Of a stretch of DNA of 64,000 bases, positions 1 to 64,000 are shown in pieces (within the stretch, counting starts at the first letter, position 1; each line of letters starts with the position of its first letter). The notes beneath the pieces are model-generated. The model was not told where the DNA came from and did not search any database. It saw only the letters and a list, made by a program, of their open reading frames with translations. A program made the position numbers and the translations under genes. The stretch lies in the IMG/VR virus record IMGVR_UViG_3300049719_000225, positions 34,116-98,115 of that record; one strand, given 5' to 3'. This DNA is from a virus.

Positions 1-16
1 TCGAAGATGGACAGCT

Positions 17-265
17 TCAAGGACTCTTCGGGGGTTGTGGACTGGGAGAAGGCGCGCGAGTTCCTGCACGCCACTCCTGCTGCATCCGACCAGTCCACTC
101 CAGACGCCGATCTATCTCACTAGGCGTCTCCATGTGATCAATCACCCATCTGGGCCTCTGGATGTATGCCATGTACTCCTGCCAGTTCACGTACCCCGTA
201 CGCACTGTGAGTTCGATCTCGTGCAGAGACTCGCTACGGGACATACTCAGTGACGCCAGCGGCAA
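17..265 (-). CDS. Hypothetical protein, 82 aa
   Basis: Not recognised. A charged protein with a Trp-rich middle and a Pro/Ser-rich tail (ends in a PSPSPQPP-like run). Its start overlaps the end of the upstream leftward gene by 32 nt, a typical phage coupling. The window edge is close, so downstream partners are unknown. No domain or membrane segment is visible. Confidence 0.5.
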   Translation of the reverse strand: MPLASLSMSRSESLHEIELTVRTGYVNWQEYMAYIQRPRWVIDHMETPSEIDRRLEWTGRMQQEWRAGTRAPSPSPQPPKSP

Positions 266-515
266 TCTGACCGCCAGGCAGATAGGTTAGGAAGAGAGCG
301 AGTGCCTCACCCTCGCCTGGTTTGGCGAGTTTCTTTCTGTCAACCACCTCAGTGCGAACAGGGACGCCTTTCAGGCCAATCTTTCCCTCAGCACTGGCTA
401 CAGCCACGAGGGCGTCCTTTTCGGCGACGAGACAGGTAGGGGCCACGCCGTTGTGGTACTGCTTGAATAGGTCCACGGCCTCTGCGACCATGGCAATGGT
501 GGGTTTCTTCTTCAT
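234..515 (-). CDS. Hypothetical protein, 93 aa
   Basis: Not recognised. It begins MKKKPTIAMVAEAV and is a compact alternating helix/strand protein with no signal peptide. It is first in a leftward pair with the following 82-aa gene. Upstream, on the same strand, an AT-rich stretch contains TATACT about 12 nt before the ATG, a plausible -10 without a clear -35. Confidence 0.55.
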   Translation of the reverse strand: MKKKPTIAMVAEAVDLFKQYHNGVAPTCLVAEKDALVAVASAEGKIGLKGVPVRTEVVDRKKLAKPGEGEALALFLTYLPGGQIAAGVTEYVP

Positions 516-640
516 TTATCGTCTTAACAGTATAATCCGATGTTATTCTCTTTAATAGATAATTTCAGGGTGTTTTCGCGGTATTTTACTGCTAAGGCAT
601 ACCTGGAAGGTGACCTCCATATCGTATGTGTAGTTAGAGC
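516..640. other. AT-rich divergent intergenic region
   Basis: A 125-bp divergent spacer between the leftward 93-aa gene and the rightward HNH gene. It is clearly richer in A/T than the flanking genes and should hold promoters for both directions. A TATACT hexamer is visible for the leftward side only. Confidence 0.35.
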
Positions 641-1372
641 GTGACACTCGAAGAAGTTCAAGCCAAACGCAAACTTAGACACCTAGAGAATAGGGAACAC
701 AACCTTGCAGTGATGCGAGCCTATGGGAAAAGAAACAGGTCGGCTCTAACCAAAAAATCACGCGAAAGGTATAAAACTGATCCATTGTTTAGGGCAGATA
801 TAAGGCGACGTTCCAAGAAATGGCTAGCTAAACCTGAGAGCAGAGAAAAACGTTTGGCATCTAGCAGACGGCAAACTGCCAAGATAAAGAGCGATCCTAT
901 TAAATACCGTGAGGCTCTTGATAGGCATCTGGTTTACATGAAAGAACATGTAAGGACGCCTGAGTACAAAGAGAAGAGGAGAGCCTGGTACCAGAGGTAC
1001 CATAAAAATCCCAAAAATGCGATGGTACGCAGACTAAGGTCCAGAGTAAGATTCGCTCTAAAAGCGCGTGGATTCAGTTATTCAGCGGTGACACTTCTCG
1101 GGTGTACAAAAGATGAATTTTTACGCTACATTGAATCCTTATTTGTATCTGGCATGACTTGGGAAAATAGGTGGGCTTGGCATCTCGATCATAGGAAGCC
1201 CATCGCCTCATTTGATTTCAACGATCCTGAGCAGGTGCGGGCCTGTTTTCACTGGTCAAATTATCAGCCCCTCTGGGCTCACGATAACATCGTCAAGGGG
1301 TGTTCGGTGGTCCCAGATACTTCTTCACCGAGTCTGGCAGAGACACCCACTCCTCCATTGTCCAGTTTCTAA
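641..1372 (+). CDS. HNH homing endonuclease-like protein
   Basis: Free-standing HNH-type endonuclease, 243 aa from a GTG start. The N-terminal two thirds is very basic with repeated short K/R-rich segments. The C-terminal part carries the HNH signature around LDHRKPIASFDF, followed by an N-Y-Q-P-L-W segment and an N-I-x-K-G end, the pattern common in phage HNH enzymes. Its 3' end overlaps the 3' end of the opposing glycosyltransferase gene by 80 nt. Codon and base use is more A/T-rich than neighbours, which fits a mobile gene. Confidence 0.8.
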   Translation: MTLEEVQAKRKLRHLENREHNLAVMRAYGKRNRSALTKKSRERYKTDPLFRADIRRRSKKWLAKPESREKRLASSRRQTAKIKSDPIKYREALDRHLVYMKEHVRTPEYKEKRRAWYQRYHKNPKNAMVRRLRSRVRFALKARGFSYSAVTLLGCTKDEFLRYIESLFVSGMTWENRWAWHLDHRKPIASFDFNDPEQVRACFHWSNYQPLWAHDNIVKGCSVVPDTSSPSLAETPTPPLSSF

Positions 1373-3767
1373 TCAATGGCCATACGTTAGGCCCTTGAAC
1401 GTACATGTGTGCGTTACGGTAACCCGGAACCAATTTTCCTTTCATAAGAACCCCGTCCACCCACTCCTGCATCCTGTAATTTTTATCATCGGCGTGGCCA
1501 CTGCCGAGATGCTTGCCTGCAATCTCGTCCAGCGTCTTTCTAGTGGCGCTAAAGTGGTAGATGTCATACCCGAATAGCTCGTGGCGATAACCGTAGGTTC
1601 CTCGGCAGTGCTCGAAGGTGGCATCCGTGCGGGCATAGATGGTGGCCTTGTCGAGAGCGCCCTCTATCGGATAGCCAGGCAAGCCCGCCACGGGCACCAT
1701 GCCTGTGAAGACGCTCATGGGCCAGCGCTCCCGCACCATCTCGTTCATTCGGGCCAGCATCCCAGGACGCCATAGTTCATCGCCGTCCATGATGATGGTG
1801 TGTTGGAACCCCCGTGCTCCGCAGAAGCGTTGGTACCAGTTGCGGCAGTCGGTCTCTACCTTGATGCGCTCCTGTCTCACGTTCGCCACCTTCGCCACCT
1901 CGAAAGGAATGAACTCGACACCGTATGGGTGGGGGTAGTCCGGGTGGTTCTCCCTCAGCCACTTATTCAACCAGATGTTCAACCGATCTGCAATCTTGGA
2001 AACCTCTTGGCGTTCATCCTCGTTAGCAGGAGCACCATCCCATCGCATGCTCGGGGCGAACAGGAACACGTTTTCGATTCGGTCCTGAAGCTCAGTGGTT
2101 TTGGAGAGCTTGATGCCCTCTTCAAGGATCCGCTGGCACACCTCGAACAAACACAGGTCGTCTCGGATGGCTTGCACGACTACCGCATATCGCACGGGCA
2201 CCGCAGCGTACTCGGCAGACCTAGGTCCGTCATCCAGCGGAAAGCCCAGGTTCTTGCGGAAATTGAACAGTGTCTCGCCGAAGTTCCAGCGCTCCATGCT
2301 GGCGTGTTTCAAGTCCACCTCATCGCGAGGCCTCTTGCCACAGTCTGGGTGCATGTGCTCGAAGAGGAGGTGGCGGGCATCCACAATGACGCGATCCTGC
2401 GAGGCCACGTAAGTGAACTCGGTGTCACTGTTGTGACTCAAGTAACCGTCTGCCACGTAATTCTTGGTTTCTGTAGAGAGGCAATAAACGTCGGTTGTAT
2501 TGTCGTCGTCGTTGAGCCCCCAGTAAGTGGGCTCGATAGAAACAATCTCATCAGGCGAACCGTAGCGTGAGGTGAACATCCTCTTGGACACCTGTTTTTT
2601 GAAAGTACGTACAGGTCGAGTCCACGCTAAAAACTTTAGGTATTCTTCACGGCCACCCGTGAGCGTGAAAACCTGTTGAGTGACGGGGGCACCCCGGTAT
2701 TTTCCGTATGAACGGTCTGTAGAGAATTGGAAACCCAGACGACGAAGAACGCGACCAATCTCGGCGCACACTTCTGGGTTCTTATCCAGCGACTGGGAGA
2801 TGCACGGGAAGCTGCCCTCGCCATCATACATTCCAGCTAACCAACCCAAATCTCGTACGGACTCTGGATCGGTAGGGGCAGGCGGGGGAGTTTCCAGCAC
2901 CCTAAGAAGTTTGCGCCCTATTTTAGGCTCTCCCCACCTAATCTGTCCAAACCCCCTTTGCCTAGCGTACCCAGCCGTTGTACGCAGAATTTTTCCCTTC
3001 TCATTTCTCAGATATTGACGGGTATCGCCGTAGTAGGCCCACACATGGTCGGGGGTGCATAGGAGAGTTTTTCCCGATTTCAGAGTGAGTTTTACAACTC
3101 GATCTCGTTTCTTGTGCACCTCAAGAACCTTTGATGGCTGCAAGAAATCACGAGGCTGCACCCCTCGACCAGGCCGTCTTGATGATCCGACAACCATATC
3201 ACCTGGTACGATGTCCCTAATGGCTTTGAACGTCTGGTTCGCCATGTAAATGGGAGTATCAGGCGGAAGGCAGAAGAGACTCTGGTATCCTGGGTAGAAG
3301 ACGTAGCCGAACCGCTCGTAGCGTCTGCGGGTAAGGATGGCCAAGGTCAGCAGGTCGGGGTTGTAGCCATCCTTCACCCACATCACGATCTCGTTCTTCC
3401 ACCAACCCCAGGGGATGGTTTCGATGATGCCCTTATCCCAATGGACGGGTACGTCAAAGTCATCGGCCACGCAGATGATGATGTCACCCGCGGCGCGACT
3501 GGCAGCCGTGTTCCAGCCTGAGACGCAATTCTTGGGGCCGGTGTTGGGAACGCCGCGGATACTGCGGTGCTTCAGGGAGGCATCGGCCACTAGCTGGATG
3601 ATGTTGTTGCACACCGCTGTGTCACCTTCATCGTAGCAGATGATGAACTCGACGTTCGACGGATCGTTGGCTCGTTCAAGCCAACGTCGCACTGTCAATT
3701 CCACCGCTCCTGGTCGTACTGTTGTATAACAGAGGGAGAATATGGGAGCGGGTGCGGGTGTACTCAC
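1293..3767 (-). CDS. Glycosyltransferase interrupted by an intein
   Basis: 824-aa precursor. The exteins form a GT-A-fold glycosyltransferase: a strand-loop with ICYDEGD near residue 45, a DXD-like VADDFD near residue 101, and an acceptor-site motif SDTEF directly after the insertion. A second domain-like half starts about residue 510 and has a further D-x-D-E motif (IMDGDELW). Residues 166-446 are an intein that must splice out to restore the active site. The likely role is modification of host surface glycan or of phage components; the substrate is unknown. The start codon lies inside the end of the preceding small gene (4-nt overlap). Confidence 0.85.
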   Translation of the reverse strand: MSTPAPAPIFSLCYTTVRPGAVELTVRRWLERANDPSNVEFIICYDEGDTAVCNNIIQLVADASLKHRSIRGVPNTGPKNCVSGWNTAASRAAGDIIICVADDFDVPVHWDKGIIETIPWGWWKNEIVMWVKDGYNPDLLTLAILTRRRYERFGYVFYPGYQSLFCLPPDTPIYMANQTFKAIRDIVPGDMVVGSSRRPGRGVQPRDFLQPSKVLEVHKKRDRVVKLTLKSGKTLLCTPDHVWAYYGDTRQYLRNEKGKILRTTAGYARQRGFGQIRWGEPKIGRKLLRVLETPPPAPTDPESVRDLGWLAGMYDGEGSFPCISQSLDKNPEVCAEIGRVLRRLGFQFSTDRSYGKYRGAPVTQQVFTLTGGREEYLKFLAWTRPVRTFKKQVSKRMFTSRYGSPDEIVSIEPTYWGLNDDDNTTDVYCLSTETKNYVADGYLSHNSDTEFTYVASQDRVIVDARHLLFEHMHPDCGKRPRDEVDLKHASMERWNFGETLFNFRKNLGFPLDDGPRSAEYAAVPVRYAVVVQAIRDDLCLFEVCQRILEEGIKLSKTTELQDRIENVFLFAPSMRWDGAPANEDERQEVSKIADRLNIWLNKWLRENHPDYPHPYGVEFIPFEVAKVANVRQERIKVETDCRNWYQRFCGARGFQHTIIMDGDELWRPGMLARMNEMVRERWPMSVFTGMVPVAGLPGYPIEGALDKATIYARTDATFEHCRGTYGYRHELFGYDIYHFSATRKTLDEIAGKHLGSGHADDKNYRMQEWVDGVLMKGKLVPGYRNAHMYVQGPNVWPLIRNWTMEEWVSLPDSVKKYLGPPNTP
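2430..3272 (-). mobile_element. Intein with LAGLIDADG-type domain (residues 166-446 of the glycosyltransferase)
   Basis: The intein begins with Cys166 (CLPPDTPIYM), has a block B-like T-P-D-H segment, a LAGLIDADG-like LGWLAGMYDGEG helix, and ends YLSHN before a +1 Ser. All canonical splice residues (Cys1, penultimate His, terminal Asn, Ser+1) are present, so it should be active. The insertion point is immediately before an Asp of the glycosyltransferase acceptor motif. Confidence 0.9.
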
Positions 3768-3976
3768 GAGGGTATAGAATCGTCCTCCTTAACTGCGCTC
3801 ACCAAGCCCAACTCTATGAGTGCTGGAGCGAAGGCCTCCGCGATCATGTTGCGGATGGAAACACGGGCGGCTTCGTTCAGGTTCAGTTTCAAAGCAACGT
3901 TATCGCTGGCGACGGTAAGAGCGTCATTAAGTTTTCCAACGGCCAGTTTTCTTTCATTTTCTGGTATTTTCTCCAT
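3764..3976 (-). CDS. Hypothetical protein, 70 aa
   Basis: Not recognised. I chose the ATG at 3976 (MEKIPENERK) because AGGAG precedes it by about 9 nt; a longer frame reaches 4033 without a ribosome site. The protein is mostly helical and acidic. Its stop overlaps the glycosyltransferase ATG by 4 nt, so the two are translationally coupled. Confidence 0.6.
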   Translation of the reverse strand: MEKIPENERKLAVGKLNDALTVASDNVALKLNLNEAARVSIRNMIAEAFAPALIELGLVSAVKEDDSIPS

Positions 3977-4047
3977 CTGAGAATGTCTCCTAAGTGGTTG
4001 ATTGACAATTTTTAATGGTTCATAGAGAACCAAAAGTTGTTTTAGTG

Positions 4048-4075
4048 TTTACAAAATCATCACCCGCCCTATTAT
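4048..4075 (+). promoter_or_regulatory. Promoter, TTTACA-N16-TATTAT
   Basis: A -35 of TTTACA and a -10 of TATTAT are separated by 16 nt. The upstream 16-mer TTTTAGTGTTTACAAA is shared with the promoter at 8468. It drives the ATPase cassette starting at 4118. Confidence 0.65.
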
Positions 4076-4117
4076 CAGTGGTAAGAGATCAACCCCAACA
4101 CAACCACCACAAATACT

Positions 4118-4801
4118 ATGGGCCTCAAACCACTAAAGCTAGAAGTCGCCGCCGCTCCCTCTGCTAAGAAGAGCGACGTTCCCGCCCGCACCCTTGCGGG
4201 CGTTGCCATTGCCGAGTTCATTCGCCTGAAGGCCGAGGTCGAGGACCGCGCGGCCCGCATGAAGACCCTTGAAGAGGAGATCAAGCTGGCGGGCTGCACT
4301 GAGGTGATCAGCATCAACTGTGAGAACGCCACGAATCCCGTGTCCTCAGTCAGGCTGCAGGACGACGAGGGTGCCAAGGCCACCGTCTCCTTCACCTCCA
4401 AGTACAGCGACATCGACGCCGATGCGTTCAGCGCCGTCTTCGCCGAGATCAACGCCCGCAGGAAGGCCGCTCGCCTGCCTGCCGTCAGCGAGGCTGAGTA
4501 CGCTCAGTTCGTCATCGCTGCCAAGCTGAACGATGTCGCCTTCTACGACAAGGACGGCAACTTTCAGGAGGCCGTCTACGCTGAGGTCCGCAAGGCCCTC
4601 GATGCCGTAGCCGCCAAGCTGGTGGCCGCAGGCAAGGTCGCCGCTGGCACCCCGCTCTACACCGAGGCTCAGAAGGCCCGTGTCAAGCCGACCTTCCACG
4701 CCAAGCGGTGGGAGTTGGGCGTCGAGGACAACACCTCCCTGCTCGGCACCGTCCGCAACACCGTCACGCTCAAGCCCGTTGCTGGCACCGTCGCCGCCTG
4801 A
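4118..4801 (+). CDS. Hypothetical protein, 227 aa, first gene of the ATPase cassette
   Basis: Not recognised by function. It is a soluble, alanine-rich protein with a helical segment around residues 30-60 (K-A-E-V-E-D-R pattern) and a C-terminal strand-rich end. It follows the TTTACA promoter and lies four genes upstream of the Ycf46-type ATPase. Similar companions are common beside this ATPase in phages (from memory, not checked). It ends 4 nt before the next start. Confidence 0.7.
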   Translation: MGLKPLKLEVAAAPSAKKSDVPARTLAGVAIAEFIRLKAEVEDRAARMKTLEEEIKLAGCTEVISINCENATNPVSSVRLQDDEGAKATVSFTSKYSDIDADAFSAVFAEINARRKAARLPAVSEAEYAQFVIAAKLNDVAFYDKDGNFQEAVYAEVRKALDAVAAKLVAAGKVAAGTPLYTEAQKARVKPTFHAKRWELGVEDNTSLLGTVRNTVTLKPVAGTVAA

Positions 4802-4805
4802 TCCC

Positions 4806-5105
4806 GTGAACGTCGCCTCTCAAACCCTCTACTACCTCCCCCTGACGGGGGCCGATCTCACCTACCTGCTGGATACCTTGCAGGGCCGTGCCTCCCTCCC
4901 GCTGCCCAATGAGCGCGACCTGGCCCGTTCCCTTCGCAGCATCGAGCAGGTGCTGCCCGAGTCCCAAGTCGAGCAGGTTCAAGAGACCGTGAAGGCAGGG
5001 TTTGAGCAGGCCCGTTCGCAGGCAGCGGATCTCAAGGACCACGCCGTGGCCCTTTGCAAACTCATCAACGAAGCACAGAAACGCCCGTCAGAATTTTCAC
5101 TCTAA
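4806..5105 (+). CDS. Hypothetical protein, 99 aa
   Basis: Not recognised. I chose the GTG at 4806 (VNVASQTLYYLPLTG), just after the preceding TGA; the frame is open further upstream but only as a shadow of the previous gene. The protein is helical with LPLPNERDLARSLR and an EQVQETVKAG heptad-like stretch. It sits in tight series (4-5 nt gaps) with its neighbours. Confidence 0.65.
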   Translation: MNVASQTLYYLPLTGADLTYLLDTLQGRASLPLPNERDLARSLRSIEQVLPESQVEQVQETVKAGFEQARSQAADLKDHAVALCKLINEAQKRPSEFSL

Positions 5106-5109
5106 TCCA

Positions 5110-6234
5110 ATGACCGCATCCCCCCAAGGAGTCGAAGTCCTCCGCAACGCCACCCTGTTCAGCTTGACCCGCTCCTCGTGGAGCAACTACCGCAAGGCCG
5201 ACCGCAGCAAGGTCAGCATTCAGGGTTACTCCACCGATCTGGATGGTGCCACCACCTCCGTCAGTGACGCCGCCACCAAGCGGGTGAACGTCACCAAGAA
5301 GCTGGTCGAGTCCGAGCAGTTGGACAACGTCCGCAAGTACATGAACGAGGTGTACGACTGGTGCCTCAAGCACTGCATGCCGTCCACGGCCATCCGCAAG
5401 GGCATCTACTTCGTGAAGAACAACCAGGTGCCCGTCTTCGAGGAGAAGCTGACGCACGCTCTCGATGAACTGCGCAGCACGATCCTGCCCTCCTTCCTTG
5501 AGCCCAACCCCAATGCGGTCCTTGAGGACGGCTCGCCCGATGTGGCCCGCCGGACTTTCTCTCCGTACGAGCTGGCCAAGGAAGCGGCCAAGAAGCCCAC
5601 GGTCGAGGGTGGCCTGGGCGAACTGTACGACGAGGACGACTACCCCACCGTGGAAGAGCTTCGGAAGGCTTTCAACCTGCGTTGGTCGTGGCTCCAGTTG
5701 AGCGTGCCCGACGAGTTGCCCGAGGAGGTTCGGGTGCGTGAGGTCAGCAAGCTCAAGGCCAGCTTCCTTGAGGCTCAGGAGGAGATCAAACTGGCTCTCC
5801 GTGCGGGCTTCAAGGACCTTGTTTCACACGCCATCGAGCGCCTGACCCCCGGTCCTGACGGGAAGCGTAAGGTGTTCTGCGAGAGCACCTTCACCAAGTT
5901 CAACGAGTTCTTCGAGACCTTCAACGCTCGTAACCTCATGGAGGACGCTGAGTTAGAGGCCGTCGTGGAACAGGCAAAGGAGATCATGAAGGGCCTCCCG
6001 AGCGTGGATGACCTCCGCAGCGCCGAGAGCCGTCGCCTCGCCTCACTCATCAAGCAGAACGAGAAGAAGGGTAACATGGTCAAGGTGGCTGAGTTACAGA
6101 AGCAGCTTGTCGAGCAGGAGAAGGCCGACGCTCAGGTTCTTGAGTCCACGGTGGCCCAGTTCGCCAAGGTGGACGAAGTGCTCGCCCCGCTCGTTCTCAC
6201 CCCCACCCGCCGCTTCAACTTCGAGGAGGAGTAA
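5110..6234 (+). CDS. Conserved phage protein of unknown function, 374 aa
   Basis: The start is ATG 5110 (MTASPQGVEVLRNATLFSLT). It is a long, mostly helical, charged protein: an N-terminal TRSSWSNYRKADRSKV segment, a central LRKAFNLRWSWLQLSVP segment and a C-terminal coiled-coil region (about residues 300-350). I recognise the pattern as a recurrent phage family found next to Ycf46-type ATPases but know no function. By context it may be a substrate or adaptor of the ATPase. Confidence 0.7.
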   Translation: MTASPQGVEVLRNATLFSLTRSSWSNYRKADRSKVSIQGYSTDLDGATTSVSDAATKRVNVTKKLVESEQLDNVRKYMNEVYDWCLKHCMPSTAIRKGIYFVKNNQVPVFEEKLTHALDELRSTILPSFLEPNPNAVLEDGSPDVARRTFSPYELAKEAAKKPTVEGGLGELYDEDDYPTVEELRKAFNLRWSWLQLSVPDELPEEVRVREVSKLKASFLEAQEEIKLALRAGFKDLVSHAIERLTPGPDGKRKVFCESTFTKFNEFFETFNARNLMEDAELEAVVEQAKEIMKGLPSVDDLRSAESRRLASLIKQNEKKGNMVKVAELQKQLVEQEKADAQVLESTVAQFAKVDEVLAPLVLTPTRRFNFEEE

Positions 6235-6287
6235 AAAACAGCACTTTGTGCTCGACATTCACGCTCCAAAACACATAATAGACTTCA

Positions 6288-7943
6288 ATGAAAGCCCCCA
6301 CCGCAAAGAAACACCCGATCATCGCCGTCAGGCGCGCAGGCGTTCCGCTCATCGCATTCGAGACGAGCGATCCCGCTCAGACCATCGTGCAGGTCAACAA
6401 GGCCCTCAATGGTAGCTCCTCCAACGTTCCGCTCCTGCGGTGGGACATCGTGAGGGGACTCGTTGGCCTGAACCCTCTCGGTCAGCAGCGTGTCCAGTCC
6501 ATCCTCAGCAAGTGGCTCAAACAGGAGGGGGCCGGTGAATCCAAGGAGGAGCAGGCCGAGCGCCAGGCGGCCACCTGTGACCCGTCCTTCACGCTGAACC
6601 TCCTGCGCAAGGTGGCCGAGGACTTCACGCCCGCCAAGCCGAGCCTCATCGACAGCGGCCTCATCTTCTTCATGAACGCCCACCTGTTCTTCAAGTCTGA
6701 GGTGGTGCTGCAGGCCATGTGGAACCTCCGTGACGCCCTGAAGCCCACGGCTGCCACGCTGGTCGTCCTCTGCCCCGCCATGAAGCTGCCCGAGGAACTG
6801 ACGCACGATGTCGTGGTCATCACTGAGCCGCTGCCGAACGCCGAGGAAGTCGGCGTCATCGTGGACAGCATCGCCAAGGACGCCAAGTGCGACATCGATC
6901 CCGCCGACAAGCCGAAGGTGATCGACACCGTTCTTGGCGTCAGCGCCTTCGCCGCCGAGCAGGCCCTTGCTATGAGCATCGGCCCTGTGGACGGCAAGGT
7001 GGTCCTAGACCGTGACGAACTGTGGGAGCGCAAGCGCAAGATGGTCGAGAACACCGAGGGCCTGACGATCCACCGTGGCAAGGAGTCCTTCAACGACGTG
7101 GGCGGGCTCTCCAACGTGAAGGCCTTCCTCACGAAAATCCTCCAGAGCGGCAACAACCCCGTCCGCTGCATCGGCTTCATCGATGAGATCGAGAAGATGT
7201 TCAGCGCTGCCTCCACGGGCGGCGACATGAGCGGCGTGTCGCAGGACCAGCTCAAGGTGCTTCTCACCGAGATGCAGGACAACGACATCCCCGGCATCAT
7301 CTTCGTTGGGCCTCCTGGCACGGGCAAGAGCGCCGTCGCCAAGGGCGCGGGTTCGCTCGCCGAGGCCGAGGTGATCAGCATCGACACGGGTGCCATGACG
7401 GGCAGCCTCGTTGGCCAGTCGCAGGCCAAGATCAGGAGCGCCTTCGCCACGTTCAAGGCGGTGTCGCAGGGCAAGGGCCTGTTCATCGCCACCTGCAACA
7501 AAATCGCTGCCCTGCCGCCCGAACTGCGCAGGCGCTTCACGCTCGGCACGTTCTACATCGACCTGCCGAACGCCGAGGAGCGTGCCGCCATCTGGCCGCT
7601 CTGGCTCAAGAAGTACGCCGCCATGGAGGGCAGCAAGCTGACGCTCAAGAGCGAGCAGCCCGACGACGAGGGTTGGACGGGTGCCGAGATCAAGGCCTGC
7701 TGCGATGTCGCCTATCGGGCGAACATCTCCCTCAAGGAGGCTGCGTCCTACATCGTCCCCGTCAGCAAGTCGTCCGCTGACCAGATCAAGGCCCTGCGCC
7801 AGATGGCCTCTGGAAAGTTCATCTCGGCCAGCAAGGCGGGCATCTACCAGTACGTTGAGAACGAGGCCGACGCTGCGGCTGCGGCCTCCCTTGACGGCAC
7901 GAAGCGCCAGACCCGCAGGTTCGGCAGCGAGGAGAAGGCTTAA
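6288..7943 (+). CDS. Ycf46-type AAA+ ATPase with rearranged core motifs
   Basis: 551 aa. The N-terminal ~260 residues follow the Ycf46 layout (APLIAF-like start, LVVLCPAMKLPEEL, then EPLPNAEE). A DVGGL element lies at residues 270-274. Unusually, the Walker B segment (GFIDEIEK, Asp299-Glu300) and its following helix come before Walker A (GPPGTGKS, residues 341-348). Next come a pore-loop-like GAMTGSLVGQSQ, sensor 1 Asn404 (ATCNKI) and an RRRF arginine finger near 414-417. No acidic Walker B exists between Walker A and sensor 1. It should be an ATP-driven remodelling enzyme. It is co-transcribed with DUF1257 and DUF2997-like genes. Confidence 0.88.
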   Translation: MKAPTAKKHPIIAVRRAGVPLIAFETSDPAQTIVQVNKALNGSSSNVPLLRWDIVRGLVGLNPLGQQRVQSILSKWLKQEGAGESKEEQAERQAATCDPSFTLNLLRKVAEDFTPAKPSLIDSGLIFFMNAHLFFKSEVVLQAMWNLRDALKPTAATLVVLCPAMKLPEELTHDVVVITEPLPNAEEVGVIVDSIAKDAKCDIDPADKPKVIDTVLGVSAFAAEQALAMSIGPVDGKVVLDRDELWERKRKMVENTEGLTIHRGKESFNDVGGLSNVKAFLTKILQSGNNPVRCIGFIDEIEKMFSAASTGGDMSGVSQDQLKVLLTEMQDNDIPGIIFVGPPGTGKSAVAKGAGSLAEAEVISIDTGAMTGSLVGQSQAKIRSAFATFKAVSQGKGLFIATCNKIAALPPELRRRFTLGTFYIDLPNAEERAAIWPLWLKKYAAMEGSKLTLKSEQPDDEGWTGAEIKACCDVAYRANISLKEAASYIVPVSKSSADQIKALRQMASGKFISASKAGIYQYVENEADAAAAASLDGTKRQTRRFGSEEKA

Positions 7944-7944
7944 C

Positions 7945-8448
7945 ATGAGCCACGTCGAAACCTGCAAAGTGGCCTTCAAGGACCTTGCGGCGGTGAAAGC
8001 CGCCTGCAAGGCCCTGGGGGTCACCTTCGTGGAGGGCAAGACCCACTTCAACTGGTACGGCCAGCATGTCGGCGACTACCCGATCACGAAGGAAATGTCT
8101 GACGCTGGCATCACGAAGGAAAACATCGGCCAGTGCGCCCACGTCATCCAAGTCCCAGGCACCACCTGGGAGGTTGGCCTGTGGCCCATGAAGAACCAGC
8201 CCGGCTCCTTCCTGCCCGTCTACGACTTCTACGGCGGGCAGGGCGCTGTGCTCCAGAAGGCCCTTTGCAAGGGTCCTGGCTGGCCCCAGACGCCGAAGAA
8301 CTACAGCGGGTACAGCGTTGGGCTGGAGAAGCTGGCTGACCACTACTCCCTCGAAGTGCTCAAGGCCAAGGCCCGTGCGAAGGGCTACCAGTTCAAGGAA
8401 ACGCAGGTTAATGGCAAGATAAAGCTGGTCGTTTCCCTCGGAAACTGA
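7945..8448 (+). CDS. DUF1257 (Ycf35-like) protein, copy 1
   Basis: 167 aa starting MSHVETCKVAFKDLAAVKAA, the typical MSH-x(n)-D-x-x-A-L start of DUF1257/Ycf35, and ending with a GYQFKETQVNGKIKLVV segment matching the family C-terminus. The start is 1 nt after the ATPase stop. Ycf35/DUF1257 and Ycf46 ATPases co-occur in cyanobacteria and phages, so this is probably a partner or substrate adaptor. It is paralogous to the gene at 8502. Confidence 0.75.
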   Translation: MSHVETCKVAFKDLAAVKAACKALGVTFVEGKTHFNWYGQHVGDYPITKEMSDAGITKENIGQCAHVIQVPGTTWEVGLWPMKNQPGSFLPVYDFYGGQGAVLQKALCKGPGWPQTPKNYSGYSVGLEKLADHYSLEVLKAKARAKGYQFKETQVNGKIKLVVSLGN

Positions 8449-8467
8449 AAAAACCCTGTTTTTAGTG

Positions 8468-8495
8468 TTTACAAAGTGCCCCCAACCCTTAGTAT
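8468..8495 (+). promoter_or_regulatory. Promoter, TTTACA-N16-TAGTAT, immediately before an ATG
   Basis: The -35 is at 8468-8473 and the -10 at 8490-8495, followed by six bases and the ATG at 8502, so the predicted +1 is at or next to the A of the start codon. It shares TTTTAGTGTTTACAAA with the promoter at 4048. The transcript would be leaderless or nearly so. Confidence 0.6.
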
Positions 8496-8501
8496 GAAAT
8501 C

Positions 8502-8963
8502 ATGAGCCATATTGAAAAATGCTCGGTGGTCATCACCGACCTAAAAGCGCTGAAGGCGGCGTGCGAGACCCTCGGTCTCACACTGTCAGAGGGACAGAAA
8601 AAGTTCGTTGGCTACTACGGTGCCAAGAACCCATGCCAGCACGCCATCAAGGTGCCTGGCGTGTCGTGGGAGGTTGGCCTGCTCTCGGCTGACACGGAGG
8701 GCAACAAGGTGAAGGGCTGGACAACGGCCTTCGATCCGTTTGGCACGCAGGGCCAGACCATCGCCTCCAAGCTGTGCAAGAAGCACGGCGAGCAGTACGG
8801 CCAGCCCGTGTACAAGCACAAGGACGGCACGCACCACTGCGAGACGCTGATGAACCAGTACTCGCTGGAGGTTCTGAAGGCGAAGGCCCGTGCGAAGGGC
8901 TACCAGTTCAAGCAGACCACCGTGGACGGCAAGATCAAGCTGCAGGTGACCCTCGGCAACTAA
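8502..8963 (+). CDS. DUF1257 (Ycf35-like) protein, copy 2
   Basis: 153 aa beginning MSHIEKCSVVITDLKALKAA. It matches copy 1 over the N-terminus (CEAL/CETLGL region), the central GxxWEVGL core and the C-terminal LEVLKAKARAKGYQFK segment, which is identical over that stretch. The two copies differ in the middle (KYGQPVYKHKDG-like insertion here). It has its own promoter directly upstream and may be expressed separately from copy 1. Confidence 0.75.
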   Translation: MSHIEKCSVVITDLKALKAACETLGLTLSEGQKKFVGYYGAKNPCQHAIKVPGVSWEVGLLSADTEGNKVKGWTTAFDPFGTQGQTIASKLCKKHGEQYGQPVYKHKDGTHHCETLMNQYSLEVLKAKARAKGYQFKQTTVDGKIKLQVTLGN

Positions 8964-8991
8964 CCCCCAACCTCTCAAATCCAAAAAACAC

Positions 8992-9204
8992 ATGACAACC
9001 TTCGGCACACCCAAAAAGACCATCACCTTCACCATCGAAGACGGGGAGGTCACCTCTGAGGCCCACGGCTTCACGGGCAAGGCCTGCGAGGCCGCGACCA
9101 AGTTCTTCACCGATGCTCTCGGCGGCAAGACCACCAAGAAGACGTTCAAGCCCGAGTACTACAAGACCGAGAAGTCCTTCGCTTCTCAGACGGCGGGGAA
9201 CTGA
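8992..9204 (+). CDS. DUF2997-like small protein
   Basis: 70 aa. The ITFTIEDGEVTSEAHGF-x-GKACEAATKFF-x-x-ALG pattern is that of DUF2997, a small family usually next to DUF1257 and a Ycf46-type ATPase. The EDG-E-V-T strand recurs at the start of the next gene, suggesting that protein is related. Its role is unknown; a substrate-like or cofactor role is possible. Confidence 0.75.
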   Translation: MTTFGTPKKTITFTIEDGEVTSEAHGFTGKACEAATKFFTDALGGKTTKKTFKPEYYKTEKSFASQTAGN

Positions 9205-9207
9205 ACC

Positions 9208-9474
9208 ATGAGCCGCATCGCCGTATTCTCCATCGAAGACGGGGAGGTCACCGCACTGGCTGGTGGCCCCCTGTCACTGGCCGACATGGGCCAACGCTCC
9301 ACCGAGCGGGCTTCCCACCTTGAGTTCAATGCCGACCTTGGCGTTGGAGGCGAGTGGGAGGTCACCGACCACAAGACGGGAGTCCTCCTGTTCACCCACG
9401 CCGACTACGACGTGGCCCTGCAGTGGGAGGCCGACCACTACAACCAGTTGCTTCTGGAAGGAGGTGCGTCATGA
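9208..9474 (+). CDS. Hypothetical protein, 88 aa, with DUF2997-like N-terminus
   Basis: It begins MSRIAVFSIEDGEVTALAGG, echoing the SxxDGEVT strand of the preceding DUF2997-like protein, but then diverges. It ends in an ATGA overlap with the SWIM gene. Small and soluble; function unknown. Confidence 0.65.
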   Translation: MSRIAVFSIEDGEVTALAGGPLSLADMGQRSTERASHLEFNADLGVGGEWEVTDHKTGVLLFTHADYDVALQWEADHYNQLLLEGGAS

Positions 9475-9824
9475 GTCTCGCTGGCCACCTTTCCTCCGAC
9501 GAACTGGTCATCAAGCCCGGCGGCGTCTATCAGGGCAAGACGATTGCCTGGACGTGGCCGTTCAATTCGCAGACCAACCCCGACAGGAGCTACAGGTGCC
9601 TCCTCTTCGAGGACGGTTCCCTGACGTGCAACTGCCCAGGCTGGGCCAAGCGGGTGGTGAACGGCGTGCGTGAGTGCAAGCACACGCAGTTCGTCGCCTC
9701 GTCGCTTGAGATGGTCCAGAACGGAGGCGCATTCGTTGAGAGCATGGCCCCCGCTCAGAAGGCGATGTTTGTAACCGCCAAGGACAACTGGAGCCGCAGC
9801 CGTCGCAGGTTCAACTTCGACTAG
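9471..9824 (+). CDS. SWIM zinc-finger protein, 117 aa
   Basis: The start is ATG 9471 in an ATGA overlap with the previous stop. It contains CNCPGWAKRVVNGVRECKH, a C-x-C-x(n)-C-x-H SWIM zinc-binding motif at about residues 46-65. SWIM domains bind DNA or protein. As the last gene of the ATPase cassette it may recruit the ATPase to a target. A bidirectional terminator follows about 85 nt downstream. Confidence 0.75.
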   Translation: MSLAGHLSSDELVIKPGGVYQGKTIAWTWPFNSQTNPDRSYRCLLFEDGSLTCNCPGWAKRVVNGVRECKHTQFVASSLEMVQNGGAFVESMAPAQKAMFVTAKDNWSRSRRRFNFD

Positions 9825-9908
9825 ACTTTGGGATGGTATGGTGCGCAGGGAGATCCTGCGACAGGGGGTTTGGACCAGTGTTTTCCCCCACATGAAATCC
9901 CTCCCGAG

Positions 9909-9944
9909 CGCCCCGCCGATAATCGGCGGGGCGCTTTCTTTTAC
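9909..9944. terminator. Bidirectional intrinsic terminator
   Basis: A long GC-rich perfect hairpin (CGCCCCGCCGAT / ATCGGCGGGGCG) is followed by TTTCTTTT on the + strand. It separates the rightward ATPase cassette from the leftward virion gene ending at 9941. Confidence 0.85.
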
Positions 9945-12553
9945 TGGATCGACACTGAGAGCACGTTCACCATCGTGCCTGCAGCGGCAGTGACGACTGG
10001 CAGTATCTGGCTCATCGTGCTGGACGTGGCAAACACCTGAGTCTGCGTCAACGTGTAGGTGACGACGCCTCCCGGCACTGTGGTGGTCATCAGGTTCACA
10101 GTCACCGTGTAGGTGTTGTTCGCGAGCAGGTTGTTCATCCACACCGTGAGCGTGATGAACTGAATGTTGTAGCCGCCTCCAGGCCCCGTGTTCAGGAGGT
10201 TGTACGACGTGAAGGCCCCTGCCTGTTGAGGCAGGTTCACTATCGATCCAGTGCCCACTGAGGATCCAGTGCTGGTAAGATTCGTGATGCTGACGCCGCC
10301 TGTCGCAGGGTTCGTGACCGTGAACGTGAAGTTCGGCGAGATGAGCGCTGCCCCTGTCTGTTGCGCAGCCGCACGGGTGACTGTTGGCCAGAAATCTGGA
10401 CCAGCTACGAGACAGCCGAAGTCAATCATCCATGGCTGACACACCCGCAACGCCGGTGTCAGGAGCGGCGTGGCATAGGTGGCAAGGATCGTGCCCGTGC
10501 CATCCGAGGTAGGTACGAGACCCGCAGGCACGAGTGCAGGACGACCGAGGTCTCCCGGTCCTGCGGCTTGGAAGGCTTGGAACAGGCGCACCTCGGCCAA
10601 CGAAATGGCGTTTAGCCAGCGTTGATTGGCGTTGCTGTCCCACACATAGCCGTAGGTTGGGTCTGGGGTGCGAATCTCTGAAACGGCATTGTTCACCTGC
10701 GACCAGGAGTTTTTAACCGAGTCGAGTGCCAGTGAGAGAAGGGACCGCTTGTGCCGCTCGTAAAGGTAGGCGTTTTGGATCGGCGTGGTGCCCTGGTAGG
10801 CGCGGATGTCGAAGCCATAGATGTAAAGGCAGATCCCCTGGGAGCCGAACCAGTTCAGCGTGAGGGCGGGCACGATCTGTTGCGCTGTGTTGTAGACATC
10901 GAGCCAGACGCAATCCATCCGCTCAGGAATGCCTGCAAACTGCGAGGTGAAACTGTTCACGGGTCCGAGGGCTGCCCCGATGCTGTAGTTCACCGGCGTG
11001 TTGACCGGCAACACCGTCGTCACTTGCAGCTCCTCAATGGTAAGTTGAGCCCCAGCGTTGCCGTACCACGTCACCGTCACCGTGCCCGGCTGGCCTGAGG
11101 TGGACAGCTGAACAGGGGGCGTCATCACCGCCGTTCCCGGCACCTGTCCGAACGACCATGCACCGGAGTACACCACGTTGGCGTTGTAGCTCACCTGAAC
11201 CTGAAACGACGTGGTCGGGTTCACGAGGTCCGTGATGCTGAAGGATAGGAGAATGCCTCCAGAAGGGGCGGCGAATGACCAGCTGATGCTGCCTGCGGCG
11301 GTGAGGGTGGCCGACGTGGGGAAGAGCACCGAGGGACAGGTGATGCCTGCTGTATTCTGATAGCCGAAGATGTTCAGAATGCGGCTCGGCTTGACGAGGA
11401 AGCCTATCCGTATCGGGCCGGGTGGGATCACACAGGGCACGGAAAACTGGAGCGTTCCGGGCGTGGTGATGAGCGCTGAATTGGGCTGCCACAGGCCACC
11501 AGCCGTGATGTTGTTTTCAGGGGCGATGGTGTTGTAGATGAGGTTGTCCCTCCAGTTGCGCACGACAAGACGCGCGCTTTTCTGGCGGTAAAACGCAGAG
11601 TCCGACGCACTCGGCACCTGATACTGGAGCTGCACGATTCCCCCATCCGGCGTCACGAATGTGGGCGTAACAGGCACACCTGTCGTTGACGGCCCCACCA
11701 TCTCATCCTGCCAAGTGATGCTGCCCTGAGGCGGGTTGTAAATGATCTGTCCTGCAGTGCCCTGAAGCAGGGGCCACGACGCCCAAACCCGTTGCGACGG
11801 CGTGGAACTTACGAGTTGGTACACCTCAGGTTCCGATACGTTTGTATCCGGGCTCACAGTGAGCACAAGCAGACGACTGGCGAAACTCCAGACTCGGTCG
11901 ATGTTGTAGCGGATGTTTGCCACGTATGCCGCGAGCGTGTTATCCCTATCCGCTAGCGCCTGGTCCGGCGTCTTGAAGAGCGCCACGTTCAGGGGATAGC
12001 CCTGACTCACGGTCTGAGTGGAGAAGTTACCCGCGGCGAGAGACCACGCCTCATTTATCGAGGTGGGAAGAAGGGGAGGAGGGGAAAGGATGCCTGTGGC
12101 AAACTGTTTCGTGGCCAGATAGAGCCAAGTGTAGATCAGGAGATCCCGAGCGTAGAGCATCTCATCTGCCGTGACGGCATCCGATCCAGGGGAGCCCGCG
12201 GGAACGCTCTGGTTGTCCACATGCGTGACGTTTCCAGGGCTTGAGTAGGCTGCCCCAAGTAGGTCAACGGAGAGGTCCTGCAACGTTCCCACAGGATCAC
12301 CTGCAACACGCGGATAGGGCACGGAGATGCCCCAGATGTCGCCGCAGGCACTGGCCACCTCTGCAATGGTCACTGCGAGGATCAGGTCTCGATAGGATAG
12401 GTTTCCATCTCTCTGAGCAAAGGGTAGAGTTGAGAAATCGGCAGCCGGATTGACGTACGGCAGCGTCGAGCCTGGTTGCTGCGCATTGAACCACCAGAGG
12501 TAGTTGTACTTCGGCAATGGGAACGCGGAATACATCAGAGATGGATGAGCCAC
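9941..12553 (-). CDS. Large virion/baseplate-associated protein, 870 aa
   Basis: Not recognised by family. It is an 870-aa, Ser/Thr/Asn/Gly-rich, strand-rich protein with low charge, like phage structural (fibre or baseplate-peripheral) proteins. The N-terminal third is mixed alpha/beta with LILAVTIAEVASACGDIWG; the rest is beta-rich. It is last in a leftward block after two small related virion-like proteins and a gp53-like baseplate protein, which supports a distal tail location. Confidence 0.65.
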   Translation of the reverse strand: MAHPSLMYSAFPLPKYNYLWWFNAQQPGSTLPYVNPAADFSTLPFAQRDGNLSYRDLILAVTIAEVASACGDIWGISVPYPRVAGDPVGTLQDLSVDLLGAAYSSPGNVTHVDNQSVPAGSPGSDAVTADEMLYARDLLIYTWLYLATKQFATGILSPPPLLPTSINEAWSLAAGNFSTQTVSQGYPLNVALFKTPDQALADRDNTLAAYVANIRYNIDRVWSFASRLLVLTVSPDTNVSEPEVYQLVSSTPSQRVWASWPLLQGTAGQIIYNPPQGSITWQDEMVGPSTTGVPVTPTFVTPDGGIVQLQYQVPSASDSAFYRQKSARLVVRNWRDNLIYNTIAPENNITAGGLWQPNSALITTPGTLQFSVPCVIPPGPIRIGFLVKPSRILNIFGYQNTAGITCPSVLFPTSATLTAAGSISWSFAAPSGGILLSFSITDLVNPTTSFQVQVSYNANVVYSGAWSFGQVPGTAVMTPPVQLSTSGQPGTVTVTWYGNAGAQLTIEELQVTTVLPVNTPVNYSIGAALGPVNSFTSQFAGIPERMDCVWLDVYNTAQQIVPALTLNWFGSQGICLYIYGFDIRAYQGTTPIQNAYLYERHKRSLLSLALDSVKNSWSQVNNAVSEIRTPDPTYGYVWDSNANQRWLNAISLAEVRLFQAFQAAGPGDLGRPALVPAGLVPTSDGTGTILATYATPLLTPALRVCQPWMIDFGCLVAGPDFWPTVTRAAAQQTGAALISPNFTFTVTNPATGGVSITNLTSTGSSVGTGSIVNLPQQAGAFTSYNLLNTGPGGGYNIQFITLTVWMNNLLANNTYTVTVNLMTTTVPGGVVTYTLTQTQVFATSSTMSQILPVVTAAAGTMVNVLSVSIQ

Positions 12554-12978
12554 GCTCCTGATACGCTCACGTAAACAGGAGGATTGTTCAGGTTGTTGAC
12601 CACGAATACGCCGTAGGTGTCGGGCTGATCAAGGGGCCACACCTGGGCTGGAGGGAACACGCCCACCGTACCTGGGATGTCCACGCCCACGTACGCCAGT
12701 GGCTCTCCCGGAGGTCCAGCTAGGAGATCAGCTCTGCTTCCGTACAAGCCCGCATACACCGAGTTGTAGGTCGGGTTGTTTTTCATGGGTGGGGCCGATA
12801 GCACCAACATGCGGATGAGGTGCACACTGAGCCAGGAGAGCGTGGCCCTCTGACCCTGTGCCAGCTGAAGCATGGTCACAGTCTGCTCAACACCTGGTTC
12901 GAGCATTGTCTCTGGCAGATTGAAGGGCACCCACAGGTATCGCCCGAGATCGTCCTCGGTTATGAATTGGGAAGACAT
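12535..12978 (-). CDS. Probable virion protein, 147 aa
   Basis: The start is ATG 12978 (MSSQFITEDDLGRYLWVP). Strand-rich. It shares a layout with the 172-aa gene at 13481: a TLSWLSVHL-like strand, an A-YVG segment and a C-terminal beta end, so the two may be distant paralogues. It overlaps the 870-aa gene by 19 nt and the HNH gene end by 19 nt. Confidence 0.6.
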   Translation of the reverse strand: MSSQFITEDDLGRYLWVPFNLPETMLEPGVEQTVTMLQLAQGQRATLSWLSVHLIRMLVLSAPPMKNNPTYNSVYAGLYGSRADLLAGPPGEPLAYVGVDIPGTVGVFPPAQVWPLDQPDTYGVFVVNNLNNPPVYVSVSGAWLIHL

Positions 12979-13442
12979 GGTTGTTTCTGTTGCAACATGC
13001 GCCGATACGTCCTGATGCTGTGACAGTTTGCACATACTAAGTCACATTTCGCTATCTCCTCTTCTATCCTTTTGATACTATGGCTTTTTGCACGACTTTC
13101 TGATAGCTCAAAACTCTTGTCCCTCTTATGGTCAAAGTGCATCACGTAAAACGGATAGCGGGTGTTACAGTCTGTACAGGGTTTGTCTTTCTGAGATCGT
13201 ATGAAATCTCGCTTCTTTTCCTGACATCGTTTGACGGCTAGTCGTTTTACCTGCGGGTTTCTGGCAGTGCTAAGTCTTCCACGAACCCGACCAAATTCCT
13301 TGCAGGCTTCACAGCGACACCGATGTCTAAGATATTCATTTTCAGTCCCATGCTTTGGAGGAGAACGCCTGACGCCTTTCTCAGGGCCACTCTTCAAAAA
13401 AGGCACGGATTCTCCAGCGATACGACGCCTGTAACGCTTCAT
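12960..13442 (-). CDS. HNH homing endonuclease inserted in the virion gene block
   Basis: 160 aa from ATG 13442, preceded by an AGAGAGAG ribosome-site-like run. The N-terminal HGTENEYLRHRCRCEAC module is the small Cys-cluster domain often attached to HNH enzymes. The C-terminal HNH has C-x2-C (PCTDC), the catalytic FDHKRDK and a second C-x2-C (CANCH). It is A/T-richer than its neighbours and sits between two virion genes on the same strand, as expected for a free-standing homing gene. Confidence 0.85.
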   Translation of the reverse strand: MKRYRRRIAGESVPFLKSGPEKGVRRSPPKHGTENEYLRHRCRCEACKEFGRVRGRLSTARNPQVKRLAVKRCQEKKRDFIRSQKDKPCTDCNTRYPFYVMHFDHKRDKSFELSESRAKSHSIKRIEEEIAKCDLVCANCHSIRTYRRMLQQKQPCLPNS

Positions 13443-13480
13443 CGTCTCTCTCTGTGCTACGTGCAGGGAATCAGAAAAGA

Positions 13481-13999
13481 TCATGCGGGACCCAGGCTCA
13501 TCACGATCTGTCCAGTCACCGTAAGGCGCAGCGACCAGGTGGTGGTGTTGTTGCAGATCACGAAGCTGTACGGGCCAGCAGCCGAGTAGGTGGCTGGTGT
13601 CGTAGACCTGGCGGCGTAGAGTGGCGGCGTATTGGTCGTGGCTGAGCCGATGATGAGCGGATTTTCCTGAGCCGCCTGGGTATTTGGGGACACCAGTGCG
13701 TTGAAATTGTAGTAGAGACCCACGTAGGCCAGCCCATAACCTGGAGTGACGAGTGTGGCATCGCTTGTAGGGAATACGCACACGCCGTCCACAGGAGAAA
13801 TGCTGGCTGTATCAGCTGTGGTAGAGTTGTCGAGAAAGCTCAGCAGGTTCATTTGGAGCCACGTAAGTGTGAACGACTGGGCTGACGAAAGGACGGTGGA
13901 ACTTACCACAAGCCACTGTTCTGGCTCTATTTCCGTGAGAGGCAGGCTTACGGGAAGTGGGATCAGGCTCTCGTATTGAGTGCTGGTGACGTAGCTCAT
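13481..13999 (-). CDS. Probable virion protein, 172 aa
   Basis: Strand-rich, Ser/Thr/Asn-rich protein starting MSYVTSTQYESLIPLP. It resembles the 147-aa protein at 12535 in order of segments (LTWLQMNLL; GLAYVGLYYN). The likely site is the baseplate or tail periphery by position, next to the gp53-like gene, from which it is separated by 4 nt. Confidence 0.6.
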   Translation of the reverse strand: MSYVTSTQYESLIPLPVSLPLTEIEPEQWLVVSSTVLSSAQSFTLTWLQMNLLSFLDNSTTADTASISPVDGVCVFPTSDATLVTPGYGLAYVGLYYNFNALVSPNTQAAQENPLIIGSATTNTPPLYAARSTTPATYSAAGPYSFVICNNTTTWSLRLTVTGQIVMSLGPA

Positions 14000-14003
14000 G
14001 AAA

Positions 14004-14366
14004 TTATCGGTTTAGGCCTGTGGGTGAGAAACGGACCTGTACGCCCGTCTGGAAATCCAACAGGGGATCCAGGAATTGGGAAAGGTCAGCGAGCAGCCAC
14101 CAAAGAGCGGGATCACCCTGGTAGAAATTGCTGATCGTGTCGGGACGATTGGACGTGGCCATCGTGACATTGACCAGGCGGTCGCTGTTTTGGGCCACGG
14201 CCTGAATCCTGAGCCCGAAGACCAGGTTTCCGTCCGATGGGTTGGTGTAGATGGGCGTGAGCTGATAGGCCGAGTCGTTGGCCAGCGTCACCGTGCTCGT
14301 GGATGGCGTTGCTACGGCCTGCAGGGTGGTGCTGCTGTTGACGGTTGAACTGCTGCTAGTGGCCAT
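14004..14366 (-). CDS. Baseplate wedge protein, T4 gp53-like
   Basis: 120 aa. The RPDTISNFYQGDPALWWLLA segment (residues ~74-93) matches the R-x-D-x-I-x-x-x-Y-G-D-x-x-x-W-W pattern of gp53-type baseplate wedge and LysM-like baseplate proteins. The N-terminus is Ser/Thr-rich. It is the first gene of the leftward virion block. Confidence 0.7.
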   Translation of the reverse strand: MATSSSSTVNSSTTLQAVATPSTSTVTLANDSAYQLTPIYTNPSDGNLVFGLRIQAVAQNSDRLVNVTMATSNRPDTISNFYQGDPALWWLLADLSQFLDPLLDFQTGVQVRFSPTGLNR

Positions 14367-14505
14367 AACATAAGTACGGTCGAGGCCCTCCTGCGAAATT
14401 CTTCCATTTTTTGGTTTACAGAAGTTATCATCGTGTTCTCTTCAACGTTCAGAGAATCTGCCGGGGAGAGGCAGTGGTACGTTGCCCGGCCGCAGTGTCA
14501 CCCCC
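14367..14505. other. Divergent intergenic region
   Basis: A 139-bp spacer between leftward baseplate genes and a rightward block. It has a TTTACA at 14415-14420 but no good -10 at 16-17 nt, so I do not call a promoter. Confidence 0.3.
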
Positions 14506-15612
14506 ATGTCCATCTTCATTCCGCCTGCTCGTATTCGTCACGAAGACGAACTCTTCATCAACTCGCTCGCGCTCCAGTATCGCGACTCCTTCTGGGATCA
14601 CGAGACGCTTCGCAGCATCTCCGCCGACGCCCTCCGCATGATTCGGCACCTCGCTTCGAGGTACTCCGACCCTACCTGCATGGAGCTGAACGCCGAGGAG
14701 CTGGAGGCCGAGGGCAGGCGGAAATTCATCGAGCAGGTCACCGTCGTAAAAGTATTGACGGGTCTGCCCCAACGGTTACACATTGGTGATCTCGTGGTCT
14801 CCTTCAACGGTGCTCCCGTGTCGGATACGTCACAGTTGGCTAGAGAGATAGGCAGGTGCGCACCGAGGTCCGAGGCCGTAATCGAGTATTTGCGTTGGCC
14901 CAAAACCAGAAAAAACGAGGAAGAGGACAAGGAAGACAACAAGCCGAAAATGATGAAGGCTGGGGCCATAAAGTTCACGCTGGGCGACGAGGATGGGAAA
15001 GCTACCGTCTCCGGTGTCACGTTCAAGGAGATGGATGATGACACACGCTGGACAGGCCTGTCCGTCGAGAATTTCAACCCCTATGCCGCCGTTGTGGACG
15101 ATGTGGATTCAGACGATTCACTGGTTTGTGGACGTGCTCCGAGGCCGCCCACGAGGGTCGAACTCTTCAGCTGGTTGAAGTGTTGCGCCAACAACCACAT
15201 TCGGGGCATCGTCCATCGTTGTCGGTTCACTGTGAGGCGCACGGGACGCCGGGTGCCGTCCAAGGACAGCAATGTGGACTGGAACAGATCGTTCAAGCCT
15301 GAGGTGAGTCTGGAGGCGGCCTCGGAGGACGAGTTCATGAACAGGGCCGTGGAACGGGCGGCCAGCGTGTGGGACTCCCATGCGGTGCAGGAGTTCGATG
15401 AGGATATGGGGGCGTCGAGGTACGCCTACCGCAGTTTCTCCCATCCTTCCAATTCCAATCTTACTATCAAACTCATCAGTTTACATCTGCGTCTTCTACC
15501 AAATGATCTCGTCTCTATCGACAACTGCGCCTACCTCAACCTCCTCGCCGACCATTACCGTGAAAACGGATGCTCGGTCAGGTACACTTACACGCCACAG
15601 GCATCCGCATAG
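14506..15612 (+). CDS. Unknown protein, 368 aa, with PDZ-like segment
   Basis: The start is ATG 14506 (MSIFIPPARIRHEDEL); a TTG at 14482 is an alternative. Residues ~77-130 read as a PDZ-like domain: GLPQRLHIGDLVVSFNGAPV followed by a helix and a closing strand. An acidic KNEEEDKEDNK linker follows. A later segment (ELFSWLKCCANNHIRGIVHRC) vaguely resembles phage sigma-like regulators, but I cannot support that call. Function unknown. Confidence 0.6.
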   Translation: MSIFIPPARIRHEDELFINSLALQYRDSFWDHETLRSISADALRMIRHLASRYSDPTCMELNAEELEAEGRRKFIEQVTVVKVLTGLPQRLHIGDLVVSFNGAPVSDTSQLAREIGRCAPRSEAVIEYLRWPKTRKNEEEDKEDNKPKMMKAGAIKFTLGDEDGKATVSGVTFKEMDDDTRWTGLSVENFNPYAAVVDDVDSDDSLVCGRAPRPPTRVELFSWLKCCANNHIRGIVHRCRFTVRRTGRRVPSKDSNVDWNRSFKPEVSLEAASEDEFMNRAVERAASVWDSHAVQEFDEDMGASRYAYRSFSHPSNSNLTIKLISLHLRLLPNDLVSIDNCAYLNLLADHYRENGCSVRYTYTPQASA

Positions 15613-16843
15613 CGAGTCTCCGGAAGCAGTCCTGGCGGATTTGGAGTTCTTGGTCTACCATCAACTCACGAACCCAAACCCGCAGGCATGCACGCTTGCG
15701 GAGATCGACAGTTTTCGCGGGAGAAAATCCAAGGGTCCCATCAAGGTGGACATCACTGAGGACAATCTCGCGGATGGCCTGGGGATGCCCCGTGAACTTT
15801 TTCACCAGGTGCGCTCAGGCATAAAGGAGAAAATCGCCCACCACATGACACTCCAACCACACGAACAGGCCCACCACACAGCAGTAATGGCCCTTGAAAG
15901 GCTCTTCGAGGTGCACGTACCCAGGCTCATCGAGCCCATTGTCGTCCGTCGCATCTTCACGATGAAGGCCCGTGCCGACTACAAGAAGATCATCAACGGA
16001 TGGACGGACCCAGGTACTGGCGTTCATTTGTCGTTCGAGCAGATCTCGGACCTGTTGCGGACGGTGGGGGCCAAGCCCCCGGTCATGGACGCCAATCAGA
16101 CCACGCTCGCTTGTTTCGGTATTCTTTGGGAGGCGAACAACAATGCCTGCCGCAACTGTGACCTCTTTGCATCCTGCAACGCCGAGGCAGCCACACTCGG
16201 GCTGGCCATCCCCATGACATCGACCACTGCTAGCGTACTAGACAAGGGCGGATTCAACCTGTCACCGAAGCTGTTGCCCGCCGTAGCCAAGGTGCGCACC
16301 GCCCACAAGACAGACGAGAGCGCCCGGCCCCAGCTCTCAACCAAGACCGACAAGCCCGTAACCTCTTCCCTCGCCGAGGAGGAGATGGTGAACTACCTGG
16401 AGAAGAATTTCTGGGGGTTCAACTGCTTCATCTACAAGTACTACACGCACAGAGGCGACACGAGCATGAACAAGGGTACCAGCTACCTGTTCTGGCTTGG
16501 CCGCCTTCTGGACGGAAAACGCACGAAGCGCACCGAGGACGGTGGTCAGCTCAGGCTCGCATTCATTCCGCCCAACAAACCGGAGGTGAAGGAGCCGCAG
16601 GAGGGCGAGTCGCTGCCCCCACCCCCACCCTATCCGCCCGCCTGGTGGCTGGAAATGCGTTCCAAACTGGAGAAAATAGGCGGCAGCTACTATCTTCCCT
16701 TGAACTGCGAGTACAGCACACTGGTGGAGCTGTGCGAGAAACAGGCTCAATGCAGGCCTTCCCACGTTGAGTCCAGGCCTCCCCGGCCCAAGAAACCGAA
16801 GAAGGCCAAGTCCCTATGCCCGAAACCTCCGTCCTCGACCTGA
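15503..16843 (+). CDS. Unknown protein, 446 aa, with Cys cluster
   Basis: The start at ATG 15503 is uncertain and would overlap the previous gene by 110 nt. The centre contains C-x13-C-x2-C-x5-C (ACFGILWEANNNACRNCDLF region), a possible zinc or iron-sulphur site. The C-terminus has a Pro-rich PPPPPYPPAWW stretch and a very basic K/P tail. Not recognised. It overlaps the next membrane-protein gene by 28 nt. Confidence 0.6.
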   Translation: MISSLSTTAPTSTSSPTITVKTDARSGTLTRHRHPHSESPEAVLADLEFLVYHQLTNPNPQACTLAEIDSFRGRKSKGPIKVDITEDNLADGLGMPRELFHQVRSGIKEKIAHHMTLQPHEQAHHTAVMALERLFEVHVPRLIEPIVVRRIFTMKARADYKKIINGWTDPGTGVHLSFEQISDLLRTVGAKPPVMDANQTTLACFGILWEANNNACRNCDLFASCNAEAATLGLAIPMTSTTASVLDKGGFNLSPKLLPAVAKVRTAHKTDESARPQLSTKTDKPVTSSLAEEEMVNYLEKNFWGFNCFIYKYYTHRGDTSMNKGTSYLFWLGRLLDGKRTKRTEDGGQLRLAFIPPNKPEVKEPQEGESLPPPPPYPPAWWLEMRSKLEKIGGSYYLPLNCEYSTLVELCEKQAQCRPSHVESRPPRPKKPKKAKSLCPKPPSST

Positions 16844-17163
16844 CCGACAGCGAACTCCTAGACAAGGACATCATTCGTCTGAGAGACGTGGTGCCCAGCC
16901 AGTTTTGGGTGCTTGCCGTCCTGGGTACAATCATGCTGGTGGGAGCGGCCTACCAAATCACGCCTCGCGTTGGCTGGGAGGTGGCGGCCCTGGCAGCCGG
17001 ATCCGCCTTCTGCTTTTTCTGCGCGGGCCTGGTGGCCACGGTGAAGGTGCTATTCATGCTGAGCAGGAGCCAGCTTGAGGTGCGCATCCTTGCCACGCAG
17101 CTTCCCCGTGAGGCCGCCTCACTTGTTGTGTCCCACATGAGCCCGTCAGGTCTCGGAAGGTAG
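16816..17163 (+). CDS. Small membrane protein, 115 aa, two TM helices
   Basis: Two hydrophobic segments at about residues 28-48 (FWVLAVLGTIMLVGAAY) and 54-76 (VAALAAGSAFCFFCAGLVATV) indicate a helical hairpin in the inner membrane. The N-terminus is acidic. It could be a superinfection or lysis-related protein, but nothing specific is visible. Its 3' end is overlapped antisense by an HNH gene (110 nt). Confidence 0.6.
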   Translation: MPETSVLDLTDSELLDKDIIRLRDVVPSQFWVLAVLGTIMLVGAAYQITPRVGWEVAALAAGSAFCFFCAGLVATVKVLFMLSRSQLEVRILATQLPREAASLVVSHMSPSGLGR

Positions 17164-17755
17164 GGAAAATGTTGTGGTAGACCTGGTATATCCAGGTCTC
17201 GAACTGTTTCACGGTCATGTTGTGTTTTGCGATATTGCAGACAGTGCAGCAGGGCACGCAGTTTTCTTTCGTGTAACCGAGAGTTGAGTCCAGTCTGTCC
17301 AATCCATTGCAGAGCGTTGTTTCGTTAAAGAGCCGCCTCAGATTTTTTCTTCCAGGATTGTATCCAAGCTTTGCGGGTTCCCCACAGTAGTGACAACTCT
17401 GAGACGAGATTCTGTCAAACTCTTCATGGGTAAGTGCGAAAGGAAATCCTCTCTTCCTGGCGTTTCTCCTGTAAAATGAAACTCTGAAATGAAGATAGGC
17501 CTCGCCCGGTTTCTTGCGACCTATTGGACGGCTAGACATCTCCTTTCTTCTCAGACATCCACAGTTTGTGGTGCCACCGGATACTAAATCATGCCGTCTC
17601 GTGCCGGTGGTAAGTCTTCCACATGCACATTTGCAGAGATAGCGACGAGTGACGGCCATCTGTCCCACACTCTTTCCCGTTTTGATCGGTCTACGATGCG
17701 GTTCTAACTCCTCGATCACTGTTAAGTTCCCGAAGGTTTTTCCAATTATGTCCAT
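17054..17755 (-). CDS. HNH homing endonuclease, zinc-finger type
   Basis: 233 aa. The N-terminal zinc-ribbon CKCACGRLTTGTRRHDLVSG...CGC is typical of phage HNH proteins that read DNA with an AP2/zinc module. The HNH core has C-x2-C (CHYCGE), NGLDRLDSTLGYTKENC, and C-x2-C (CTVCN). The terminal ~35 residues are antisense to the end of the membrane-protein gene and look like read-through. A/T-rich relative to its neighbours. Confidence 0.85.
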   Translation of the reverse strand: MDIIGKTFGNLTVIEELEPHRRPIKTGKSVGQMAVTRRYLCKCACGRLTTGTRRHDLVSGGTTNCGCLRRKEMSSRPIGRKKPGEAYLHFRVSFYRRNARKRGFPFALTHEEFDRISSQSCHYCGEPAKLGYNPGRKNLRRLFNETTLCNGLDRLDSTLGYTKENCVPCCTVCNIAKHNMTVKQFETWIYQVYHNIFPTFRDLTGSCGTQQVRRPHGEAAWQGCAPQAGSCSA

Positions 17756-17767
17756 ACTCTACATACC

Positions 17768-19672
17768 ATGATAAGTTCTATTGCCGTGATCACTTACCGC
17801 CGTTTGGGTCCTCTGCGGGCTTTCCTGCAGTCCATTGAGTCGGTCTGTCCACAATATCCGCTAGCGGTGTTTGAGGACTGTGCCACCTATGACGGCACGG
17901 CGGCCTTCCTGATGAAGGACGCCACCCCTCTGGGCTACGATAGTGAGTTTGACTCTGACGGCTACGAACACACCAGCCCTTCGGGAAGAAAATGGACGGC
18001 TTGGCTGTCCAAGAGGAACGAGGGTGTGGTCGGTGGTTCCAACAAGGCGTTGAGATGGATGGAACGCAACAAGTTTGACCACCTGTGCCTCTGCAATGAT
18101 GACCTGTTGGCCAAGGGAGACTTCCCCAGCGTCTATCTGGCAGCACATCAGAAGCTAAGCGTGGGGCTGTTCACATTCTGTGACCTGAAAAACACGGCTC
18201 GGGCCACGTACGAAGGCCCCACTGTTCCTGTGAAAGGGCTCCGGGTGAAGATACTGCCCCGCATGGTTGGGATGATGATGAGCGTCACCTCCAAGCTTGT
18301 CTACGACTCTCCAGAAGCCATCGGTTATTTTGACGCCACCTTCGGACGGTTTGGAAACGAGCATTGCCTGTCATTTGATACTCCCTTAATAACTAGAAAT
18401 GAGGGACTTATTAAATTAGGGGATGCGGATGGTAAGTGGGTTGAAGTGTGGAATGGTGATTCATGGACAGCTCTGAAACCCCGCAAAACGGGTTCGGGAA
18501 GAAAACTCTATCGCGTGACACTGAGTGACGGCTCCTATCTTGATTGCACGAGTGAACATCGCTGGTCGGTAACCCGCAGAAACAAGCCTAATCGATGGGC
18601 TCCGAGCCGCACTGATGAACTTACTAACGCATATCGTTGTGAACCCACGCAGCTCGATGGAAATTTTGGAAAGAAGAGGTACCCGCACGCTTACACACTC
18701 GGGTTTGCTGTTGGAGACGGATTTGTCGATAATACCACTGGAAAAGTGATCGTGCCGTTGAATGGAAACAAGGACATCCAATGCCCTGTGGCAGGAACCA
18801 GGTTCAAATACACCAGGAAGGGGATATGTAAGGGGGCTATGGTTGATAGTTCCAGATTTGTGAAAGCGAGGTTGGTGCAAACTTTGAAGTTGGATGCCGA
18901 TGCGTTGCTGCCCCTGTTTTTTTGGAATCGTCATAGCATTTTGAGTTTCATCGCCGGTCTTGCAGACGCAGACGGCACACACGGAGGCTCGAAATACGGC
19001 ATCCGGATTTCCATCAGTCGGGAGGACAGGGTGAGGCGACTGCAGCTCTTGCTCACTCGTGTTGGTATAAAATCGTCCATATTTTTATGCGGTAAAAAAG
19101 GTTCTTTGACCAATTTTGGACCTAGGGGAGAAGATCTCTGGGGGTTACAAATCACTGATTGTAGGAACATACCCTGTCATAGATTGGATACGACCAGGGG
19201 ACGGCAGCCCATAAAAAAGGGCAAATACCAGGTAGTTAGATCAGTGACAGAACTCCCAGGTCTCCACGATACTTACTGTTTGACTGAGCCCAAAAATCAC
19301 AAGGCTCTGTTTGGAAATGTGCTCACGCATCAATGCGACTACAACAACAGAGCCCGTCTCATGGGATTCATCAACCTGAGCAACCAGGCCCAGCTTGCCC
19401 TGGACGTGGAGACAGTCACACTTTCCAGCCAAATGAGTGAGTCAGGGCCTATTCCAAGTGCTATCTTGGCCTTTGAGCGGGGGCCTTTGGATGCGCGGGC
19501 TAATGCGGATGCTGCACGGGCCTCTCGCCTTTACACGTACGAGCACCTCTATCGACCCTATCGACTACCCTACCCCGTCTATGCCGATGCCTTTGGAATG
19601 CCCAACCAAGGCATACCCACCCATGAACTGGAACGACTGGGGTACGAGATGGTGATGGATCGCGTAACGTAG
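17768..19672 (+). CDS. Glycosyltransferase (GT2-like) interrupted by an intein
   Basis: 634-aa precursor. The N-extein has ISSIAVITYRR, a nucleotide-binding start of GT-A enzymes, a G-G-S-N-K-A-L element and a DXD-like CNDDLLA near 109-115. The C-extein resumes CDYNNRARLMGF, the acceptor-base motif region. Residues 200-522 are an intein. The substrate is unknown. It starts 12 nt after the divergent HNH gene and may glycosylate host surface or virion components together with the 1293 gene product. Confidence 0.85.
   Translation: MISSIAVITYRRLGPLRAFLQSIESVCPQYPLAVFEDCATYDGTAAFLMKDATPLGYDSEFDSDGYEHTSPSGRKWTAWLSKRNEGVVGGSNKALRWMERNKFDHLCLCNDDLLAKGDFPSVYLAAHQKLSVGLFTFCDLKNTARATYEGPTVPVKGLRVKILPRMVGMMMSVTSKLVYDSPEAIGYFDATFGRFGNEHCLSFDTPLITRNEGLIKLGDADGKWVEVWNGDSWTALKPRKTGSGRKLYRVTLSDGSYLDCTSEHRWSVTRRNKPNRWAPSRTDELTNAYRCEPTQLDGNFGKKRYPHAYTLGFAVGDGFVDNTTGKVIVPLNGNKDIQCPVAGTRFKYTRKGICKGAMVDSSRFVKARLVQTLKLDADALLPLFFWNRHSILSFIAGLADADGTHGGSKYGIRISISREDRVRRLQLLLTRVGIKSSIFLCGKKGSLTNFGPRGEDLWGLQITDCRNIPCHRLDTTRGRQPIKKGKYQVVRSVTELPGLHDTYCLTEPKNHKALFGNVLTHQCDYNNRARLMGFINLSNQAQLALDVETVTLSSQMSESGPIPSAILAFERGPLDARANADAARASRLYTYEHLYRPYRLPYPVYADAFGMPNQGIPTHELERLGYEMVMDRVT
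18365..19333 (+). mobile_element. Intein with two LAGLIDADG motifs (residues 200-522)
   Basis: It starts at Cys200 (CLSFDTPLITR) and has block B-like CTSEHRWSV, two LAGLIDADG-type helices (LGFAVGDGFV; FIAGLADADG) and ends VLTHQ before Cys+1. The terminal residue is Gln rather than Asn, a known but uncommon variant. The DNA is clearly more A/T-rich than the exteins, supporting recent acquisition. Confidence 0.9.
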
Positions 19673-19679
19673 ATAGGGT

Positions 19680-19856
19680 ATGCCGATCAGCATCAACGTA
19701 CGCAGGCTCCTGGGGGAGACCACCACCACGGCAGGTGTGGGTAGCATGGGGGCTATGCCGCCCCTGGGCATCCCGATAAACTCTGCCCCCAAGGAAAGGC
19801 GCATCCGCAAACGGCGAGGAGCCATTCCGGAGCCCGCTCCGAAAGCAATCCCCTAA
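19680..19856 (+). CDS. Small hypothetical protein, 58 aa
   Basis: It reads MPISINVRRLLGETTTT... and ends PEPAPKAIP. The RRLLGE start resembles the N-terminus of the protein at 59698 (TIKRLLGE) and is a motif often seen in capsid-assembly region proteins. It starts 7 nt after the glycosyltransferase stop and ends 3 nt before the next start. Confidence 0.5.
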   Translation: MPISINVRRLLGETTTTAGVGSMGAMPPLGIPINSAPKERRIRKRRGAIPEPAPKAIP

Positions 19857-19859
19857 ACC

Positions 19860-20132
19860 ATGGCTTGGAGAGATTTCTATCAACCGGCACAGCAGGAAAA
19901 CGCGCCACTGCCCCAACTCACAGAGTCACAGGTGAAGGAGTCGGTCGCTACTGTGGTTCCAGTCATTGTACCACCAGTGGAGGAGCTTCTCACACCCCAG
20001 GTCGAGACTCCCGCCACAGAGCTTCAAACAGAGAGTGGCGTAGCGTGTCGAATTGAGGGCAATTCGATGCCTCTGCCCAGGCGCTCTGATGGCTCTCGAC
20101 TCTGTGCCAACGTGCACAGGTTCCTTGGATGA
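19860..20132 (+). CDS. Hypothetical protein, 90 aa
   Basis: Not recognised. MAWRDFYQPAQQENAP is followed by a Val/Pro/Thr-rich linker. It ends in an ATGA overlap with the next gene. Its position upstream of the prohead protease suggests a capsid-region accessory protein. Confidence 0.5.
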   Translation: MAWRDFYQPAQQENAPLPQLTESQVKESVATVVPVIVPPVEELLTPQVETPATELQTESGVACRIEGNSMPLPRRSDGSRLCANVHRFLG

Positions 20133-20506
20133 TACTGCCCATACCTGGTGGTCCTACTGAGAGGACCCAGTTCGAGGAAGACTTCGTCCTAGCAACGGGT
20201 AAGCAAGCTCCGGAGCCTCCTCGGCACCCACGCCCTGGATCTGCGCCTGCTGCGGAAAAGGTACTGCGCATAGACATCTCTCACGAGTATTTCTCAGGGG
20301 ACTACCTGGTCATCTCCTGGGAGGGACAATCCGAAGAACACACACATGCAGAGACACTTGAATGGCTGAAGCAGCACGGTGCCAAGGATGAGGAGAAAAT
20401 GAACGAGGCCATCAACTGCGCCCTGAATTTTGGTCGGTCGGTATTTACCATTCGGGACCCCAAGAGGCCAACGTACAAGACGGACCCGATAGACCCCAAG
20501 ATATAG
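20129..20506 (+). CDS. Hypothetical protein, 125 aa
   Basis: Not recognised. A proline-rich N-terminus is followed by an alpha/beta region (VLRIDISHEYFSGDYLVISW) and a helical end. It begins in an ATGA overlap. It may be a head-assembly accessory by location. About 100 bp of non-coding DNA follow before the protease gene. Confidence 0.55.
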   Translation: MILPIPGGPTERTQFEEDFVLATGKQAPEPPRHPRPGSAPAAEKVLRIDISHEYFSGDYLVISWEGQSEEHTHAETLEWLKQHGAKDEEKMNEAINCALNFGRSVFTIRDPKRPTYKTDPIDPKI

Positions 20507-20603
20507 GTTTATAGCCTGGCAAAATCTACGACTGGGTAAGCGTCTTACAACTAGGCAGGCCTGGATGTTAGGTGTTTCCAGTTTACACCAGGCTGGTTAG
20601 TTC

Positions 20604-22397
20604 ATGTCCAAGATACTCCTCCTGGAGGACGTACATCAGTTTATCCCCAAGCCTGCTGCGGTCCAAGAGATCAAGGAAAGCATGGCTCGCGGTCAGCTGA
20701 AGTTCCCAGTGGAGATAACGGGACGCCTCTCCGTCATCGGTATCAGGAACGAGAACAACAGGCGCTACAAGAAATCGGTGTGGGAGAAGCAGCTGCAGGA
20801 AAACTCGCAGCTTCGCTCTTTGATCAAGGCCCGCAGGTCTGTGGGCCTTCTCGAACATCCCGAGGATGGTCAGGTTTCCCTGAGGTCTCCGATCACCCAC
20901 ATCCTAATGGATGTCTGGATGGAGGGCGACGAAGTTTTCGGGAAGCTTGGATTCATCAACACTCCCGAGGGCCACAAGATGCTGGCCCTGATCGAGGCGG
21001 GCTACAACCCCCTCGTTTCCAGTCGAGGCTATGGAAGCGTCGTACGGGGATCCGATGGCGTGGACGACGTTCAGGAAGACTACGTCTGCGAAGGCTGGGA
21101 CTCCGTGTGGAATCCCTCCTTCAAGACCGCTGAACTCGACGGTTCCCAGCTTCGTACCAGGTCCGAAGCCAAGACCGAGTCCACCGAACCCGCCAAGCCT
21201 GCCCTCACGTCCGAAAGCCCCGAAGTCAACCTCTACGAGTCAAAAACAGAACAGAGCACCAACAACATGAACGACCAGCTAAAGTCCATCAGGGAGTCAA
21301 TTGCTCCCCTTGCGACGGCTGATGTGGCCAGCATGCCGCCTCAGCAAGTCGCATCCACGCTCGCCCGCTGTGGCGAGTTGCACCGCCGGGCCGCTCAAGT
21401 GGCAGATCCCGCCTCTTCCTGGGACGTTCATGAGATTCACCAGGAAATCACCGCAGTGGAAAACCGCCTCACCGAGGCGATGTCCGCACCGGCGAAGAAG
21501 GTGGCTGCCCTGAACGAGCAGAGCACGAAGACGCTGAAGACCCTGAAGATCGTCGCCGAGACGGCGCTGAAGTTCAAGGGTGCAGCGACCAAGTACCTCA
21601 AGGAGGCGCAGTCCAAGTCGGCCAAGCTCAAGGAGACCATCGAGCGCGGACAGGGCTGGGTCAAGCGTGCCCGCATTGCCGAGGCCCGCCTCAAGAAGGT
21701 GGAGGCCAAGTACCAGTTCGCCTGCGAGTCGGTCGATGAGATCAAGGCTCGCTACGAGGCCGACACGACCGAGCTGGGACGCCGGATGCTCCAGCTGGAG
21801 TTCAAGGAGAAGTTCACGGACGCCGATCTGCTGAAGCAGCTCAACGAAGCGTCTTCGCTCAAGGACCTCATCGCCATTCGCGAGAAGTTCAAGGAGCCGG
21901 ATGGCGGCGTCGTCAAGGTATCGGGCGGCAAGGCCGGTCCCGGTGAGGTCGTGGGCAAGGAGGGTGCCACCAAGGATGCCGCGAAGGCCCCGGGTGTCAG
22001 CCAGACCCTGAAGACCACGCCCGTCAAGGACGAGGAACAGGTGGGCGTCGATAGCGAAGGCAAGAAGCTCGGCGGCTCCCTGAAGGGCAACGCTGGATCC
22101 AGGGGCGTTGCTGAGGATGTCTCATCCGAGGCCGGTCCCGGGGAAGTCGAAGGCAAGGAGAAGCCCACCAAGGACGCCGCCAAGGATCCCGGCAAGTCCG
22201 AAACACTCGCCGACAAGAAGGACGACAAGGACGAAGAGGGCAAGAAGGGCGCAGACGACACTGGCAAGAAGGAGTCTGTCAGCCCCGGTGCTCGCACGAC
22301 GACGCTCGTTGAGGCTGTCCTCATGAGCCCCGACCGTGAGTTCAACGTCTCGGAACTCTCAGGCAGCATTCGCCGCCTTTCGGAATCTCGCAAGTAA
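20604..22397 (+). CDS. Prohead maturation protease (T4 gp21-like) fused to scaffold
   Basis: 597 aa. The N-terminal ~170 residues are a gp21-type capsid serine protease: GLLEHPEDG with His85 and LVSSRGYGS with Ser139/140, matching the catalytic His85 and Ser140 positions known for T4 gp21. The remainder is a long charged coiled-coil region (about 220-430) and a low-complexity K/E/D/G tail, typical of an internal scaffold that is degraded. The fusion replaces separate gp21 and gp22. The major capsid gene follows immediately. Confidence 0.9.
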   Translation: MSKILLLEDVHQFIPKPAAVQEIKESMARGQLKFPVEITGRLSVIGIRNENNRRYKKSVWEKQLQENSQLRSLIKARRSVGLLEHPEDGQVSLRSPITHILMDVWMEGDEVFGKLGFINTPEGHKMLALIEAGYNPLVSSRGYGSVVRGSDGVDDVQEDYVCEGWDSVWNPSFKTAELDGSQLRTRSEAKTESTEPAKPALTSESPEVNLYESKTEQSTNNMNDQLKSIRESIAPLATADVASMPPQQVASTLARCGELHRRAAQVADPASSWDVHEIHQEITAVENRLTEAMSAPAKKVAALNEQSTKTLKTLKIVAETALKFKGAATKYLKEAQSKSAKLKETIERGQGWVKRARIAEARLKKVEAKYQFACESVDEIKARYEADTTELGRRMLQLEFKEKFTDADLLKQLNEASSLKDLIAIREKFKEPDGGVVKVSGGKAGPGEVVGKEGATKDAAKAPGVSQTLKTTPVKDEEQVGVDSEGKKLGGSLKGNAGSRGVAEDVSSEAGPGEVEGKEKPTKDAAKDPGKSETLADKKDDKDEEGKKGADDTGKKESVSPGARTTTLVEAVLMSPDREFNVSELSGSIRRLSESRK

Positions 22398-22442
22398 CGG
22401 CCTAAAGCCAATTCAGAAACTAAACAACAAGGACAAACCACT

Positions 22443-23930
22443 ATGTCAGTCGTAGCACAAAATGGTAGGCCGATGCTCGTCACAGACGGCGGCCAGCCCG
22501 CAAAGTTCGCGGAAATTTTGGAGTGGGGTTACCACCTCGCCAAGACGCCGCTCGGAATCCCCTCTGGGGGCAATCACAAGGCCATCTGGGAGGCCAAGGG
22601 ATGGAAGGAGTTTGTAGAGGGCATGCCCGAATACAAGCAGGCCACCACCGCCATCATGTTGGAGAACTGCCGCAAGACCTTCGGTCGCCTCGATGAGGTG
22701 ACGCGCACACAGGCCCTCGGCTCCTTCGACAAGTGGATCTTCCCGGTCATCGCCAACATGGCGGAGAATGACGTGATCGACCAGATCGTGGCGCTCCAGC
22801 CCATGTCCGGGCCGACCTCACAGGTCGTCTACATGGACATCGTGACGGAGACCTCGAAGGGCCAGATCCCGGGTGGCACGCCGTTCTGGCGCGCAATCCA
22901 GGGAGCGGCTGACCGCTTCGGTGACTCCGACGAGCTGGTCCAGAACGAGACGTACACGACGGACGGTTCGGGCAACCTGGGCAACTCGCCCACGGTCAAC
23001 CTCGCGTGGCTGCCCGTAAGGGCTGGCACCGTGCAGGTCACCCTCAACGGTGTGACGACCATGGACGACGGCAACGGCGTCATCTTGGCGCTTGGCGGCA
23101 CGTTCCAGACAGCGGGTACGATCAACTACCTGACGGGTGCCATCGTGGTCAACGGCAGCGCTGGTGGAGCTAACAGCACCATCACGATCACGTATGCGTT
23201 CAACTCGGAAGCCAACCAGACCATTCAGGGTTACGAAATGAGGCTCAGCGCCGTGCCTGTGACGGCGAAGGTCCTCAAGCTCCGCACCCTGTGGTCAGAG
23301 GAAGCCGACCAGAACCTCCAGGCGATGTTCAACATCAAGATGGAGAGCACGATGATCAACGCTCTCACGGCGGGTCTGCAGTACCAGAAGCACCGCTCCG
23401 TGATCGCCGACATCCGCGCCAGGGCTCAGGCAGGCACAGTGTCATGGGATGCTACGCCCCCGACCTCGGTGAACTACCAGACGCACAAGTTCAGCTTCAT
23501 CGACGCCATCGTCACGGGGTCCAACCTGATCCTCGGAGCGACGAACATGGTGTCTGGCAACTGGATCATCCTCGGCCTTCAGGCGGCTACCGTCGTACAG
23601 ACGCTGCCCCAGTTCCAGGCCAAGGGCAACCTCCAGGAGACGCAGGGCATCTCCTACATCGGCGATATGGCCGGGTTCAAGTGTTTCCGCGACCCGCACT
23701 ACCCGCAGTCCGAGTTCCTGATTGGTTACAAGGGTGACCAGTTCGTGCGCACGGGCTACGTGTTGGCCGAGTGGCAGAAGCTCTACACCACCCCGGACGT
23801 GGTGCTGACGGACTTCGTCCATCGTCGTGGCTTTGCGACCTCGTTCGCCAAGCACTGCATCAACGCCGGAATGTATTGCCGTGGTTCTGTGCTTAATGCC
23901 CCGGTAGCATTTGGTCAGGTGTTTGGTTAA
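22443..23930 (+). CDS. Major capsid protein, T4 gp23-like
   Basis: 495 aa with a HK97/gp23-type pattern: an acidic helical N-arm with MLENCRKTFGRLDEVTR, FPVIANMAEND, an insertion-domain-like Gly/Thr-rich region (~170-260), LRTLWSEEADQNLQAMFNI, and a conserved C-terminus TTPDVVLTDFVHRRGF. It lies directly after the protease-scaffold gene, with a strong terminator after it, consistent with very high expression. The leader at 22400-22442 contains AAGGA before the ATG. Confidence 0.92.
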   Translation: MSVVAQNGRPMLVTDGGQPAKFAEILEWGYHLAKTPLGIPSGGNHKAIWEAKGWKEFVEGMPEYKQATTAIMLENCRKTFGRLDEVTRTQALGSFDKWIFPVIANMAENDVIDQIVALQPMSGPTSQVVYMDIVTETSKGQIPGGTPFWRAIQGAADRFGDSDELVQNETYTTDGSGNLGNSPTVNLAWLPVRAGTVQVTLNGVTTMDDGNGVILALGGTFQTAGTINYLTGAIVVNGSAGGANSTITITYAFNSEANQTIQGYEMRLSAVPVTAKVLKLRTLWSEEADQNLQAMFNIKMESTMINALTAGLQYQKHRSVIADIRARAQAGTVSWDATPPTSVNYQTHKFSFIDAIVTGSNLILGATNMVSGNWIILGLQAATVVQTLPQFQAKGNLQETQGISYIGDMAGFKCFRDPHYPQSEFLIGYKGDQFVRTGYVLAEWQKLYTTPDVVLTDFVHRRGFATSFAKHCINAGMYCRGSVLNAPVAFGQVFG

Positions 23931-23956
23931 TAGTAACTTACACCAGTTTTTCACTC

Positions 23957-23992
23957 GAAAAACCCTCTGGAAACAGGGGGTTTTTCTTTTGT
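23957..23992 (+). terminator. Intrinsic terminator after the capsid gene
   Basis: The hairpin AAAAACCCTCTG / CAGGGGGTTTTT is followed by CTTTT. It ends the head-gene transcript. Confidence 0.85.
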
Positions 23993-24084
23993 CTGGATCA
24001 GTGTTAAACGCCCCTGTACCACTCTCATGTGAAGTAATTTAATACTTTACACCTTTGGCACGTTGTGCACTGTTCTATCAGAGC

Positions 24085-25065
24085 ATGAGTTCCAAATACA
24101 CAGAGGAGTCTATCCTAGTCGATGCGTTACGGTTTATCATCAAACGCGACTGGAAACAGCAGTCCTACCGTTTCTACAAACAGGCCCGCGAGAGAGGCCC
24201 TGAGTTTTATGCCCGTTGCATGGCTCACATGCGCAAAGGACGCCCACCGGTCGGGCCTACCAAGGGTAAGTTCAAGTTCAGCGATGCTGAGATAGAGGCT
24301 GGCGCAAAACTCTACACCGAGCGGGGAAGGTTCAAGAACGGACCCCATGGACGGCTCTACGAGGCTGGGCGCAGGCGTCACGGCATCTACTCAGACTTCT
24401 GGAAGCGCATCACGGCCCACATGGAGGCTCCTAGGAATCCCTACGGCGGTGACATTTATGCCTACGTGGTGGCTTTCGAGGACATGCACGCCTACGTGGG
24501 TATTTCCTGCCGTGCGGAGGGCGTGCGCATGGACGATCCCGCCGATGGTCACCTAGTGAAAGGGCCTGTGTTCCGACACCTGCAAAAGCATCCCGGCATC
24601 AAATATGAGTTCCATGTGATTGAGCCAAGTGTTGCCTATGCCGACAAGAGGGATCGGGAAGGTTACTGGCAGGCCCATTTCATTTCAGAGGGCTGGACAC
24701 CCCTTTGGAACCCCAAGACGATACCTGGAAGTCTCGGGAGGATACCCACGGTTACGAAGGAGCAGTGCGCGGCCTGTGCGCGACTCTGCAAGGAGCGCAC
24801 AGAGTTCCTGCGGCGGTATCAAAGCCGATACAAGATCGCCAAGAAACGAGGCTGGTATGATGAGATCACCACGCACATGCGTTCCAACGATGATGCCCGA
24901 CGGGAACTGTGCAGGAAGCTGGCGGCTAGGCCAGTCTCTCAGGTCACGAGGGACAGGCAGTCTGCTGCCAAACTGGGCCGTAAACTTTCACCTGAACATA
25001 GAGACAAGCTTGCTGCCCATAACAGGGCGCGGGCACAGAAAATTTATGAATACACTACCGTTTGA
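24085..25065 (+). CDS. GIY-YIG homing endonuclease-like protein
   Basis: 326 aa from ATG 24085. The core IYAYVVAFEDMHAYVGISC (about residues 122-140) is a GIY-x(n)-YVG motif, followed by conserved R-x3-D-D-P spacing, an E in VIEPS, and an HFIS/G-W-x-P-L-W-N segment. The C-terminal KLSPEHRDKLAAHNRA resembles a NUMOD-type DNA-binding repeat. It is free-standing just after the major capsid gene. Confidence 0.7.
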   Translation: MSSKYTEESILVDALRFIIKRDWKQQSYRFYKQARERGPEFYARCMAHMRKGRPPVGPTKGKFKFSDAEIEAGAKLYTERGRFKNGPHGRLYEAGRRRHGIYSDFWKRITAHMEAPRNPYGGDIYAYVVAFEDMHAYVGISCRAEGVRMDDPADGHLVKGPVFRHLQKHPGIKYEFHVIEPSVAYADKRDREGYWQAHFISEGWTPLWNPKTIPGSLGRIPTVTKEQCAACARLCKERTEFLRRYQSRYKIAKKRGWYDEITTHMRSNDDARRELCRKLAARPVSQVTRDRQSAAKLGRKLSPEHRDKLAAHNRARAQKIYEYTTV

Positions 25066-25471
25066 CGAGGGAATGGAGAAGTTAGAAGCGGAGGTCACTG
25101 GCCTCCTAATAAGCCGTGGGTTCGCAGAGCCCAAACTGAGCTATTGCATGTACGAATCAACTGGTTGGTCCGAGGAGAAGATGGAGATCGGCAAGTCGTA
25201 CCCAGCAGACCACCCTATTTTTGATTCTTCCAAGGTCGTGATGACCTACCCAGACTTATCGGCCCGATTCGCTGAGGGACAGGTACGTTTCGTGAGCCAC
25301 GGATGGGCTGGAGAAACTGTGTACACTAACCCAACCTGCACTGATCTAATAGTGGAGGCTGAGAAGTGCATCCGCGATCTAGGTGAAATTGACCACATTT
25401 TCTTGGAGGAGTGCGTCAGGATACGCAGCCACAAAGGCGTCCAACGCTACTCAATGTTTTTCGGTAGCTAA
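25046..25471 (+). CDS. Hypothetical protein, 141 aa
   Basis: Not recognised. It begins MNTLPFDEGMEKLEAEV and contains SYCMYESTGWSEEKMEIGKS. It overlaps the GIY-YIG gene by 20 nt and ends tail-to-tail with the next leftward gene (21-nt overlap). Mixed alpha/beta, no membrane segment. Confidence 0.55.
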   Translation: MNTLPFDEGMEKLEAEVTGLLISRGFAEPKLSYCMYESTGWSEEKMEIGKSYPADHPIFDSSKVVMTYPDLSARFAEGQVRFVSHGWAGETVYTNPTCTDLIVEAEKCIRDLGEIDHIFLEECVRIRSHKGVQRYSMFFGS

Positions 25472-25744
25472 AGTTGTAGGCAGCTTGTGCATCTCGAACA
25501 GCCTGTTCCACACCTCAACCAACCGAGCCTCTGTGCGCTCACTAGGCGCTCCCAGAAGCCAGTGGAACTCCTCCTGGGAACAGGCCAGCCACTCGGCCGA
25601 CCAAGAGCCTATTTTGTGCCCCTGCAGATGGCAGAGGTAGGGCCACTCGCCTGTTACATCGGGTCGTGTGATGAAAAGAAACGGCCTTTTCGCCGGTTCG
25701 ATGAACAGTGTTGTGGTTATCCACTTGTCTGTAGTGAAGCTCAT
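25451..25744 (-). CDS. Hypothetical protein, 97 aa
   Basis: Not recognised. It begins MSFTTDKWITTTLF and is Trp/His-rich (GSWSAEWLACSQEEFHWLLG). A single leftward gene between rightward genes, with its 3' end overlapping the preceding gene. Function unknown. Confidence 0.5.
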   Translation of the reverse strand: MSFTTDKWITTTLFIEPAKRPFLFITRPDVTGEWPYLCHLQGHKIGSWSAEWLACSQEEFHWLLGAPSERTEARLVEVWNRLFEMHKLPTTLATEKH

Positions 25745-25761
25745 GTTCTCATCATAGAACG

Positions 25762-26229
25762 ATGCCTCCCTCAGCCAAACTCCAATGGTTCCAGTCGCAG
25801 GGTCTTCAGAAGCACAACGAGTCCGAAATTTGTGGCTTCTTCGAGGACTACAGGTGGCTGTCCAATTTCCACATCTGTACTGTCAGCTATGAAGGCCTGA
25901 GCTATCCGTCGTCCGAGAATGCCTACCAGGCTGCCAAATATCCACCTGAAGAGCGCCCCCAGTTTACGGTGTGCACGCCGTCAGTTTCCAAGAAATTGGG
26001 CAGATTGGCCGCCATCAATCCCGCTGCCTCAAAGGAGGAGGTGATGCTGGACTGCCTGAGGGACAAGTTCACCAACCCCGACCTGAGGCAGAAGCTGCTC
26101 GACACGGGCGAACGCCATCTGGAGGAGACCAACTGGTGGGGCGACACCTTCTGGGGTGTGTGCGACGGCGTGGGCAAGAACATGTTGGGCAAGCTCCTGA
26201 TGCTGGTGAGGGACGAGTTGCGCCCCTAG
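25762..26229 (+). CDS. NADAR/YbiA-like N-glycosidase
   Basis: 155 aa with the family signature in order: GFFEDYRWLSNFH, YPSSENAYQAAKY, and NWWGDTFWG...KNMLGKLLM. YbiA (RibX) hydrolyses riboflavin intermediates; other NADAR proteins remove ADP-ribose from guanine in nucleic acids (DarT1-NADAR systems). A phage copy could counter an ADP-ribosylating defence. Neighbours give no pathway, so the exact substrate is an inference. Confidence 0.88.
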   Translation: MPPSAKLQWFQSQGLQKHNESEICGFFEDYRWLSNFHICTVSYEGLSYPSSENAYQAAKYPPEERPQFTVCTPSVSKKLGRLAAINPAASKEEVMLDCLRDKFTNPDLRQKLLDTGERHLEETNWWGDTFWGVCDGVGKNMLGKLLMLVRDELRP

Positions 26230-26236
26230 TTAGGGG

Positions 26237-27679
26237 GTGACCGCCCGCACCCGCATAGACCGCCTGTTTGAAGAGGGCCTGAAGCTTTTCGTTCAGGTGG
26301 TATATGCCAGCGGCGATGAGGAGGTGTTCCCGGCGCTGGTTTCCCGTGAGACTCGCCCTGATTGCCGCAGAGGTCGAAGGGGAGGCAAGTGGAGATTGAC
26401 GATGTTCAAGGAAGTCGAAGTCGAGGACGACAAAGGGTTTAACCAGGAATATAGCACCGAGGGTGTTGTTCACATCAACTTCAATCTTAAGAACCTGTCG
26501 TTCAGGGATGTCTGCAATGTCCCCAACATTAGGGCAGAGTTGGCAGATGCGTATGATCAGTGGGCTGGCAGGGCGGATGATCCCGTGCGAGAGGTAAAGC
26601 TGGGAACGGGCGAGCTTGAAAAAAGCGCGTGGAGTCCCCGTAGGATGTTTGAGACGAACGGAGATGAATCCGGGTGGGGCGATACCAGTGATCCAGATTG
26701 GTTGGGAGCCTTCTGGATGGCACCTGACGGAACTCTGTACGCTACAGAGGGCATGCCTCATGAGGCCTGGGCGGCAGATCATCTCGGCATGGAGTGGGAC
26801 GAAAGGTTTGTCTCGGAAGGCCCTGCCGCATGGATCCTCTATGGAAAAGGTTGGAGGCGCATCATTGTATCTGCAGGGCTGCCCCGTACAATTTGGGTGT
26901 CAGGAGGAAACGTGAACGGGCCACAGAAAGACATCCTTCTCGCTCAGGCCATTGAGCGAGAGTGCATCGTGGGGGCCAGGAAGAACCCGGCTGAAGAAAG
27001 CGGGTGGCGGGGGCCGGAGAAAATTATCTACACCCCACCTGTATCTGAGGGATCCGTTGAGGAGGGCCGACTCAAGAGCATAGCGGCAGCAGGCTTAATG
27101 GGTTTGGCTTCCATACGAGGTGCCCAAGCGCATCACGCAGGTGACCCAGAAACCAAGGTAAACCCAGCAGACCCCGTGTCGAGTGAGGTGATAAACAAGG
27201 CACCTGATGACGGCTACGGAGATTGGGATCAGTCGTTCGATGTCAAGGTGTCAACTAACAGTGACTCGATGGGCGAGCCTTGGATGGGACGAACGTTCAA
27301 ACTAAGGCGCGTGGGCAATGGTGCAGGGCAGGTTCCATTCCAGGACATCCTAGCGATGGTCAAGGCGGGCAAACACCCGGTAGTGCAGAGGAAAAATACG
27401 ATATACGGGGAGGAACGAAACCACTGGGGACAGGGTGCCTATGACTACATCATACACCGTGTCGTCAGGATAGACCACTGGGGAAGGATGATCACCAAGG
27501 GTGACAACAACGACAAGGAGGACCCCGGATTCCTCACGCCTGCAAATACGCACGGGGTGGTGGTGTCAGTAGACAACCCCGAGAAGGGTGCCACCTACGA
27601 CACTCCACACCCCACCAAGGCCCCTGCAGGCGGTGCAGCCCATGCTAGCGAGTCAGTTCGGCGGCTTCTGGCCCGCTAG
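26237..27679 (+). CDS. Unknown protein, 480 aa, with S26 signal-peptidase-like C-terminal segment
   Basis: GTG start after TTAGGGG. The middle (residues ~154-222) has WMAPDGTLYATEGMPHEAWA, a short phage module also seen in the 32479 gene product. The C-terminal part has Ser344-Met345, then YIIHRVVRIDHWGRMITKGD with His407 and TKGDNN (420-425), the order and wording of archaeal/ER-type signal peptidases. It lacks a clear membrane anchor. It may be a protease for phage proteins or a catalytically dead relative. Confidence 0.6.
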   Translation: MTARTRIDRLFEEGLKLFVQVVYASGDEEVFPALVSRETRPDCRRGRRGGKWRLTMFKEVEVEDDKGFNQEYSTEGVVHINFNLKNLSFRDVCNVPNIRAELADAYDQWAGRADDPVREVKLGTGELEKSAWSPRRMFETNGDESGWGDTSDPDWLGAFWMAPDGTLYATEGMPHEAWAADHLGMEWDERFVSEGPAAWILYGKGWRRIIVSAGLPRTIWVSGGNVNGPQKDILLAQAIERECIVGARKNPAEESGWRGPEKIIYTPPVSEGSVEEGRLKSIAAAGLMGLASIRGAQAHHAGDPETKVNPADPVSSEVINKAPDDGYGDWDQSFDVKVSTNSDSMGEPWMGRTFKLRRVGNGAGQVPFQDILAMVKAGKHPVVQRKNTIYGEERNHWGQGAYDYIIHRVVRIDHWGRMITKGDNNDKEDPGFLTPANTHGVVVSVDNPEKGATYDTPHPTKAPAGGAAHASESVRRLLAR

Positions 27680-28048
27680 GACGCTTCTCTTGTCATTCTG
27701 GAGCCGCTGCAGAGCCTGCTCACAACGTTTAAGCTGTCTTTCTGCTCTCCTTAACAGTTCAGGAGTTGTTTTTCTCATCCGCACCTCCTTGTGCAGTTCG
27801 GCGAAGCGTTCGCGCTTATAGGCGAGGTCTCTCCTTATCTCTGCCAGTTCCTGGGCTCGTAGCCGCGGAAGCAGTTTCTGGCTGATGGTGTAGTGTCCGT
27901 CAGGATCCCGTCCTGTGCGGAGCACGGTGCGCCACGCATCTGCGGGATGCCTCAGGGGCTTTTCGTCGCCCCGTGCGCTGATGCGCACGTAGCGGTCATT
28001 CGGGTCATCAAAGCGGCTGGGGTCCCAGCCAACGGGTGGTGTGATCAT
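27653..28048 (-). CDS. Hypothetical coiled-coil protein, 131 aa
   Basis: Not recognised. The N-terminal GWDPSRFDDPNDRYVRISARG segment is followed by a long basic helix/coiled coil (about 60-125). Its 3' end overlaps the rightward 480-aa gene by 27 nt. Function unknown. Confidence 0.55.
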   Translation of the reverse strand: MITPPVGWDPSRFDDPNDRYVRISARGDEKPLRHPADAWRTVLRTGRDPDGHYTISQKLLPRLRAQELAEIRRDLAYKRERFAELHKEVRMRKTTPELLRRAERQLKRCEQALQRLQNDKRSVLAGQKPPN

Positions 28049-28138
28049 GTGTGTTGACTAACGTGCTAACCCAAGGCCCGTCTCAATAACGGGTTACTTG
28101 TGATAGCCAGTATTAGTCAACACCCCTACCCCGAAGCC

Positions 28139-28348
28139 TTATCCCTCCCAGTTGAGATTGTCCCACCCGGGCATGAAGCGGTTGAGAATTTCCACGACGC
28201 ACGGGTTGTCTGCTGCAGTGCTGAGGAGTACTTCACGAACGAGTTCACGGTCGGGGAGCTTTGACACGCGCTCCTCCTCTGCAAGCACAAAAGCGAGCCT
28301 TTCGATGGCCATCATTTGCTGCTCGGGGAGTGCTCGTGACATCACCAT
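28139..28348 (-). CDS. Hypothetical protein, 69 aa
   Basis: The start is chosen at ATG 28348 (MVMSRALPEQQMMAIERL); a longer frame would run into the divergent exonuclease gene. Helical and acidic, ending MPGWDNLNWEG. Divergent from the PIN-domain gene with a 30-nt gap. Confidence 0.5.
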   Translation of the reverse strand: MVMSRALPEQQMMAIERLAFVLAEEERVSKLPDRELVREVLLSTAADNPCVVEILNRFMPGWDNLNWEG

Positions 28349-28378
28349 GATAGAATAACTACAGTTCTTGGAAAGAAC

Positions 28379-29260
28379 ATGATCCCTGCGCTCATCATTG
28401 ACGGCAGATGCCTCTTCGACCGAGCCTGGTGGGCAGCCAGAAACTCCGAGGAGTTGGGTGAGTATCCGAGTCACATTGTGTCCGCAGGGGCCGCTATTGC
28501 CAGTCTTGCCTGCCTCCTGGGACCTGGTGGAAGACTACCGTATGAGCCCACGCACCTGCTTGTGAGCTGGGATGGGCCAGAGGCGAAGACGATCAAGCCG
28601 CGTCCAGAGAAAGCCGCCGATCACGGTCCTGATCTGGCCTTCTTCAAGAGTCTCCTGCCACTGCTTGTGGGGGGAGCCCATTACGAGGTGCCCACAGGAG
28701 TGTTTGGCGAGAGTGACGATGTCGTGGCCACCGCAGTGGAGTTGTACAAGGACAGGTACAAGCTCACCATCCTCAGCTCGGACAAGGACCTGCAGCAACT
28801 CGTGCGTGAGGCCAGCTACTTCAATCTGCAGACGCAACAGGAGGTGACAGAGGAGGACGTTCAGGTGCGTTGGCATGTGGGTAGACCCAGTCACCTGGCG
28901 CTGTACCTTGCACTAGAAGGCGACCCCAAGGATGGTGTGGATGGCACCGACAAGATCGGGGCAAAGGGGGCGAAGCGGCTGCTGGAAGGCATGGGCGACG
29001 TTCCTGTCACCGAAGCCCTCGCTCTTCTCCTGCCCCAATTGAACCCCCTGCAGCGGGATCAACTTTACAGCTCGTTGGAACTCACCCTCCTGCGCAGGGA
29101 CCTTCCAGGTGTGCCAGAGCCAGCTCCAATCAATTTGGCAGGCTTCGACATGCTTGATGAGGCAGGCATTCAGGGGTCCGCTAGAAACGTCTGGGGCCAG
29201 CTTCTTGGCAGGTCTAAGGCTCACACCGTGCTGCCTGATCTCACCGAGTACGAAAGGTGA
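28379..29260 (+). CDS. 5'-3' exonuclease / RNase H-like, PIN (FEN) fold
   Basis: 293 aa. The N-terminal LIIDGRCLFDRA, then GESDDVVATAV, LTILSSDKDLQQLV and GDPKDGVDGTDKIG give the acidic metal-binding residues and the helix-hairpin-helix region of flap/5'-exonucleases, as in T4 RNase H. The likely role is removal of RNA primers or flaps in replication and repair. The next gene starts 27 nt downstream. Confidence 0.82.
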   Translation: MIPALIIDGRCLFDRAWWAARNSEELGEYPSHIVSAGAAIASLACLLGPGGRLPYEPTHLLVSWDGPEAKTIKPRPEKAADHGPDLAFFKSLLPLLVGGAHYEVPTGVFGESDDVVATAVELYKDRYKLTILSSDKDLQQLVREASYFNLQTQQEVTEEDVQVRWHVGRPSHLALYLALEGDPKDGVDGTDKIGAKGAKRLLEGMGDVPVTEALALLLPQLNPLQRDQLYSSLELTLLRRDLPGVPEPAPINLAGFDMLDEAGIQGSARNVWGQLLGRSKAHTVLPDLTEYER

Positions 29261-29287
29261 GTTCTTCTTCGGGAACAGTTACATACA

Positions 29288-30061
29288 ATGGCTATCAACA
29301 CCAACCTCAAGGATCTCACCCCCGCTTCCCAACGGTTCAAGCAGGAGATCATCCTCCCGTCCGGCGGCTTCAGCAACCCCACAGCCTTCCCACAGGGTAA
29401 GCTCACCGTGTACCCCTGGGACATGGGCACCAGTGAGTGGATGGTGTCTGCGCCAAGGACCAACGAACTCCTCTACATGACCCAGCTTGTGGGGCGTCTC
29501 ACACATCTCCCCACAGACACGGTGAAGACGTTGGTGGCGAGCGAGCTTCCTCTCATCGTCATGGTGGCCCGGGCGCTGACATTCGAGGACAACCGTGTGG
29601 AGTACACAGCCGTCTGCCCGCACTGTCGCACGGCGCAGACAAAGGTATCGCTCCAGATTCCCAATTCTCTGGAGAAGGTGGCTGTGAAGGCCGCAGACTA
29701 CACGCACGACACCATCGTTCTGCCAGTGAGCAAGGATGAGGTGTCCATCAAGCCCGCCACAGTGAACGAGCAGGAAGCGGCACGCAACCGTCCTGAGAGA
29801 TACCAGAAGGTGCTGAGCAACGTCGAGGCCTCGGCCCTGGCCGCTGTTCGTGGCATCGGTGGTGGCACTCCTGACCATCAGGATCAGCTCGTGCAGTGGT
29901 ATCGTGCGCTGTCACCCACTGACGCTGAGTTCCTCGTCACCGAGGTGGCCAAGGCCAACCCGGGCGTCAGCACCTCCATCAAGCACCTGTGCGACAATCC
30001 GTCGTGCGCCAGAGAGTTCACCTACGAGATGAACCTGGCGACGGACTTTTTTCGCAGCTGA
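29288..30061 (+). CDS. Baseplate hub / tail-assembly protein with zinc-binding cysteines
   Basis: 257 aa. It has CPHC near residue 117 and CDNPSC near 239, two Cys pairs that could bind one zinc, and an MVSAPRTNELLY segment. The shape is like T4 gp26/gp51-type hub-assembly proteins; I am not certain of the family. The last codons are GAC TTT TTT CGC AGC TGA. A second open frame continues from this site (see 30054), suggesting programmed frameshifting. Confidence 0.6.
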   Translation: MAINTNLKDLTPASQRFKQEIILPSGGFSNPTAFPQGKLTVYPWDMGTSEWMVSAPRTNELLYMTQLVGRLTHLPTDTVKTLVASELPLIVMVARALTFEDNRVEYTAVCPHCRTAQTKVSLQIPNSLEKVAVKAADYTHDTIVLPVSKDEVSIKPATVNEQEAARNRPERYQKVLSNVEASALAAVRGIGGGTPDHQDQLVQWYRALSPTDAEFLVTEVAKANPGVSTSIKHLCDNPSCAREFTYEMNLATDFFRS

Positions 30062-30227
30062 GGCCATAGCGTTCCTGCGGCGTGCCTGGATCCGCCGCTT
30101 TAACTTGGCCGCATCAGGCTTGGGAATGAGCCTGGACCTCACAAGGGTGCCTGACTATGTCATCCCCTGGCTGGAGGAAGTGACAAATCAGGTACAGTCA
30201 GAGATAAAATCTTCGAGGAAGGGGTGA
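30054..30227 (+). CDS. Frameshift extension of the hub/tail-assembly gene (57 aa)
   Basis: In the +1 frame this stretch encodes AAEAIAFLRRAWIRRFNLAA and ends EIKSSRKG. It has no early start codon and opens only 21 nt before the junction. The sequence looks like real protein (amphipathic helix). Entry is plausible by a +1 slip of tRNA-Phe from TTT to TTC at TTT TTT CGC, or by a -2 slip on the T run, giving a fused ~315-aa product. Confidence 0.55.
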   Translation, partial: AAEAIAFLRRAWIRRFNLAASGLGMSLDLTRVPDYVIPWLEEVTNQVQSEIKSSRKG

Positions 30228-30248
30228 CAAATCCTGTTTATTTTTGGC

Positions 30249-30276
30249 TTTACAGGAAGCCCCATTTCCGTATGCT
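30249..30276 (+). promoter_or_regulatory. Promoter, TTTACA-N16-TATGCT, six bases before an ATG
   Basis: The geometry is identical to that at 8468: -35 start to ATG is 34 nt. The transcript would begin at the ATG at 30283. Confidence 0.45.
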
Positions 30277-30282
30277 GTTGGC

Positions 30283-30375
30283 ATGGACGAATCCGATGCT
30301 AACCTCTACCTCCTCGTTGTTTCCCCCTGGGATGAGTGTCTTAACGAGCTGGCGAAGCTTTCCGAGAAAACATGA
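30283..30375 (+). CDS. Small protein, 30 aa
   Basis: It begins MDESDANLYLLVVSPWDECL and ends ELAKLSEKT. It is acidic with a short hydrophobic core. The only support is codon sense and the promoter placed exactly upstream, which would give a leaderless mRNA. Confidence 0.35.
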   Translation: MDESDANLYLLVVSPWDECLNELAKLSEKT

Positions 30376-30482
30376 AAAGTGTGTCAACACTTATTTTTCT
30401 CGGGGCACTCAGTTCCGTAAGTTGTTCAAAAACCCTCTAAACGACGAATACTTAAAAAACCGAAATGGTATAATGTAGGTCT

Positions 30483-30683
30483 ATGAGTCAAACAACGCGC
30501 CTACTAAACCGTTCGGCTGTGAGGGACTTCACATTTGCCGTCCTGAAGGAAAAGAGGCCTGCTCTGGCCAACAAGCTCACCCGTATCAGCGGGGATTACT
30601 ACGCTGCCATGGAGGCCCGACTTATCAACGCCATCGTGGACCACATCAGCCGTCACCCCTCATGTGGAGCGACCATCAAATGA
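30483..30683 (+). CDS. Small helical protein, 66 aa
   Basis: MSQTTRLLNRSAVRDFTFAV is followed by a helix-turn-helix-like end (TRISGDYYAAMEARL, then RHPSCGATIK). The second half resembles the alpha2-loop2 part of a histone fold (R-x-S-x-D ... H-P-S-x-x-T-I-K), but the match is weak. It ends in an ATGA overlap with the protease-like gene. Confidence 0.55.
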   Translation: MSQTTRLLNRSAVRDFTFAVLKEKRPALANKLTRISGDYYAAMEARLINAIVDHISRHPSCGATIK

Positions 30684-31213
30684 GCTACTTCGAGCCATAC
30701 CATCGGAGCGGCGAGGGCTCAATGCCCTCCGCTCACAAGCGATTCAAGAACACCAGCAAGGCCCCGTCGCCATTCCTGAAGGAGGTGGTGAGGTTCTGCA
30801 CTCCCACTGGCACGGGGAAGGTGCGTATCTGGTTCAAACGCCACAAGGGACGGTCGTTCTATGGTCGGTGCTGGCACTCCCGCCATTATGTCTCCGCTCA
30901 CATCGCCGATCCCTATATGCTCCAGGTGCCCTATCACGGTGCTGGATCGGCAGGCAACGGCTACTTGCCATGGAACGCTTGCACCTGGGAGGAGGCTGTG
31001 GTAGCCCTTGTCGCTCATGAGATCAGACACATCTGGCAGAGTCACAATCCCCGTGGCCACAAGGTGTGGGGAGCCCGTGGGCGGCAATCAGAGCGAGAGT
31101 GTGATGCCTACGCCATCCGCAAGATGCGGGAGTGGCGGTGGGAGCGCGCTGCTCGCACAGTGGTTAGACGTAAGGGGTGGGCGCTGGCCCGCTGGAGGAC
31201 TTTGGGTGCATAA
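30680..31213 (+). CDS. SprT-like zinc metalloprotease domain protein, 177 aa
   Basis: The start is ATG 30680 (MSYFEPYHRSGEGSMP), overlapping the previous stop. VALVAHEIRHIWQSHNP gives H-E-x-x-H at about residues 114-118, and ERECDAYAIRKMR supplies a downstream E/D-A-x-A pattern as in SprT/minigluzincin proteins. Basic C-terminus. Its role could be DNA-protein crosslink processing or virion protein cleavage; unproven. The stop codon lies inside the following tRNA gene. Confidence 0.7.
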   Translation: MSYFEPYHRSGEGSMPSAHKRFKNTSKAPSPFLKEVVRFCTPTGTGKVRIWFKRHKGRSFYGRCWHSRHYVSAHIADPYMLQVPYHGAGSAGNGYLPWNACTWEEAVVALVAHEIRHIWQSHNPRGHKVWGARGRQSERECDAYAIRKMREWRWERAARTVVRRKGWALARWRTLGA

Positions 31214-31280
31214 GCTCAATGGCAGAGCTGCCGGATTCTAAACCGAGCGGTTGTGGGTTCGACTCCCACTGCGCCCTCCA
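31204..31280 (+). tRNA. tRNA-like gene with unusual anticodon arm
   Basis: Acceptor GGGTGCA/TGCGCCC, D-arm GCTC-AATGGCA-GAGC, T-arm GTGGG-TTCGACT-CCCAC and encoded CCA are intact, with canonical GG and TTC. The anticodon arm GCCGG-ATTCTAAA-CCGAGC pairs only with a bulged A and leaves an 8-nt loop, so decoding (TCT or CTA) is uncertain. Its 5' end overlaps the protease stop by 10 nt. Confidence 0.65.
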
Positions 31281-31347
31281 ATTTTTCAACCTATACCTTT
31301 ACAGATGAAGCAGCTTGTAAATCTATAGATTGACGCCCGCTGTTTGG

Positions 31348-31375
31348 GCTTTACATTTTCACCCATCCTCGTAAT
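31348..31375 (+). promoter_or_regulatory. Possible promoter, TTTACA-N16-TAATCC
   Basis: Same -35 and spacing as the other phage promoters; the -10 is poor. It would serve the Pth2 gene. Confidence 0.35.
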
Positions 31376-31423
31376 CCTGTTTTCAGATACACATTCCGAC
31401 CATGACCTCATAGATGCGATGAC

Positions 31424-31777
31424 CTGAAGCTGTACGCCCTCCTGCGGGAGGACCTGCAGATGCCTATCGGCAAGTGCGCCAGTCAAGCTGGGCACGCGTT
31501 TCTCAATTCGTACCGGCAAGCCTCCCCTGAGCGACAGGCTGCCTATCTCCCCGCCAAGGACGACATCGGCACCAAGGTGTGCCTGTCCGTCAAGGATCTG
31601 AAGGGCCTGTTCACCTGGTGTGATTGGGCGAGGTCCAACAACCTGCCCCACTTTCTCGTGGAGGATTCCGGCCGCAACACAACGTTCGGCGGCGTCCCCA
31701 CTTTCTCGGCCCTGGGGATCGGGCCGCTCAACGCAGCCGAGGCCAGGGGCCTGCGCAAGCTGCCTCTCCTGCAATGA
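31424..31777 (+). CDS. Peptidyl-tRNA hydrolase, Pth2 family
   Basis: The reading frame encodes a first strand LYALLREDLQMPIGKCASQ, then AGHAFLNSY, KVCLSVKDLKGL, LPHFLVEDSGRN and SALGIGPL, the full Pth2 order (K-x-A-Q-x-x-H; D-x-G-x-T-like). Pth2 frees tRNA from abortive peptidyl-tRNA. The family's first beta strand lies upstream of the only in-frame ATG (31460), and the frame opens at 31406 without ATG, GTG or TTG. I place the start at CTG 31424 tentatively. It is flanked by two tRNA-like genes. Confidence 0.75.
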   Translation: MKLYALLREDLQMPIGKCASQAGHAFLNSYRQASPERQAAYLPAKDDIGTKVCLSVKDLKGLFTWCDWARSNNLPHFLVEDSGRNTTFGGVPTFSALGIGPLNAAEARGLRKLPLLQ

Positions 31778-31781
31778 ATTT

Positions 31782-31996
31782 GGACCGTAGCTCAATGGAA
31801 GTCGGCAGCACGCAGCAATGCGTGATAATTGCTAGCGAGAGGACAACGGAAAGACGGGTAAGGACAACCTGGAGGTGCACCTCTGGGGAAAATAGCCCGG
31901 TGAGTACAGCGACCTGTCAGAGCGCTGAGGCCAACCAGATGCGGCAGCACTGGGAAACCCGGATGTCACTTGGTTCGATTCCAAGTCGGTCCACCA
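31782..31996 (+). tRNA. tRNA-like gene with ~150-nt structured insertion in the anticodon region
   Basis: The acceptor strands GGACCG/CGGTCC, T-arm CTTGG-TTCGATT-CCAAG and encoded CCA are exact, and the D-loop has canonical GG. Between the D-arm and T-arm lie about 150 nt with strong helices: CACGCA-GCAA-TGCGTG, CCTGGAGG/CCTCTGGG and CAGCG/CGCTG. It could be a small group I-like intron (AATTGC and TCAGAG resemble P and R elements) or a non-decoding tRNA-like RNA. I cannot find a classical GACTA/TAGTC P7. Confidence 0.6.
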
Positions 31997-32003
31997 TTTT
32001 GTC

Positions 32004-32510
32004 ATGAATACCACAACCGATACCAATCCCACCAGGGACATCTCTGCGTGGGCGACAAGCGAGGAACTGCCACCGCAGGACCTCTTTCCCTCCGTGGAGG
32101 CCTACCGCACCTACGTTCATAGCTGGAGAGCCCTCTACGCCGAAATTAGAGCCCGCCTGAGGGCCTCCAGCATCGTGGGCCGATACGAGCAGGCCGTCAC
32201 GAACCAGAAGCACTGCCTGAAGCTGGGCATCAAGGCCGGTATCCGCCCGGGCAGGGAGGAGGCAGCCAAGCAGGCTCAGCTTGTACTCGACCAGCCGATG
32301 AGCGAGGAGCTGAAGGCTCTGGCGTGGCTGCATGTGCCTTCCTACCTGAAGGACGAGAAGGCCAGGAAGGCTCTGATCGAGAGTTACCTGTCCTACGCCT
32401 ACAGTTCGGATGCCACGATGCTGCTCCAGAGCCGTGCGGCGGGTAAGCGGTGGGTGAAGCACTATCACCCCTGGAAGTCTATCCCAAGAGTTGCGCTACA
32501 AACAATTTGA
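32004..32510 (+). CDS. Hypothetical protein, 168 aa
   Basis: Not recognised. MNTTTDTNPTRDISAWATSE is followed by mostly helical sequence with Y-x2-Y/W repeats and several K/R-rich turns (GIKAGIRPGREEAAKQ). It starts 8 nt after the tRNA-like gene and converges with the next leftward gene (32-nt overlap). Confidence 0.6.
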   Translation: MNTTTDTNPTRDISAWATSEELPPQDLFPSVEAYRTYVHSWRALYAEIRARLRASSIVGRYEQAVTNQKHCLKLGIKAGIRPGREEAAKQAQLVLDQPMSEELKALAWLHVPSYLKDEKARKALIESYLSYAYSSDATMLLQSRAAGKRWVKHYHPWKSIPRVALQTI

Positions 32511-33243
32511 CCGCTGAGTCACCCAGCTTGCTGCCGTAATAGCCCGGCTGGCCCTGAACGTCTTGCTTAATCAGCTGGGCGTTTGGGCCAGCTTGGGTGT
32601 TCGGCATCCCGCTGCCCTCCTCGCCCGTCTCCAGCTTTCTCAAGGTGGTGAAAATGGAGGTGCCGGACATGCAGTTGATGTTTAGCTCCTGATCTAGGGG
32701 GTTGATGTCGCCGCTGGCGTCCACCTCTTCCCCGGTCTCGGCATCCTTGTTGTAAGAGGTCTCATCGGTTTCAGTGAAAAAGCCGTTTTCATCAAGGATG
32801 TTGTTCACACCCGTTATCAGTGCCTTTTTTGTCTTCTCATTCCACTCTTTTAGCCCGAACCAGTAGCCCCTACACCATATCCAGCCCCACTTTTCCATGG
32901 CGTATTCCCGTGCATCCCCACTGCCGAGGGCCACGGTAACCAGGTCGTCGCAATCATCGGGGTTCAGGTCTCGTTTCTTGAGAAGATATTCAGCCACGTC
33001 CCGAGCCCACCACCCAGTTTTGTTTACGGCTTCGTCATCCGAATACCCGGCATCCTCAGCCTCCTCTTTCAAGCGCTCCTCAAAATCCTCAAGATCATCG
33101 AATGAGAAGCCAACCAATCCGGCAAGCTCACCCTGTGCACAAAGAGTGGCATATCCCTCGTGGTTATAGTCCCCTACATCACCATCGGCGAACCAGATGG
33201 TGCCATCGGCTTCGATCCAGTACTCGCCCTTGAAATAATTCAC
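32479..33243 (-). CDS. Acidic hypothetical protein, 254 aa
   Basis: Highly acidic. The N-terminal YWIEADGTIWFADGDVGDYN motif matches the W-x-x-PDG-x-x-H-x-x-A module seen in the 26237 gene product. The middle is D/E-rich (FDDLEDFEERLKEEAEDAG). Function unknown. It is coupled by a 4-nt overlap to the upstream 80-aa gene. Confidence 0.6.
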   Translation of the reverse strand: MNYFKGEYWIEADGTIWFADGDVGDYNHEGYATLCAQGELAGLVGFSFDDLEDFEERLKEEAEDAGYSDDEAVNKTGWWARDVAEYLLKKRDLNPDDCDDLVTVALGSGDAREYAMEKWGWIWCRGYWFGLKEWNEKTKKALITGVNNILDENGFFTETDETSYNKDAETGEEVDASGDINPLDQELNINCMSGTSIFTTLRKLETGEEGSGMPNTQAGPNAQLIKQDVQGQPGYYGSKLGDSAVKLFVAQLLG

Positions 33244-33482
33244 TTGGAGAACCTATACCTGGTCTTGTCGAACGGGGCCTCGGGATCGTCCTTGAACATG
33301 TGGGTGTACACCTGCCTCAGGAGCGGGGGCGGCACCTTGCTGAGGGCGGCTCGAAGATTGTCAACAGTCGTCTGGTGATCCGTGGACAGCACGCCTCCGA
33401 TGATGGCGTTTACAGTGTTTTCTGGCTTCCAGGGGATGCGACTGTCCTCGGCCTCGCCCAATAGTTGATCAACCAGTCTCAT
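33240..33482 (-). CDS. Hypothetical protein, 80 aa
   Basis: MRLVDQLLGEAEDSRIPWKP; helical, with an L-L-G-E N-terminus like other small proteins here (19680, 59698). It overlaps the next gene by 4 nt. A bidirectional terminator lies immediately upstream at 33489. Confidence 0.55.
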   Translation of the reverse strand: MRLVDQLLGEAEDSRIPWKPENTVNAIIGGVLSTDHQTTVDNLRAALSKVPPPLLRQVYTHMFKDDPEAPFDKTRYRFSK

Positions 33483-33488
33483 GAACTA

Positions 33489-33520
33489 AATACCCGCCCT
33501 CGGGAAAGAGGGCGGGTATT
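33489..33520. terminator. Bidirectional intrinsic terminator
   Basis: The perfect hairpin ATACCCGCCCTC / GAGGGCGGGTAT lies between two leftward transcription units and ends the vWA operon. Confidence 0.8.
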
Positions 33521-33532
33521 CGATCCGTCAGC

Positions 33533-34375
33533 TTAACTCTTGGGAGGAGGCGTCAACGGGTCAGGTGCGACGATACTGCCTCCATTCGTGATCGTCGTCA
33601 CAGTCGCAGTCGTGCTCCCACTGAGCAGCGAAGCGCATGATCCCCATGGAATGTTGATGCCTGTTCCACCAAGGGTTACAGGATTCAGTGGATCAGCAAC
33701 CCCCTTCGTGAAGTCGCCCATGTCGCCCGTCGCCGAGCAGAAGAACGCCGTGTTGGTGAACGACGGATCAGCACTCTTGTTCATGGCGTAGCTGAGCACG
33801 GCGCTTCCAATGTTGCCTGCCGAAGCGCCGTAGGCCGCCGCACTTGCCGTTGAGTACACCCCGGTATTGCTCACACTGAGGCCCATGGAGCGGGTCACGT
33901 TGCGGACAACATCGGGATCACACCCGATGTAAACTATGGTGTAGCGGTTGGTGGTTTCGGTGCGCTTGACGAGCGCTTTCACCTGACTTTCGGTGAATTT
34001 GCAATCGGCCCAGGTCTCACCGTCAGACTGGACGACGATGAGGAAGCTGGTGTCGCCGTCGTCATCGTCATGCAGCTTGCTGAGCGTGTAGCCCATGGCG
34101 TCGTAGAGCGACGTGGACCCCGCAGGCATGTAATCCTCCATCGTGGCCTCGGGGAAGGTCTTGATGTCCTCCTTCCACCGCACCTCGAAGACATCACCGT
34201 TGAAGGTGACGAGGCTCGCAAATGTGGGCTCGCTGTCGGCGAGGATCCGCAGCTGCTGCACCTGTTCGTTGAAGGCGGTCACCACGCTCTTGCGCAGCTC
34301 GGCCATGGAGCCACTGCGGTCGAGGATGAAGACTGCGTGCGTCTTGCTGGTCTTTTTCTTGGTGGTAGCAGTCAT
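33533..34375 (-). CDS. vWA (von Willebrand factor A) domain protein, 280 aa
   Basis: VFILDRSGSM at residues 15-24 is a MIDAS D-x-S-x-S (Asp19, Ser21, Ser23), with GSTSLYDAM (MIDAS Thr) and IVVQSDGETW (MIDAS Asp) following in order. The C-terminal ~100 residues are Gly/Ser/Ala/Thr-rich. Divalent metal-dependent protein binding is expected. It overlaps the upstream 320-aa gene by 4 nt, suggesting a two-protein complex, and lies near a second vWA protein (the Ro60 homologue). Confidence 0.85.
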   Translation of the reverse strand: MTATTKKKTSKTHAVFILDRSGSMAELRKSVVTAFNEQVQQLRILADSEPTFASLVTFNGDVFEVRWKEDIKTFPEATMEDYMPAGSTSLYDAMGYTLSKLHDDDDGDTSFLIVVQSDGETWADCKFTESQVKALVKRTETTNRYTIVYIGCDPDVVRNVTRSMGLSVSNTGVYSTASAAAYGASAGNIGSAVLSYAMNKSADPSFTNTAFFCSATGDMGDFTKGVADPLNPVTLGGTGINIPWGSCASLLSGSTTATVTTITNGGSIVAPDPLTPPPKS

Positions 34376-35334
34376 ACTTTCCTCCCAGTGATGGTGAATC
34401 CTGACACGTTGGCAGACTTGAGCGGCAGCCTCAGCTTGGGCAGTGTGCCCATGCGCTTCGCAGCGAAGTACTCAGCCGCTCCCGCCGCATTGTAGGTGGC
34501 GAGGAAGCTGAGACGCTTGTCCTCGGGATGGGTGAGCGAGTTGATCACCCTGTCCATCATGGTGTGGGCGTCCGAGATGGTGGCTATCTTTCCGCCCCAA
34601 GCGATGCGGCAGAACTGCCGAAGTTCAAGGGGAACACTTGCCCAACTCCTGTTGGTCTGGTCGCAGGTGCCGTCCGGTCGAAGGGGGTTGCCGGGGTAAA
34701 GAGGGTTCTCATCTGCCAACTCAGGTGGCATCTGCCCCACAGGGTAGGGGGTGTACACCTGTTGACCATACTGGTAGGCTTTCCGAGCCTCATGCCCCTT
34801 CTGAAGTTCCTTCAGGAGGTCAAGGGTGGGGGTAACCATGACACCACCCCCCTCGTTGAAGATGACGAAGGGCTTGCCCCTGCTGATGTCACGCAGACGT
34901 TCACTGACAGGGGTAGTTGTGCCTGGTGTGTATGCGACAACCAACTCTTCCTCGGTCATCGTGTAGGCTTTCTTCTTACCCACAGCCTCAGGGGCGGCAG
35001 GCAACCCTGCCCTGAAGATGCGGGCGATGTCCTTGTTCAGGAAGATGGGTGCAACCACGGATGTCTCAGGCTTCTTGAACTTGAAGGTCCGTGCCTGAGT
35101 GTACGCCCGTTCAATTTCCTCGTACGAGAGTGACGCCAGATGCTGGGCGGTGGTGGCTCCACACTTGATGATCTGTTCCACAAGGAACTGAGCCAACCCT
35201 TCTGATTCTTCGACTCCCGTTAGACGGAAGTGCTTTTCGAGGAGGGTCTTTGCCTCCGTGAGCTTCTTGACGGCCTCCGGGTCATTAAGGCCCGCGAGGA
35301 TTCTTGCCAAATCCGTGGCTACATTTGCTGACAT
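34372..35334 (-). CDS. Unknown protein, 320 aa, partner of the vWA protein
   Basis: The start is ATG 35334 with AAGGA 7-9 nt upstream. Not recognised. It has a helical N-terminus, an Ala/Pro-rich PAAPEAVGKKKAYTMTEEE region and a C-terminal ...LATYNAAGAAEYFAAKRMG segment. The ATGA overlap with the vWA gene implies coupled synthesis. Confidence 0.6.
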   Translation of the reverse strand: MSANVATDLARILAGLNDPEAVKKLTEAKTLLEKHFRLTGVEESEGLAQFLVEQIIKCGATTAQHLASLSYEEIERAYTQARTFKFKKPETSVVAPIFLNKDIARIFRAGLPAAPEAVGKKKAYTMTEEELVVAYTPGTTTPVSERLRDISRGKPFVIFNEGGGVMVTPTLDLLKELQKGHEARKAYQYGQQVYTPYPVGQMPPELADENPLYPGNPLRPDGTCDQTNRSWASVPLELRQFCRIAWGGKIATISDAHTMMDRVINSLTHPEDKRLSFLATYNAAGAAEYFAAKRMGTLPKLRLPLKSANVSGFTITGRKV

Positions 35335-35434
35335 GTTGATGTTCCTTTCTGCTACTTCTACTTCAGACCGACACTTTATCGGCCCATACAGTAAGAACAC
35401 TCACTTTGTTTCCAGGTGAACGCCTAGTTACGAC

Positions 35435-35716
35435 GTGTACGCCTACCACGCCACGGTTCCTGCTTTCCTCGCCGCCATCAGGAAGGAAGGCTTGCGTCCT
35501 CAATACCACGAGTCTGCAGGAGAGGATGTGATTTTCTGCGAGCCCGACCTGGCGCTAATCGAGCCTTATGTTGAACCCGGTGGTATTGTGCTTCGCTGGC
35601 CAGCCGATAACATTGCCGGGAGCACACCTGATGGTGAGTGCGTGTGGTACGATCCGGTACCGCCAGAGAGGTTGCAGATCAGGACGCGGGACGGGCGTTG
35701 GATACCGTTGATGTAA
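35435..35716 (+). CDS. Possible small ADP-ribosyltransferase-fold protein, 93 aa
   Basis: GTG start. The pattern YAYHATVPAFLAAIRKEGLRP, then DVIFCEPDLALIEPYV, GGIVLRW and YDPVPPERLQI resembles small ART/RES-like folds (Y-H-x-T ... I-x-x-x-G-L ... P-P-E-R-I). The catalytic triad is not clearly conserved. If it is an ART it could pair functionally with the NADAR enzyme; this is speculative. Confidence 0.5.
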   Translation: MYAYHATVPAFLAAIRKEGLRPQYHESAGEDVIFCEPDLALIEPYVEPGGIVLRWPADNIAGSTPDGECVWYDPVPPERLQIRTRDGRWIPLM

Positions 35717-35723
35717 AAACAGG

Positions 35724-35752
35724 AGGGCCGCCCACTACCTCGTGGACGGCCC
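35724..35752. terminator. Hairpin terminator
   Basis: A strong stem GGGCCG-CCAC / GTGG-CGGCCC lies downstream of the 93-aa gene; an A-rich flank on its left would give U-run character to leftward transcripts. Confidence 0.55.
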
Positions 35753-35796
35753 CGTTAAGATAACACACTGCGCTTTTTAGCTTTGAAACCGCATAT

Positions 35797-35912
35797 ACCC
35801 AACACCGCTTGAATTTGATCCCAGCGAGCTACCGCTGCTCCACTCGGCCATTGTGACTAACAGAAAGTGGGGGCCGAGATCGGATTTGAACCGACGACTC
35901 TGGTTTGTTTGA
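35797..35912 (-). tRNA. Permuted tRNA gene (3' half precedes 5' half)
   Basis: Read on the minus strand, 35912-35867 holds a 3' half: CCAG, T-arm GTCGG-TTCAAAT-CCGAT, acceptor strand CTCGGCC, discriminator C and CCA. After 17 nt, 35849-35805 holds a 5' half: acceptor strand GGCCGAG, TG, D-arm GAGC-AGCGGTA-GCTC and CTGGG. The acceptor strands pair 7/7 and CTGG/CCAG closes the anticodon stem, but only in permuted order. Anticodon uncertain (ATCAA... joined to ...AAA). Confidence 0.6.
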
Positions 35913-35943
35913 AGTGCTGCCTATGCTGCCTCGTAGTGCGTTG

Positions 35944-36003
35944 TTTTGAGCCTCGGGTGAAAGCCTGAACTTGAGCCTTACATTGAGCTTCACCTTGAGC
36001 CTG
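35944..36003. repeat. Four copies of TTGAGCCT-like repeat
   Basis: TTGAGC(C/T)T recurs four times in about 55 bp (near 35945, 35970, 35985 and 35995) just upstream, in transcription direction, of the permuted tRNA. Confidence 0.6.
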
Positions 36004-36049
36004 GAGTGTGGGGTGGGCTTATTTTAATGCCACCCCTCACCCGAATTGG

Positions 36050-36817
36050 TTAGCTGCCGAAGACGAACTTCAACAGGCTGTTGCCGATCCTCTTGTCGGC
36101 GTTGATGGGCTGAGCGTTGGCCCGTGCCCGCGCCCTGCGAACGGCCCTGGTCACCATCTCCACCCGTGCCAGCATTTCGGCCTTGGCAGCGGGTGTCGTC
36201 ATACCGGACCACGACAGCTCGCGGACGGTGCCTGTGGGCACGTCCTCCGCGATCATCTCGGTCTGGGCGGGGTGCTCCTTGGTGGCCTCGTACTTGACGA
36301 TGACACGGGCGCTCTTCTTGGTGCGAGTCTTGACCACCTCACGGGCGGCGTAGATGCCAGCCTCACGGCTGGAATCAGGCTGGAAACCCCGGGCCGGATC
36401 CAGCGTAGGGACGGCAGCCACGAGGGCTCCGATCTCCGTGATGCGCTTCTCCAGCTCCAGCAGTGCCGTGGCGGGGACGCCCTCGGCGAGAACGGTCTTG
36501 GCGTCGTCCTCCAGGACGATGTCGGCGCGGGCCTGCGTATTGGCCTCAGCCACCTGGAAGGAGGCGTCGAGAGCCTTGACGAGGTGCGGCTTCACCCACG
36601 CCAGTTCCTTCACGACGGTGCTCTGAAGGTCGGACTGGGTCTCCGTTGTGGCGACTGCACCCTCGGCGAGCGGGGTGAAGGTGACGCGGGCCTCCTCAAA
36701 GAGGTGGCGCTTTTTCTCGAACGTGGCGATGAGATCCGTGCGGACCTTGTTCGCCTGATTCTCCAGAGCGGTTTCCACCGCGAGGAGTTCGTGTAGTTGT
36801 GTGGGGGCTGTGCTCAT
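36050..36817 (-). CDS. Conserved phage protein of unknown function, 255 aa
   Basis: Alternating helices with a basic core (KTRTKKSARVIVKYEATKEH) and a C-terminal VTRAVRRARARANAQPIN. I recognise it as a recurring phage hypothetical family but know no function. The upstream leader contains GTTTACA (36849-36854) without a convincing -10. Confidence 0.6.
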   Translation of the reverse strand: MSTAPTQLHELLAVETALENQANKVRTDLIATFEKKRHLFEEARVTFTPLAEGAVATTETQSDLQSTVVKELAWVKPHLVKALDASFQVAEANTQARADIVLEDDAKTVLAEGVPATALLELEKRITEIGALVAAVPTLDPARGFQPDSSREAGIYAAREVVKTRTKKSARVIVKYEATKEHPAQTEMIAEDVPTGTVRELSWSGMTTPAAKAEMLARVEMVTRAVRRARARANAQPINADKRIGNSLLKFVFGS

Positions 36818-36860
36818 TGGTGGGTACGGAACAGTGTTTTTCGTGTTTTGTAAACAAAAA

Positions 36861-36889
36861 AGTGCGCCTGTCCTACAACAGGCGCACTA
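36861..36889 (-). terminator. Intrinsic terminator after Ro60
   Basis: The hairpin AGTGCGCCTG / CAGGCGCACT is followed by TTTTTT on the minus strand, directly after the Ro60 stop codon. Confidence 0.85.
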
Positions 36890-36894
36890 GAGGG

Positions 36895-38319
36895 TTACTG
36901 TGACTGGGCAATCGTGGAAGGTCCCTGCATCTGCTCGTAGGCGTAGATGTAGTCGATCACCTTCTCAGACCAGCCGTCGATGTGGATGAACTTCTTGTAG
37001 GCCACGCCCTTGGTGTGGCACGAGATGTCGAACAGGTAGTTGTACCTGCCGAAGGCTGGGGCCAGGCTCGGGTCCGTGTTGTAGTCCGTGTCCTGCGAGT
37101 CGGACAGCACGAGCAGGCGCTCGGCATCCTTCTCGATGGACAGGACGTGCTTCGTGGACTGGCACAGGAAGATGCCACCACCGCCAAGCTTGTTGTGAGC
37201 CTGGTTGGTGATCTCCTTCATGAGGGAGAAGCCGTGGCCAACCTTCATCTCCTCGGTGCGGTGCTTGCGAAGGCCGTCACTTCCCGCCGTAGCGTAGATG
37301 ACAGGCTGCTCGCACACCTCGCGCATCAGGGCGGCAAGGGCGGCTGCGGCGTCCATCCTGGACATGGTGCTCTTCGTAGACAGCGACTGACCCATGGAGC
37401 CAGACACGTCCACGATGAACACGGTCTTGCCCTTCAGCTTCGGGTAGGAAGCCAGGCAGCGGAACATCAGCTCCTCGATCTGAGCCGTGTACTCCGAGGC
37501 GTGCTCGGCAGCGGAGAGGAAGTTGAACGGAAGCGCCCACTCGGGATCAACCGAGAGGAAGTAGTCCCGCACAAGGTTCTTCGTGACGTTCACCTGCGTC
37601 ATGTTGCGCAGGTTGCGGATGAACGCCAGCACACCCAGCTTCTTCTCGCTGAGCAGGCGCTCCCATGATGCCTTCTGGTCCGTGGACTTGGAAAGCTCAA
37701 CCTCCCAGGTGTCGGGCACGGGTAGCTTGCCGTCGATAAGCTGCTTCCACATGGCCTCCTGGGCCTGGTCCTTCGGCTTGGCGTGGGACAGGAACAGAAC
37801 GTCGCGCAGCTTCACGTCCTTGTCCTGGTTGTACTTGGCAAGGCTGTAGGCGTTGAACTTGCGGAATGCAGCCGCAAGGCCCTTCTTCACCTGACCGGAG
37901 AGGGGCGCACCCTTCTTGTCCTTCCAGTAGATGGCGAGGAACTCGGTAAGCTCGTCAGGCCGCATGATGACCTGCTCCAGCGTCTCGGCCACGACGTGCT
38001 TGTGCGTGTCGAGCCGAGCCATCTCACGGGCGAGGAACAGCGGGACATGCCGCAGCTTCTGCATCGTGCGGGCCTCCACGGCGATGTCGCGCACACGCTC
38101 GGCCGGGATCGAGGGGATCACGGAGCGGATCTCGTTGGCGATCTTCTCACCGCTCTCGTAGAAAGCATCCTCCCATAGGAGGTTCGTGAGAACGCAGCGA
38201 CGGAGCGTCTGCTCAGCCGTGATCGTGTCGGCGACAGCGCCGAGGCCACCAGCAACGCGAGCCGGGGACGGGCGCGGAGTGGAGCGGAACTTGGACGGGG
38301 ACTTAGTGTTTGTCTTCAT
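36895..38319 (-). CDS. rsr: Ro60/Rsr homologue (TROVE domain + vWA)
   Basis: 474 aa from ATG 38319 (MKTNTKSPSKFRSTPRPS). Residues ~35-280 are TROVE HEAT-like helices (RCVLTNLLWEDAFYESGEKI; ARTMQKLRHVPLFLAREM; GKLPVPDTWEVELS; LGVLAFIRNLRNM). Residues 298-474 are a vWA domain with MIDAS Asp304-x-Ser306-x-Ser308. Ro60 proteins bind Y RNAs and misfolded RNAs and, in bacteria, direct PNPase. The leader contains a structured repeat also found in the tRNA array. A frame extension to 38478 is the repeat, not protein. Confidence 0.9.
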   Translation of the reverse strand: MKTNTKSPSKFRSTPRPSPARVAGGLGAVADTITAEQTLRRCVLTNLLWEDAFYESGEKIANEIRSVIPSIPAERVRDIAVEARTMQKLRHVPLFLAREMARLDTHKHVVAETLEQVIMRPDELTEFLAIYWKDKKGAPLSGQVKKGLAAAFRKFNAYSLAKYNQDKDVKLRDVLFLSHAKPKDQAQEAMWKQLIDGKLPVPDTWEVELSKSTDQKASWERLLSEKKLGVLAFIRNLRNMTQVNVTKNLVRDYFLSVDPEWALPFNFLSAAEHASEYTAQIEELMFRCLASYPKLKGKTVFIVDVSGSMGQSLSTKSTMSRMDAAAALAALMREVCEQPVIYATAGSDGLRKHRTEEMKVGHGFSLMKEITNQAHNKLGGGGIFLCQSTKHVLSIEKDAERLLVLSDSQDTDYNTDPSLAPAFGRYNYLFDISCHTKGVAYKKFIHIDGWSEKVIDYIYAYEQMQGPSTIAQSQ

Positions 38320-38428
38320 GATGCGGAAACAGCCAGCATTGGGGGTTGTGGGCTTGAAGCCCGTGAAAATAAAGGACGAGGGAACAGGCGGCGACGGAGA
38401 TTGCCCGCCGCGGAGGATTTCTCCCCCT

Positions 38429-38478
38429 ACGGGCGTAACGGTCGTTGTGCATGAGAAGTAACCGTCACCTAACGCCAC
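38429..38478 (-). ncRNA. Repeated structured element, copy C (Ro60 mRNA leader)
   Basis: On the minus strand it starts GTGGCGTTAGGTGACGG, then TTACTTCT, and a closing ACCGT. The stem ACGGT/ACCGT encloses a loop with TACTTCT. Copies A (47581) and B (52081) share the start and the TACTTC loop. Confidence 0.45.
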
Positions 38479-38530
38479 TCAATCCAAGATGAGAAAAGAA
38501 CAAGATTTGTCGGATGTGTAAACAACAATC

Positions 38531-39211
38531 TTACACGAGATCCTTGATGACCCACTCCCATGAGGGGTGCTTGGCACCACCACGGGCGATGTCGATCATG
38601 AGAGGAACCGGCTTCGGCTCGACCGGCTTGCGGATGAGCCGCATACCGGCCTCCTCAGGAGTGCGGTCGCCCATGAGCGTGTTGATCTTCGGGTCCAGCC
38701 ATACAGCGTTGGTCCAGGTGATCTTGCCACCCTTGGACTTGGCGATGACGTGACCCAGGTTGCCGTTGTCTCCAACGAACCTGCGAGTGACCTGGCAGAT
38801 GCCCTGATCACGCTCCTTGATGCCCCGCCTGCTCGGCGAGTACTTCCTCTCGGGCATCTTGCGAAAGTTGCGTGCGATGAGCATGGTCGGCACACGGATG
38901 TCACCCCTGCTGGAGGTGATGACAAGGTCGTCGTACGGCCTGATGGGCAGGTTGACCCAGTCCTCCCACTCGGTGGGAGTGGTGCTGGTCGGGTGGCTGT
39001 AGTCCACCGTGCCGTCCTCGTTCATGTCGAACGCAAGGTCGAGACCAAGCGCAGCCGTCTGCGGCTCGCGGTTCTCGGCGAGAGCAGTCCTCTCCTCATC
39101 CGGAGAGATGCTCGTGAGGTCGGTGAGGGCCTCACGAACGGTGCGGAGCGCAACAGGCTGCCAGAGGCTGTTGAGCTTAACGCACTTGAGTTGATCTAGG
39201 ATGTTGCTCAC
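38531..39211 (-). CDS. HNH-domain protein, 226 aa
   Basis: The C-terminal half is KYSPSRRGIKERDQGICQVT, then DNGNLGHVIAKSKGG and TWTNAVWLDPKINTLMG, an HNH-like nuclease fold lacking the usual zinc Cys pairs but with the G-H-x-I-x-x-S/A-K-G-G and N-x-x-x-L-D-x-x-I-N-x-x-K/M-G order. The N-terminal half has DLAFDMNEDGTVDYS. It may be a phage DNA-processing nuclease rather than a homing enzyme, because codon use matches the phage. Confidence 0.7.
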   Translation of the reverse strand: MSNILDQLKCVKLNSLWQPVALRTVREALTDLTSISPDEERTALAENREPQTAALGLDLAFDMNEDGTVDYSHPTSTTPTEWEDWVNLPIRPYDDLVITSSRGDIRVPTMLIARNFRKMPERKYSPSRRGIKERDQGICQVTRRFVGDNGNLGHVIAKSKGGKITWTNAVWLDPKINTLMGDRTPEEAGMRLIRKPVEPKPVPLMIDIARGGAKHPSWEWVIKDLV

Positions 39212-39243
39212 AAAGGGATGGTGAGGTGCACAACGTATTGAAA

Positions 39244-39336
39244 TGGCGGAGACGTGCAGGTTCGCACTGCGTCGGATTTCTCCGAATGCGGTTTAGCAAA
39301 CCGCCGGGACTCCTAATTGTCCTCCTTACTGTCTCC
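39244..39336 (-). tRNA. tRNA-Ser(GCT)
   Basis: Anticodon arm GCGGT-TTGCTAA-ACCGC, long variable arm, encoded CCA. The D-loop has AG in place of GG and the T-loop is TGCGAAC (G55). First of four consecutive serine tRNAs. Confidence 0.9.
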
Positions 39337-39343
39337 GTGAAAG

Positions 39344-39436
39344 TGGCGGTAGTGTACGGGTTCGCACCGTGTACGGTTTCCCGTAGTCGAGTTTTCGAGG
39401 CTCGCGGGGCTCCTGTTTGCCCTCCTTACTCCTACC
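39344..39436 (-). tRNA. tRNA-Ser(CGA)
   Basis: Loop CTCGAAA, long variable arm, CCA encoded; T-loop TGCGAAC (G55). The acceptor has two mismatches, so its activity is less certain. Confidence 0.75.
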
Positions 39437-39519
39437 ACAGATGGTAATGATCGGCGATCTTTTCGGCGATCTCATAACCCACACGCTACTGCTGAGGTTA
39501 TGATTTTGACTGCTCAAAG

Positions 39520-39613
39520 TGGCGGAAGCGTGCAGGTTCGCACTGCGTCGGCTTGCGCCGAATGCGGCTTTCCAGACCGCCGGGACTCCTAATTGTCCTC
39601 CTTACTGCTTCCG
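39520..39613 (-). tRNA. tRNA-Ser(GGA)
   Basis: GCGGT-CTGGAAA-GCCGC, long variable arm, CCA; nearly identical to the Ser(GCT) gene outside the anticodon arm, so a duplicate with a changed anticodon. D-loop AG, T-loop G55. Confidence 0.9.
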
Positions 39614-39618
39614 TGAAA

Positions 39619-39706
39619 TGGAGGAAGGAGTGGGATTCGCACCCACGGACGGTTGCCCGTCTCCAGTTTTCAAGGCTGGTGCAATAAGCTGCTCTGCCAC
39701 CCTTCC
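39619..39706 (-). tRNA. tRNA-Ser(TGA)
   Basis: Loop CTTGAAA, variable arm, acceptor GGAAGG(G)/CTCCTTCC-type pairing, CCA; T-loop TGCGAAT (G55). Confidence 0.88.
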
Positions 39707-39709
39707 AAA

Positions 39710-39785
39710 TGGTACCGGTGGCAGGAGTTTCGCCCGCAACCCTCTGTTCCGAAGACAGATGCTCTATACGTTGAGCTACACCGGT
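39710..39785 (-). tRNA. tRNA-Arg(TCG), copy 1
   Basis: Acceptor ACCGGTG/CACCGGT, TCTGT-CTTCGGA-ACAGA, CCA. The T-loop CGAAACT is divergent (G55, A56). Confidence 0.88.
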
Positions 39786-39954
39786 GTATGGGGTGCTAGT
39801 TATATGAAAATAGCACCCATGAAAACGAAAGAAAAGATCGCTGAACTTACGCTGTTAAACCCTACTTGGGGTTACAAGCTTGTTTCGCGAATAGCGAATG
39901 GAATGGTACCCCCACCGAGACCGGTCCATCGCTATCTATGGGTACTGGGCGAGA
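39786..39954. other. tRNA-array spacer with a partial tRNA-Thr copy
   Basis: 39921-39950 is identical over 30 nt to the 5' half of tRNA-Thr(TGT) at 41210-41239, a recent partial duplication. The rest is A/T-richer; an open frame beginning MKTKEKIAELTLLNPTWG is present but I do not call it. Confidence 0.6.
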
Positions 39955-40030
39955 TGGAGCTGGTCGTGGGACTTGCACCCACTGCCTGTAGTTTACGAAA
40001 CTACCGCTCTTCTATACGAGCTACACCAGC
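39955..40030 (-). tRNA. tRNA-Thr(CGT), copy 1
   Basis: Acceptor GCTGGTG pairs with GACCAGC apart from the inner pairs; GTAGT-TTCGTAA-ACTAC; CCA. D-loop GTATAGAA (A18 G19), T-loop TGCAAGT (G55). Confidence 0.92.
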
Positions 40031-40035
40031 AAAAG

Positions 40036-40108
40036 TGGTCCGCATGGAAGGAATTGCACCCCCACTAAACGCTCCGAAGGCGCTTGTGCTATCTGTTACA
40101 CCACACGG
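40036..40108 (-). tRNA. tRNA-Arg(TCG), copy 2
   Basis: Acceptor CCGTGTG/CATGCGG (two wobble pairs), AGCGC-CTTCGGA-GCGTT, CCA. D-loop AACAGATA, T-loop TGCAATT. Confidence 0.85.
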
Positions 40109-40115
40109 GCAAAAG

Positions 40116-40191
40116 TGGTCCCGGCGACAGGAGTTGCACCCGCATAGGGCCGCTTAGAAGACGGCTGCCTTTCTGTTCGAGCCACACCGGG
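40116..40191 (-). tRNA. tRNA-Arg(TCT)
   Basis: Acceptor CCCGGTG/CGCCGGG, GCCGT-CTTCTAA-GCGGC, CCA; D-loop contains CAG, T-loop TGCAACT (G55). Confidence 0.9.
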
Positions 40192-40314
40192 AAATTCGTA
40201 GGGACCTCCAACTGGCTAGGAAGGAGTTCGGTCGCCAACCATCCCAAAGGAGGTGTTCACCCCAGGGGGTTTCACCCCATACCCTGGATGTAAACAGTTT
40301 GGTAAGTTTCGGCC

Positions 40315-40527
40315 ATGGCCAAAAACATAGCCGTTGTGGAGATGCAGGGACGGTCGTTGGTCGTGTGTGGCGACGACATGGTCACCACCATCAACCCACA
40401 GTGGATACAGTCGATGATGAGAGACATGCTGGTGCAGGATGCTGATGAGAAACAGGAGCAGACTTACGGCACCAGTTCCTCATGTACGAGGACTGAGCTT
40501 CCCTACATCGTTGACAGCGGCACTTGA
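40315..40527 (+). CDS. Hypothetical protein, 70 aa, inside the tRNA array
   Basis: MAKNIAVVEMQGRSLVVCGD looks like genuine protein for the first ~45 residues; the last part runs antisense through the end of an HNH gene. Not recognised. The only long rightward frame in the array. Confidence 0.4.
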   Translation: MAKNIAVVEMQGRSLVVCGDDMVTTINPQWIQSMMRDMLVQDADEKQEQTYGTSSSCTRTELPYIVDSGT

Positions 40528-40924
40528 ACCGGAGGTAGGATCTCCGTGTGCCATGCTCCTGGGGCCTGTTTTGAAGTCTCACCCGTAAGTTTTCTCCGGT
40601 GACATGTTGTTTGAACTTTTCTATGTCAGAAAACCACAGGGGTTTGCCTACAGTTTTCTTTCTATGACAATTTGAGCATCTCACATCACACTTGGAAATT
40701 TCCTCAGAAATTTTGACCCAAGACACGGCGTTGCTTACCATTACGCTAACGTTGACCAACTTATCACACGGATTTTTATGGTCGAAATCTAACACCCGTA
40801 TATCCCGCTCACCGCAATCAACACAGGGGTGGGTTAACAGATGTTCTACGATACGAACCCTGTTGCTCAACCGATAGAGCTTCTGTAGAGCATAGATGTG
40901 TTTTCGCGATCTTCGTGACCTCAT
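40391..40924 (-). CDS. HNH homing endonuclease
   Basis: 177 aa from ATG 40924. HPCVDCGERDIRVLDFDHKN and CDVRCSNCHRKKT form the HNH with two C-x2-C pairs; the C-terminus carries an HGTRRSYLRFKCRCQRC module, the same small domain that is N-terminal in the 12960 enzyme. It starts 13 nt upstream of tRNA-Arg(GCG) on the array strand. Confidence 0.82.
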   Translation of the reverse strand: MRSRRSRKHIYALQKLYRLSNRVRIVEHLLTHPCVDCGERDIRVLDFDHKNPCDKLVNVSVMVSNAVSWVKISEEISKCDVRCSNCHRKKTVGKPLWFSDIEKFKQHVTGENLRVRLQNRPQEHGTRRSYLRFKCRCQRCREAQSSYMRNWCRKSAPVSHQHPAPACLSSSTVSTVG

Positions 40925-40936
40925 ACACCGTAAGAA

Positions 40937-41012
40937 TGGTACCTCCACTCAGATTCGCACTGGGATTTTTTCCTTCGCAGGGAAATGTCCTATCTGGTTG
41001 GACGATGGAGGT
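40937..41012 (-). tRNA. tRNA-Arg(GCG)
   Basis: Acceptor ACCTCCA/TGGAGGT, TTTCC-CTGCGAA-GGAAA, CCA; D-loop AACCAGATA, T-loop TGCGAAT. Confidence 0.9.
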
Positions 41013-41017
41013 ATAAG

Positions 41018-41093
41018 TGGGGCGATGTACGGGAATTGCACCCGCTTACCCGGCTTCACAGGCCAGTACACTACTGAATATGCTAACATCGCC
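41018..41093 (-). tRNA. tRNA-His(GTG)
   Basis: CTGGC-CTGTGAA-GCCGG with an 8-bp acceptor GGCGATGT/ACATCGCC including the G-1 expected for histidine; CCA. D-loop ATTCAGTA, T-loop TGCAATT. Confidence 0.92.
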
Positions 41094-41097
41094 ATAA

Positions 41098-41160
41098 GTG
41101 GCGGGATTGGCCGTTGTTTCGGCCCACGCTGCAGCGCCCGATTCCGAGTCGGAACCCCGT
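41098..41160 (-). pseudogene. tRNA remnant
   Basis: Acceptor CGGGGTT/AATCCCG and CCA pair, but only ~60 nt separate the ends and no 7-nt anticodon loop can be drawn. Confidence 0.45.
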
Positions 41161-41163
41161 AAG

Positions 41164-41239
41164 TGGAGCCCAGTGACGGATGTGCGCCGTCCATGTCCGG
41201 ATTACAAAGCCGGTCCATCGCTATCTATGGGTACTGGGC
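41164..41239 (-). tRNA. tRNA-Thr(TGT)
   Basis: Acceptor GCCCAGT/ACTGGGC, CCGGC-TTTGTAA-TCCGG, CCA; T-loop CGCACAT (G55). A 30-nt piece of its 5' half is duplicated at 39921. Confidence 0.9.
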
Positions 41240-41315
41240 AAAGTGTATCGTATGGAATACAGGGATACGGCACAGAATTACGACCGTCCGGTTTGGTATT
41301 GCATACGATGCAAGC

Positions 41316-41391
41316 TGGAGCTAGTGACTGGATTTGCACCAGCTGCCTGCGGTTTACGAAACCGCCGCTCTTCTAAACGAGCTACACTAGC
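41316..41391 (-). tRNA. tRNA-Thr(CGT), copy 2
   Basis: GCGGT-TTCGTAA-ACCGC, acceptor GCTAGTG/CACTAGC, CCA; D-loop GTTTAGAA, T-loop TGCAAAT. Closely related to copy 1. Confidence 0.9.
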
Positions 41392-41395
41392 AAAG

Positions 41396-41470
41396 TGGTC
41401 CTCACGGCAGGGGTTGCACCTACATCCAAGCGATTATGGGTCGCCTGCTCTACAATTAAGCTACGCGAGG
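41396..41470 (-). tRNA. tRNA-Met/Ile2(CAT), copy 1
   Basis: GGCGA-CCCATAA-TCGCT, acceptor CCTCGCG/CGTGAGG, CCA; D-loop AATTGTA (T18 G19), T-loop TGCAACC (G55). CAT could be elongator Met, initiator or lysidine-Ile. Confidence 0.88.
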
Positions 41471-41481
41471 AAATTAGATTG

Positions 41482-41526
41482 CGGACAGGGCCGGGCATTA
41501 CCCGAGGACCTGTCCGCTTTATTTTC
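41482..41526. terminator. Intrinsic terminator
   Basis: GCGGACAGG / CCTGTCCGC stem with an inner GGG/CCC and a T-rich run on the + side. Confidence 0.65.
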
Positions 41527-41530
41527 TAGG

Positions 41531-41605
41531 TTATTCCATGTAGTCGAGTGCCGCAATGAGCGACAACCCTGCCACACAGACGATACCGGTGATGAGGTCG
41601 ATCAT
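41531..41605 (-). CDS. Small membrane peptide, 24 aa
   Basis: MIDLITGIVCVAGLSLIAAL is a single hydrophobic helix; AAAGGA lies 6 nt before the ATG. A typical tiny phage membrane protein; function unknown. Confidence 0.5.
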   Translation of the reverse strand: MIDLITGIVCVAGLSLIAALDYME

Positions 41606-41676
41606 CGGTGTCCTTTCATGTTGTAGCCCGCACGCTAGGTTTGGGCTGTTGATCGTGCCAAGGGCAGGCACGAAGG

Positions 41677-41753
41677 TGGTGCCGAGGAAGGGTCTTGCAC
41701 CCTCACTGGCGCAGATTTTAAGTTTGCGGCCTCTTCTTTTGGGCTACCCCGGC
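41677..41753 (-). tRNA. tRNA-Leu(TAA), short variable arm
   Basis: Acceptor GCCGGGG/CCTCGGC, loop CTTAAAA, CCA. It lacks the long variable arm usual for Leu. T-loop TGCAAGA (G55). The upstream HNH gene ends inside its 5' half. Confidence 0.82.
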
Positions 41754-42296
41754 AAAAAACTGTAGCCACTCTGGGTCTTCCTTTGGAATCCATCCCTGAG
41801 CGAACATTTTTGTCATTGTTTTTGAAGTTCCTTGGGGAAGATCAAACAACTTCATCAACCGATATGATCCATTTTTCTTTCCAGTGCTAGCAGGACGCTG
41901 GTCAAAAACTTCTTGAGCTTTCCACCAATGGTTTTCTCCCACGTTAGGGTTGTCCCACGGACGTTTGAGGAGGCTCGGGTTGCACTTCCCGCGCATACGG
42001 TCTGAAAGATTCTTACGAAGCAAATCACCAAGGGGAGTATCGTACAAATCTTTGGCATTTTCAGCGGGAGTGCCCCAGTACAAATGGCGAGGATTGGAGC
42101 ACGCAGCATTATGGCAGGCGTGACAGCATTGTATTTTGCTTCTCTTTGGAACAGTCGTTTTCAGATAATGGGCGAGAAGCCCTCGGCATGAGACAGAGTT
42201 TGTGCCTATTTCTACACAAGACTCTTCCAAGTTCAGATGCCGCTGACGATCTTCTTTTATCTGAGTGATGTATTCCTCTATGGGACGATAGGTCAT
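41718..42296 (-). CDS. HNH homing endonuclease (HNH_3-like)
   Basis: 192 aa. VCCHACHNAACSNPRHLYWG-like motif (CCHACHNAACSNPRHLYWG) with TPAENAKD is typical of HNH_3-type phage enzymes, and a C-terminal repeat-like QGTSKTMTKMFAQGW region suggests DNA recognition. The last 12 codons lie inside tRNA-Leu(TAA). Confidence 0.85.
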   Translation of the reverse strand: MTYRPIEEYITQIKEDRQRHLNLEESCVEIGTNSVSCRGLLAHYLKTTVPKRSKIQCCHACHNAACSNPRHLYWGTPAENAKDLYDTPLGDLLRKNLSDRMRGKCNPSLLKRPWDNPNVGENHWWKAQEVFDQRPASTGKKNGSYRLMKLFDLPQGTSKTMTKMFAQGWIPKEDPEWLQFFAGVAQKKRPQT

Positions 42297-42452
42297 GGTC
42301 TAACTACCGTCTACTATTTTTGTTTACTAATGTCCAGAAAGCAAGGGTTGGGCATCCAGTGTCTGGCAGGTTGCAACCCACCTGTCTTTGATGGTGGGCT
42401 GTGCGTCCACCCGACTGCGCGTCCGCAGTCGTACTCCCCAACTACCTCAGAG
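42297..42452. other. Array spacer with degenerate tRNA-like sequence
   Basis: Contains GCAGGTTGCAACC-type T-arm-like pieces but no complete cloverleaf. Confidence 0.3.
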
Positions 42453-42548
42453 TGGTCTGCGCCCTCAGGCCTTCAGGTCGTTTCGCTTATCGCCGCCATA
42501 CCAGGCAGCGGGCTACTCCACTTATCCGGTGTTCCGTACAGGCGCAGA
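42453..42548 (-). pseudogene. Degenerate type II tRNA-like gene
   Basis: The acceptor TCTGCGCC/GGCGCAGA is perfect over 8 bp and CCA is present, but neither T-arm nor anticodon loop is regular. It lies 1 nt from tRNA-Leu(CAA). Confidence 0.45.
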
Positions 42549-42549
42549 G

Positions 42550-42635
42550 TGGTCGCCCAGGAGGGAATCGCACCCTCACGCCCGAAGGCACGCCGTTTTG
42601 AGTGGCGCATGTCTACTGTTCCAATCACTGGGCGA
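42550..42635 (-). tRNA. tRNA-Leu(CAA)
   Basis: Loop CTCAAAA, variable arm GCC-TTCG-GGC, acceptor CGCCCAG/CTGGGCG, CCA; T-loop TGCGATT. Confidence 0.9.
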
Positions 42636-42637
42636 AA

Positions 42638-42711
42638 TGGCGCCCGCGCGGAGAGTCGCACTCCGATTACAGCCTTGAGAGGGCCGTGAACTACTCTTAT
42701 TCGACGCGGGC
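42638..42711 (-). tRNA. tRNA-Glu(CTC)
   Basis: CGGCC-CTCTCAA-GGCTG, acceptor GCCCGCG/CGCGGGC, CCA; D-loop AATAAGAGTA, T-loop TGCGACT. Confidence 0.9.
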
Positions 42712-42715
42712 AAAT

Positions 42716-42793
42716 TGGTCCCGGGAACAGGATTCGCACCCGCACGCCTTTCGGCAGGAGATTTTCCCGCGTCTACTCTTCCACCACCCCGGG
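42716..42793 (-). tRNA. Leu-type tRNA with irregular anticodon loop
   Basis: Acceptor CCCGGGG/TCCCGGG, variable arm GCCGAAAGGC, CCA and T-loop TGCGAAT are good. The loop between GCGGG and CCTGC is AAAATCT, without U33, so the anticodon is unclear. Confidence 0.6.
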
Positions 42794-42824
42794 AAATCGT
42801 GCTGAGTTTGTGACAATACCAGAG

Positions 42825-43481
42825 CTAAATGGTCCGAAAATAATAGGCATCGGCACTGTTGTCCCAGCGGCACTCATACCCCATATCCTGCAGCACCTGC
42901 TTCAGGTCCTTCATTGAGGCCCCTCCAGAGTAGTGTCCAAAATCTGCAGTTTCATTGACCTCCAAGAAAATAATCCGGGGCCTCAGGGACCCGAGGCCCC
43001 TGAGCACGAAAACCTCAGCCCCCTGAACATCAATCTGGATGATGTCTATGGTGATGCCAGCGCGCCTGCAGAACTCATCCAGTCTCACACTGGGTACGTG
43101 GGTTGGGCTGTCGGTAAACCCTGCCGTTGTTCCGTGTTGGCCCAGCCGTTCAGCCCTCAGCTTTTCAGTCGATGGGAGAATTGAGCCGCTCGCCCTATTG
43201 GGGTCACTAGGAATGTTTGGCCAGAAATCCACCCCATTTTCATGGTCAGTGACAGCGGCCTGCACGAGTTCCACGCCTGTACCCTCCAGGAAAGTCCTGG
43301 AATATGCGTAGTTTACGGTGTCACACTCAAAGGTGATCACCCGTGCATCTGGATACCGTTTCTTGAGGCTGAGGGCCTCATCACCGTCGTAGGTGCCCAC
43401 CTCCACGATCACCCTTGGTGGAACGCCCAGGGCGTCGAACTCACTCAGTGCCAATTCAAATCCTGGGGAACAGAAGCTCAT
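42825..43481 (-). CDS. FkbM-family methyltransferase
   Basis: 218 aa. VIVEVGTYDGDEALSLKK (motif I), ITFECDTVNY, and IDIIQIDVQGAEVFVLRGLG (motif IV-like) are the FkbM SAM-dependent signature. FkbM enzymes O-methylate sugars and other small hydroxyl groups. With two glycosyltransferases in the window, capping of a phage-made or host surface glycan is plausible. A cargo gene within the tRNA array on the array strand. Confidence 0.88.
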   Translation of the reverse strand: MSFCSPGFELALSEFDALGVPPRVIVEVGTYDGDEALSLKKRYPDARVITFECDTVNYAYSRTFLEGTGVELVQAAVTDHENGVDFWPNIPSDPNRASGSILPSTEKLRAERLGQHGTTAGFTDSPTHVPSVRLDEFCRRAGITIDIIQIDVQGAEVFVLRGLGSLRPRIIFLEVNETADFGHYSGGASMKDLKQVLQDMGYECRWDNSADAYYFRTI

Positions 43482-43652
43482 ATGCCTAACTAGAATAGTT
43501 CCGCCTCAGGTCGCTCAGCAGACATCCACGCTTCCTGTCGCACTTACCTGCCGGGTAATTACTCCCAGATGCCAAGGTGCGATTATGTGAGCTGGCACAT
43601 CAAAGCTTCTACTCACGACGGTCGTGGTACTCTACTGCCCTCAGTGACGGAT
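43482..43652. other. Spacer, nothing assigned
   Basis: No complete gene or cloverleaf seen between the methyltransferase and the minihelix tRNA remnant. Confidence 0.3.
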
Positions 43653-43700
43653 TGGTCGGCATGAGGGGAATCGCACCCCTCTTACGGAACACGCATGCCG
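43653..43700 (-). pseudogene. tRNA minihelix (acceptor + T-arm only)
   Basis: Acceptor CGGCATG/CATGCCG and T-arm AGGGG-TGCGATT-CCCCT with CCA are perfect, but D- and anticodon arms are replaced by 13 nt. Total 48 nt: a deletion product or a stable minihelix RNA. Confidence 0.6.
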
Positions 43701-43705
43701 GTGAT

Positions 43706-43790
43706 TGGTGCCCTAGGGGAGAGTCGCACTCCCAAGGCTCACTCCTTCTAAGGGAGGCCGCTCTTCTATTCGCGGTGAACCACACGGGCA
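43706..43790 (-). tRNA. tRNA-Leu(TAG)
   Basis: Loop CTTAGAA, CCA; T-loop TGCGACT. The acceptor has two mismatches. The upstream HNH gene ends within its 5' end. Confidence 0.78.
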
Positions 43791-44542
43791 AATTGTCTAT
43801 TCCAGTAACCTCGGGGTTTGGTTTGCACTCCAAGTTCGTGGCAAAGTTTCCTGATAGCCGTTTCACCTACACCATATTCTTTGGCGATGTGGGTTATGGG
43901 TTTACTATCAATAGTGCTCTGAAGCTGTTCGCGTGTCGGTCGCTGAAACTTTTGTGAGCCTGCGTGAGAGCAGGTATAGGAGCAAAAGCGTGGTCGTGTT
44001 GTGGGCGTGCCACAGTGAGCACATGGCTTAATGAGTTTAGCTTTAAGCCGTCCCATACGAAGTTTCATTTTTGGTGGATTGGGTTGTCGTTTCCTCGGAC
44101 GTTGGCTGTGGCAATTTGGGCAAATAAACTGCACATTTTCTGGGCGACAGTCATAGGTCACGCCATCTCGATGATCAACTTCAAGCACCAGAGGTTTAGA
44201 GTTCCAGACATCGGCAATACCACAAACTTCACATTTATACTCCCGTCCTGATTCTACCAAAGCACGGCGTAGATTTTGGGCTCTGGTACGGTCCCCATTA
44301 TGTCTGTTGAACACTAGCACTTCTTTCCAATGTAATTTGTTAGGTCCTCCTCGATGGTTTGGCCCTCGATTAGCTCTTGAACCAAGAAAATGGGCAGTGC
44401 TGATACCAAACCTCTTTATGAGAGATTTAATGTGCTGATGACGGCCCCCAGTGACAGGAAAACCAAGTCGTCGTATCACCTCTGAGACAGAGATAGACTG
44501 GGCCACGGCGAGTTGCATTTCAGTTTTAGAGTAAACACGCAT
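43766..44542 (-). CDS. HNH homing endonuclease with N-terminal wHTH
   Basis: 258 aa from ATG 44542. The N-terminal VYSKTEMQLAVAQSISVSEV...GRHQHIKSLIKRFGISTAHF is the winged-helix module typical of these enzymes; the HNH core has CEVCG, LEVDHRDG and ICPNCHS; a C-terminal zinc ribbon (PCAHCG...FCSYTC) precedes a second HTH. The last ~8 codons run into tRNA-Leu(TAG). Confidence 0.88.
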   Translation of the reverse strand: MRVYSKTEMQLAVAQSISVSEVIRRLGFPVTGGRHQHIKSLIKRFGISTAHFLGSRANRGPNHRGGPNKLHWKEVLVFNRHNGDRTRAQNLRRALVESGREYKCEVCGIADVWNSKPLVLEVDHRDGVTYDCRPENVQFICPNCHSQRPRKRQPNPPKMKLRMGRLKAKLIKPCAHCGTPTTRPRFCSYTCSHAGSQKFQRPTREQLQSTIDSKPITHIAKEYGVGETAIRKLCHELGVQTKPRGYWNRQFARVVHRE

Positions 44543-44572
44543 GATAGTAACTAGCGTACTTACTAGAACGAT

Positions 44573-44657
44573 TGGTCCCGACGAGAGGACTCGCACCTCC
44601 AAGGTATTTCTACCGCTACGTTCTGAGCGTAGTTCGTTTACATTTCGACACGCCGGG
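44573..44657 (-). tRNA. tRNA-Leu(CAG)
   Basis: CTACG-CTCAGAA-CGTAG, variable arm GGTAGAAATACC, acceptor CCCGGCG/CGTCGGG, CCA; T-loop TGCGAGT. Confidence 0.9.
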
Positions 44658-44714
44658 AAAGTTTACTGGAACGCTATGTTTTACTGCTCAGTAAAACTAT
44701 GTTTTGGTGTAGAA

Positions 44715-44799
44715 TGGTGCGGATGACAGGCTTCGCTCCTGCACGGTGTTACCCCAACGCTTCTCAGGCGCTGCTGTCTACTAATTTCAGCACATCCGC
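44715..44799 (-). tRNA. tRNA-Leu(GAG)
   Basis: AGCGC-CTGAGAA-GCGTT, long variable arm, acceptor GCGGATG/CATCCGC, CCA; D-loop has TAG, T-loop AGCGAAG. Confidence 0.9.
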
Positions 44800-45105
44800 G
44801 AAATTGGTTACATTGGATTGGTGCGCTTCACAGTGGTCTGCGCGGCGGTGCGCCAGAAGGCGCGGAAATTGGGTTCATTGGATTGCGCTGCTGTGCAGGG
44901 CGTAGCAGTGCATAGCGTCGGGAAATTGGGTTCATTGGATTGCGCGGCGTGGCCGCTCAGTGCCCAGCGTAGCATTGCGTGGCTGTGCTCGGCTGTGCAT
45001 TGCTACGATTCGCACGGCGAGGAAATTGGTTACATTGGATTGCGCGGCGTGGCTTGGCAGTGCTGTGCTCTGCATTGCATCGCCGAAATTGGTTACCTTG
45101 GATTG
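44800..45105. repeat. Five-copy degenerate repeat region
   Basis: GAAATTGG(T/G)T(A/T)C(A/C)TTGGATTG recurs at 44800, 44864, 44931, 45021 and 45085, separated by GC-rich stretches built from GCGTGGC/GCATTGC words. Copies 3 and 4 also share GCGCGGCGTGGC. No gene found. Confidence 0.8.
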
Positions 45106-45151
45106 GATGGATTGCATTGCTCAGCGTAACGCTGCATGGCGAAGACCGAAA

Positions 45152-45739
45152 TTACATCTTGATGGGCGTCCAGTGGATCACCTTGAACTTGCCGAACGGT
45201 CCCTTGCGGTCGGGCCTGAAGTCGCCCAGGCCTATCTTGCTGCCTGCGTGGTCAACCAACGTGCGGACCAGGTCGATGGCGGCCTCGGACTCGTCCAGCG
45301 TGAGGGTGAAGGCGAGATTCCAGGTGTCGAAGCGAGGCCTGTGGGCCATGATGCGACCGTTGGTGTTGGGGTTGACGACAGACCGGCTGTCCACCTCGAA
45401 GTCCTTGACCCGCTTGCCGCCGCTGGTGAGCGGGCACTCAAGCTCGTCCAGGGCCAGGAAGGACGGCACCAGGCTGCTCTTCTGGGTGGTCACCTTGCTC
45501 TTGCCGCTCTTCAGGTACTTGCCCGCGTCGATGATGCAGCGGAACATGTTGGGGCCAGGGATGAACATGTAGCCGTCCTTGTTCTTGTAGGCCTTTGTCT
45601 CGGCCTGCTCCCGGGGTATGCCTTTGTCTCCTCTAAGAGCGGAACGGTGGCCACCCTCGACTTGCCGTTCAGCTGCCTCGGTGAAGCGATTCATCAGCAG
45701 GGGTGTCGTGCCCTGGATCTCTACCTTGATGGTTGTCAT
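45152..45739 (-). CDS. Unknown protein, 195 aa, paralogue of the 62709 gene product
   Basis: The start is ATG 45739 (MTTIKVEIQGTTPLLMNRF); GTTTACA lies 36 nt upstream. It ends with KIGLGDFRPDRKGPFGKFKV, a G-x-G-x-x-R-P...G-x-F loop also present in the 62709 protein (GVGEWRPEKNGSHGMFSV). The N-terminal strand plus C-terminal Gly-rich loop recall RAMP (Cas7-like) folds, but this is only a shape argument. Function unknown. Confidence 0.6.
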   Translation of the reverse strand: MTTIKVEIQGTTPLLMNRFTEAAERQVEGGHRSALRGDKGIPREQAETKAYKNKDGYMFIPGPNMFRCIIDAGKYLKSGKSKVTTQKSSLVPSFLALDELECPLTSGGKRVKDFEVDSRSVVNPNTNGRIMAHRPRFDTWNLAFTLTLDESEAAIDLVRTLVDHAGSKIGLGDFRPDRKGPFGKFKVIHWTPIKM

Positions 45740-45783
45740 GCGGAGAGGTTGGATCACAGGTTCCTGTTTTGTAAACAACAAAA

Positions 45784-45857
45784 TGGAGGTCCCATCCAGA
45801 GTTGCACTGGACCAACCCGAATACCAATCGGGAGCTACGCTAGCTTAGCTTTGGGAC
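45784..45857 (-). tRNA. tRNA-Thr(GGT)
   Basis: Acceptor GGTCCCA/TGGGACC, CCCGA-TTGGTAT-TCGGG, CCA; T-loop TGCAACT (G55). The upstream HNH gene ends 23 nt inside it. Confidence 0.9.
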
Positions 45858-46374
45858 CATATCGGTAAGTACGCACGCTAATGTTTCTTCTGCCAAAATT
45901 TTTAGTGAGGGAGTGGCAGTTTGGGCACAAAACCTTAAGGTTTTCCGGTCTGCTATTTGCTGCATTTCCATCTTCATGGTGAACTTGGACTGGTATGTTT
46001 TTGGTGAACTCGTTGACCATGTTCCACCCGCATTTCTCACACTTATTACCCGCCCTCTCCAGCACCCAATCCCTAACGGGGTCCTTTAGATCAAAATTAC
46101 CCGTATCATAGTGACCCTGTATCTCTCCCTTTAGCCACCCCTCTACGAGAGAGCGGGACTTCTTTTTTCGCTGGAGAGAAATGATTTCAGGAAAACTCAG
46201 AAAGTGGTCGGTGCTTACTCCCCTTTCAAGACACACTTTTCTAATTAAATTAATAATGGACTGGCATTTAGTCTTATAGCCGAGATTACTGACGGCCTCG
46301 GATATGTGGGTGCTACCCGAAATGATAGCCTGAAGTTCCTCTAGGGGCATCTTGTACAATTTAGATATTATCAT
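45835..46374 (-). CDS. HNH homing endonuclease
   Basis: 179 aa. The N-terminal wHTH-like KMPLEELQAIISGSTHISEAV...GVSTDHFL, then HNH with KCEKCGW, VQVHHEDGNAANSRPENLKVLC and PNCHS. The final 8 codons lie in tRNA-Thr(GGT). Confidence 0.88.
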   Translation of the reverse strand: MIISKLYKMPLEELQAIISGSTHISEAVSNLGYKTKCQSIINLIRKVCLERGVSTDHFLSFPEIISLQRKKKSRSLVEGWLKGEIQGHYDTGNFDLKDPVRDWVLERAGNKCEKCGWNMVNEFTKNIPVQVHHEDGNAANSRPENLKVLCPNCHSLTKNFGRRNISVRTYRYGPKAKLA

Positions 46375-46418
46375 AGCGTAACTACTCCTAATATCGAAAG
46401 AACTGCGCTACCATAAAA

Positions 46419-46490
46419 TGGTCGCAGGCACGGGTGCTGCCCCCGCTTGACAGACCTTATGAGAGTCCGCTGGTTGCTGAACCTCCTGCT
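46419..46490 (-). tRNA. tRNA-Met(CAT), copy 2
   Basis: GGACT-CTCATAA-GGTCT, T-arm GCGGG-GGCAGCA-CCCGT (G55), CCA. The terminal acceptor pair is mismatched, which may indicate an initiator-type tRNA. Confidence 0.78.
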
Positions 46491-46495
46491 ACAAC

Positions 46496-46571
46496 TGGTG
46501 GACCCGGTGGGCTTTGCTCCCACGACCTACTGATTAAGAGTCAGCTGCTCTGCTGGCTGAGCTACGAGTCC
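46496..46571 (-). tRNA. tRNA-Lys(CTT)
   Basis: GCTGA-CTCTTAA-TCAGT, acceptor GGACTCG/CGGGTCC, CCA; D-loop AGCCAGCA, T-loop AGCAAAG. Confidence 0.92.
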
Positions 46572-46618
46572 AAATTATCACGTACACCATATAAAAGCGG
46601 TTTATCCTGTTTACGAGA

Positions 46619-46693
46619 TGGTACCCCAGACAGGATTCGCACCTGCAACCTTCTCCTTAGGACGGAGTTGCTCTATCTTTTGAGCTACTAGGG
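46619..46693 (-). tRNA. tRNA-Arg(CCT)
   Basis: Loop GTCCTAA, acceptor ACCCTAG/CTGGGGT, CCA; D-loop AAAAGATA, T-loop TGCGAAT. Confidence 0.88.
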
Positions 46694-46753
46694 TATAATT
46701 GTTTTGCCGTTTTACGGCGGTGGCAGTTGGTGCACCTAACTACAGACAGTATG

Positions 46754-46829
46754 TGGTGCCCCCGCACGGACTCGCACCGTGATCTCAGCCTTCGGAGGGC
46801 CGTATTCGATCTAGTTGAAATACGTGGGC
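46754..46829 (-). tRNA. tRNA-Arg(CCG)
   Basis: CGGCC-CTCCGAA-GGCTG, CCA; D-loop AACTAGATC, T-loop TGCGAGT. One acceptor mismatch. Confidence 0.88.
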
Positions 46830-46837
46830 AAATAAAT

Positions 46838-46913
46838 TGGTGGGCTCACGGGGATTCGCACCCCGAGTCGTCGGTTTAAAAGACCGCTGCTTTGACTGTT
46901 TAGCTATGAGCCC
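46838..46913 (-). tRNA. tRNA-Lys(TTT)
   Basis: GCGGT-CTTTTAA-ACCGA, acceptor GGGCTCA/TGAGCCC, CCA; D-loop AACAGTCA, T-loop TGCGAAT. Confidence 0.92.
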
Positions 46914-47417
46914 GTAAAGGACACGAGGATGGAGAATCGAACTCCAAAGGGACCATCGCTCAGTTGGCTTACGCAACGCCTTCTGACCTTGGTGCGTTTC
47001 CCCTCACCAGACCCGTGAAAGTTTTGTGACGGCAAATAGCCGCGATTCTGTCAGGTTCCCATTTCTGGGCACATCAGGCTGGCGGGCTCCACTGCAATGG
47101 TGCCACCGCAAGACCAATTTCCTGTGCTGTACATTTGACTAAGCAGCAACCCGGCTTCACAGGGGAGCACTACCCTCAGCCTATTTGCCTTGCACCTACC
47201 GCCACCAACGTGGGTGGTGGTAATGACGAGTGCAAGCACTCTCCCACCGAACGGCTGCTCAGGTGTCGCGAACTTCCTCAGGTTGGGCTGGTTTCCCCTG
47301 CAGCGTGGACCTTGCTCAACCCGCGTACAACTATGCCTGTCACAAAGGGAGGCGGCTGGTGCCCTGAGGGTTTCACCCGCCCCGCGAGTTTTACACGGGG
47401 ATTGCGTTGCCGCCAAA
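46914..47417. other. Array spacer with canonical-T-loop tRNA fragment
   Basis: 46930-46946 is a T-arm GGAG-TTCGATT-CTCC with the canonical TTC, without CCA and without an obvious acceptor partner. Around 47350-47400 another partial T-arm/anticodon-like piece ends in a TGG. No convincing protein gene. Confidence 0.4.
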
Positions 47418-47491
47418 TGGCTGCGGAGGCTGGATTCGCACCAGCACTAGACGGGTCAAAGCCGCCGGGCCTACTATTAACCTACTCCGCA
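47418..47491 (-). tRNA. tRNA-Gln(TTG)
   Basis: GGCGG-CTTTGAC-CCGTC, acceptor TGCGGAG/CTCCGCA, CCA; D-loop AATAGTA, T-loop TGCGAAT. Confidence 0.9.
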
Positions 47492-47497
47492 ATGAAA

Positions 47498-47575
47498 TGG
47501 TCAGGGTGACAGGACTTGCACCTGCATAATTTCCGTTCCGAGCGGAATCGCCGACTATTTGGCACCACACCCTGA
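47498..47575 (-). tRNA. tRNA-Pro(CGG)
   Basis: TTCCG-CTCGGAA-CGGAA, acceptor CAGGGTG/CACCCTG, CCA; T-loop TGCAAGT. Confidence 0.9.
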
Positions 47576-47580
47576 TAATT

Positions 47581-47640
47581 CGAGGGAACAAACGGACAGG
47601 GTATTGTTTCGTTCACGGAAGTAACCCTGACCTACGCCAC
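47581..47640 (-). ncRNA. Repeated structured element, copy A
   Basis: GTGGCGTAGGTCAGGGT, TACTTCC loop and ACCCTG close a stem CAGGGT/ACCCTG. The stem sequence differs from copy C (ACGGT/ACCGT) yet pairs, suggesting a conserved RNA fold. Confidence 0.45.
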
Positions 47641-47697
47641 TCGAAGATAAACCAGCCCGAGGCCGTTGATCATACGGCGGGTCAGGATGACAGGAAA

Positions 47698-48096
47698 TTA
47701 TTTCTTCTCCAGATGCGAGTCGCTCGTCGCACCGAGCACCTTCTCAATCAGCATCGACACCTTCATGCCGAACAGGGATCCAGCCACAGTGGCGATGGTG
47801 TAGGGGATGAAGAGGGTGAAGCTCATGTTGGCCGTCACGAGGCGCTGGAACGTGAGGAACCAGATGCCGTTCGAGAACACGGCGGCGATCATGTGGTAGG
47901 TCATGTTGTCGCGGTTGCGGCTGCGGCTGACGATGGAGAAGCTGACGTTTTGAGCGAAGGCCAGCAGCATCAGGATGCCAGCACCCGTGATGTAGAGCAA
48001 GAAGGTGTCCCTTTTCAGAGTGAGGAGAAGGATGCCTAGCCAGATGGCTGTGGCGGCAACAAGCGTGTAGGCGAGGTTTCTCTCGGAGGACTTCAT
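47698..48096 (-). CDS. Membrane protein, 132 aa, four TM helices
   Basis: The start is ATG 48096 (MKSSERNLAYTLVAATAIWL). Four hydrophobic stretches are visible (LAYTLVAATAIWLGILLL; LYITGAGILMLLAFAQ; MIAAVFSNGIWFLTF; LFIPYTIATVAGSLFG). I recognise the pattern as a recurrent phage membrane protein of unknown role. It starts 14 nt after the phosphoesterase gene stop. Confidence 0.65.
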   Translation of the reverse strand: MKSSERNLAYTLVAATAIWLGILLLTLKRDTFLLYITGAGILMLLAFAQNVSFSIVSRSRNRDNMTYHMIAAVFSNGIWFLTFQRLVTANMSFTLFIPYTIATVAGSLFGMKVSMLIEKVLGATSDSHLEKK

Positions 48097-48109
48097 CCCT
48101 CTGAAGAAC

Positions 48110-49555
48110 TCAGACCAGTTCCGTGTGGGTGTACTGGCTGATGTTGTGCTGGAACCTGGCAATCGGTCCAGCGGTGAAATCGTACACCCAGGCCATAGCA
48201 CCACGCTTCTGGTGGTTGAATCCCTTGAGTCGATGCCACTCGTTGGGGGCGGTGAGGCCGGGGATGTACTCCACGCTCACCCCCTGCTCTTCCAGAGCGG
48301 CAGGTATGGAGCTGCCCTTGCGATGCTGATCCCCCAGGTGAAATTCCCGGTATTCGGTCTCAGCCCAATCTTTGCGGCACTCGTTGGCCATCAGTGATGC
48401 CAGTCTTATCTGGCTGACGGAATGACCGTGTTCATAGCCTATCAGAGTGCTGCCAAAGCGATGAAACTTGTAGGGGGACGACGTGGCGTTGATGTGTATG
48501 TTCTCGTCGTTCCTGAAATACGCCCTGAGCAAGTGCGCCAGGGTGAAGTCGGCCATCCTGCTGTGATTTCCAGGTATTTCGTAGATGAAAAGCTCCTTCG
48601 CCACCTCTCTGAGTTTCTTCACCATCTCGATGGCGATGGCCTCGGCCCGCTCGTAAACGTGGTGCCAGGCTACGGCCTCAGGCTGGTTCGTTCCCGCAGT
48701 GGTGGTATGGAAGACAGTGTCCGAGTGAACGAAGTCGTTGCCGAACGGTAGGAAGGCCTGCTCGAACGGTCCAAACACCAACCCTTTCTCCGTGAGATCA
48801 TCGATTGCTGACATGATATGGGCGGCGGAAAGGTCAATGTTCCAGGGAGCATCCGCTTCTGGCCTCTCGCACAGGAGCCCGATGTGCGGATCCATGATGC
48901 AGATCTCAAAGGCACGTCGATAGGGAAGTTTCTTCTTGCGCAGCTCTGGGATGGGGAAGTGGGGCGCGTGCTCCTCAAGGCGCTTCAGGAGCGCCTGACC
49001 GGCGAGGATTTGCGGGCTCTTTCGTTTCAGCCACACCTTCACCTGCCACAGCTCCTCGTGGAAAGGTACGCTGCTGCCCCGGGTCCAGAGTGTTGATTGC
49101 TCACCGTGAAGGCCCGTGGAGATCTTTGCCTTGTCGCCTGCACCTCCAACCGTGGTGGCGGGCTCTCTCATGGCCACCTCCCACTTGTTTATCGTGTGCC
49201 GTTCGACCTCCCAGGTGGTCAGGTCCACCTTGGTTGCAGCCAGAAGCTGTTCGAGACTCTTAATCTGACTGGAACAGGAGGATGCGATTGCAGAATCCTT
49301 GTCTGTATCGAGAGTTACATGACGCTTGGGCTCAGCCTGTGGCACTCTAAGTGTGCACCCTGGTACCCGTTTTGGGAGTATTTCAAGCTGTTTACGCAGC
49401 CTGGAAAGGATGCCTCGTAAACTTGAAGAGGCGTACTCAGGGAACTGGGCCTTTAGATCTGACGGCCTCACTCCAGGATTGTCTCTCAGAATGTCTCGTA
49501 ATTTGTCGCAGTTTGTCGGCCCGTCATGCGGCGTTGGCATGGAGTAACTACTCAC
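48110..49555 (-). CDS. Metallophosphoesterase with N-terminal winged helix
   Basis: 481 aa. The N-terminal CDKLRDILRDNPGVRPSDLK region looks like a winged helix. The catalytic part has MDPHIG (D-x-H), FGNDFVH (G-N-D), IPGNHSRM (G-N-H), GYEHGHS and GDQHRKG in calcineurin-like order. Phage enzymes of this layout are usually DNA nucleases or phosphodiesterases of unknown substrate. It is followed directly by the membrane protein gene. Confidence 0.82.
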   Translation of the reverse strand: MSSYSMPTPHDGPTNCDKLRDILRDNPGVRPSDLKAQFPEYASSSLRGILSRLRKQLEILPKRVPGCTLRVPQAEPKRHVTLDTDKDSAIASSCSSQIKSLEQLLAATKVDLTTWEVERHTINKWEVAMREPATTVGGAGDKAKISTGLHGEQSTLWTRGSSVPFHEELWQVKVWLKRKSPQILAGQALLKRLEEHAPHFPIPELRKKKLPYRRAFEICIMDPHIGLLCERPEADAPWNIDLSAAHIMSAIDDLTEKGLVFGPFEQAFLPFGNDFVHSDTVFHTTTAGTNQPEAVAWHHVYERAEAIAIEMVKKLREVAKELFIYEIPGNHSRMADFTLAHLLRAYFRNDENIHINATSSPYKFHRFGSTLIGYEHGHSVSQIRLASLMANECRKDWAETEYREFHLGDQHRKGSSIPAALEEQGVSVEYIPGLTAPNEWHRLKGFNHQKRGAMAWVYDFTAGPIARFQHNISQYTHTELV

Positions 49556-49578
49556 GTACGGATAGAACAGATACCAAA

Positions 49579-49656
49579 TGGTCGGAATGGCGGGCTTTGC
49601 TCCCGCGACCTCACGGCCCCCAGCCGTGCGCTCTACTGAACTAAGCTACATTCCGA
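49579..49656 (-). tRNA. tRNA-Pro(GGG)
   Basis: CACGG-CTGGGGG-CCGTG, acceptor CGGAATG/CATTCCG, CCA; D-loop AGTTCAGTA, T-loop AGCAAAG. Confidence 0.9.
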
Positions 49657-49932
49657 AAGGGCCGCCTCTTTCAGCGGAGTCACACCACTCATTGGTTGCC
49701 GTTAAGCACCGTGACCAGCATTTAGGGGGCATACCCTCGCTCTGACACGGCCCTTTACCCAGGTGTCGGGATTAAATACAACCCCGCTACGGAGCGGGGA
49801 GGAGACGCATCACCTCCTTTCTTAACGGATGGGGTGCCGGTGCTCAGGCGGCTGGTGGTTGTCACTTGCGGTGGCCACCCCTTCGTCTGGAACCTTTCAG
49901 CTCCTGCAAGTAGGCACTTATCTAACCCCAAG
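49657..49932. other. Array spacer with hairpin and possible micro-ORF
   Basis: A CCCCGCT/AGCGGGG hairpin (49782-49799) with a T-rich left flank on the minus strand may terminate. A GTG-initiated 18-codon frame (VATASDNHQPPEHRHPIR) after GAAGGGG is possible but weak. Confidence 0.35.
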
Positions 49933-50009
49933 TGGTCGTCACGAAGGGACTCGCACCCCTGATCCTCTCCATGTCGAGGAGATGCCTTAGCTGCTGGGCT
50001 ACGTGACGA
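49933..50009 (-). tRNA. tRNA-Val(GAC)
   Basis: TCTCC-TCGACAT-GGAGA (C33), acceptor CGTCACG/CGTGACG, CCA; D-loop AGCAGCTA, T-loop TGCGAGT. Confidence 0.85.
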
Positions 50010-50071
50010 AATGGTTACGAAAAGCGCGGCGTGTTACCCTGGGCGGCTGTGAGCCGATCTTAACGCTGAAA

Positions 50072-50145
50072 TGGCTCCCAGGGAAGGATTCGCACCTCCA
50101 CGAAACGGGTCAGGGCCGTTGATGCTACTGTTACATTACCTGGGA
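50072..50145 (-). tRNA. tRNA-Gln(CTG)
   Basis: AACGG-CCCTGAC-CCGTT (C33), acceptor TCCCAGG/CCTGGGA, CCA; D-loop AACAGTA, T-loop TGCGAAT. Confidence 0.88.
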
Positions 50146-50721
50146 ATAAAGTCGCCCTGCCAGACAGGATGCTCCTGCACTTCCCGGGAGCGCTCTCCGG
50201 GATGTTCTTGGTGTTTGAACTACTGGCAAGATGGCTGCTAGGGAGGGACTCGCACCTTCATAATCCCGATTAACAGTCGGGGGCTCTACTATTGAGCTAC
50301 CTAGCAATGAAAGTTTTGAGTGTTCCTCTGCGTGACAGTTGGCGCATATAAGATCACATTTTCTAGCCTCTTCCCGAACGGCTTTCTGAGACACCCATTT
50401 TCTCAAGCCCGTTACGCCAATGTTTATTTTACGACCGTCACGTTTAACCAAGCACCTATTCCCTATCGGTTTTCTATGGTGAAAGTGAAGAGCATCTAAG
50501 CATCTTGAGTACCCACATCGCTTACATTTACCTCCGTGCTCTATTTTCAGAGTTGTTAAAAACTTCCTTCTATTTTCCCGTCGTTTCGACTTTGCGTACT
50601 CACGATACTCGTTTGTAGCATGCCAAGCTACTGTGCTTTTGGTGAGACCCGTGATGGAGCAAATTTCCCTGCGGCTTTTGCCCTCTTTTAAGAACTGTTC
50701 CACTAATTCTCTAGTGCCCAT
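50131..50721 (-). CDS. HNH homing endonuclease reading through tRNA-Asn
   Basis: 196 aa. The N-terminal HTH (SRREICSITGLTKSTVAWHA), then HNH with KCKRCGYSRCLDALHFHHRKP and CDLICANCHAEEH. The frame remains open across the whole tRNA-Asn gene and stops inside tRNA-Gln(CTG), so the last ~60 residues are tRNA-derived. Confidence 0.85.
   Translation of the reverse strand: MGTRELVEQFLKEGKSRREICSITGLTKSTVAWHATNEYREYAKSKRRENRRKFLTTLKIEHGGKCKRCGYSRCLDALHFHHRKPIGNRCLVKRDGRKINIGVTGLRKWVSQKAVREEARKCDLICANCHAEEHSKLSLLGSSIVEPPTVNRDYEGASPSLAAILPVVQTPRTSRRALPGSAGASCLAGRLYSQVM
50232..50306 (-). tRNA. tRNA-Asn(GTT)
   Basis: CCCGA-CTGTTAA-TCGGG, acceptor TGCTAGG/CCTAGCA, CCA; D-loop AATAGTA, T-loop TGCGAGT. 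Confidence 0.92.
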
Positions 50722-50767
50722 GACTTAACTAAGAATGGTCATTTTTATGTCCCGCTCTCCAGGTGAA

Positions 50768-50842
50768 TGGTGGTTCGTGAGGGACTCGCACCCCCGTAGG
50801 TTGCATGTGACGCAACTATCCTAGCTGCTAGATGAACGAACC
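50768..50842 (-). tRNA. tRNA-Val(CAC)
   Basis: GTTGC-GTCACAT-GCAAC, acceptor GGTTCGT/ACGAACC, CCA; D-loop contains CTAG, T-loop TGCGAGT. Confidence 0.9.
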
Positions 50843-50848
50843 GGATAA

Positions 50849-50928
50849 TGGTGCACTGGGAGGGACTCGCACCCCCGATCATTGCCTGCGTGTAAAACAG
50901 GTGCCCTGGCTGCTAGGCTGACCAATGC
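50849..50928 (-). tRNA. tRNA-Val(TAC)
   Basis: CCTGT-TTTACAC-GCAGG, acceptor GCATTGG/CCAGTGC, CCA; T-loop TGCGAGT. Confidence 0.9.
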
Positions 50929-50982
50929 AAAGTTTTACCCAGACGGGGGCCTTCAGCGACAGGCGGCAGCCCCACCTTCGTG

Positions 50983-51138
50983 TTACTCCCTTTCGTCAGC
51001 ACCCTGTGATGCCGGGGTCCTCATCAGCCCGCGACTTGCGGCCCGAGCCTTCCACCACCTCATCTCGCGGATCAGCCACGTCTTATTTGGCGGCAGTGGT
51101 CTGGCAGACTGACTTCCTGCTCTTAAGATGCGCTTCAT
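50983..51138 (-). CDS. Small basic protein, 51 aa
   Basis: MKRILRAGSQSARPLPPNKT is preceded by AGGAG at 5-6 nt. Rich in Arg/Trp. Not recognised; it may bind nucleic acid. It lies between tRNA-Asp and tRNA-Val. Confidence 0.5.
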   Translation of the reverse strand: MKRILRAGSQSARPLPPNKTWLIREMRWWKARAASRGLMRTPASQGADERE

Positions 51139-51155
51139 ACGCACTCCTGGGTAAA

Positions 51156-51232
51156 TGGCGGGCACGACCGGACTTGCACCGGCTGACACTGGATTGACAA
51201 TCCAGGGATTCGACTCCTTCATCTCCGTACCC
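51156..51232 (-). tRNA. tRNA-Asp(GTC)
   Basis: CTGGA-TTGTCAA-TCCAG, acceptor GGGTACG/CGTGCCC, CCA; T-loop TGCAAGT. Confidence 0.9.
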
Positions 51233-51241
51233 ATAAAGGCT

Positions 51242-51363
51242 GGGAGGAGAGTGGACTGTTCACCACCCGTCCTTTCGAGCCGCCAACCGTGCCCGGATCC
51301 CAGGCCGTGCCAGCGGTGAGTCAAACAACTCGATTGCTCTGTACATCTCTGAGCTATCCTCCC
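51242..51363 (-). tRNA. tRNA-like gene with ~45-nt extra hairpin in the variable region
   Basis: Acceptor GGGAGGA/TCCTCCC and D-arm GCTC/GAGC are exact, and a T-stem GTGG/CCAC is present. Between anticodon stem GAGT/ACTC and T-arm is a long hairpin closed by CCGC/GCGG. CCA is replaced by GCC. It contains GGGATCCGGG, similar to the insert in the next gene. Confidence 0.55.
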
Positions 51364-51368
51364 GTAAA

Positions 51369-51512
51369 TGGTGCAAGGTGATGGAGTCGAACCACCGGCG
51401 TGCAGTTTGTGTATGAAGTATCCCGCGTCTACGCTACTGGTTTCCCGCCACGGTTTCCCGGGATCAGGCGACTCAGGTATGTGTTACTGTGCTACCGTTA
51501 CACTAAACTCGC
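51369..51512 (-). tRNA. tRNA-like gene with ~75-nt insertion
   Basis: 5' GCGAGTT TA GTGT-AACGGTA-GCAC and 3' GGTGG-TTCGACT-CCATC with CCA form canonical ends (acceptor 6/7). The anticodon region holds ~75 extra nt including GATCCCGGGAAACC. Canonical GG and TTC, unlike its neighbours. Confidence 0.55.
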
Positions 51513-51515
51513 AAA

Positions 51516-51593
51516 TGGTCCGAGTGAAGGGATTCGCACCCCCGATCTCCTGCTCCCAAAGCAGGCGCGTTACTAGGCTTCGCTACACTCGGA
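51516..51593 (-). tRNA. tRNA-Pro(TGG)
   Basis: CCTGC-TTTGGGA-GCAGG, acceptor CCGAGTG/CACTCGG, CCA; T-loop TGCGAAT. Confidence 0.92.
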
Positions 51594-51652
51594 AAGGGAC
51601 GGGGTTTATGAGTCCTGGAACCCCCACAGGGCGGTATGTCTCCGCTTGCTCG

Positions 51653-51714
51653 CACCAACGGGAGTCGAACCCGCCCCTTCTCATAGGAGGTATGCAGTCC
51701 GCCACACTCTGATG
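51653..51714 (-). pseudogene. tRNA-like remnant with canonical T-loop
   Basis: T-arm CGGG-TTCGACT-CCCG with a weak acceptor CATCAG/TTGGTG and no CCA. The anticodon arm is irregular. Confidence 0.4.
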
Positions 51715-51927
51715 TCTGCAACAGGTGATTTCGCTGACGAAATGGTGCGTTCTTTCCCGCCGTCACAGTGCGCCACAAGGCTTCACAGGCCCCCTGCGCA
51801 TATCGTGTTTTCGTACACGTCTGGGCTTTGGAGGCCCAGAACGTCAGATTTATCTTCTGACATACCAGTGTTTTGTTGGACGAGGCCCCCATAAAATGGT
51901 GTGCCAGCAAACTCTGGCACTAAATGG

Positions 51928-51998
51928 AGGGGGCCGCAGGATTTTCACCTGCATTCGCGCCTTAGAAGGGCGCAGTCCTATGTGGTCATAGATGTTCA
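51928..51998 (-). tRNA. tRNA-Arg(TCT)-like, acceptor mismatched
   Basis: TGCGCC-CTTCTAA-GGCGCG and T-arm GCAGG-TGAAAAT-CCTGC with CCA are good, but the 5' acceptor strand does not match 3' GGCCCCC. The complement GGGGGCC lies just downstream (51885-51895). Confidence 0.5.
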
Positions 51999-52001
51999 AA
52001 A

Positions 52002-52079
52002 TGGTGGACACGGCAGGCTTCGCTCCTGCGACACGCGGCTCTTCAGACCGCTGTTCTACTGGGCTGAACTACGAGTCCA
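52002..52079 (-). tRNA. tRNA-Phe(GAA)
   Basis: GCGGT-CTGAAGA-GCCGC, acceptor GGACTCG with one mismatch, CCA; D-loop AGCCCAGTA, T-loop AGCGAAG. Confidence 0.9.
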
Positions 52080-52080
52080 T

Positions 52081-52163
52081 TCTCGGGGAACAAGCGGCAA
52101 CGGGTACGCCCTTGCGGGCGATCTTGTTGTTGGAATAAGAAGTATCCGTCACCTAACGCCACC
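52081..52163 (-). ncRNA. Repeated structured element, copy B
   Basis: Starts GTGGCGTTAGGTGACGG then ATACTTCT, identical to copy C for 17 nt, and ends CCGCTTGTTCCC like copy A (CCGTTTGTTCCC). It contains an extra GCCC-GCAA-GGGC hairpin. Confidence 0.45.
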
Positions 52164-52167
52164 GAAA

Positions 52168-52242
52168 TGGGTGCAGAGACCGGACTCGCACCGGCGACCT
52201 TGTGGTTATGAGCCACACGAGCTGCTACTGCTCCACTCTGCA
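52168..52242 (-). tRNA. tRNA-Met(CAT), copy 3
   Basis: TGTGG-CTCATAA-CCACA, acceptor TGCAGAG/CTCTGCA, CCA; D-arm GAGC-AGTAGCA-GCTC (A18), T-loop TGCGAGT. Confidence 0.9.
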
Positions 52243-52384
52243 AAGTGACAGGAAACCAAACGCCGGGGTGCGCTACATCCCCGAACCTCCGCGTGTTTTG
52301 CAGCCGCGTCCTCTGCGTCTATGAGATAGCCGCTCAGTTTCCCTATTGACGTTGGATGTGCAAGACACCACGTAGTCACTAAAA
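52243..52384. other. Array spacer with tRNA-Cys-like fragment
   Basis: A CTGCAAA loop-like segment and GAGGTTCGGG are visible but no acceptor; treated as degenerate. Confidence 0.3.
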
Positions 52385-52460
52385 TGGCACGGACGGCAGG
52401 TATTGCGCCTGCATGGAACGGTTTTGGAGACCGTCGCCTTACTTGTCGAGCCACGTCCGT
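52385..52460 (-). tRNA. tRNA-Trp(CCA)
   Basis: ACGGT-CTCCAAA-ACCGT, acceptor ACGGACG/CGTCCGT, CCA end; D-loop ACAAGTA, T-loop CGCAATA (G55). Confidence 0.92.
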
Positions 52461-52470
52461 ATGAGAAGGC

Positions 52471-52538
52471 TCTGGAGGCAGGAGTCTCACCTGCGGTCTC
52501 ACCGTGCGCACAGATCGGCCTAGTTCGTCCACCCCAGA
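52471..52538 (-). pseudogene. tRNA-like, no CCA, irregular anticodon arm
   Basis: Acceptor TCTGGGG/CTCCAGA and T-arm GCAGG-TGAGACT-CCTGC are fine; the anticodon stem cannot be closed regularly and GCC replaces the CCA end. Confidence 0.5.
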
Positions 52539-52539
52539 A

Positions 52540-52615
52540 TGGTCCTCCAGTCCGGTACTGCCCCGGCGTCAAAGCCTTATCGAGACTCCGCTCTACTATT
52601 TGAGCTACAGGAGGA
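52540..52615 (-). tRNA. tRNA-Ile(GAT)
   Basis: GAGTC-TCGATAA-GGCTT (C33), CCA; D-loop AAATAGTA, T-loop GGCAGTA (G55). Confidence 0.85.
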
Positions 52616-52689
52616 AATTGTCATGGAGAGAGGCCTCCCTCATGTGATTATTTTGGCACGGACTCCCACCGTTTGTGATACCTCGAAGA

Positions 52690-52778
52690 TGGTCCAGGCG
52701 ACAGGACTCGCACCTGTGAAGCCCGTTAGGGCGGTTGATTTACAGTCAACTGGCATAGCTGCTCGCACCACACCTGGA
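52690..52778 (-). tRNA. tRNA-Tyr(GTA)
   Basis: GTTGA-CTGTAAA-TCAAC, long variable arm, acceptor CCAGGTG/CGCCTGG, CCA; D-loop AGCAGCTA, T-loop TGCGAGT. Confidence 0.92.
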
Positions 52779-52780
52779 AA

Positions 52781-52851
52781 TGGGTGTAGGCGAGGTACGT
52801 GACCACCTCTACGTCAGGTTATGATCCTACACGAGCACTTGCATACCTACA
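52781..52851 (-). tRNA. tRNA-Met/Ile2(CAT), copy 4
   Basis: Loop ATCATAA, acceptor TGTAGGT/GCCTACA, T-stem GAGGT/ACCTC with an 8-nt loop GGTCACGT, CCA. Less regular than the other CAT tRNAs. Confidence 0.65.
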
Positions 52852-52969
52852 AAGACTCTCCGCTGTAATGCTCACCCAACTGTTTGCCCGCACTCGGCCT
52901 ATGGCCTGCTTTAGGGGTTGGGAGTGACTACGCCTGCACTACACTTTCGTCTGGCGAAGGAACGGAGAA

Positions 52970-53044
52970 TGGAGCCCCAGCGGGGTAATGCTCCCCGTAC
53001 TCAAGTTTGGAAAACTCACATGTATCTATCAACACTTCTGAGGC
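52970..53044 (-). tRNA. tRNA-Gly(TCC)
   Basis: TGAGT-TTTCCAA-ACTTG, acceptor GCCTCAG/CTGGGGC, CCA; T-loop AGCATTA (G55). Confidence 0.85.
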
Positions 53045-53050
53045 AAATTG

Positions 53051-53077
53051 AGCGGGGCACAGGTTGCCCTGTGCCCC
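53051..53077. terminator. Strong hairpin, probable terminator
   Basis: GGGGCACAGG / CCTGTGCCCC, 10 bp with a 3-nt loop, inside the array. It may terminate or serve as an RNA processing stop. Confidence 0.5.
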
Positions 53078-53251
53078 TATCCAGGGTGTGAAAATATGCG
53101 GTTGGGTCCAACGAGCTAGGCTCTCCCCTTGACCTTGCGGTATGCGCACACTCACATGCCGGTGATTTCTCACCGGGAAATTATGCCGCACCCTACACTG
53201 TAAGGGGTGTTGGGCATAACGCCATGACCCCTCCATTTCAGTAGCGGCAGA
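53078..53251. other. Array spacer, nothing assigned
   Basis: Contains a small CCGGTGA/TCACCGG hairpin near 53158; no cloverleaf or supported gene. Confidence 0.3.
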
Positions 53252-53327
53252 TGGTGGAGATGATGGGAGTCGCACCCACGGCCTATTCAATGCCATTGAA
53301 TCGCTCTGCTAACTGAGCTACATCCCC
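53252..53327 (-). tRNA. tRNA-Ala(GGC)
   Basis: ATTCA-ATGGCAT-TGAAT, acceptor GGGGATG/CATCTCC, CCA; D-loop AGTTAGCA, T-loop TGCGACT. Confidence 0.92.
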
Positions 53328-53403
53328 GAAAATGCAGAGGGCGCTGGTTGGGCGTCCTCGTTGCTCCTTCCACACTTACCCGTTGGTGGATGAGTCAAAT
53401 TGG

Positions 53404-53560
53404 TGGACCTGGCGGGAGTCGCGCCCGCGTTCTCAAACCTCTTCTCAGCGTCGTCTACAAGCTTGTTCACCGTTTTGGTTTTCGTTCCCGGGATCGGCCA
53501 GTGACGGCTTACCCCGGGACTTATCTCACGCAGTCAGCCGTGTCGTCGTGAGCCAACGAG
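53404..53560 (-). pseudogene. tRNA-like 3' half with possible insertion
   Basis: CCA, acceptor strand CAGGTCC and T-arm GCGGG-CGCGACT-CCCGC are present; no matching 5' half is found nearby. Upstream sequence contains GATCCCGGGAA, as in the insert at 51369. Confidence 0.4.
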
Positions 53561-53623
53561 CACTGCAGCATCATTGAATAGATGGTTGATGCTGACCACC
53601 TCAGCTAGCCGTGGATCGTGTGA

Positions 53624-53797
53624 TCAGGCGAACTGAACTGCCTCCACGTCAACGTAACCAGAGGCGGCGAGAAACTCGTCGGCCTCGGCCACGGAGGGCG
53701 CGAAGTCAGGGCTTGCGATGTTATCGTTAGCACTTGTGTTTTGGCCCCTTTTGAAAGGAGGGATCAATCCTTGCTTGCAGGCGCTGCGAATCAGCAT
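53624..53797 (-). CDS. Small protein, 57 aa
   Basis: MLIRSACKQGLIPPFKRGQN, then an acidic end (DFAPSVAEADEFLAASGYVD). The frame extends upstream into a hydrophobic run (WATLWACTSILL) lacking a start, so a longer membrane form is possible. A hairpin CAGACCGG/CCGGTCTG (53829-53850) lies upstream. Confidence 0.4.
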   Translation of the reverse strand: MLIRSACKQGLIPPFKRGQNTSANDNIASPDFAPSVAEADEFLAASGYVDVEAVQFA

Positions 53798-53828
53798 GAG
53801 TAGAATGCTGGTACAGGCCCAAAGAGTA

Positions 53829-53850
53829 GCCCAGACCGGGTTGGCCGGTC
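53829..53850. terminator. Hairpin CAGACCGG / CCGGTCTG
   Basis: A perfect short inverted repeat between array genes; possible terminator or processing site. Confidence 0.4.
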
Positions 53851-54004
53851 TGGGCAGCGATACATGCTAACGGCTAAGACTTTTCAGGTGAAATTGGTTG
53901 GCCCATCCTTCCCCCGTGACGCTTTAGTCCCGACACACTCTTCGTGCATCTGTCACAGGTTTTCGGCAGGGCTCACCTTTGTACTATTGAGCATTGGTGT
54001 AAAC

Positions 54005-54080
54005 TGGTGGAGACGACGGGGGTTGCACCCGTTACCCCCTCGTTGCGAACGAGGCGCTCTGCTAGTTGAGCTACATCCCC
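54005..54080 (-). tRNA. tRNA-Ala(CGC)
   Basis: CCTCG-TTCGCAA-CGAGG, acceptor GGGGATG/CGTCTCC, CCA; D-loop AACTAGCA, T-loop TGCAACC. Confidence 0.92.
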
Positions 54081-54084
54081 GAGG

Positions 54085-54155
54085 TGGAGCAGCAGGATGG
54101 ACTTGAACCACCGTCTATGGGTTACCCCAAAGTTCTTTCTCTGAACTACTGCTGC
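54085..54155 (-). tRNA. Non-decoding tRNA-like RNA with GTAA tetraloop
   Basis: Acceptor GCAGCAG/CTGCTGC, D-arm GTTC/GAAC, T-arm GGTGG-TTCAAGT-CCATC and CCA are intact. In place of the anticodon loop is TGGG-GTAA-CCCA, a GNRA-type tetraloop. It has canonical T55, unlike both neighbours. Confidence 0.65.
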
Positions 54156-54158
54156 AAA

Positions 54159-54234
54159 TGGTGGACCTAGCGGGCTTTGCTCCCGCCACCCCCTGCTTGC
54201 AAAGCAGGTGCTCTTCTGAATGAGCTACAGGCCC
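54159..54234 (-). tRNA. tRNA-Ala(TGC)
   Basis: CCTGC-TTTGCAA-GCAGG, CCA; D-loop ATTCAGAA, T-loop AGCAAAG. A clear A18/G55 example. Confidence 0.92.
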
Positions 54235-54239
54235 GAGAG

Positions 54240-54313
54240 TGGAAGCGCGTACCCGTAATGCTCGGGTTTAAGCCGGGTTGCAACCGGATGGATCACTTTT
54301 CTCCCAACGCGCT
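54240..54313 (-). tRNA. tRNA-Cys(GCA)
   Basis: Acceptor AGCGCGT/ACGCGCT, loop TTGCAAC on CCGG/CCGG, CCA; T-loop AGCATTA (G55). The upstream endonuclease gene ends 21 nt inside it. Confidence 0.85.
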
Positions 54314-54961
54314 ACAAATTTGTGAAAGCTGCCCAGCATAAAACTCAAACAACCCAGATCGTGCCCCTTTCAACGCCAGAGCACATGTACCGAAGGGGAT
54401 TTTACGTTTTGTCTTTTTAGAGGAGGACTTGCTTCTGAACCGATAGATGCGAATCTTTTCTTTCTCTATCCCGCACCATTTCCAGTAATCGCGTACATCA
54501 TCATCGGTGACAGTATCCTCTGGATGTATATGTATGGCTGCGATAAAATTTTCAGCCCCGTGCCCAAACCTGCCAGCCCACAGTATCATTTCCCTTACGG
54601 CTACTCGATCTGAATTTGAAAACCCCCACGAACGCCTATACTTGGCCCCTTCTCCCCAGTAAAGTCCTGCGCATAAGGCATCTCTCAGAGACAGTTTTGA
54701 TTCTAGGCCTAGCTTAAACTGAGTTTCTCTAAGTTGGGTGTAGTGTTTCTGGCGGGTCTGTTGCGCAGTTCGTATGTTTTTGACCATCATTGCATGCCTG
54801 TCCTTGGTCACGAATCCTTTTGGCCACGAATACCCAAATTTGTTGACCCAACAGATGATCGTTCTCTTTGGAACGCCCATAACGAGGGCAATTTGATCGG
54901 CAGAATGACCCTTCTCTCGTAGAACCTTAAACTGCTCAATTACTTCTTTTGAATGCGCCAT
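54293..54961 (-). CDS. Homing endonuclease, LAGLIDADG-superfamily-like with HTH
   Basis: 222 aa. N-terminal HTH (GHSADQIALVMGVPKRTIICW). The core DALCAGLYWGEGAKYRRS, then FSNSDRVAVREMILW and later IRIYRF, follows the single-chain LAGLIDADG-like pattern (G-x-Y-x-G-E-G; F-x-N-S-D). Its 3' end enters tRNA-Cys. Confidence 0.75.
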   Translation of the reverse strand: MAHSKEVIEQFKVLREKGHSADQIALVMGVPKRTIICWVNKFGYSWPKGFVTKDRHAMMVKNIRTAQQTRQKHYTQLRETQFKLGLESKLSLRDALCAGLYWGEGAKYRRSWGFSNSDRVAVREMILWAGRFGHGAENFIAAIHIHPEDTVTDDDVRDYWKWCGIEKEKIRIYRFRSKSSSKKTKRKIPFGTCALALKGARSGLFEFYAGQLSQICSALGEK

Positions 54962-55175
54962 AGTTAACTAACTACTATGGATCAGTGCGAAATGGTGCAC
55001 GGCCTTACTACTTGGCTAAACGTCCGAAAGTTTTCAGCGGCTTACTAGGCTTGGTTATTGCAAGGCAGGTATCTCTAGGCGCTAGACCCCGCTCGTGCTC
55101 TCCTACGCGAGTCCCGCAACGTTTCAGGATACTCGTACGACTGGAGCGCAACCCATCTTGCGACAGGCACTGAAA
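54962..55175. other. Array spacer, degenerate tRNA pieces
   Basis: A TGG-GTGCACGG piece (~54994) could be a tRNA 3' end without T-arm. A GTG-initiated 31-codon frame ending near 55078 is possible but unsupported. Confidence 0.3.
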
Positions 55176-55250
55176 TGGTGCGAGCGAAGTGATTCGCACA
55201 CTCGTGGTTCACCTTGGCAAGGTGATGCCTGACTTCTAGGCTACGCTCGC
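55176..55250 (-). tRNA. tRNA-Gly(GCC)
   Basis: TCACC-TTGCCAA-GGTGA, acceptor GCGAGCG/CGCTCGC, CCA; D-loop AGAAGTCA, T-loop TGCGAAT. Confidence 0.92.
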
Positions 55251-55256
55251 ATGAAA

Positions 55257-55331
55257 TGGAGGCCCCAACGGGATTCCCACCCGTGTAAACGCCGTGAAAG
55301 GGCGGTGTCCTGAGTCCTAGACGATGAGGCC
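55257..55331 (-). tRNA. tRNA-Glu(TTC)
   Basis: CGCC-CTTTCAC-GGCG, acceptor GGCCTCA/TGGGGCC, CCA; T-loop TGGGAAT (G55, G56). First gene of the leftward array. Confidence 0.9.
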
Positions 55332-55796
55332 GAAAGTGTTCGCCAGGGAGCATCGCTCACCTGGCGAGATACCAGCACTGCTTTGTCTCCCTAGTCCACG
55401 ACAGAGCCAACCCGCAGGTTGGCGTAGTGGCAGACATCAGGAGGAACGTTACGATTGGGTACGTACACCGTCCACAGCACCAGTCGAACACGTCATTATA
55501 CTCTGACGCAGGCCCAGATTGAACTGGGTGAGTCTGCTGGTTAGCTTCCAGCAGCGCTCCGTGATTATCGCTCTCACGGTGAGCTATGCCCGAGTCACCT
55601 CGGACAAACGTTGTGCACCTCTCTTCGTCCTTCACAGGCCCGGCTCTGTAGCCTTCCTGGTTTTAGGGTCCCACAAAACTCGGTGGTTAAGGTCGAGGTG
55701 GCCATTTTACATCTTGCGTGCCTTCACGGGGTGACTTTTACCCCGAGGGCTTGAAGCCCTTTGAAACTTGATAGAGTGTGTAAAGAACTACTAACA
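55332..55796. other. Leader region of the tRNA array
   Basis: Contains a long hairpin TCGCCAGG...CCTGGCGA (55338-55366), the tRNA-like gene at 55504, and small hairpins GGGGT/ACCCC and AGGGCT/AGCCCT near 55735-55770. No protein gene supported. Confidence 0.4.
55504..55597 (-). pseudogene. tRNA-like with canonical T-loop and long anticodon stem
   Basis: Acceptor TGACTCGG/CTGCGTCA (7/8), D-arm GCTC/GAGC, anticodon-like CTGCTGG-AAGCTAA-CCAGCAG (no U33) and T-arm CCCAG-TTCAATC-TGGG. No CCA. Confidence 0.45.
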
Positions 55797-55826
55797 AAAA
55801 ACCCGCCCCATTTCTGGAGGGCGGGT
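55797..55826 (-). terminator. Intrinsic terminator of the tail operon
   Basis: CCCGCCC / GGGCGGG hairpin followed by TTTTTTG on the minus strand, between the tail genes and the tRNA array. Confidence 0.85.
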
Positions 55827-56007
55827 CTCAAAGAGCTTGCGACTGTTCGCGGCTGTTACGAGGTTGCGCCCTCCACGGGATGGTTGGTCCCCTGATTACG
55901 GCTATCGCCTTCGACGGCGAGCGACGTAAACGGTGACTTTATGGCTGTTGGTTGATAGATCACGGAAGGAGAAAGGGGGATGAGGTGTGAGTGGCGTGTT
56001 GCCTTAA

Positions 56008-56094
56008 CTAACGTTGGTACGTGTCTGATAGAATGGCTGCTTCGATAAAAGTGAAGCCCAAAATAAAAGACAACACACAGGTGATTGATTCCAT
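56008..56094 (-). CDS. Small membrane peptide, 28 aa
   Basis: MESITCVLSFILGFTFIEAA is one hydrophobic helix with a charged tail. It follows the tail gene by 23 nt. Support is limited to composition and position. Confidence 0.4.
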   Translation of the reverse strand: MESITCVLSFILGFTFIEAAILSDTYQR

Positions 56095-56117
56095 GCAAGT
56101 TAAAATGTGTTTTTGTT

Positions 56118-57131
56118 TCACCTGGGATAGAATCCAGGAGTAACAACTCCCGTGGGCGACGGAGTAAGATTGGCAAGAGTGAGGTTGAAGCCTGCTGCCA
56201 GCGCGTTTTGGGCCTGAGCCAATGCAGCAAGCTCCTGACCTGCCACGCTCTGACCGACAATGGAGCCGTTGAGATCGGCATAGGTGATCTGGGCGTTGCT
56301 GACGGCTCCCTCGGCGTAGAACCGCTGGAAAATGTTCCCCGCGGTGGTTGTCGGGATGGCGTACTGACCGGAGAAAATGTTGTTCGTGTAGCTCGGCTGG
56401 TGAACGAATGTGAACTCGTAGTCGGCGAAGCTCGGAAGATTTCTGTAGGGCGTGGCACCACTCTGTCCAGCCAGAGCCTGACTGAATGAGCCTTGAAGCC
56501 AGGGACCCCTGAACGTGACGTTCACTCTCTCGACAAATCCTCGACAATTGATGCCCATCTTTCCATTTCCTGATGCTGTCGGACTATCAGACATCACGAT
56601 GGCGAGGATGCAGGCAGGGGGGAAGTAAACGTTCGCTACTGTATTTGGAGCCACGTACTCAGTTCCTCCACTGAAGATATTTGTAGCCGCCTGAGCCTGC
56701 TCTGATCCTGCTCCATTACTTTTGCCGGTGACAGAGCTTGCCACCGCAGTGCTGAGTTGGTTCACTGCTGAGTTGTTGGGGACCGGCATCACGAGAGCGT
56801 GCAAACGAGCCGCGATCGCTAGGAGGGCATAGGGGCCGTCCTGTGCGGTGTAGTCGTCGTCCTTCGCTGACAGACTGAACTTCAGCGGGATCCTGAGCGG
56901 ATCCGTATGGTGATAGATATGAAATCCATCGGGCAGGGGAATTGCACTTATCGACGTGTATGTGGCCTGCCGAGCCATTTCCAGCGTCTCGGGCATGCAG
57001 GGAAAGTTGATGACGATCTGACCTGTGTTTTCAGTGCTATAGCTGGTGGACCCGTCGCTGCCGGGCCACTGATCCACGAGTGTAGCCAGTGAGGCATACA
57101 CGCCACTCTTCCTGCTGTAGGGCTTATTCAT
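56118..57131 (-). CDS. Tail protein, 337 aa
   Basis: A phage structural protein by context (directly after the tape measure) and composition: Ser/Ala/Gly/Asn-rich, strand-rich, with INFPCMPETLEMARQATYTS and ISAIPLPDGFHIYHHTDPLRIPLKFSL. It may be a baseplate/tail-tube-tip protein analogous to gp48/gp54; the family is not certain. Confidence 0.65.
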   Translation of the reverse strand: MNKPYSRKSGVYASLATLVDQWPGSDGSTSYSTENTGQIVINFPCMPETLEMARQATYTSISAIPLPDGFHIYHHTDPLRIPLKFSLSAKDDDYTAQDGPYALLAIAARLHALVMPVPNNSAVNQLSTAVASSVTGKSNGAGSEQAQAATNIFSGGTEYVAPNTVANVYFPPACILAIVMSDSPTASGNGKMGINCRGFVERVNVTFRGPWLQGSFSQALAGQSGATPYRNLPSFADYEFTFVHQPSYTNNIFSGQYAIPTTTAGNIFQRFYAEGAVSNAQITYADLNGSIVGQSVAGQELAALAQAQNALAAGFNLTLANLTPSPTGVVTPGFYPR

Positions 57132-57134
57132 GCG

Positions 57135-59669
57135 TTAAAATGTCACTCCGCGGGTCCACCCATAATCGTCGGCTGCCTGATCCGACAGAACGCTATAGCG
57201 GTAAATGAAGGCCCTCTCATCAGCCTTCCTCTGATTTGCCTGTACGTTTCTGCTCTGCTCATTGGCTGTGGACTTATCGGTGTCCAGATGGGTCTTGGCG
57301 GTGCTGTTCAGTATCTGAAGTTCCTTCGCCACGAGGTCCATTTTCTCAGCAAGTCCTTCATTTTCGGGGTGGGCGAGCCACTCGGAGGACAGCTTGTCGA
57401 GGTTTTTCTTGAGGAGGGATTCTTCTTGGTTGTGCAGGGCACGGATGGCCGTGGGACTCTTTCCTACTTCAGCTTTTGATTGGTCATTGAAAAAGTCCTG
57501 TGCTCCCTTGAGTGTGGTTGCATTATTCGGGTCGAAAAAATTCTCCGCCAACTGCCGCTGGGCTACAACAAAATCGGTGCCCTGCTGTTTTGCAGGCGGC
57601 TTCGTCGCCGGTTTCATCCAGTCCGGTATTTTCGATATGATCCAGTCAATAATTTCCGTGAAGACATCCTTGATCACTTTTACGAACCTATTTCCGAGAG
57701 ACTCAAAGACCTTGAAAATCTTAGAGTTAGTGAACTTGGAAATTAAATTTACAACGGACTCATACATTTCCCACAGCTTTTCTCCAACCCATTCCCCCCA
57801 AATTTTTCCCACGCCGGAAAATGTAGCTAGCTTGTAAACGAAATAAGTTCCCAGGAGAGCCACTAAACCCCCCAGGAGAGCCGTTCCTATACCTGCCAGA
57901 GCCGGTCCTATACTTGCCAGGGAGTCCAGGAGGAACGTAACCACTACCTCCCCCAATCCTGAAAAAAAGGTGCCCAGAGTGTCCATCAAACCCCCTAAAA
58001 TCACACCCAGGTCAAAACTCTTCAAATAAATGAACAGGCTCCCCAACCAAGAAAATATCTTGAGAGCCATAATGCCTTCCACCAGTTTCCCCAGCCCCCG
58101 AAAGACAGTTCCTATAAGAGCGACGGACTCCAGTGCACCTGCGACAGCAAGCAGGGTGACGACAGCCTTGCCGCCCTCGATGACGATGTCCTTGAACCTT
58201 GGGGGCAACTTGCCGAACCAAAGATGCAGGTCTGTGATTTTCCTGGAAAGAAAATCCACGGCGGGTGTCAGCTCCTCTATCGACTTCGTGAAGACGCCGT
58301 GCAGTTGCTGGAAGAACCTCGACCACACCTGTCCGGTGCGGGCAAGTTGGTCCTTGCGCAGTTGATCCAGCGTTTCCTGCTCGCTGAGCACAGCCTCCGG
58401 GGCCTTCTGAGCCGCTGCTATTATCTGAGCTATCCGAGCCTCGGCGATGGTGAGGGTCGTGACACCTTGTATGATGCTCCCAGCAATCTGTGTCCTGAAA
58501 CCGAGCGGGTCCGGACCCGAGGGCAGCATGGGTGTTGTCTTGGCGGCAATGGCCTCCATCGAGGCCTTCATTGCTTCCCTATTTTCGAGTATGTGGGGAC
58601 CTCCCCCAGACATTATTGCCGCCATCGATCCGGGCTCTGCCAGCTTCTTCACCAGACTCAGTGCCGCCTCCGGATTGTTGATGCCCAGCTTCTTCAGACT
58701 CAGGCCCATCTTTTCGAGTTCCTGCGTGGCCCCTAGGATACCCTGGCCACCCAGATTGTACTCGAAAGACAGCATCGACACTTGATCAGTAAGCTTGGCG
58801 GCTTCCTCGGCAGACACGCCGAGCTTCTGATTCATCGTTGTGATGGTGTTCAGCGCATCACTGAAGGGAACGCCTATCCGCTTGGCAGCGGAGTATATTT
58901 CACCGATGGTGTCGGGTGCCAGACCGAGGGCGTCCTCTGCTTCCAGAGAGAGGTGCACCATGTCCTGCAAGTTGTCCGAAATGGTGCTCCCGTAGAGCAG
59001 CCCGTTTTTCCTCGCCACCTCGTAGAGGGCTGCAGTGTCTCCGATGTTGTGGCCCAACTCGAACTCCTGCTCATTGGCCTGCTTGTACAGCCTGTATCTC
59101 ACATCGAAACTCGCGTTCAGGGATTGAACCTGCTTGTTGAAGCTGTACCAGCGCACCACCACCTGCTCGCTCAGGGTGGCGAACAGCGTCTTCGCCGCCT
59201 TCGCGCTGTTGAGCATGCCCTGAGCCTGCTTGATCGAAGCAGCCTCGGACATCAGGTTCAGCATCTGACGCTGCTTCTGCTTCAGCTCCTCTGAGGCCCC
59301 AGGCACGAGGGGCACGCCCTCCTCAGTCTTGAGTTCGGCCATCCGCTTCAGGTCGCCTATCGAGACGTTCAGCTTCTGCACCCGCTCTGTCACCACCTTC
59401 AATCGCTCACGGAGCAGCCCGGCCGCCCGTTCATCAAAGAGTCTGGAGAAGGGACTCTTTCCCTGGCCCGTCAACTTGTCCAGCACCTTGTTCTGGTCCA
59501 GGAAGCCTTTCATGGAGGCGCCGAGGAACGCAGCGCCAAGGAGTTTCGCGAGTTCGTTAATCGAACCAGAAGCGTTCTTTGCGGAGCGGGCAACGCCCAC
59601 CATGCCCCCTTCCACCCCCATGAGGGATCGGGCCGCCTTGTCGAGACTGTCTATGCCGGGATTCGCCAC
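57135..59669 (-). CDS. Tape-measure protein, 844 aa
   Basis: Long helical protein with coiled-coil N-terminal ~450 residues, then several hydrophobic segments around 520-640 (GKAVVTLLAVAGALESVALI; LLGGLVALLGTYFVYKLATF) and a charged helical C-terminus. This is the standard tape-measure architecture: it sets tail length and is injected to form a membrane channel. It is flanked by tail genes on both sides. Confidence 0.85.
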   Translation of the reverse strand: MANPGIDSLDKAARSLMGVEGGMVGVARSAKNASGSINELAKLLGAAFLGASMKGFLDQNKVLDKLTGQGKSPFSRLFDERAAGLLRERLKVVTERVQKLNVSIGDLKRMAELKTEEGVPLVPGASEELKQKQRQMLNLMSEAASIKQAQGMLNSAKAAKTLFATLSEQVVVRWYSFNKQVQSLNASFDVRYRLYKQANEQEFELGHNIGDTAALYEVARKNGLLYGSTISDNLQDMVHLSLEAEDALGLAPDTIGEIYSAAKRIGVPFSDALNTITTMNQKLGVSAEEAAKLTDQVSMLSFEYNLGGQGILGATQELEKMGLSLKKLGINNPEAALSLVKKLAEPGSMAAIMSGGGPHILENREAMKASMEAIAAKTTPMLPSGPDPLGFRTQIAGSIIQGVTTLTIAEARIAQIIAAAQKAPEAVLSEQETLDQLRKDQLARTGQVWSRFFQQLHGVFTKSIEELTPAVDFLSRKITDLHLWFGKLPPRFKDIVIEGGKAVVTLLAVAGALESVALIGTVFRGLGKLVEGIMALKIFSWLGSLFIYLKSFDLGVILGGLMDTLGTFFSGLGEVVVTFLLDSLASIGPALAGIGTALLGGLVALLGTYFVYKLATFSGVGKIWGEWVGEKLWEMYESVVNLISKFTNSKIFKVFESLGNRFVKVIKDVFTEIIDWIISKIPDWMKPATKPPAKQQGTDFVVAQRQLAENFFDPNNATTLKGAQDFFNDQSKAEVGKSPTAIRALHNQEESLLKKNLDKLSSEWLAHPENEGLAEKMDLVAKELQILNSTAKTHLDTDKSTANEQSRNVQANQRKADERAFIYRYSVLSDQAADDYGWTRGVTF

Positions 59670-59697
59670 ACCCTAACTGTCGCCGGGGTGGCCCCCG

Positions 59698-61092
59698 TCA
59701 CAGGCTGATGACGGGCTTCTTGAAGAGTCTACGATGGGGCCTGAGGGTGCACTTCGTGTCATTCTGCAGCCTCAAACGAGCCTCATCCACATCATCGGCC
59801 ACAAGACACTCAATGTCCTCGTAGCGGATGTGGATACCTGGATCCGGTAGCAAGGCATACGACTCTTCGACACCCTCATCCAAGTTCACGGCAGATGCCC
59901 CTGTTTCGGATTCCACATCGGATCCCGCTTCGTCTGCGCTGGCGGGCTGCGACATGTTCACCATCGACTCACGCTGTTGCAGTGGCTTCGGCCATGGGAG
60001 ACTGTGATGCTCGGCAAACGTGCGTAACATCTTCGCATGCCAGTCTGTGGCAGGCCACCTGTGAGCATGGCTTTCCAGATAGTTTTCGAGTTGCTCAGTG
60101 GTCAGTGCGCCCAGGTAGTTCCTGTAACGGGCCTCCACTTCGTTGAGATGCTCAACTTGGCTCTCGTAACCGGAGTAACGGCGGTAGCCGCCGGGACCCT
60201 CTGCTAGTGGATCAGGAAGAGACTCGGGTAGGCCGCTCTGCACCGTGGACTTGCCCTTGCGGGACACCACATAGTTTGGCTTGTAGGACTTGCCGAAGTA
60301 TTTCTTGGAGAAGGTAGGCTTGATGCCGCCACCGCCACCGCCCCCTGTCTTCGTCTTAGAGTCCTTCTTCACACTGTCCGCGTCAGGCAGGAGGGATGTC
60401 TTGGTGCCAGCTGGCCTCGTCTTGGCCTCAGGAAGGCCGTTCTCGACCGTGGAGGGGTCATCCTTGGTCACTCTTGGGTTCAGCTTGTACCTGACGGGCT
60501 TCTTTTTGGCGGTGCCCACGAAGAGCGTGTCCGGAAAGGGGTCCTTGCGGTAAGTGAGGAAACCACGCTTTTCACCCGTGGGAGTAGCCTCTGGAATACC
60601 ACTCTTCACGGTGCTGCGGGTGCCAGGCTTGATGGAAACGTTGGGGTTGATCTTGTATCTGCTGGACCGCCTCTTCTGCGTGCCTCCGAAATACGAGCGA
60701 GGGAATTTTCCAGTGAACACAGCATTCTTGGCTTCGGGCAGCCCGCCCTTTTTGACCAGTTTTTCCAGAGCCTCGACGGCATCAGAGCCCTCGTTGTCCA
60801 CCCAGTAGATGCGACGACGTTTGCCGTCATCATCGATGGTGTAGTAGGCATTCGACACACGCAGCACCTTGCCCTTCACTTCCTTCCAATACTTGTAGCC
60901 TGAGTCTTCTGAGGCTTTGCCGCCCTTCTTGTCAGGAACGATGCCACGGCCATTCTCGTTGTCGGTGTTGCCTGCCTTGACGATGTCCTGGCCCTCAACG
61001 TCCTTGCTGTTGAACAGGCCTACGTTGGCGGGCTTAGAGCCGGGTGAGTCGGGGGTGCTTGCCTCGCCCAAAAGTCTTTTGATCGTTCGCAT
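59698..61092 (-). CDS. Tail-region protein with internal repeats, 464 aa
   Basis: The start is ATG 61092 (MRTIKRLLGEASTPDSPG). Residues ~115-310 contain about three repeats of a module with (R)YK(I/L)NP, ST-V-x-x-G-(L/I)-P-E-(A/S) and a K-F-x-x-x-Y/L-F-x-G segment, joined by a GGGGGGG stretch. The C-terminal domain (GYESQVEHLNEVEARYRNYL onward) is helical. Probably virion-associated by location upstream of the tape measure. Confidence 0.65.
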   Translation of the reverse strand: MRTIKRLLGEASTPDSPGSKPANVGLFNSKDVEGQDIVKAGNTDNENGRGIVPDKKGGKASEDSGYKYWKEVKGKVLRVSNAYYTIDDDGKRRRIYWVDNEGSDAVEALEKLVKKGGLPEAKNAVFTGKFPRSYFGGTQKRRSSRYKINPNVSIKPGTRSTVKSGIPEATPTGEKRGFLTYRKDPFPDTLFVGTAKKKPVRYKLNPRVTKDDPSTVENGLPEAKTRPAGTKTSLLPDADSVKKDSKTKTGGGGGGGIKPTFSKKYFGKSYKPNYVVSRKGKSTVQSGLPESLPDPLAEGPGGYRRYSGYESQVEHLNEVEARYRNYLGALTTEQLENYLESHAHRWPATDWHAKMLRTFAEHHSLPWPKPLQQRESMVNMSQPASADEAGSDVESETGASAVNLDEGVEESYALLPDPGIHIRYEDIECLVADDVDEARLRLQNDTKCTLRPHRRLFKKPVISL

Positions 61093-61276
61093 CACGACTA
61101 ACTACAGTCTCAGCATCTTCCACATCGCCCTTGCGGAACGGCCTTAACCTGTTACCGATGCGCACCATCACTTCCCTGCGAGAGTCGAAGGGTCCATAGC
61201 GGCCCCGAGCGCCCAAACCTGGGGTAACAATGACCCCGGCTTGGCCGTTCACAACCACCTTGGTTCCAGGAAGCAT
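61034..61276 (-). CDS. Hypothetical protein, 80 aa
   Basis: MLPGTKVVVNGQAGVIVTPG looks like a small beta-barrel (KOW/SH3-like) start; the C-terminus is basic. Its end overlaps the next gene by 59 nt. AGGAG lies just before the ATG. Confidence 0.55.
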   Translation of the reverse strand: MLPGTKVVVNGQAGVIVTPGLGARGRYGPFDSRREVMVRIGNRLRPFRKGDVEDAETVVSRDANDQKTFGRGKHPRLTRL

Positions 61277-61287
61277 GTCTCCTAGAA

Positions 61288-61902
61288 CTATCGGGGCGTC
61301 GGCACGTTGCGATCAGCGTGATGATCGACCGGCTTCCAGGTCTTCAGGGCCATCCTGGCCTTGATTTGTCCAATGCTCACAGGCGTGAAATTCCAGCAGT
61401 CCACGCCGATGTCCAGCGACAGCGAGTTGGGATCGTCAGGCAGCGAGCCGTGCGAGTGACCATAGAGGTGCCAGACACCGTGGTGGCTGCGATTCCAGAC
61501 ACGGTGGGCATAGTGCGAGAGGAACAGGTCATGCTTTTTTCCCGCCTCGGTGACAGTGATTTCAGCCACACGGTCCACGCTGGCAAAGCGACCTCGAATC
61601 GAGAGCGCCTTCTTATCGTGGTTGCCAGTGATCAGATGGATGTGCCCGTTCAGACGGTCGAAGTAGAAATTGGGGTCCTTCTTGCCCATGAAGATGTCAC
61701 CCAGGTGCCACACCTCATCATCAGGACCGACCACTTCGTTCCAGTTCCTGATCAGGGTCTCGTCATGGAGTTCAATGTCGGGGAAGCCCGCCTTGAACAC
61801 GCCCAAGGTGCCGTTGAGGTCACGAGCAAAAGGTCTCCCGCTCAGCAGGATGATGTTGGCATGCCCAAAATGGGTGTCAGAAGTGAATAGAGTACGGGGC
61901 AT
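61288..61902 (-). CDS. Calcineurin-like metallophosphoesterase, 204 aa
   Basis: The start is ATG 61902 (MPRTLFTSDTHFGHANII). The motifs DTHFGH, VWHLGDIF, ITGNHD, LSHY and YGHSHG are in canonical order, so metal-binding residues are complete. A common phage enzyme, likely a phosphodiesterase acting on nucleotides or RNA ends; substrate unknown. Its promoter places +1 at the ATG. Confidence 0.88.
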   Translation of the reverse strand: MPRTLFTSDTHFGHANIILLSGRPFARDLNGTLGVFKAGFPDIELHDETLIRNWNEVVGPDDEVWHLGDIFMGKKDPNFYFDRLNGHIHLITGNHDKKALSIRGRFASVDRVAEITVTEAGKKHDLFLSHYAHRVWNRSHHGVWHLYGHSHGSLPDDPNSLSLDIGVDCWNFTPVSIGQIKARMALKTWKPVDHHADRNVPTPR

Positions 61903-61908
61903 AGTGAG

Positions 61909-61936
61909 AGTATGAGAGCAGAACGGGAAAAGTAAA
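61909..61936 (-). promoter_or_regulatory. Promoter, TTTACT-N16-CATACT, six bases before the ATG
   Basis: Same 34-nt spacing from -35 start to ATG as at 8468 and 30249; predicts a leaderless phosphoesterase mRNA. Confidence 0.5.
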
Positions 61937-61989
61937 CACAAAACAGGATTTGTATTTACATCGGGGAGAACTTCTGCTCCTAGTTAGGT

Positions 61990-62559
61990 ATGACCAGTCA
62001 GTTTCGACAACTCTTAGAGGAGGGCTTGAGGTCACCACCGCAGCTGGCTGAGTGGGCTCAGGTGCTGCGCGCCGAGCCGGAATATCAACTGGTTCCACTG
62101 ACGGCCAAGATGTGGGTGTTTCCTGACGGCACTGTCCAGCCGTTGGGAGGACAGCTTCACGATACCTGGCTTCAGGATCATCCCCAGGTGGCTAGGAAGT
62201 TTGGTCTCACACCTGAGGACCTGTCCGGCAGCCATCAGGAGGTGCGCATTGCGGCTCTGAAGCGCGGCTTGATCCGTGTGGCCTATGAGCGGGGCAACGG
62301 GAGTCTCACTATCGAGGGTCTCTACCATTTCCTGCGTGGCGAGGTGAAGAGGCAGATTTTCATGCTCGTTGCTGACAATCTGTCGAGCATCGACCGTGTG
62401 ACGGTGAACCTGCTTGACGAGACTGCTGAGCGTCTTGTGGTCACCAAGAGCGCCGACCTGTTCGCCTACGATGACGACGAGAAGCTGGATCATCTGCCCG
62501 AGGTGTTGTCGGAAGCCGAGCAGTTTAGGGCCGTGATTCACAGGGCCAGGATAGACTAA
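61990..62559 (+). CDS. Hypothetical protein, 189 aa
   Basis: Not recognised. MTSQFRQLLEEGLRSPPQLA, then VFPDGTVQPLGGQLHDTWLQ, again a P-D-G-x-x-x-x-x-x-H-x-x-W module as in the 26237 and 32479 products, and a mixed C-terminus. GTTAGG precedes the ATG. Confidence 0.65.
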   Translation: MTSQFRQLLEEGLRSPPQLAEWAQVLRAEPEYQLVPLTAKMWVFPDGTVQPLGGQLHDTWLQDHPQVARKFGLTPEDLSGSHQEVRIAALKRGLIRVAYERGNGSLTIEGLYHFLRGEVKRQIFMLVADNLSSIDRVTVNLLDETAERLVVTKSADLFAYDDDEKLDHLPEVLSEAEQFRAVIHRARID

Positions 62560-62613
62560 AATAGTCTAAATTGTTTGTGATGAGATTGTTTTGTGGAGTG
62601 TAAACGATTTTTG

Positions 62614-62641
62614 TTTACAACAAGTAATGAATTTTTATCTT
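62614..62641 (+). promoter_or_regulatory. Promoter, TTTACA-N16-TATCTT
   Basis: Good -35 and spacing in a strongly A/T-rich leader; drives the 62709-63937 pair with a normal untranslated leader. Confidence 0.55.
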
Positions 62642-62708
62642 CCGTTAAACAACGGATAAGTAGGAGATAAACTTTTTCTATTTCATCTGCTGTAACGAAA
62701 GGTTAGAT

Positions 62709-63344
62709 ATGCAAGCAGCTAAGTTGGCACACAAGACAGTGGCAGAAGTTGGGGTAGGAGCACCCCTGGTGATCCCCCCGATAAACATCCAGGAGTTCGA
62801 TATTACGTTGAGGAGCGACAGCTCCCTCATCAGTCACAGGTGGTCCGAAAAGGCCAAGAAGGAGATGCGCGACAAGCAGACAAAGCAGCCCAAGACAGCG
62901 AGGGCTGCCAAAGTGGCCGAAGACGAAGTTCGTGCCAGTCTCTACGAGTTGCCCGATGGAAAAAACGGAGAAAAGCGTTTTGGTTTTCCCACTGTGGCAT
63001 TCAAGAGTTCTGCGGTAGATGCCTGTTCGCATGTGGAGGGCATCACCAAGGTGGAAGCTCGGGGTGCTTTCCACATCAACGGTGAGTTGGCCGAGATCAT
63101 CGGTGAGCCCACGGGCCGCGAGGACATGGTTCGCATTGGTATGGGCACGGCGGATCTTCGCTATCGCGGTGAGTTCAAGTCTTGGAAGACCACGTTCACC
63201 ATCCGTTACAACAAGAATGTCTTGTCGATGGAACAGATCGCCAACCTGTTCAGGACGGCAGGCTTCGCAATCGGGGTCGGTGAATGGAGGCCTGAAAAGA
63301 ACGGCAGCCACGGCATGTTCTCCGTGGAGGCGGTGACGGGATGA
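62709..63344 (+). CDS. Unknown protein, 211 aa, paralogue of the 45152 gene product
   Basis: INIQEFDITLRSDSSLISHRWS at the N-terminus, a lysine-rich middle, then IRYNKNVLSMEQIANLFRTA and GFAIGVGEWRPEKNGSHGMF. The last segment matches the IGLGDFRP...G-x-F end of the 45152 protein. The family occurs in other phages (from memory). The Gly-rich loop after a helix recalls RAMP folds, unproven. It overlaps the next gene by 4 nt. Confidence 0.65.
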   Translation: MQAAKLAHKTVAEVGVGAPLVIPPINIQEFDITLRSDSSLISHRWSEKAKKEMRDKQTKQPKTARAAKVAEDEVRASLYELPDGKNGEKRFGFPTVAFKSSAVDACSHVEGITKVEARGAFHINGELAEIIGEPTGREDMVRIGMGTADLRYRGEFKSWKTTFTIRYNKNVLSMEQIANLFRTAGFAIGVGEWRPEKNGSHGMFSVEAVTG

Positions 63345-63937
63345 AATCCTATTCCTTGGTGCCAATGCCCGGTGGTGTCCTGAACAAGGATGAACTGCCT
63401 ATTTTCCTGCCTGTGTTTAGTAAGTTGGCTGCGCAGAATAGGCTGACGCCCCAAGCGTTGGTTGACACTGCTCGTCCAGATATTTCGCCGATTCACCCGT
63501 TCTACGAGTGGGACGACAGCATTGCAGGAGAGCAGTATCGATTGGAACAGGCCCGTTCTCATGTGCGCTGCGTGCGGCGTGTCGAGAACACTGTTCCGAT
63601 CAAAGACCAGCCCATTATCCGGGAGTATCACAGTGTCCGTGACCCTGACTCAGGCACACAATATCAACCGCTTCGGGTGGTAGCTCGAAACCCGCTCTAT
63701 TACCAGCAGGTGTTGGCAGACGCGAAGACCGAAATTCGTGCCTGGAGGGCCAAATATGCCTCACTCAATGAGCTGTTCCCCATCATCTCTGCCATCGATG
63801 ATACCCTTGGATCAAAATCGAGACCGGCCTCCCGGCGCTCGAAGGCCTCACGATTGACACCAGAGGAAAAGAAACCGCGATTGAAGGCCTTGAAAAGGGT
63901 ATTCGCACGACACGGGAGGCAGGCTGGGCGTGCCTAG
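63341..63937 (+). CDS. Hypothetical protein, 198 aa
   Basis: Not recognised by function. HPFYEWDDSIAGEQYRLEQA and an internal helical region, with a basic C-terminal tail (TPEEKKPRLKALKRVFARHG). Translationally coupled to the preceding gene (ATGA), so the two probably act together. Confidence 0.65.
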   Translation: MKSYSLVPMPGGVLNKDELPIFLPVFSKLAAQNRLTPQALVDTARPDISPIHPFYEWDDSIAGEQYRLEQARSHVRCVRRVENTVPIKDQPIIREYHSVRDPDSGTQYQPLRVVARNPLYYQQVLADAKTEIRAWRAKYASLNELFPIISAIDDTLGSKSRPASRRSKASRLTPEEKKPRLKALKRVFARHGRQAGRA

Positions 63938-64000
63938 CCAGGGCTGGGCTTGGCACGGCTGGGCAGGGCTTGGCGTGGCGTGGCCAGGCAGGGCAGGCAG
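63938..64000. repeat. Low-complexity GGCTGG/GGCAGG/GGCGTGG repeats
   Basis: The window ends in short degenerate repeats of the same style as the GC-rich spacers at 44820-45080. Confidence 0.6.

Follow-up and report, generated by a model that had tools for sequence, protein, structure and literature searches.

A tail assembly chaperone (TAC) gene in the window, by which we mean the whole analysed stretch of 64 kb out of a 98,115-base IMG/VR virus record, and its counterparts in some 60 related contigs almost certainly produce a second, longer protein by a +1 slip at TTT|TTT|CG, as judged from sequence comparison. We consider it very probable that the explanation holds as a whole, namely that this is the TAC-N/TAC-NC pair of a T4-like myovirus, made by a P-site +1 slip at UUU_CGC. 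Most ribosomes would terminate at the TGA at 30059, yielding TAC-N, and a minority, with UUU in the P site and CGC in the A site, would shift when tRNA-Phe moves +1 from UUU (30050-30052) to UUC (30051-30053), yielding TAC-NC, a predicted protein of 312 aa comprising the TAC-N domain and a 57-residue TAC-C domain. The short TAC form has been reported to coat the tape measure protein and the rare long form to recruit tail tube subunits (PMC5009743); by analogy with lambda G/GT, many copies of TAC-N and a few of TAC-NC would coat the tape measure protein of this phage, with TAC-C recruiting the tube subunits. That the slip occurs, at what rate, and that it is a P-site +1 event we infer from the comparisons below.

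The 0-frame gene (29288-30061, plus strand, 257 aa) matches PF12322 with 26.7 bits, above the curated cut-off of 24.5, over positions 56-218 of the 219 in the profile, and its PHROGs match is phrog_150, baseplate hub. An AF2 model of the short form folded alone has a pLDDT of 90; its best viral fold match is an SP-15 'baseplate hub subunit' (E=2.5e-13) and its top PDB match, a weak one, is the HK97 tail assembly chaperone 2ob9 (E=0.35). The profile match places the protein in the T4 gp26 family, which in T4-like phages is the short chaperone TAC-N according to the literature, and analogy with lambda G/GT suggests that it acts as a chaperone. The TAC genes of T4-like phages were reportedly identified by Vladimirov, Gautam and Davidson in 2022 (Virology 566:9-15), with the gp26 family as TAC-N. 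The initial annotation had spoken of a hub/tail-assembly gene, of which the tail-assembly part stands, the gp26 family being TAC-N, and the 'hub' part is an annotation name. Neighbouring genes, among them those for a gp21-type protease, a 5'-3' exonuclease and a capsid protein of gp23 type, together with the tRNA and tape measure genes described below, point to a T4-like myovirus. The exonuclease gene (28379-29260) lies directly upstream of the TAC gene, and in several relatives a similar frame (DLIVDxNSLYARxxxAAQ) starts just downstream of the TAC extension.

As in lambda G/GT-type frameshifting, a start-less extension in another frame overlaps the end of the chaperone gene and a conserved slippery site (TTTTTTCG in all 60 contigs) lies at the junction. 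The lambda G/GT position, with the tail tube gene on one side and the tape measure gene on the other, is usual for such pairs though not universal. It is not seen in the window, where the tape measure gene, encoding the presumed chaperone client (57138-59669, minus strand; E=1e-13 to phrog_167, tail length tape measure), lies ~27 kb off on the opposite strand. In contrast, the homologous genes of phages SP-15 and LIS04 do lie between a tail tube gene and a tape-measure-like gene, which supports the chaperone role.

The window gene ends GAC TTT TTT CGC AGC TGA, with its stop at 30059-30061, exactly as first read. Its shift site, TTT TTT CGC (30047-30055, plus strand), contains a run of six T (30047-30052). 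The putative TAC-C extension (30048-30227, plus strand) is read in the +1 frame from 30048 as FFAAEAIAFLRRAWIRRFNLAASGLGMSLDLTRVPDYVIPWLEEVTNQVQSEIKSSRKG, of which 57 codons (30054-30224) follow the shift, and ends in a TGA stop at 30225-30227. Upstream, this frame is closed five codons before the site with no start codon between, which bears out the earlier description of a start-less 57-codon frame continuing from the T run. An open frame of ~58 codons in a single genome is weak evidence by itself, and the window holds three copies of TTTTTTCG where 1.5 would be expected.

A direct search of phages and viral contigs with the 257-aa protein gave no usable matches, and relatives were reached via the major capsid protein and then a gp26 profile, resulting in 59 IMG/VR contigs, all, like the window, from uncultured phages (an earlier set of 16 relatives consisted mostly of the same contigs) and a non-redundant set of 40 sequences, window included. 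All 59 gp26 relatives carry TTTTTTCG in frame together with a homologous +1 extension, well past what chance would give. Conservation of the site in relatives, which the initial annotation had proposed as a check, was found throughout. Protein identity of their TAC-N to that of the window is 28-40% and the shared site is therefore not the result of recent copying. All eight bases of the motif (T6CG) are invariant in the 40 non-redundant sequences, which holds for no flanking position examined, and Phe codons elsewhere in these genes favour TTC over TTT by about 2:1 (176:93; 65% TTC). The codon after the T run is CGN in 60 of 60 contigs of the clade (CGT 35, CGA 3 and CGC 2 in the non-redundant set). 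The +1 extensions, 55-67 codons long, align as one family with the consensus FFV.AA....(E).RW...F.LAW...G(L)..DL..VPD..L....W.NE..E.EN, and dN/dS values of ~0.1-0.3 between close pairs indicate that the extension is under purifying selection. The 0-frame peptide beyond FFR is not conserved, ranging from nothing to ~50 unrelated residues. A search of TAC-C against PHROGs found no family.

These data bear on two explanations that dispense with slippage altogether. A frame break at a homopolymer in a single metagenomic contig could stem from faulty sequencing or assembly, or from gene decay, but 59 other contigs and separately sequenced cultured phages break frame at the identical base, which, with the purifying selection on the extension, leaves this a negligible chance. 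The extension might instead be a separate small gene, translated from a non-canonical or internal start of its own and coupled to the upstream stop; T4 does use separate short and long TAC genes, as cited in PMC10885494, and about half of the sequences have some GTG, TTG or ATG upstream in the +1 frame. However, no ATG occurs in that upstream stretch in 35 of the 40 sequences, and in 21 the stretch from the last +1-frame stop to the site has no start codon of any kind; conservation moreover starts at the shift-site Phe-Phe, and the invariant T6CG serves no purpose in initiation. We regard a separate gene as highly unlikely, and relatives with the two frames as genes with their own starts, the case named at the outset as refuting a frameshift, were sought in the clade and not found.

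The direction of the proposed slip is best approached through a sister clade. Its cultured members SP-15 (Bacillus), LIS04 (Listeria) and GXN1 (Streptococcus) have homologous genes, which a profile comparison aligns along almost all of TAC-N (E=6e-17). Each gene has a +1 extension beginning at the same Phe-Phe, and the sites are TTT TTT CAC, TTT TTT AGT and TTC TTT CGT, respectively. A scan seeded with these three phages gave 35 loci, including 28 distinct sequences with a +1-frame extension. Of these, 25 have UUU as the second codon of the pair, 18 have CGN in the A site and seven have TTC as the first codon. The seven TTC-first members have UUU_CGN (6) or UUU_CAU (1), and all have the +1 extension. 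Because their TTC TTT CNN sites cannot support a -2 slip, we read the sister-clade signal as UUU_C, mostly UUU_CGN, at which tRNA-Phe would slip from UUU to UUC. In a subgroup of four loci (L175, L179, L180 and L185) the shift-site UUU is not kept (TTT or TTC) and a CCC_AGT just downstream is; CCC_AGU is plausibly a replacement +1 site to which the shift has moved from UUU_CGN.

The initial annotation had proposed a +1 shift, with -2 as an alternative. A -2 slip would take tRNA-Phe back two bases within U6 and give the same fusion with one extra Phe; such a shift is known from phage Mu (PMC5009743), and its re-pairing requires at least five U, which the unchanging U6 of the window's clade (60 of 60 contigs) provides. 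Yet the sister-clade phages with TTC TTT CNN, in which re-pairing would fall on CUU, keep the +1-frame extension, and the C and G behind the T run, which a -2 slip does not need, are invariant in the window's clade. We therefore favour +1 and hold a -2 slip to be improbable; for the window's own clade this direction rests on the sister clade together with the invariant C and G. The whole T6 is invariant in that clade, which a +1 slip at UUU_C alone does not require; the shift there might yet be -2, or the E site may play a part, with the invariant first UUU acting in it. Weak E-site pairing has been discussed as an aid to +1 shifts (PMC3498833).

RNA polymerase slippage on the T run would leave some mRNAs one U short and generate a protein identical to the +1 product without ribosomal frameshifting. 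A homopolymer run is indeed present. Six T are short for polymerase slippage, however; each of the 60 contigs has exactly six and none has more, and sister-clade TTC TTT CGT sites lack a run, such that we think this explanation very improbable. In the preferred ribosomal +1 slip the tRNA would be tRNA-Phe with anticodon GAA, which reads UUU as well as UUC, and the window phage encodes such a tRNA-Phe(GAA); in the case of influenza PA-X it has been argued that this tRNA pairs better with UUC than with UUU (PMC3498833).

Candidate stimulators account for a subset of the genes at most. Stems of 5 bp 3' of the site are found in 13 of 40 sequences against 6.6+/-2.3 expected, a modest enrichment, and mean z-scores for 3' RNA structure are ~-0.6 in the first 60 nt and ~0 further downstream; the window itself has no 3' structure (z=0.33). 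We thus rejected 3' RNA structure as a universal stimulator, retaining it as a helper of that subset at most. Shine-Dalgarno-like bases upstream of the site, as in the internal Shine-Dalgarno of prfB, are present in only seven of 40 sequences (1-3 in controls), and were likewise discarded as a general stimulator. CGU is the codon at the site in 88% of cases, against 14% of the Arg codons in the rest of these genes, and a slow CGU was not accepted as the sole cause because its effect is not separable from coding, its U doubling as the second base of a Val codon that is conserved in the +1 reading.

Frameshifted TAC pairs are known with -1, -2 and +1 shifts: most phage TAC frameshifts are -1, that of Mu is -2 and that of archaeal HSTV-2 is described as 'very likely +1' (PMC5009743). 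In the window gene, unlike in most of these, the extension frame is +1 and the site UUU_CGN. For T4-like phages in particular, TAC-N and TAC-NC products are common to the systems described and to the one proposed here, but what is cited for the former is poly-T -1 signals (in PMC12846349) or two genes, as opposed to a +1 shift. The TAC gene of phage Adele (Vandenendeviridae/Andersonviridae), also from a myovirus family, resembles the present one in having a conserved T-rich site near the end of TAC-N and an uninterrupted extension frame, and differs in its GTTTTT site and -1 direction (PMC12846349).

UUU_CGN itself is known from RNA viruses as a +1 signal, in influenza A PA-X (PMC3498833) and in plant amalgaviruses, where all four CGN codons occur (PMC5052127) as opposed to the three in the window's clade. 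The phage sites share with these the P-site UUU, the next base C, the A-site CGN, the +1 extension and the lack of a universal stimulator, and they differ in being used, as proposed, by bacterial ribosomes, in belonging to a dsDNA phage assembly gene and, in the window's clade, in having a preceding second UUU. The comparison thus agrees with the initial suggestion that this tail-assembly gene uses a programmed +1 shift similar to that of PA-X, with TTT|CGN as its site. In a literature search with Vladimirov 2022 outside its reach, we found no published use of UUU_CGN in phages, and as a phage shift signal it appears to be new. It would place this signal of animal and plant RNA viruses on bacterial ribosomes, in phages some of which grow on laboratory strains of Bacillus and Listeria, and the cause of its slipperiness could then be studied by bacterial genetics and ribosome structure.

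A further set of more distant relatives has the extension in the -1 frame at the same Phe-Phe, namely Atu_ph07 (Agrobacterium), PA5oct (Pseudomonas), the 595-kb LR756511 and three contigs, all with the heptamer U_UUU_UUC except for one (L188; U_UUU_UUU). Their extensions are homologous by profile to those of the +1 sister clade (E=3e-8), and the match between the window and sister clades is weaker (E=4e-5, 69% probability). The T4 gene has the Phe-Phe and no extension. Because the TAC-N tree places -1 phages among +1 phages, with Atu_ph07 and PA5oct grouping with the window's clade (support 0.999) and deep branches poorly supported, the direction of frameshifting seems to have changed at least once. 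A broader reading, to which we give an even chance, is that bacterial ribosomes respond to UUU_CGN as an old, self-sufficient +1 signal, preserved at a single site in both large T4-like clades, and that this site has switched among +1 (UUU_CGN, and apparently CCC_AGU in one subgroup), -1 (U_UUU_UUC) and none (T4) with the Phe-Phe kept throughout. The occurrence of +1 and -1 shifts at one conserved Phe-Phe would make the evolution of frameshift direction traceable within a single gene family. Annotations would also need correction, as the gene tables of many metagenomic phages, and those of SP-15, LIS04 and GXN1, lack the predicted long chaperone or have it split off as a spurious small gene. 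Gene SP15_046 of SP-15 and a hypothetical protein of Mel-JY01 overlap the TAC-C region (L147 3644-3763 and L152 3195-3431, respectively) and are probably misannotated parts of the extension.

Upstream of the TAC start, GTTCT occurs within 30 nt in 34 of the 40 non-redundant sequences (29261-29265 in the window; L088-L146), in 19 of these exactly 7 nt before the start, in the place of a Shine-Dalgarno sequence; a Shine-Dalgarno-like sequence precedes only six of 40 starts. GTTCT was found before none of 55 major capsid genes, and it is possibly a TAC-specific translation or promoter element. The window also contains 33 tRNA genes and one odd tRNA call. The tRNA genes (39619-55331, minus strand) include tRNA-Phe(GAA) and Arg tRNAs with anticodons TCG, TCT, GCG, CCT and CCG. 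A tRNA-Arg(GCG) is unusual in bacteria, in which CGU and CGC are normally read by ACG. The odd call is a tRNA-like gene (31204-31280, plus strand) that lies outside the main tRNA cluster, ~1 kb beyond the shift site on its downstream side. Its anticodon arm is irregular, with a two-base anticodon 'ct' assigned by ARAGORN and an eight-base loop, AUUCUAAA, in the predicted fold; the idea of a natural frameshift-suppressor tRNA is no more than speculation.

Follow-up and report, generated by a model that had tools for sequence, protein, structure and literature searches.

Array-wide exchange of G18/U55 for A18/G55 at the tRNA elbow in a large uncultured phage

The tRNA array and its neighbouring genes

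The window, the whole stretch of 64,000 nucleotides that was analysed, belongs to a large uncultured phage and contains a tRNA array on the minus strand, spanning 39.6-55.3 kb, with tRNAs for all 20 amino acids. ARAGORN called 33 of the array tRNAs, and all 33 carry G at T-loop position 2, as counted from the 3' end via a 7-bp acceptor stem, a 5-bp T-stem and a 7-nt loop. Five further genes came from an elbow-agnostic cloverleaf scan, in which D- and T-loop sequence was ignored and shuffled DNA gave 0 matches, and six from a covariance model, giving 44 well-formed genes. ARAGORN thus missed 11 of the 44, and finders tuned to TTC overlook such tRNAs.

The A18/G55 genes called by ARAGORN are those for Ser-UGA (39619-39706), Thr-CGU (39955-40030 and 41316-41391), Arg-UCG (40036-40110), Arg-UCU (40116-40191), Arg-GCG (40937-41012), His-GUG (41018-41092, with G-1 and C73), Leu-UAA (41677-41753), Glu-CUC (42638-42711), Leu-GAG (44715-44799, A54), Thr-GGU (45784-45858), Lys-CUU (46496-46571, A54), Arg-CCU (46619-46694), Arg-CCG (46754-46829), Lys-UUU (46838-46913), Gln-UUG (47418-47491), Pro-GGG (49579-49655, A54), Val-GAC (49933-50008), Asn-GUU (50232-50306), Val-CAC (50768-50842), Val-UAC (50849-50928), Pro-UGG (51516-51592), Phe-GAA (52002-52078, A54), Met-CAU (52168-52242), Trp-CCA (52385-52460, C54), Tyr-GUA (52690-52777), Ala-GGC (53252-53327), Ala-CGC (54005-54080), Ala-UGC (54159-54234, A54), Gly-GCC (55176-55250) and Glu-UUC (55257-55331). 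The elbow-agnostic scan contributed Arg-UCG (39710-39785), Thr-UGU (41164-41239, C54), Asp-GUC (51156-51232), Gly-UCC (52970-53044, A54-U58) and Cys-GCA (54240-54313, A54-U58), all A18/G55. The covariance model supplied six more genes, again all A18/G55: two with a long variable arm (42550-42634 and 43706-43789), one with a variable arm (42716-42793), a tRNA-like gene of uncertain ends (47500-47572), a probable Gln-CUG (50072-50145) and Ile-GAU (52540-52614, G54-G58).

The original prediction held that the array tRNAs read A18/G55 in place of G18/U55, and tabulation by position after ARAGORN, as it had recommended, confirmed the swap in the 44 genes: G55 is present in 44/44, U55 in none and A18 in 42/44. 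The sole departures at position 18 are U18 in Met/Ile2-CAU (41396-41470; read by hand in this tally) and Leu-CAG (44573-44657), both ARAGORN calls with G55. G19 and C56 had been described as retained. This stood for C56 in 42/44 genes and gave way in two, where the 19-56 pair is itself exchanged and still Watson-Crick, namely U19-A56 in the Arg-UCG gene at 39710 and C19-G56 in Glu-UUC at 55257. Measured against RF00005, the array tRNAs have the expected cloverleaf, with 7/4/5/5-bp stems and 7-nt anticodon and T-loops, and a Watson-Crick 19-56 pair, mostly G-C; they lack the G18 and U55 expected at the elbow. Identity features and an encoded CCA are present at the sequence level. TTC is retained in a tRNA-like element at 54085-54155 that lacks an anticodon loop.

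The same swap occurs in a tmRNA within the array (53401-53820, minus strand), which reads AG in the D-loop and CGCGACT in the T-loop and matches the RF00023 covariance model over its full length (positions 1-374, 70.6 bits). The first reading of the locus did not mention the swap in this tmRNA. A lone tRNA outside the array (31204-31280, plus strand; ARAGORN) has the canonical G18G19/U55C56 elbow and is an internal control for the array swap. Adjoining the array on the minus strand is a gene for a Ro60-like protein with TROVE and vWA domains (36895-38478; Pfam TROVE 8.4e-17, 61.9 bits against a curated cut-off of 23), which also matches PDB entries 9l5y and 9kop (1.1e-16). An HNH-type protein is encoded at the array edge (38531-39211, minus strand), and its gene is kept next to the arrays in all relatives checked.

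Covariation and structure of the elbow

G18-Psi55 is regarded as near-universal in tRNA, and the elbow contact helps to fold the L. A search for the same pattern in related phages had been suggested, and phages with 60-66% similar capsid proteins possess arrays with this swap or with other compensated exchanges, including C19-G56, U19-A56, A19-U56 and A54-U58. The D-loop dinucleotide is the one predicted from the T-loop in 197/209 family tRNAs, as against 139 +/- 4 when T-loops were permuted within each phage (2000 rounds, maximum 151). Where C56 is altered, the predicted dinucleotide is found in 27/31 family tRNAs. Positions 54-58 are T-A in 145/209, the remainder being mostly A-T, A-A, C-A or G-G. 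That covariation and the well-paired stems strongly support the claim that both elbow partners changed together and not by decay. Decay was ruled out, as was a misplacement of the T-stems, which would have produced the pattern artificially: the stems pair, and 53-61 is G-C in 207/210 family tRNAs.

The change is a compensated exchange of G18-U55 for A18-G55, in which U55-C56-R57-A58 becomes G55-C56-R57-A58. The new loop has the UGNRA T-loop form, in which the loop G touches an outside A, here probably A18, as the co-occurrence of A18 with G55 suggests. The commonest T-loops, TGCRA, fit UGNRA with 54-58 pairing. If A18-G55 is of this form, the L-shape should persist, as should the exposed 19-56 pair in most of the genes. 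The tRNAs may be used in translation. The exposed 19-56 pair is required by the ribosome and RNase P. TruB acts on the consensus 53-GUUYRANYC-61 (PMC7912444), from which the array genes depart because all 44 have G55.

The TTCRA T-loop is intact in only 22/275 tRNAs (~8%) of eight array phages, as compared with 143/167 (~86%) in nine other large phage arrays (Fisher 4e-65, with rows that are not independent). In a distant phage, 33/34 tRNAs have G55. Different elbow solutions stand side by side within one array. Some family tRNAs keep canonical elbows, several of these genomes contain canonical suppressor-type tRNAs, and the tmRNAs of 7/9 phages checked have canonical elbows; the pressure on the elbow is therefore not absolute.

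These data bear on a proposal that the elbows match a ribosome or translation factor altered by the phage, an idea consistent with the contacts of the tRNA elbow with the L1 stalk, helix 38 and L5 (PMC4810234). Several elbow solutions within a single array argue against it, as do canonical tRNAs coexisting with swapped ones. In addition, the relative G007 showed no ribosomal protein, elongation factor such as EF-Tu, tRNA synthetase or TruB in 201 ORFs (10 boundary ORFs excluded; one list gave the best 25 of 28 families). The fit to altered ribosomes offered in the original prediction is accordingly set aside as very improbable.

Distribution in viruses and cells

Tested with the regular 24-27 nt spacer of standard tRNAs, more than 120 other viral contigs contain A18/G55-type tRNAs, and many other phages have a single swapped tRNA amid canonical ones. 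Such single tRNAs fit drift as well as escape. Apparent GG/TGC exceptions were seen in 17 contigs, of which 15 were verified; five are true GG and ten read AGG, so that those ten can also be A18. YrlA-type Y RNAs were rejected as the identity of the sporadic elements, for which Rfam gave tRNA matches alone. Among cultured phages, Brevundimonas phage vB_BpoS-Kikimora has a tRNA-Met of this type (154048-154124, GCGCAGTCCAGTAGCGC / TGCGAAT) with a TROVE protein nearby. A BLAST search against cultured phages yielded no near relative of the phage studied here, and its capsid protein is less than 30% identical to the best cultured-phage matches. The open-access literature on altered elbows, tRNAs of phages and similar motifs yielded no earlier account of the swap in phages.

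In cellular genomes, a few DPANN archaeal tRNAs are also A18/G55; the scan of the whole collection was run with a 28-40 nt spacer, a setting that excluded standard tRNAs and favoured odd anticodon arms. With the spacer for standard tRNAs, the pattern was found in 0 of 399 Pseudomonadota genomes, and the canonical form was present in 60/60 sampled. The archaeal cases could suggest that hosts already use A18/G55 and that the phage copied host tRNAs, a view made highly doubtful by the Pseudomonadota results and by the canonical tRNAs and tmRNAs of the same phage genomes.

Near-neutral drift is a possible, less probable explanation. A18-G55 may be an equally good structure, so that double changes build up without positive selection, and short-lived phage tRNAs may not need the TruB, TrmA and TrmH modifications that fix G18/U55 in cells. 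The sporadic single tRNAs in viral contigs and one cultured phage, the few archaeal tRNAs with the same pair and the compensated shifts at other elbow positions are all consistent with this. Conversion of all 44 genes and the tmRNA is, however, unlikely by drift when other large arrays stay ~86% canonical, and a canonical tRNA persists outside the array in the same genome.

Proposed escape from a T-loop reader and comparison with known systems

The explanation tentatively preferred is that a tRNA set sufficient in itself has escaped, by compensated changes, from a putative factor that reads T-loop sequence. Escape from an elbow-reading enzyme or nuclease fits best because relatives break TTCRA in several compensated ways. 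To that extent the earlier suggestion of escape from nucleases or modification enzymes is partly supported. The array would act as a full replacement set for 20 amino acids, plus a tmRNA, with elbows rewritten by compensated exchanges that destroy TTCRA while the fold stays. The most likely gain would be that an elbow or T-loop reader acting on ordinary tRNAs during infection no longer recognises those of the phage; candidates are a defence that cleaves tRNAs and a decay or control step linked to modification. This suggests phage tRNAs built to stay functional while hidden from a cellular recogniser of ordinary tRNAs.

A further reading, rather unlikely at present, is that the elbow is a mark of self and non-self, whereby a T-loop reader removes ordinary tRNAs and the recoded set sustains translation. 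The reader could be phage-encoded, perhaps involving the adjacent HNH or Ro60-like protein, or a host suicide defence. In a narrower proposal, canonical host tRNAs are destroyed or sequestered during infection, either by the phage or by the Ro60 and HNH proteins next to its array, and the re-paired elbow spares the phage set; this appears improbable. The complete isotype set with a tmRNA agrees with it, and the Ro60-like and HNH genes adjoin the arrays in nearly all array-bearing relatives, Ro60 being absent from array-less relatives except G014. Host tRNA is reportedly degraded and replaced by phage tRNA in the study of Yang et al. from 2021. On the other hand, G010 and G011 have both genes and yet keep U55, canonical suppressor-type tRNAs are retained in several such genomes, and no RNA target is known for the HNH protein. 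The HNH gene was also rejected as a marker of A18/G55 phages only, being present in G010 and G011.

If the reading as a mark of self and non-self is correct, A18-G55 would be a second elbow code used in nature. The near-universal G18-Psi55 is replaced, with compensation, across whole natural tRNA sets, and all Watson-Crick forms of 19-56 are used, which together provide a survey of elbow mutations as they occur in nature. Cellular factors that truly require G18/Psi55 become testable, and a previously unrecognised selective pressure on phage tRNAs beyond the anticodon is indicated.

The array tRNAs share with canonical bacterial tRNAs the cloverleaf, T-loop length, G53-C61, R57, mostly A58, the 15-48 pair, CCA and isotype signatures such as His G-1/C73, but differ from the canonical elbow (G18-Psi55, G19-C56, U54-A58) in having A18-G55 array-wide, with 19-56 and 54-58 swapped in some. 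The tmRNA resembles other phage tmRNAs (RF00023) in its full length, Ala-type acceptor and tag reading frame, whereas its D/T elbow is swapped, as is found only here and in G007. Bacterial Ro60 (TROVE/vWA), which occurs together with Y RNA and genes for RNA repair, has a counterpart in the TROVE plus vWA protein adjoining the array; here no Y RNA family matched, and position alone links Ro60 to the tRNAs. A UGNRA loop contacted by an A from outside is already known from other RNAs, such as the TPP riboswitch (PMC2258182). Like that T-loop, a type R1 lonepair triloop, the swapped elbow would have a loop G met by an outside A in a composite GNRA; it differs in its setting, the elbows of a whole set of tRNAs, and in a contact deduced from covariation and not from a solved structure. 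Known tRNA-cleaving defences examined hit the anticodon region or the CCA tail, with no elbow reader among them. It is well established that phage tRNAs can escape defences of this kind (PMC10264068, PMC12409363), and those tRNAs are likewise phage-encoded, altered yet functional in sequence and present in complete or large sets, although their known changes lie in or near the anticodon stem-loop.

The tRNA array and its elbow residues

The window derives from a 98-kb record of an uncultured T4-like phage that encodes a head protease (20604-22397), a major capsid protein (22443-23930) and a tape measure protein (57135-59669). BLAST found no close cultured phage, the capsid protein being less than 30% identical to its best cultured matches. 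The minus strand carries, at 39.6-55.3 kb, 44 well-formed tRNA genes that between them cover all 20 amino acids, together with a tmRNA gene. ARAGORN called 33 of these tRNAs, while five more were recovered by an elbow-agnostic cloverleaf scan, which demands stems, U33 and CCA, leaves residues 18, 19 and 54-58 free and gave no matches in shuffled DNA. The last six came from a covariance model trained on 24 of the array tRNAs. Small HTH-type ORFs between the tRNAs (50131-50721 and 54293-54961) and a LAGLIDADG-like domain within a large ORF (17768-19672, +) suggest mobile endonuclease genes.

Array-wide replacement of the canonical G18-U55 elbow contact by A18-G55 had been predicted, and tabulation of the array genes bears this out, with G55 in 44/44 tRNAs and A18 in 42/44; the two exceptions, Met 41396 and Leu-CAG 44573, have U18. 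The companion claim that G19 and C56 are retained holds for C56 in 42 of the 44 genes and fails in Arg-UCG 39710 (U19-A56) and Glu-UUC 55257 (C19-G56), where this pair is exchanged as well. The tmRNA (53401-53820, -) also carries an A18/G55-type swap, as its D-loop reads CAGCA where its family has GG and its T-loop reads CGCGACT. Its tag, read by eye, is apparently unusually long (about 35 residues, with an ANDN start and a QFA end).

The sole tRNA outside the array (31204-31280, +) has the canonical GG and TTC. It is possibly an amber (CUA) suppressor, its 8-nt anticodon loop reading TTCTAAA; CUA tRNAs with canonical elbows also lie outside the arrays of the related phages G001, G008, G010 and G022. 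A 71-nt tRNA-like element (54085-54155, -) combines a canonical TTC T-loop, the D-loop AGAGAAA and an encoded CCA with a 4-nt GUAA loop where the anticodon loop is expected, and G001 holds a relative of it with the same D-loop.

Related phages and neighbouring genes

Relatives were gathered as contigs with capsid proteins 58-67% identical. Elbows are remodelled in all array-bearing relatives (G001, G004, G007, G008, G010/G011, G020/G022 and G025), by differing routes. The AG/TGC signature (D-loop/T-loop) sought in related genomes was found, G001, G004, G007, G008, G020 and G022 being mostly A18/G55. G010 and G011 retain U55 but carry A54, frequently together with U58, and show exchange of the 19-56 pair to C19-G56 or U19-A56; G025 is a mixture. 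Changes at 19-56, seen in G007, G008, G010 and G025, are concentrated in arginine tRNAs (17/32, against 16/225 others), and the 54-58 pair in 209 family tRNAs is T-A in 145, A-T in 23, A-A in 21, C-A in 11 and G-G in five. Phages with A18/G55 span deep branches of the capsid tree, with G010/G011 nested inside. G040, a far more distant phage whose capsid protein is 25-28% identical, carries G55 in 33/34 tRNAs, nearly all lacking an encoded CCA. Among nine phages, the tmRNA swap occurs only in G007 and the window's own phage (G000).

Two genes lie beside the array on the same strand, one (36895-38478) for a Ro60-like TROVE/vWA protein and the other (38531-39211) for an HNH-type protein; they form a conserved pair adjoining large phage tRNA arrays. 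Nearly all array-bearing relatives have Ro60, and those without arrays lack it except G014, some records being fragments. The HNH protein adjoins arrays in all relatives checked, including G010, and thus does not track A18/G55 as such; the G040 gene is apparently split by an intein. A scan of 201 ORFs of G007 turned up no synthetase, TruB, EF-Tu or ribosomal protein, so the tRNAs must rely on host machinery.

Covariation and loss of the T-loop motif

The D-loop dinucleotide was predicted from the T-loop by a simple rule (U55 calls for G18, G55 for A18, and residue 56 for its Watson-Crick partner at 19). The predicted dinucleotide was present in 197/209 tRNAs from eight phages, compared with 139 +/- 4 (maximum 151) in 2000 shuffles of T-loops within each phage, and in 27/31 tRNAs with a changed C56. 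This strongly supports the original prediction that both elbow partners changed together. A viral collection was scanned with a fixed pattern that detects only tRNAs with a TAGCTCA...AGAGC D-arm. With long spacers (28-40 nt) and stems checked, AG/TGC occurred 25 times, GG/TGC never, AG/TTC four times and GG/TTC at least 71 times. With normal spacers (24-27 nt), AG/TGC was present in at least 120 contigs (77/85 matches verified in the first 80 loci) and GG/TGC in 17, with 15 matches verified, ten of which read AGG and may also have A18. These contigs are metagenomic, and the agreement extends across many independent ones. Rows in these comparisons were not de-replicated, so p-values are only loosely meaningful.

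Intact TTCRA, the canonical T-loop motif, remains in 22/275 tRNAs of G000, G001, G004, G007, G008, G010, G022 and G040, compared with 143/167 in nine other large phage arrays chosen for containing one swapped tRNA. Its loss is the common denominator of nearly all these remodelled arrays. Since many routes lose one recognisable motif, each compensated with the fold kept, this suggests selection against recognition rather than for one particular alternative elbow.

Cellular occurrence, structure and possible role

The normal-spacer A18/G55 pattern occurred in 0/399 Pseudomonadota genomes; the canonical form was found in 60/60, about ten per genome. A long-spacer scan of 84,980 genomes gave 15 loci with A18/G55. 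The pair is thus possible in cells and rare among the genomes tested. About half of the loci are DPANN archaeal tRNAs (L268, L269, L271-L273, L276, L277 and L281, from Micrarchaeota, Woesearchaeota and Marsarchaeota), threonine- or alanine-type genes that apparently bear introns. One A18/G55 tRNA-Met (154048-154124) is carried by the cultured Brevundimonas phage Kikimora (ON529857.1), which also encodes a TROVE protein nearby; the question is therefore open to laboratory work.

In an ordinary tRNA elbow, residue 18 inserts between 57 and 58 and touches Psi55 (PMC4810234). In UGNRA T-loops of other RNAs, the loop G commonly meets an outside A to give a composite GNRA-like fold (PMC2258182), to which U54-G55-C56-R57-A58 with A18 is an exact sequence fit; we infer that the A18-G55 contact forms in the array tRNAs. 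The TruB substrate consensus is GUUYRANYC (PMC7912444), and G55 tRNAs therefore cannot be TruB substrates. Drift, in tRNAs that no longer need to be modified, is a serious competing explanation. From the DNA sequence, which is the whole evidence base, the most likely reading is escape: a self-sufficient phage set of tRNAs and a tmRNA, whose fold would now rest on a different elbow pair, would evade a putative factor recognising the T-loop sequence in ordinary tRNAs. In published cases, phage tRNAs evade defence nucleases through changes around the anticodon (PMC10264068, PMC12409363), whereas the array tRNAs are altered at the elbow, in every isotype.
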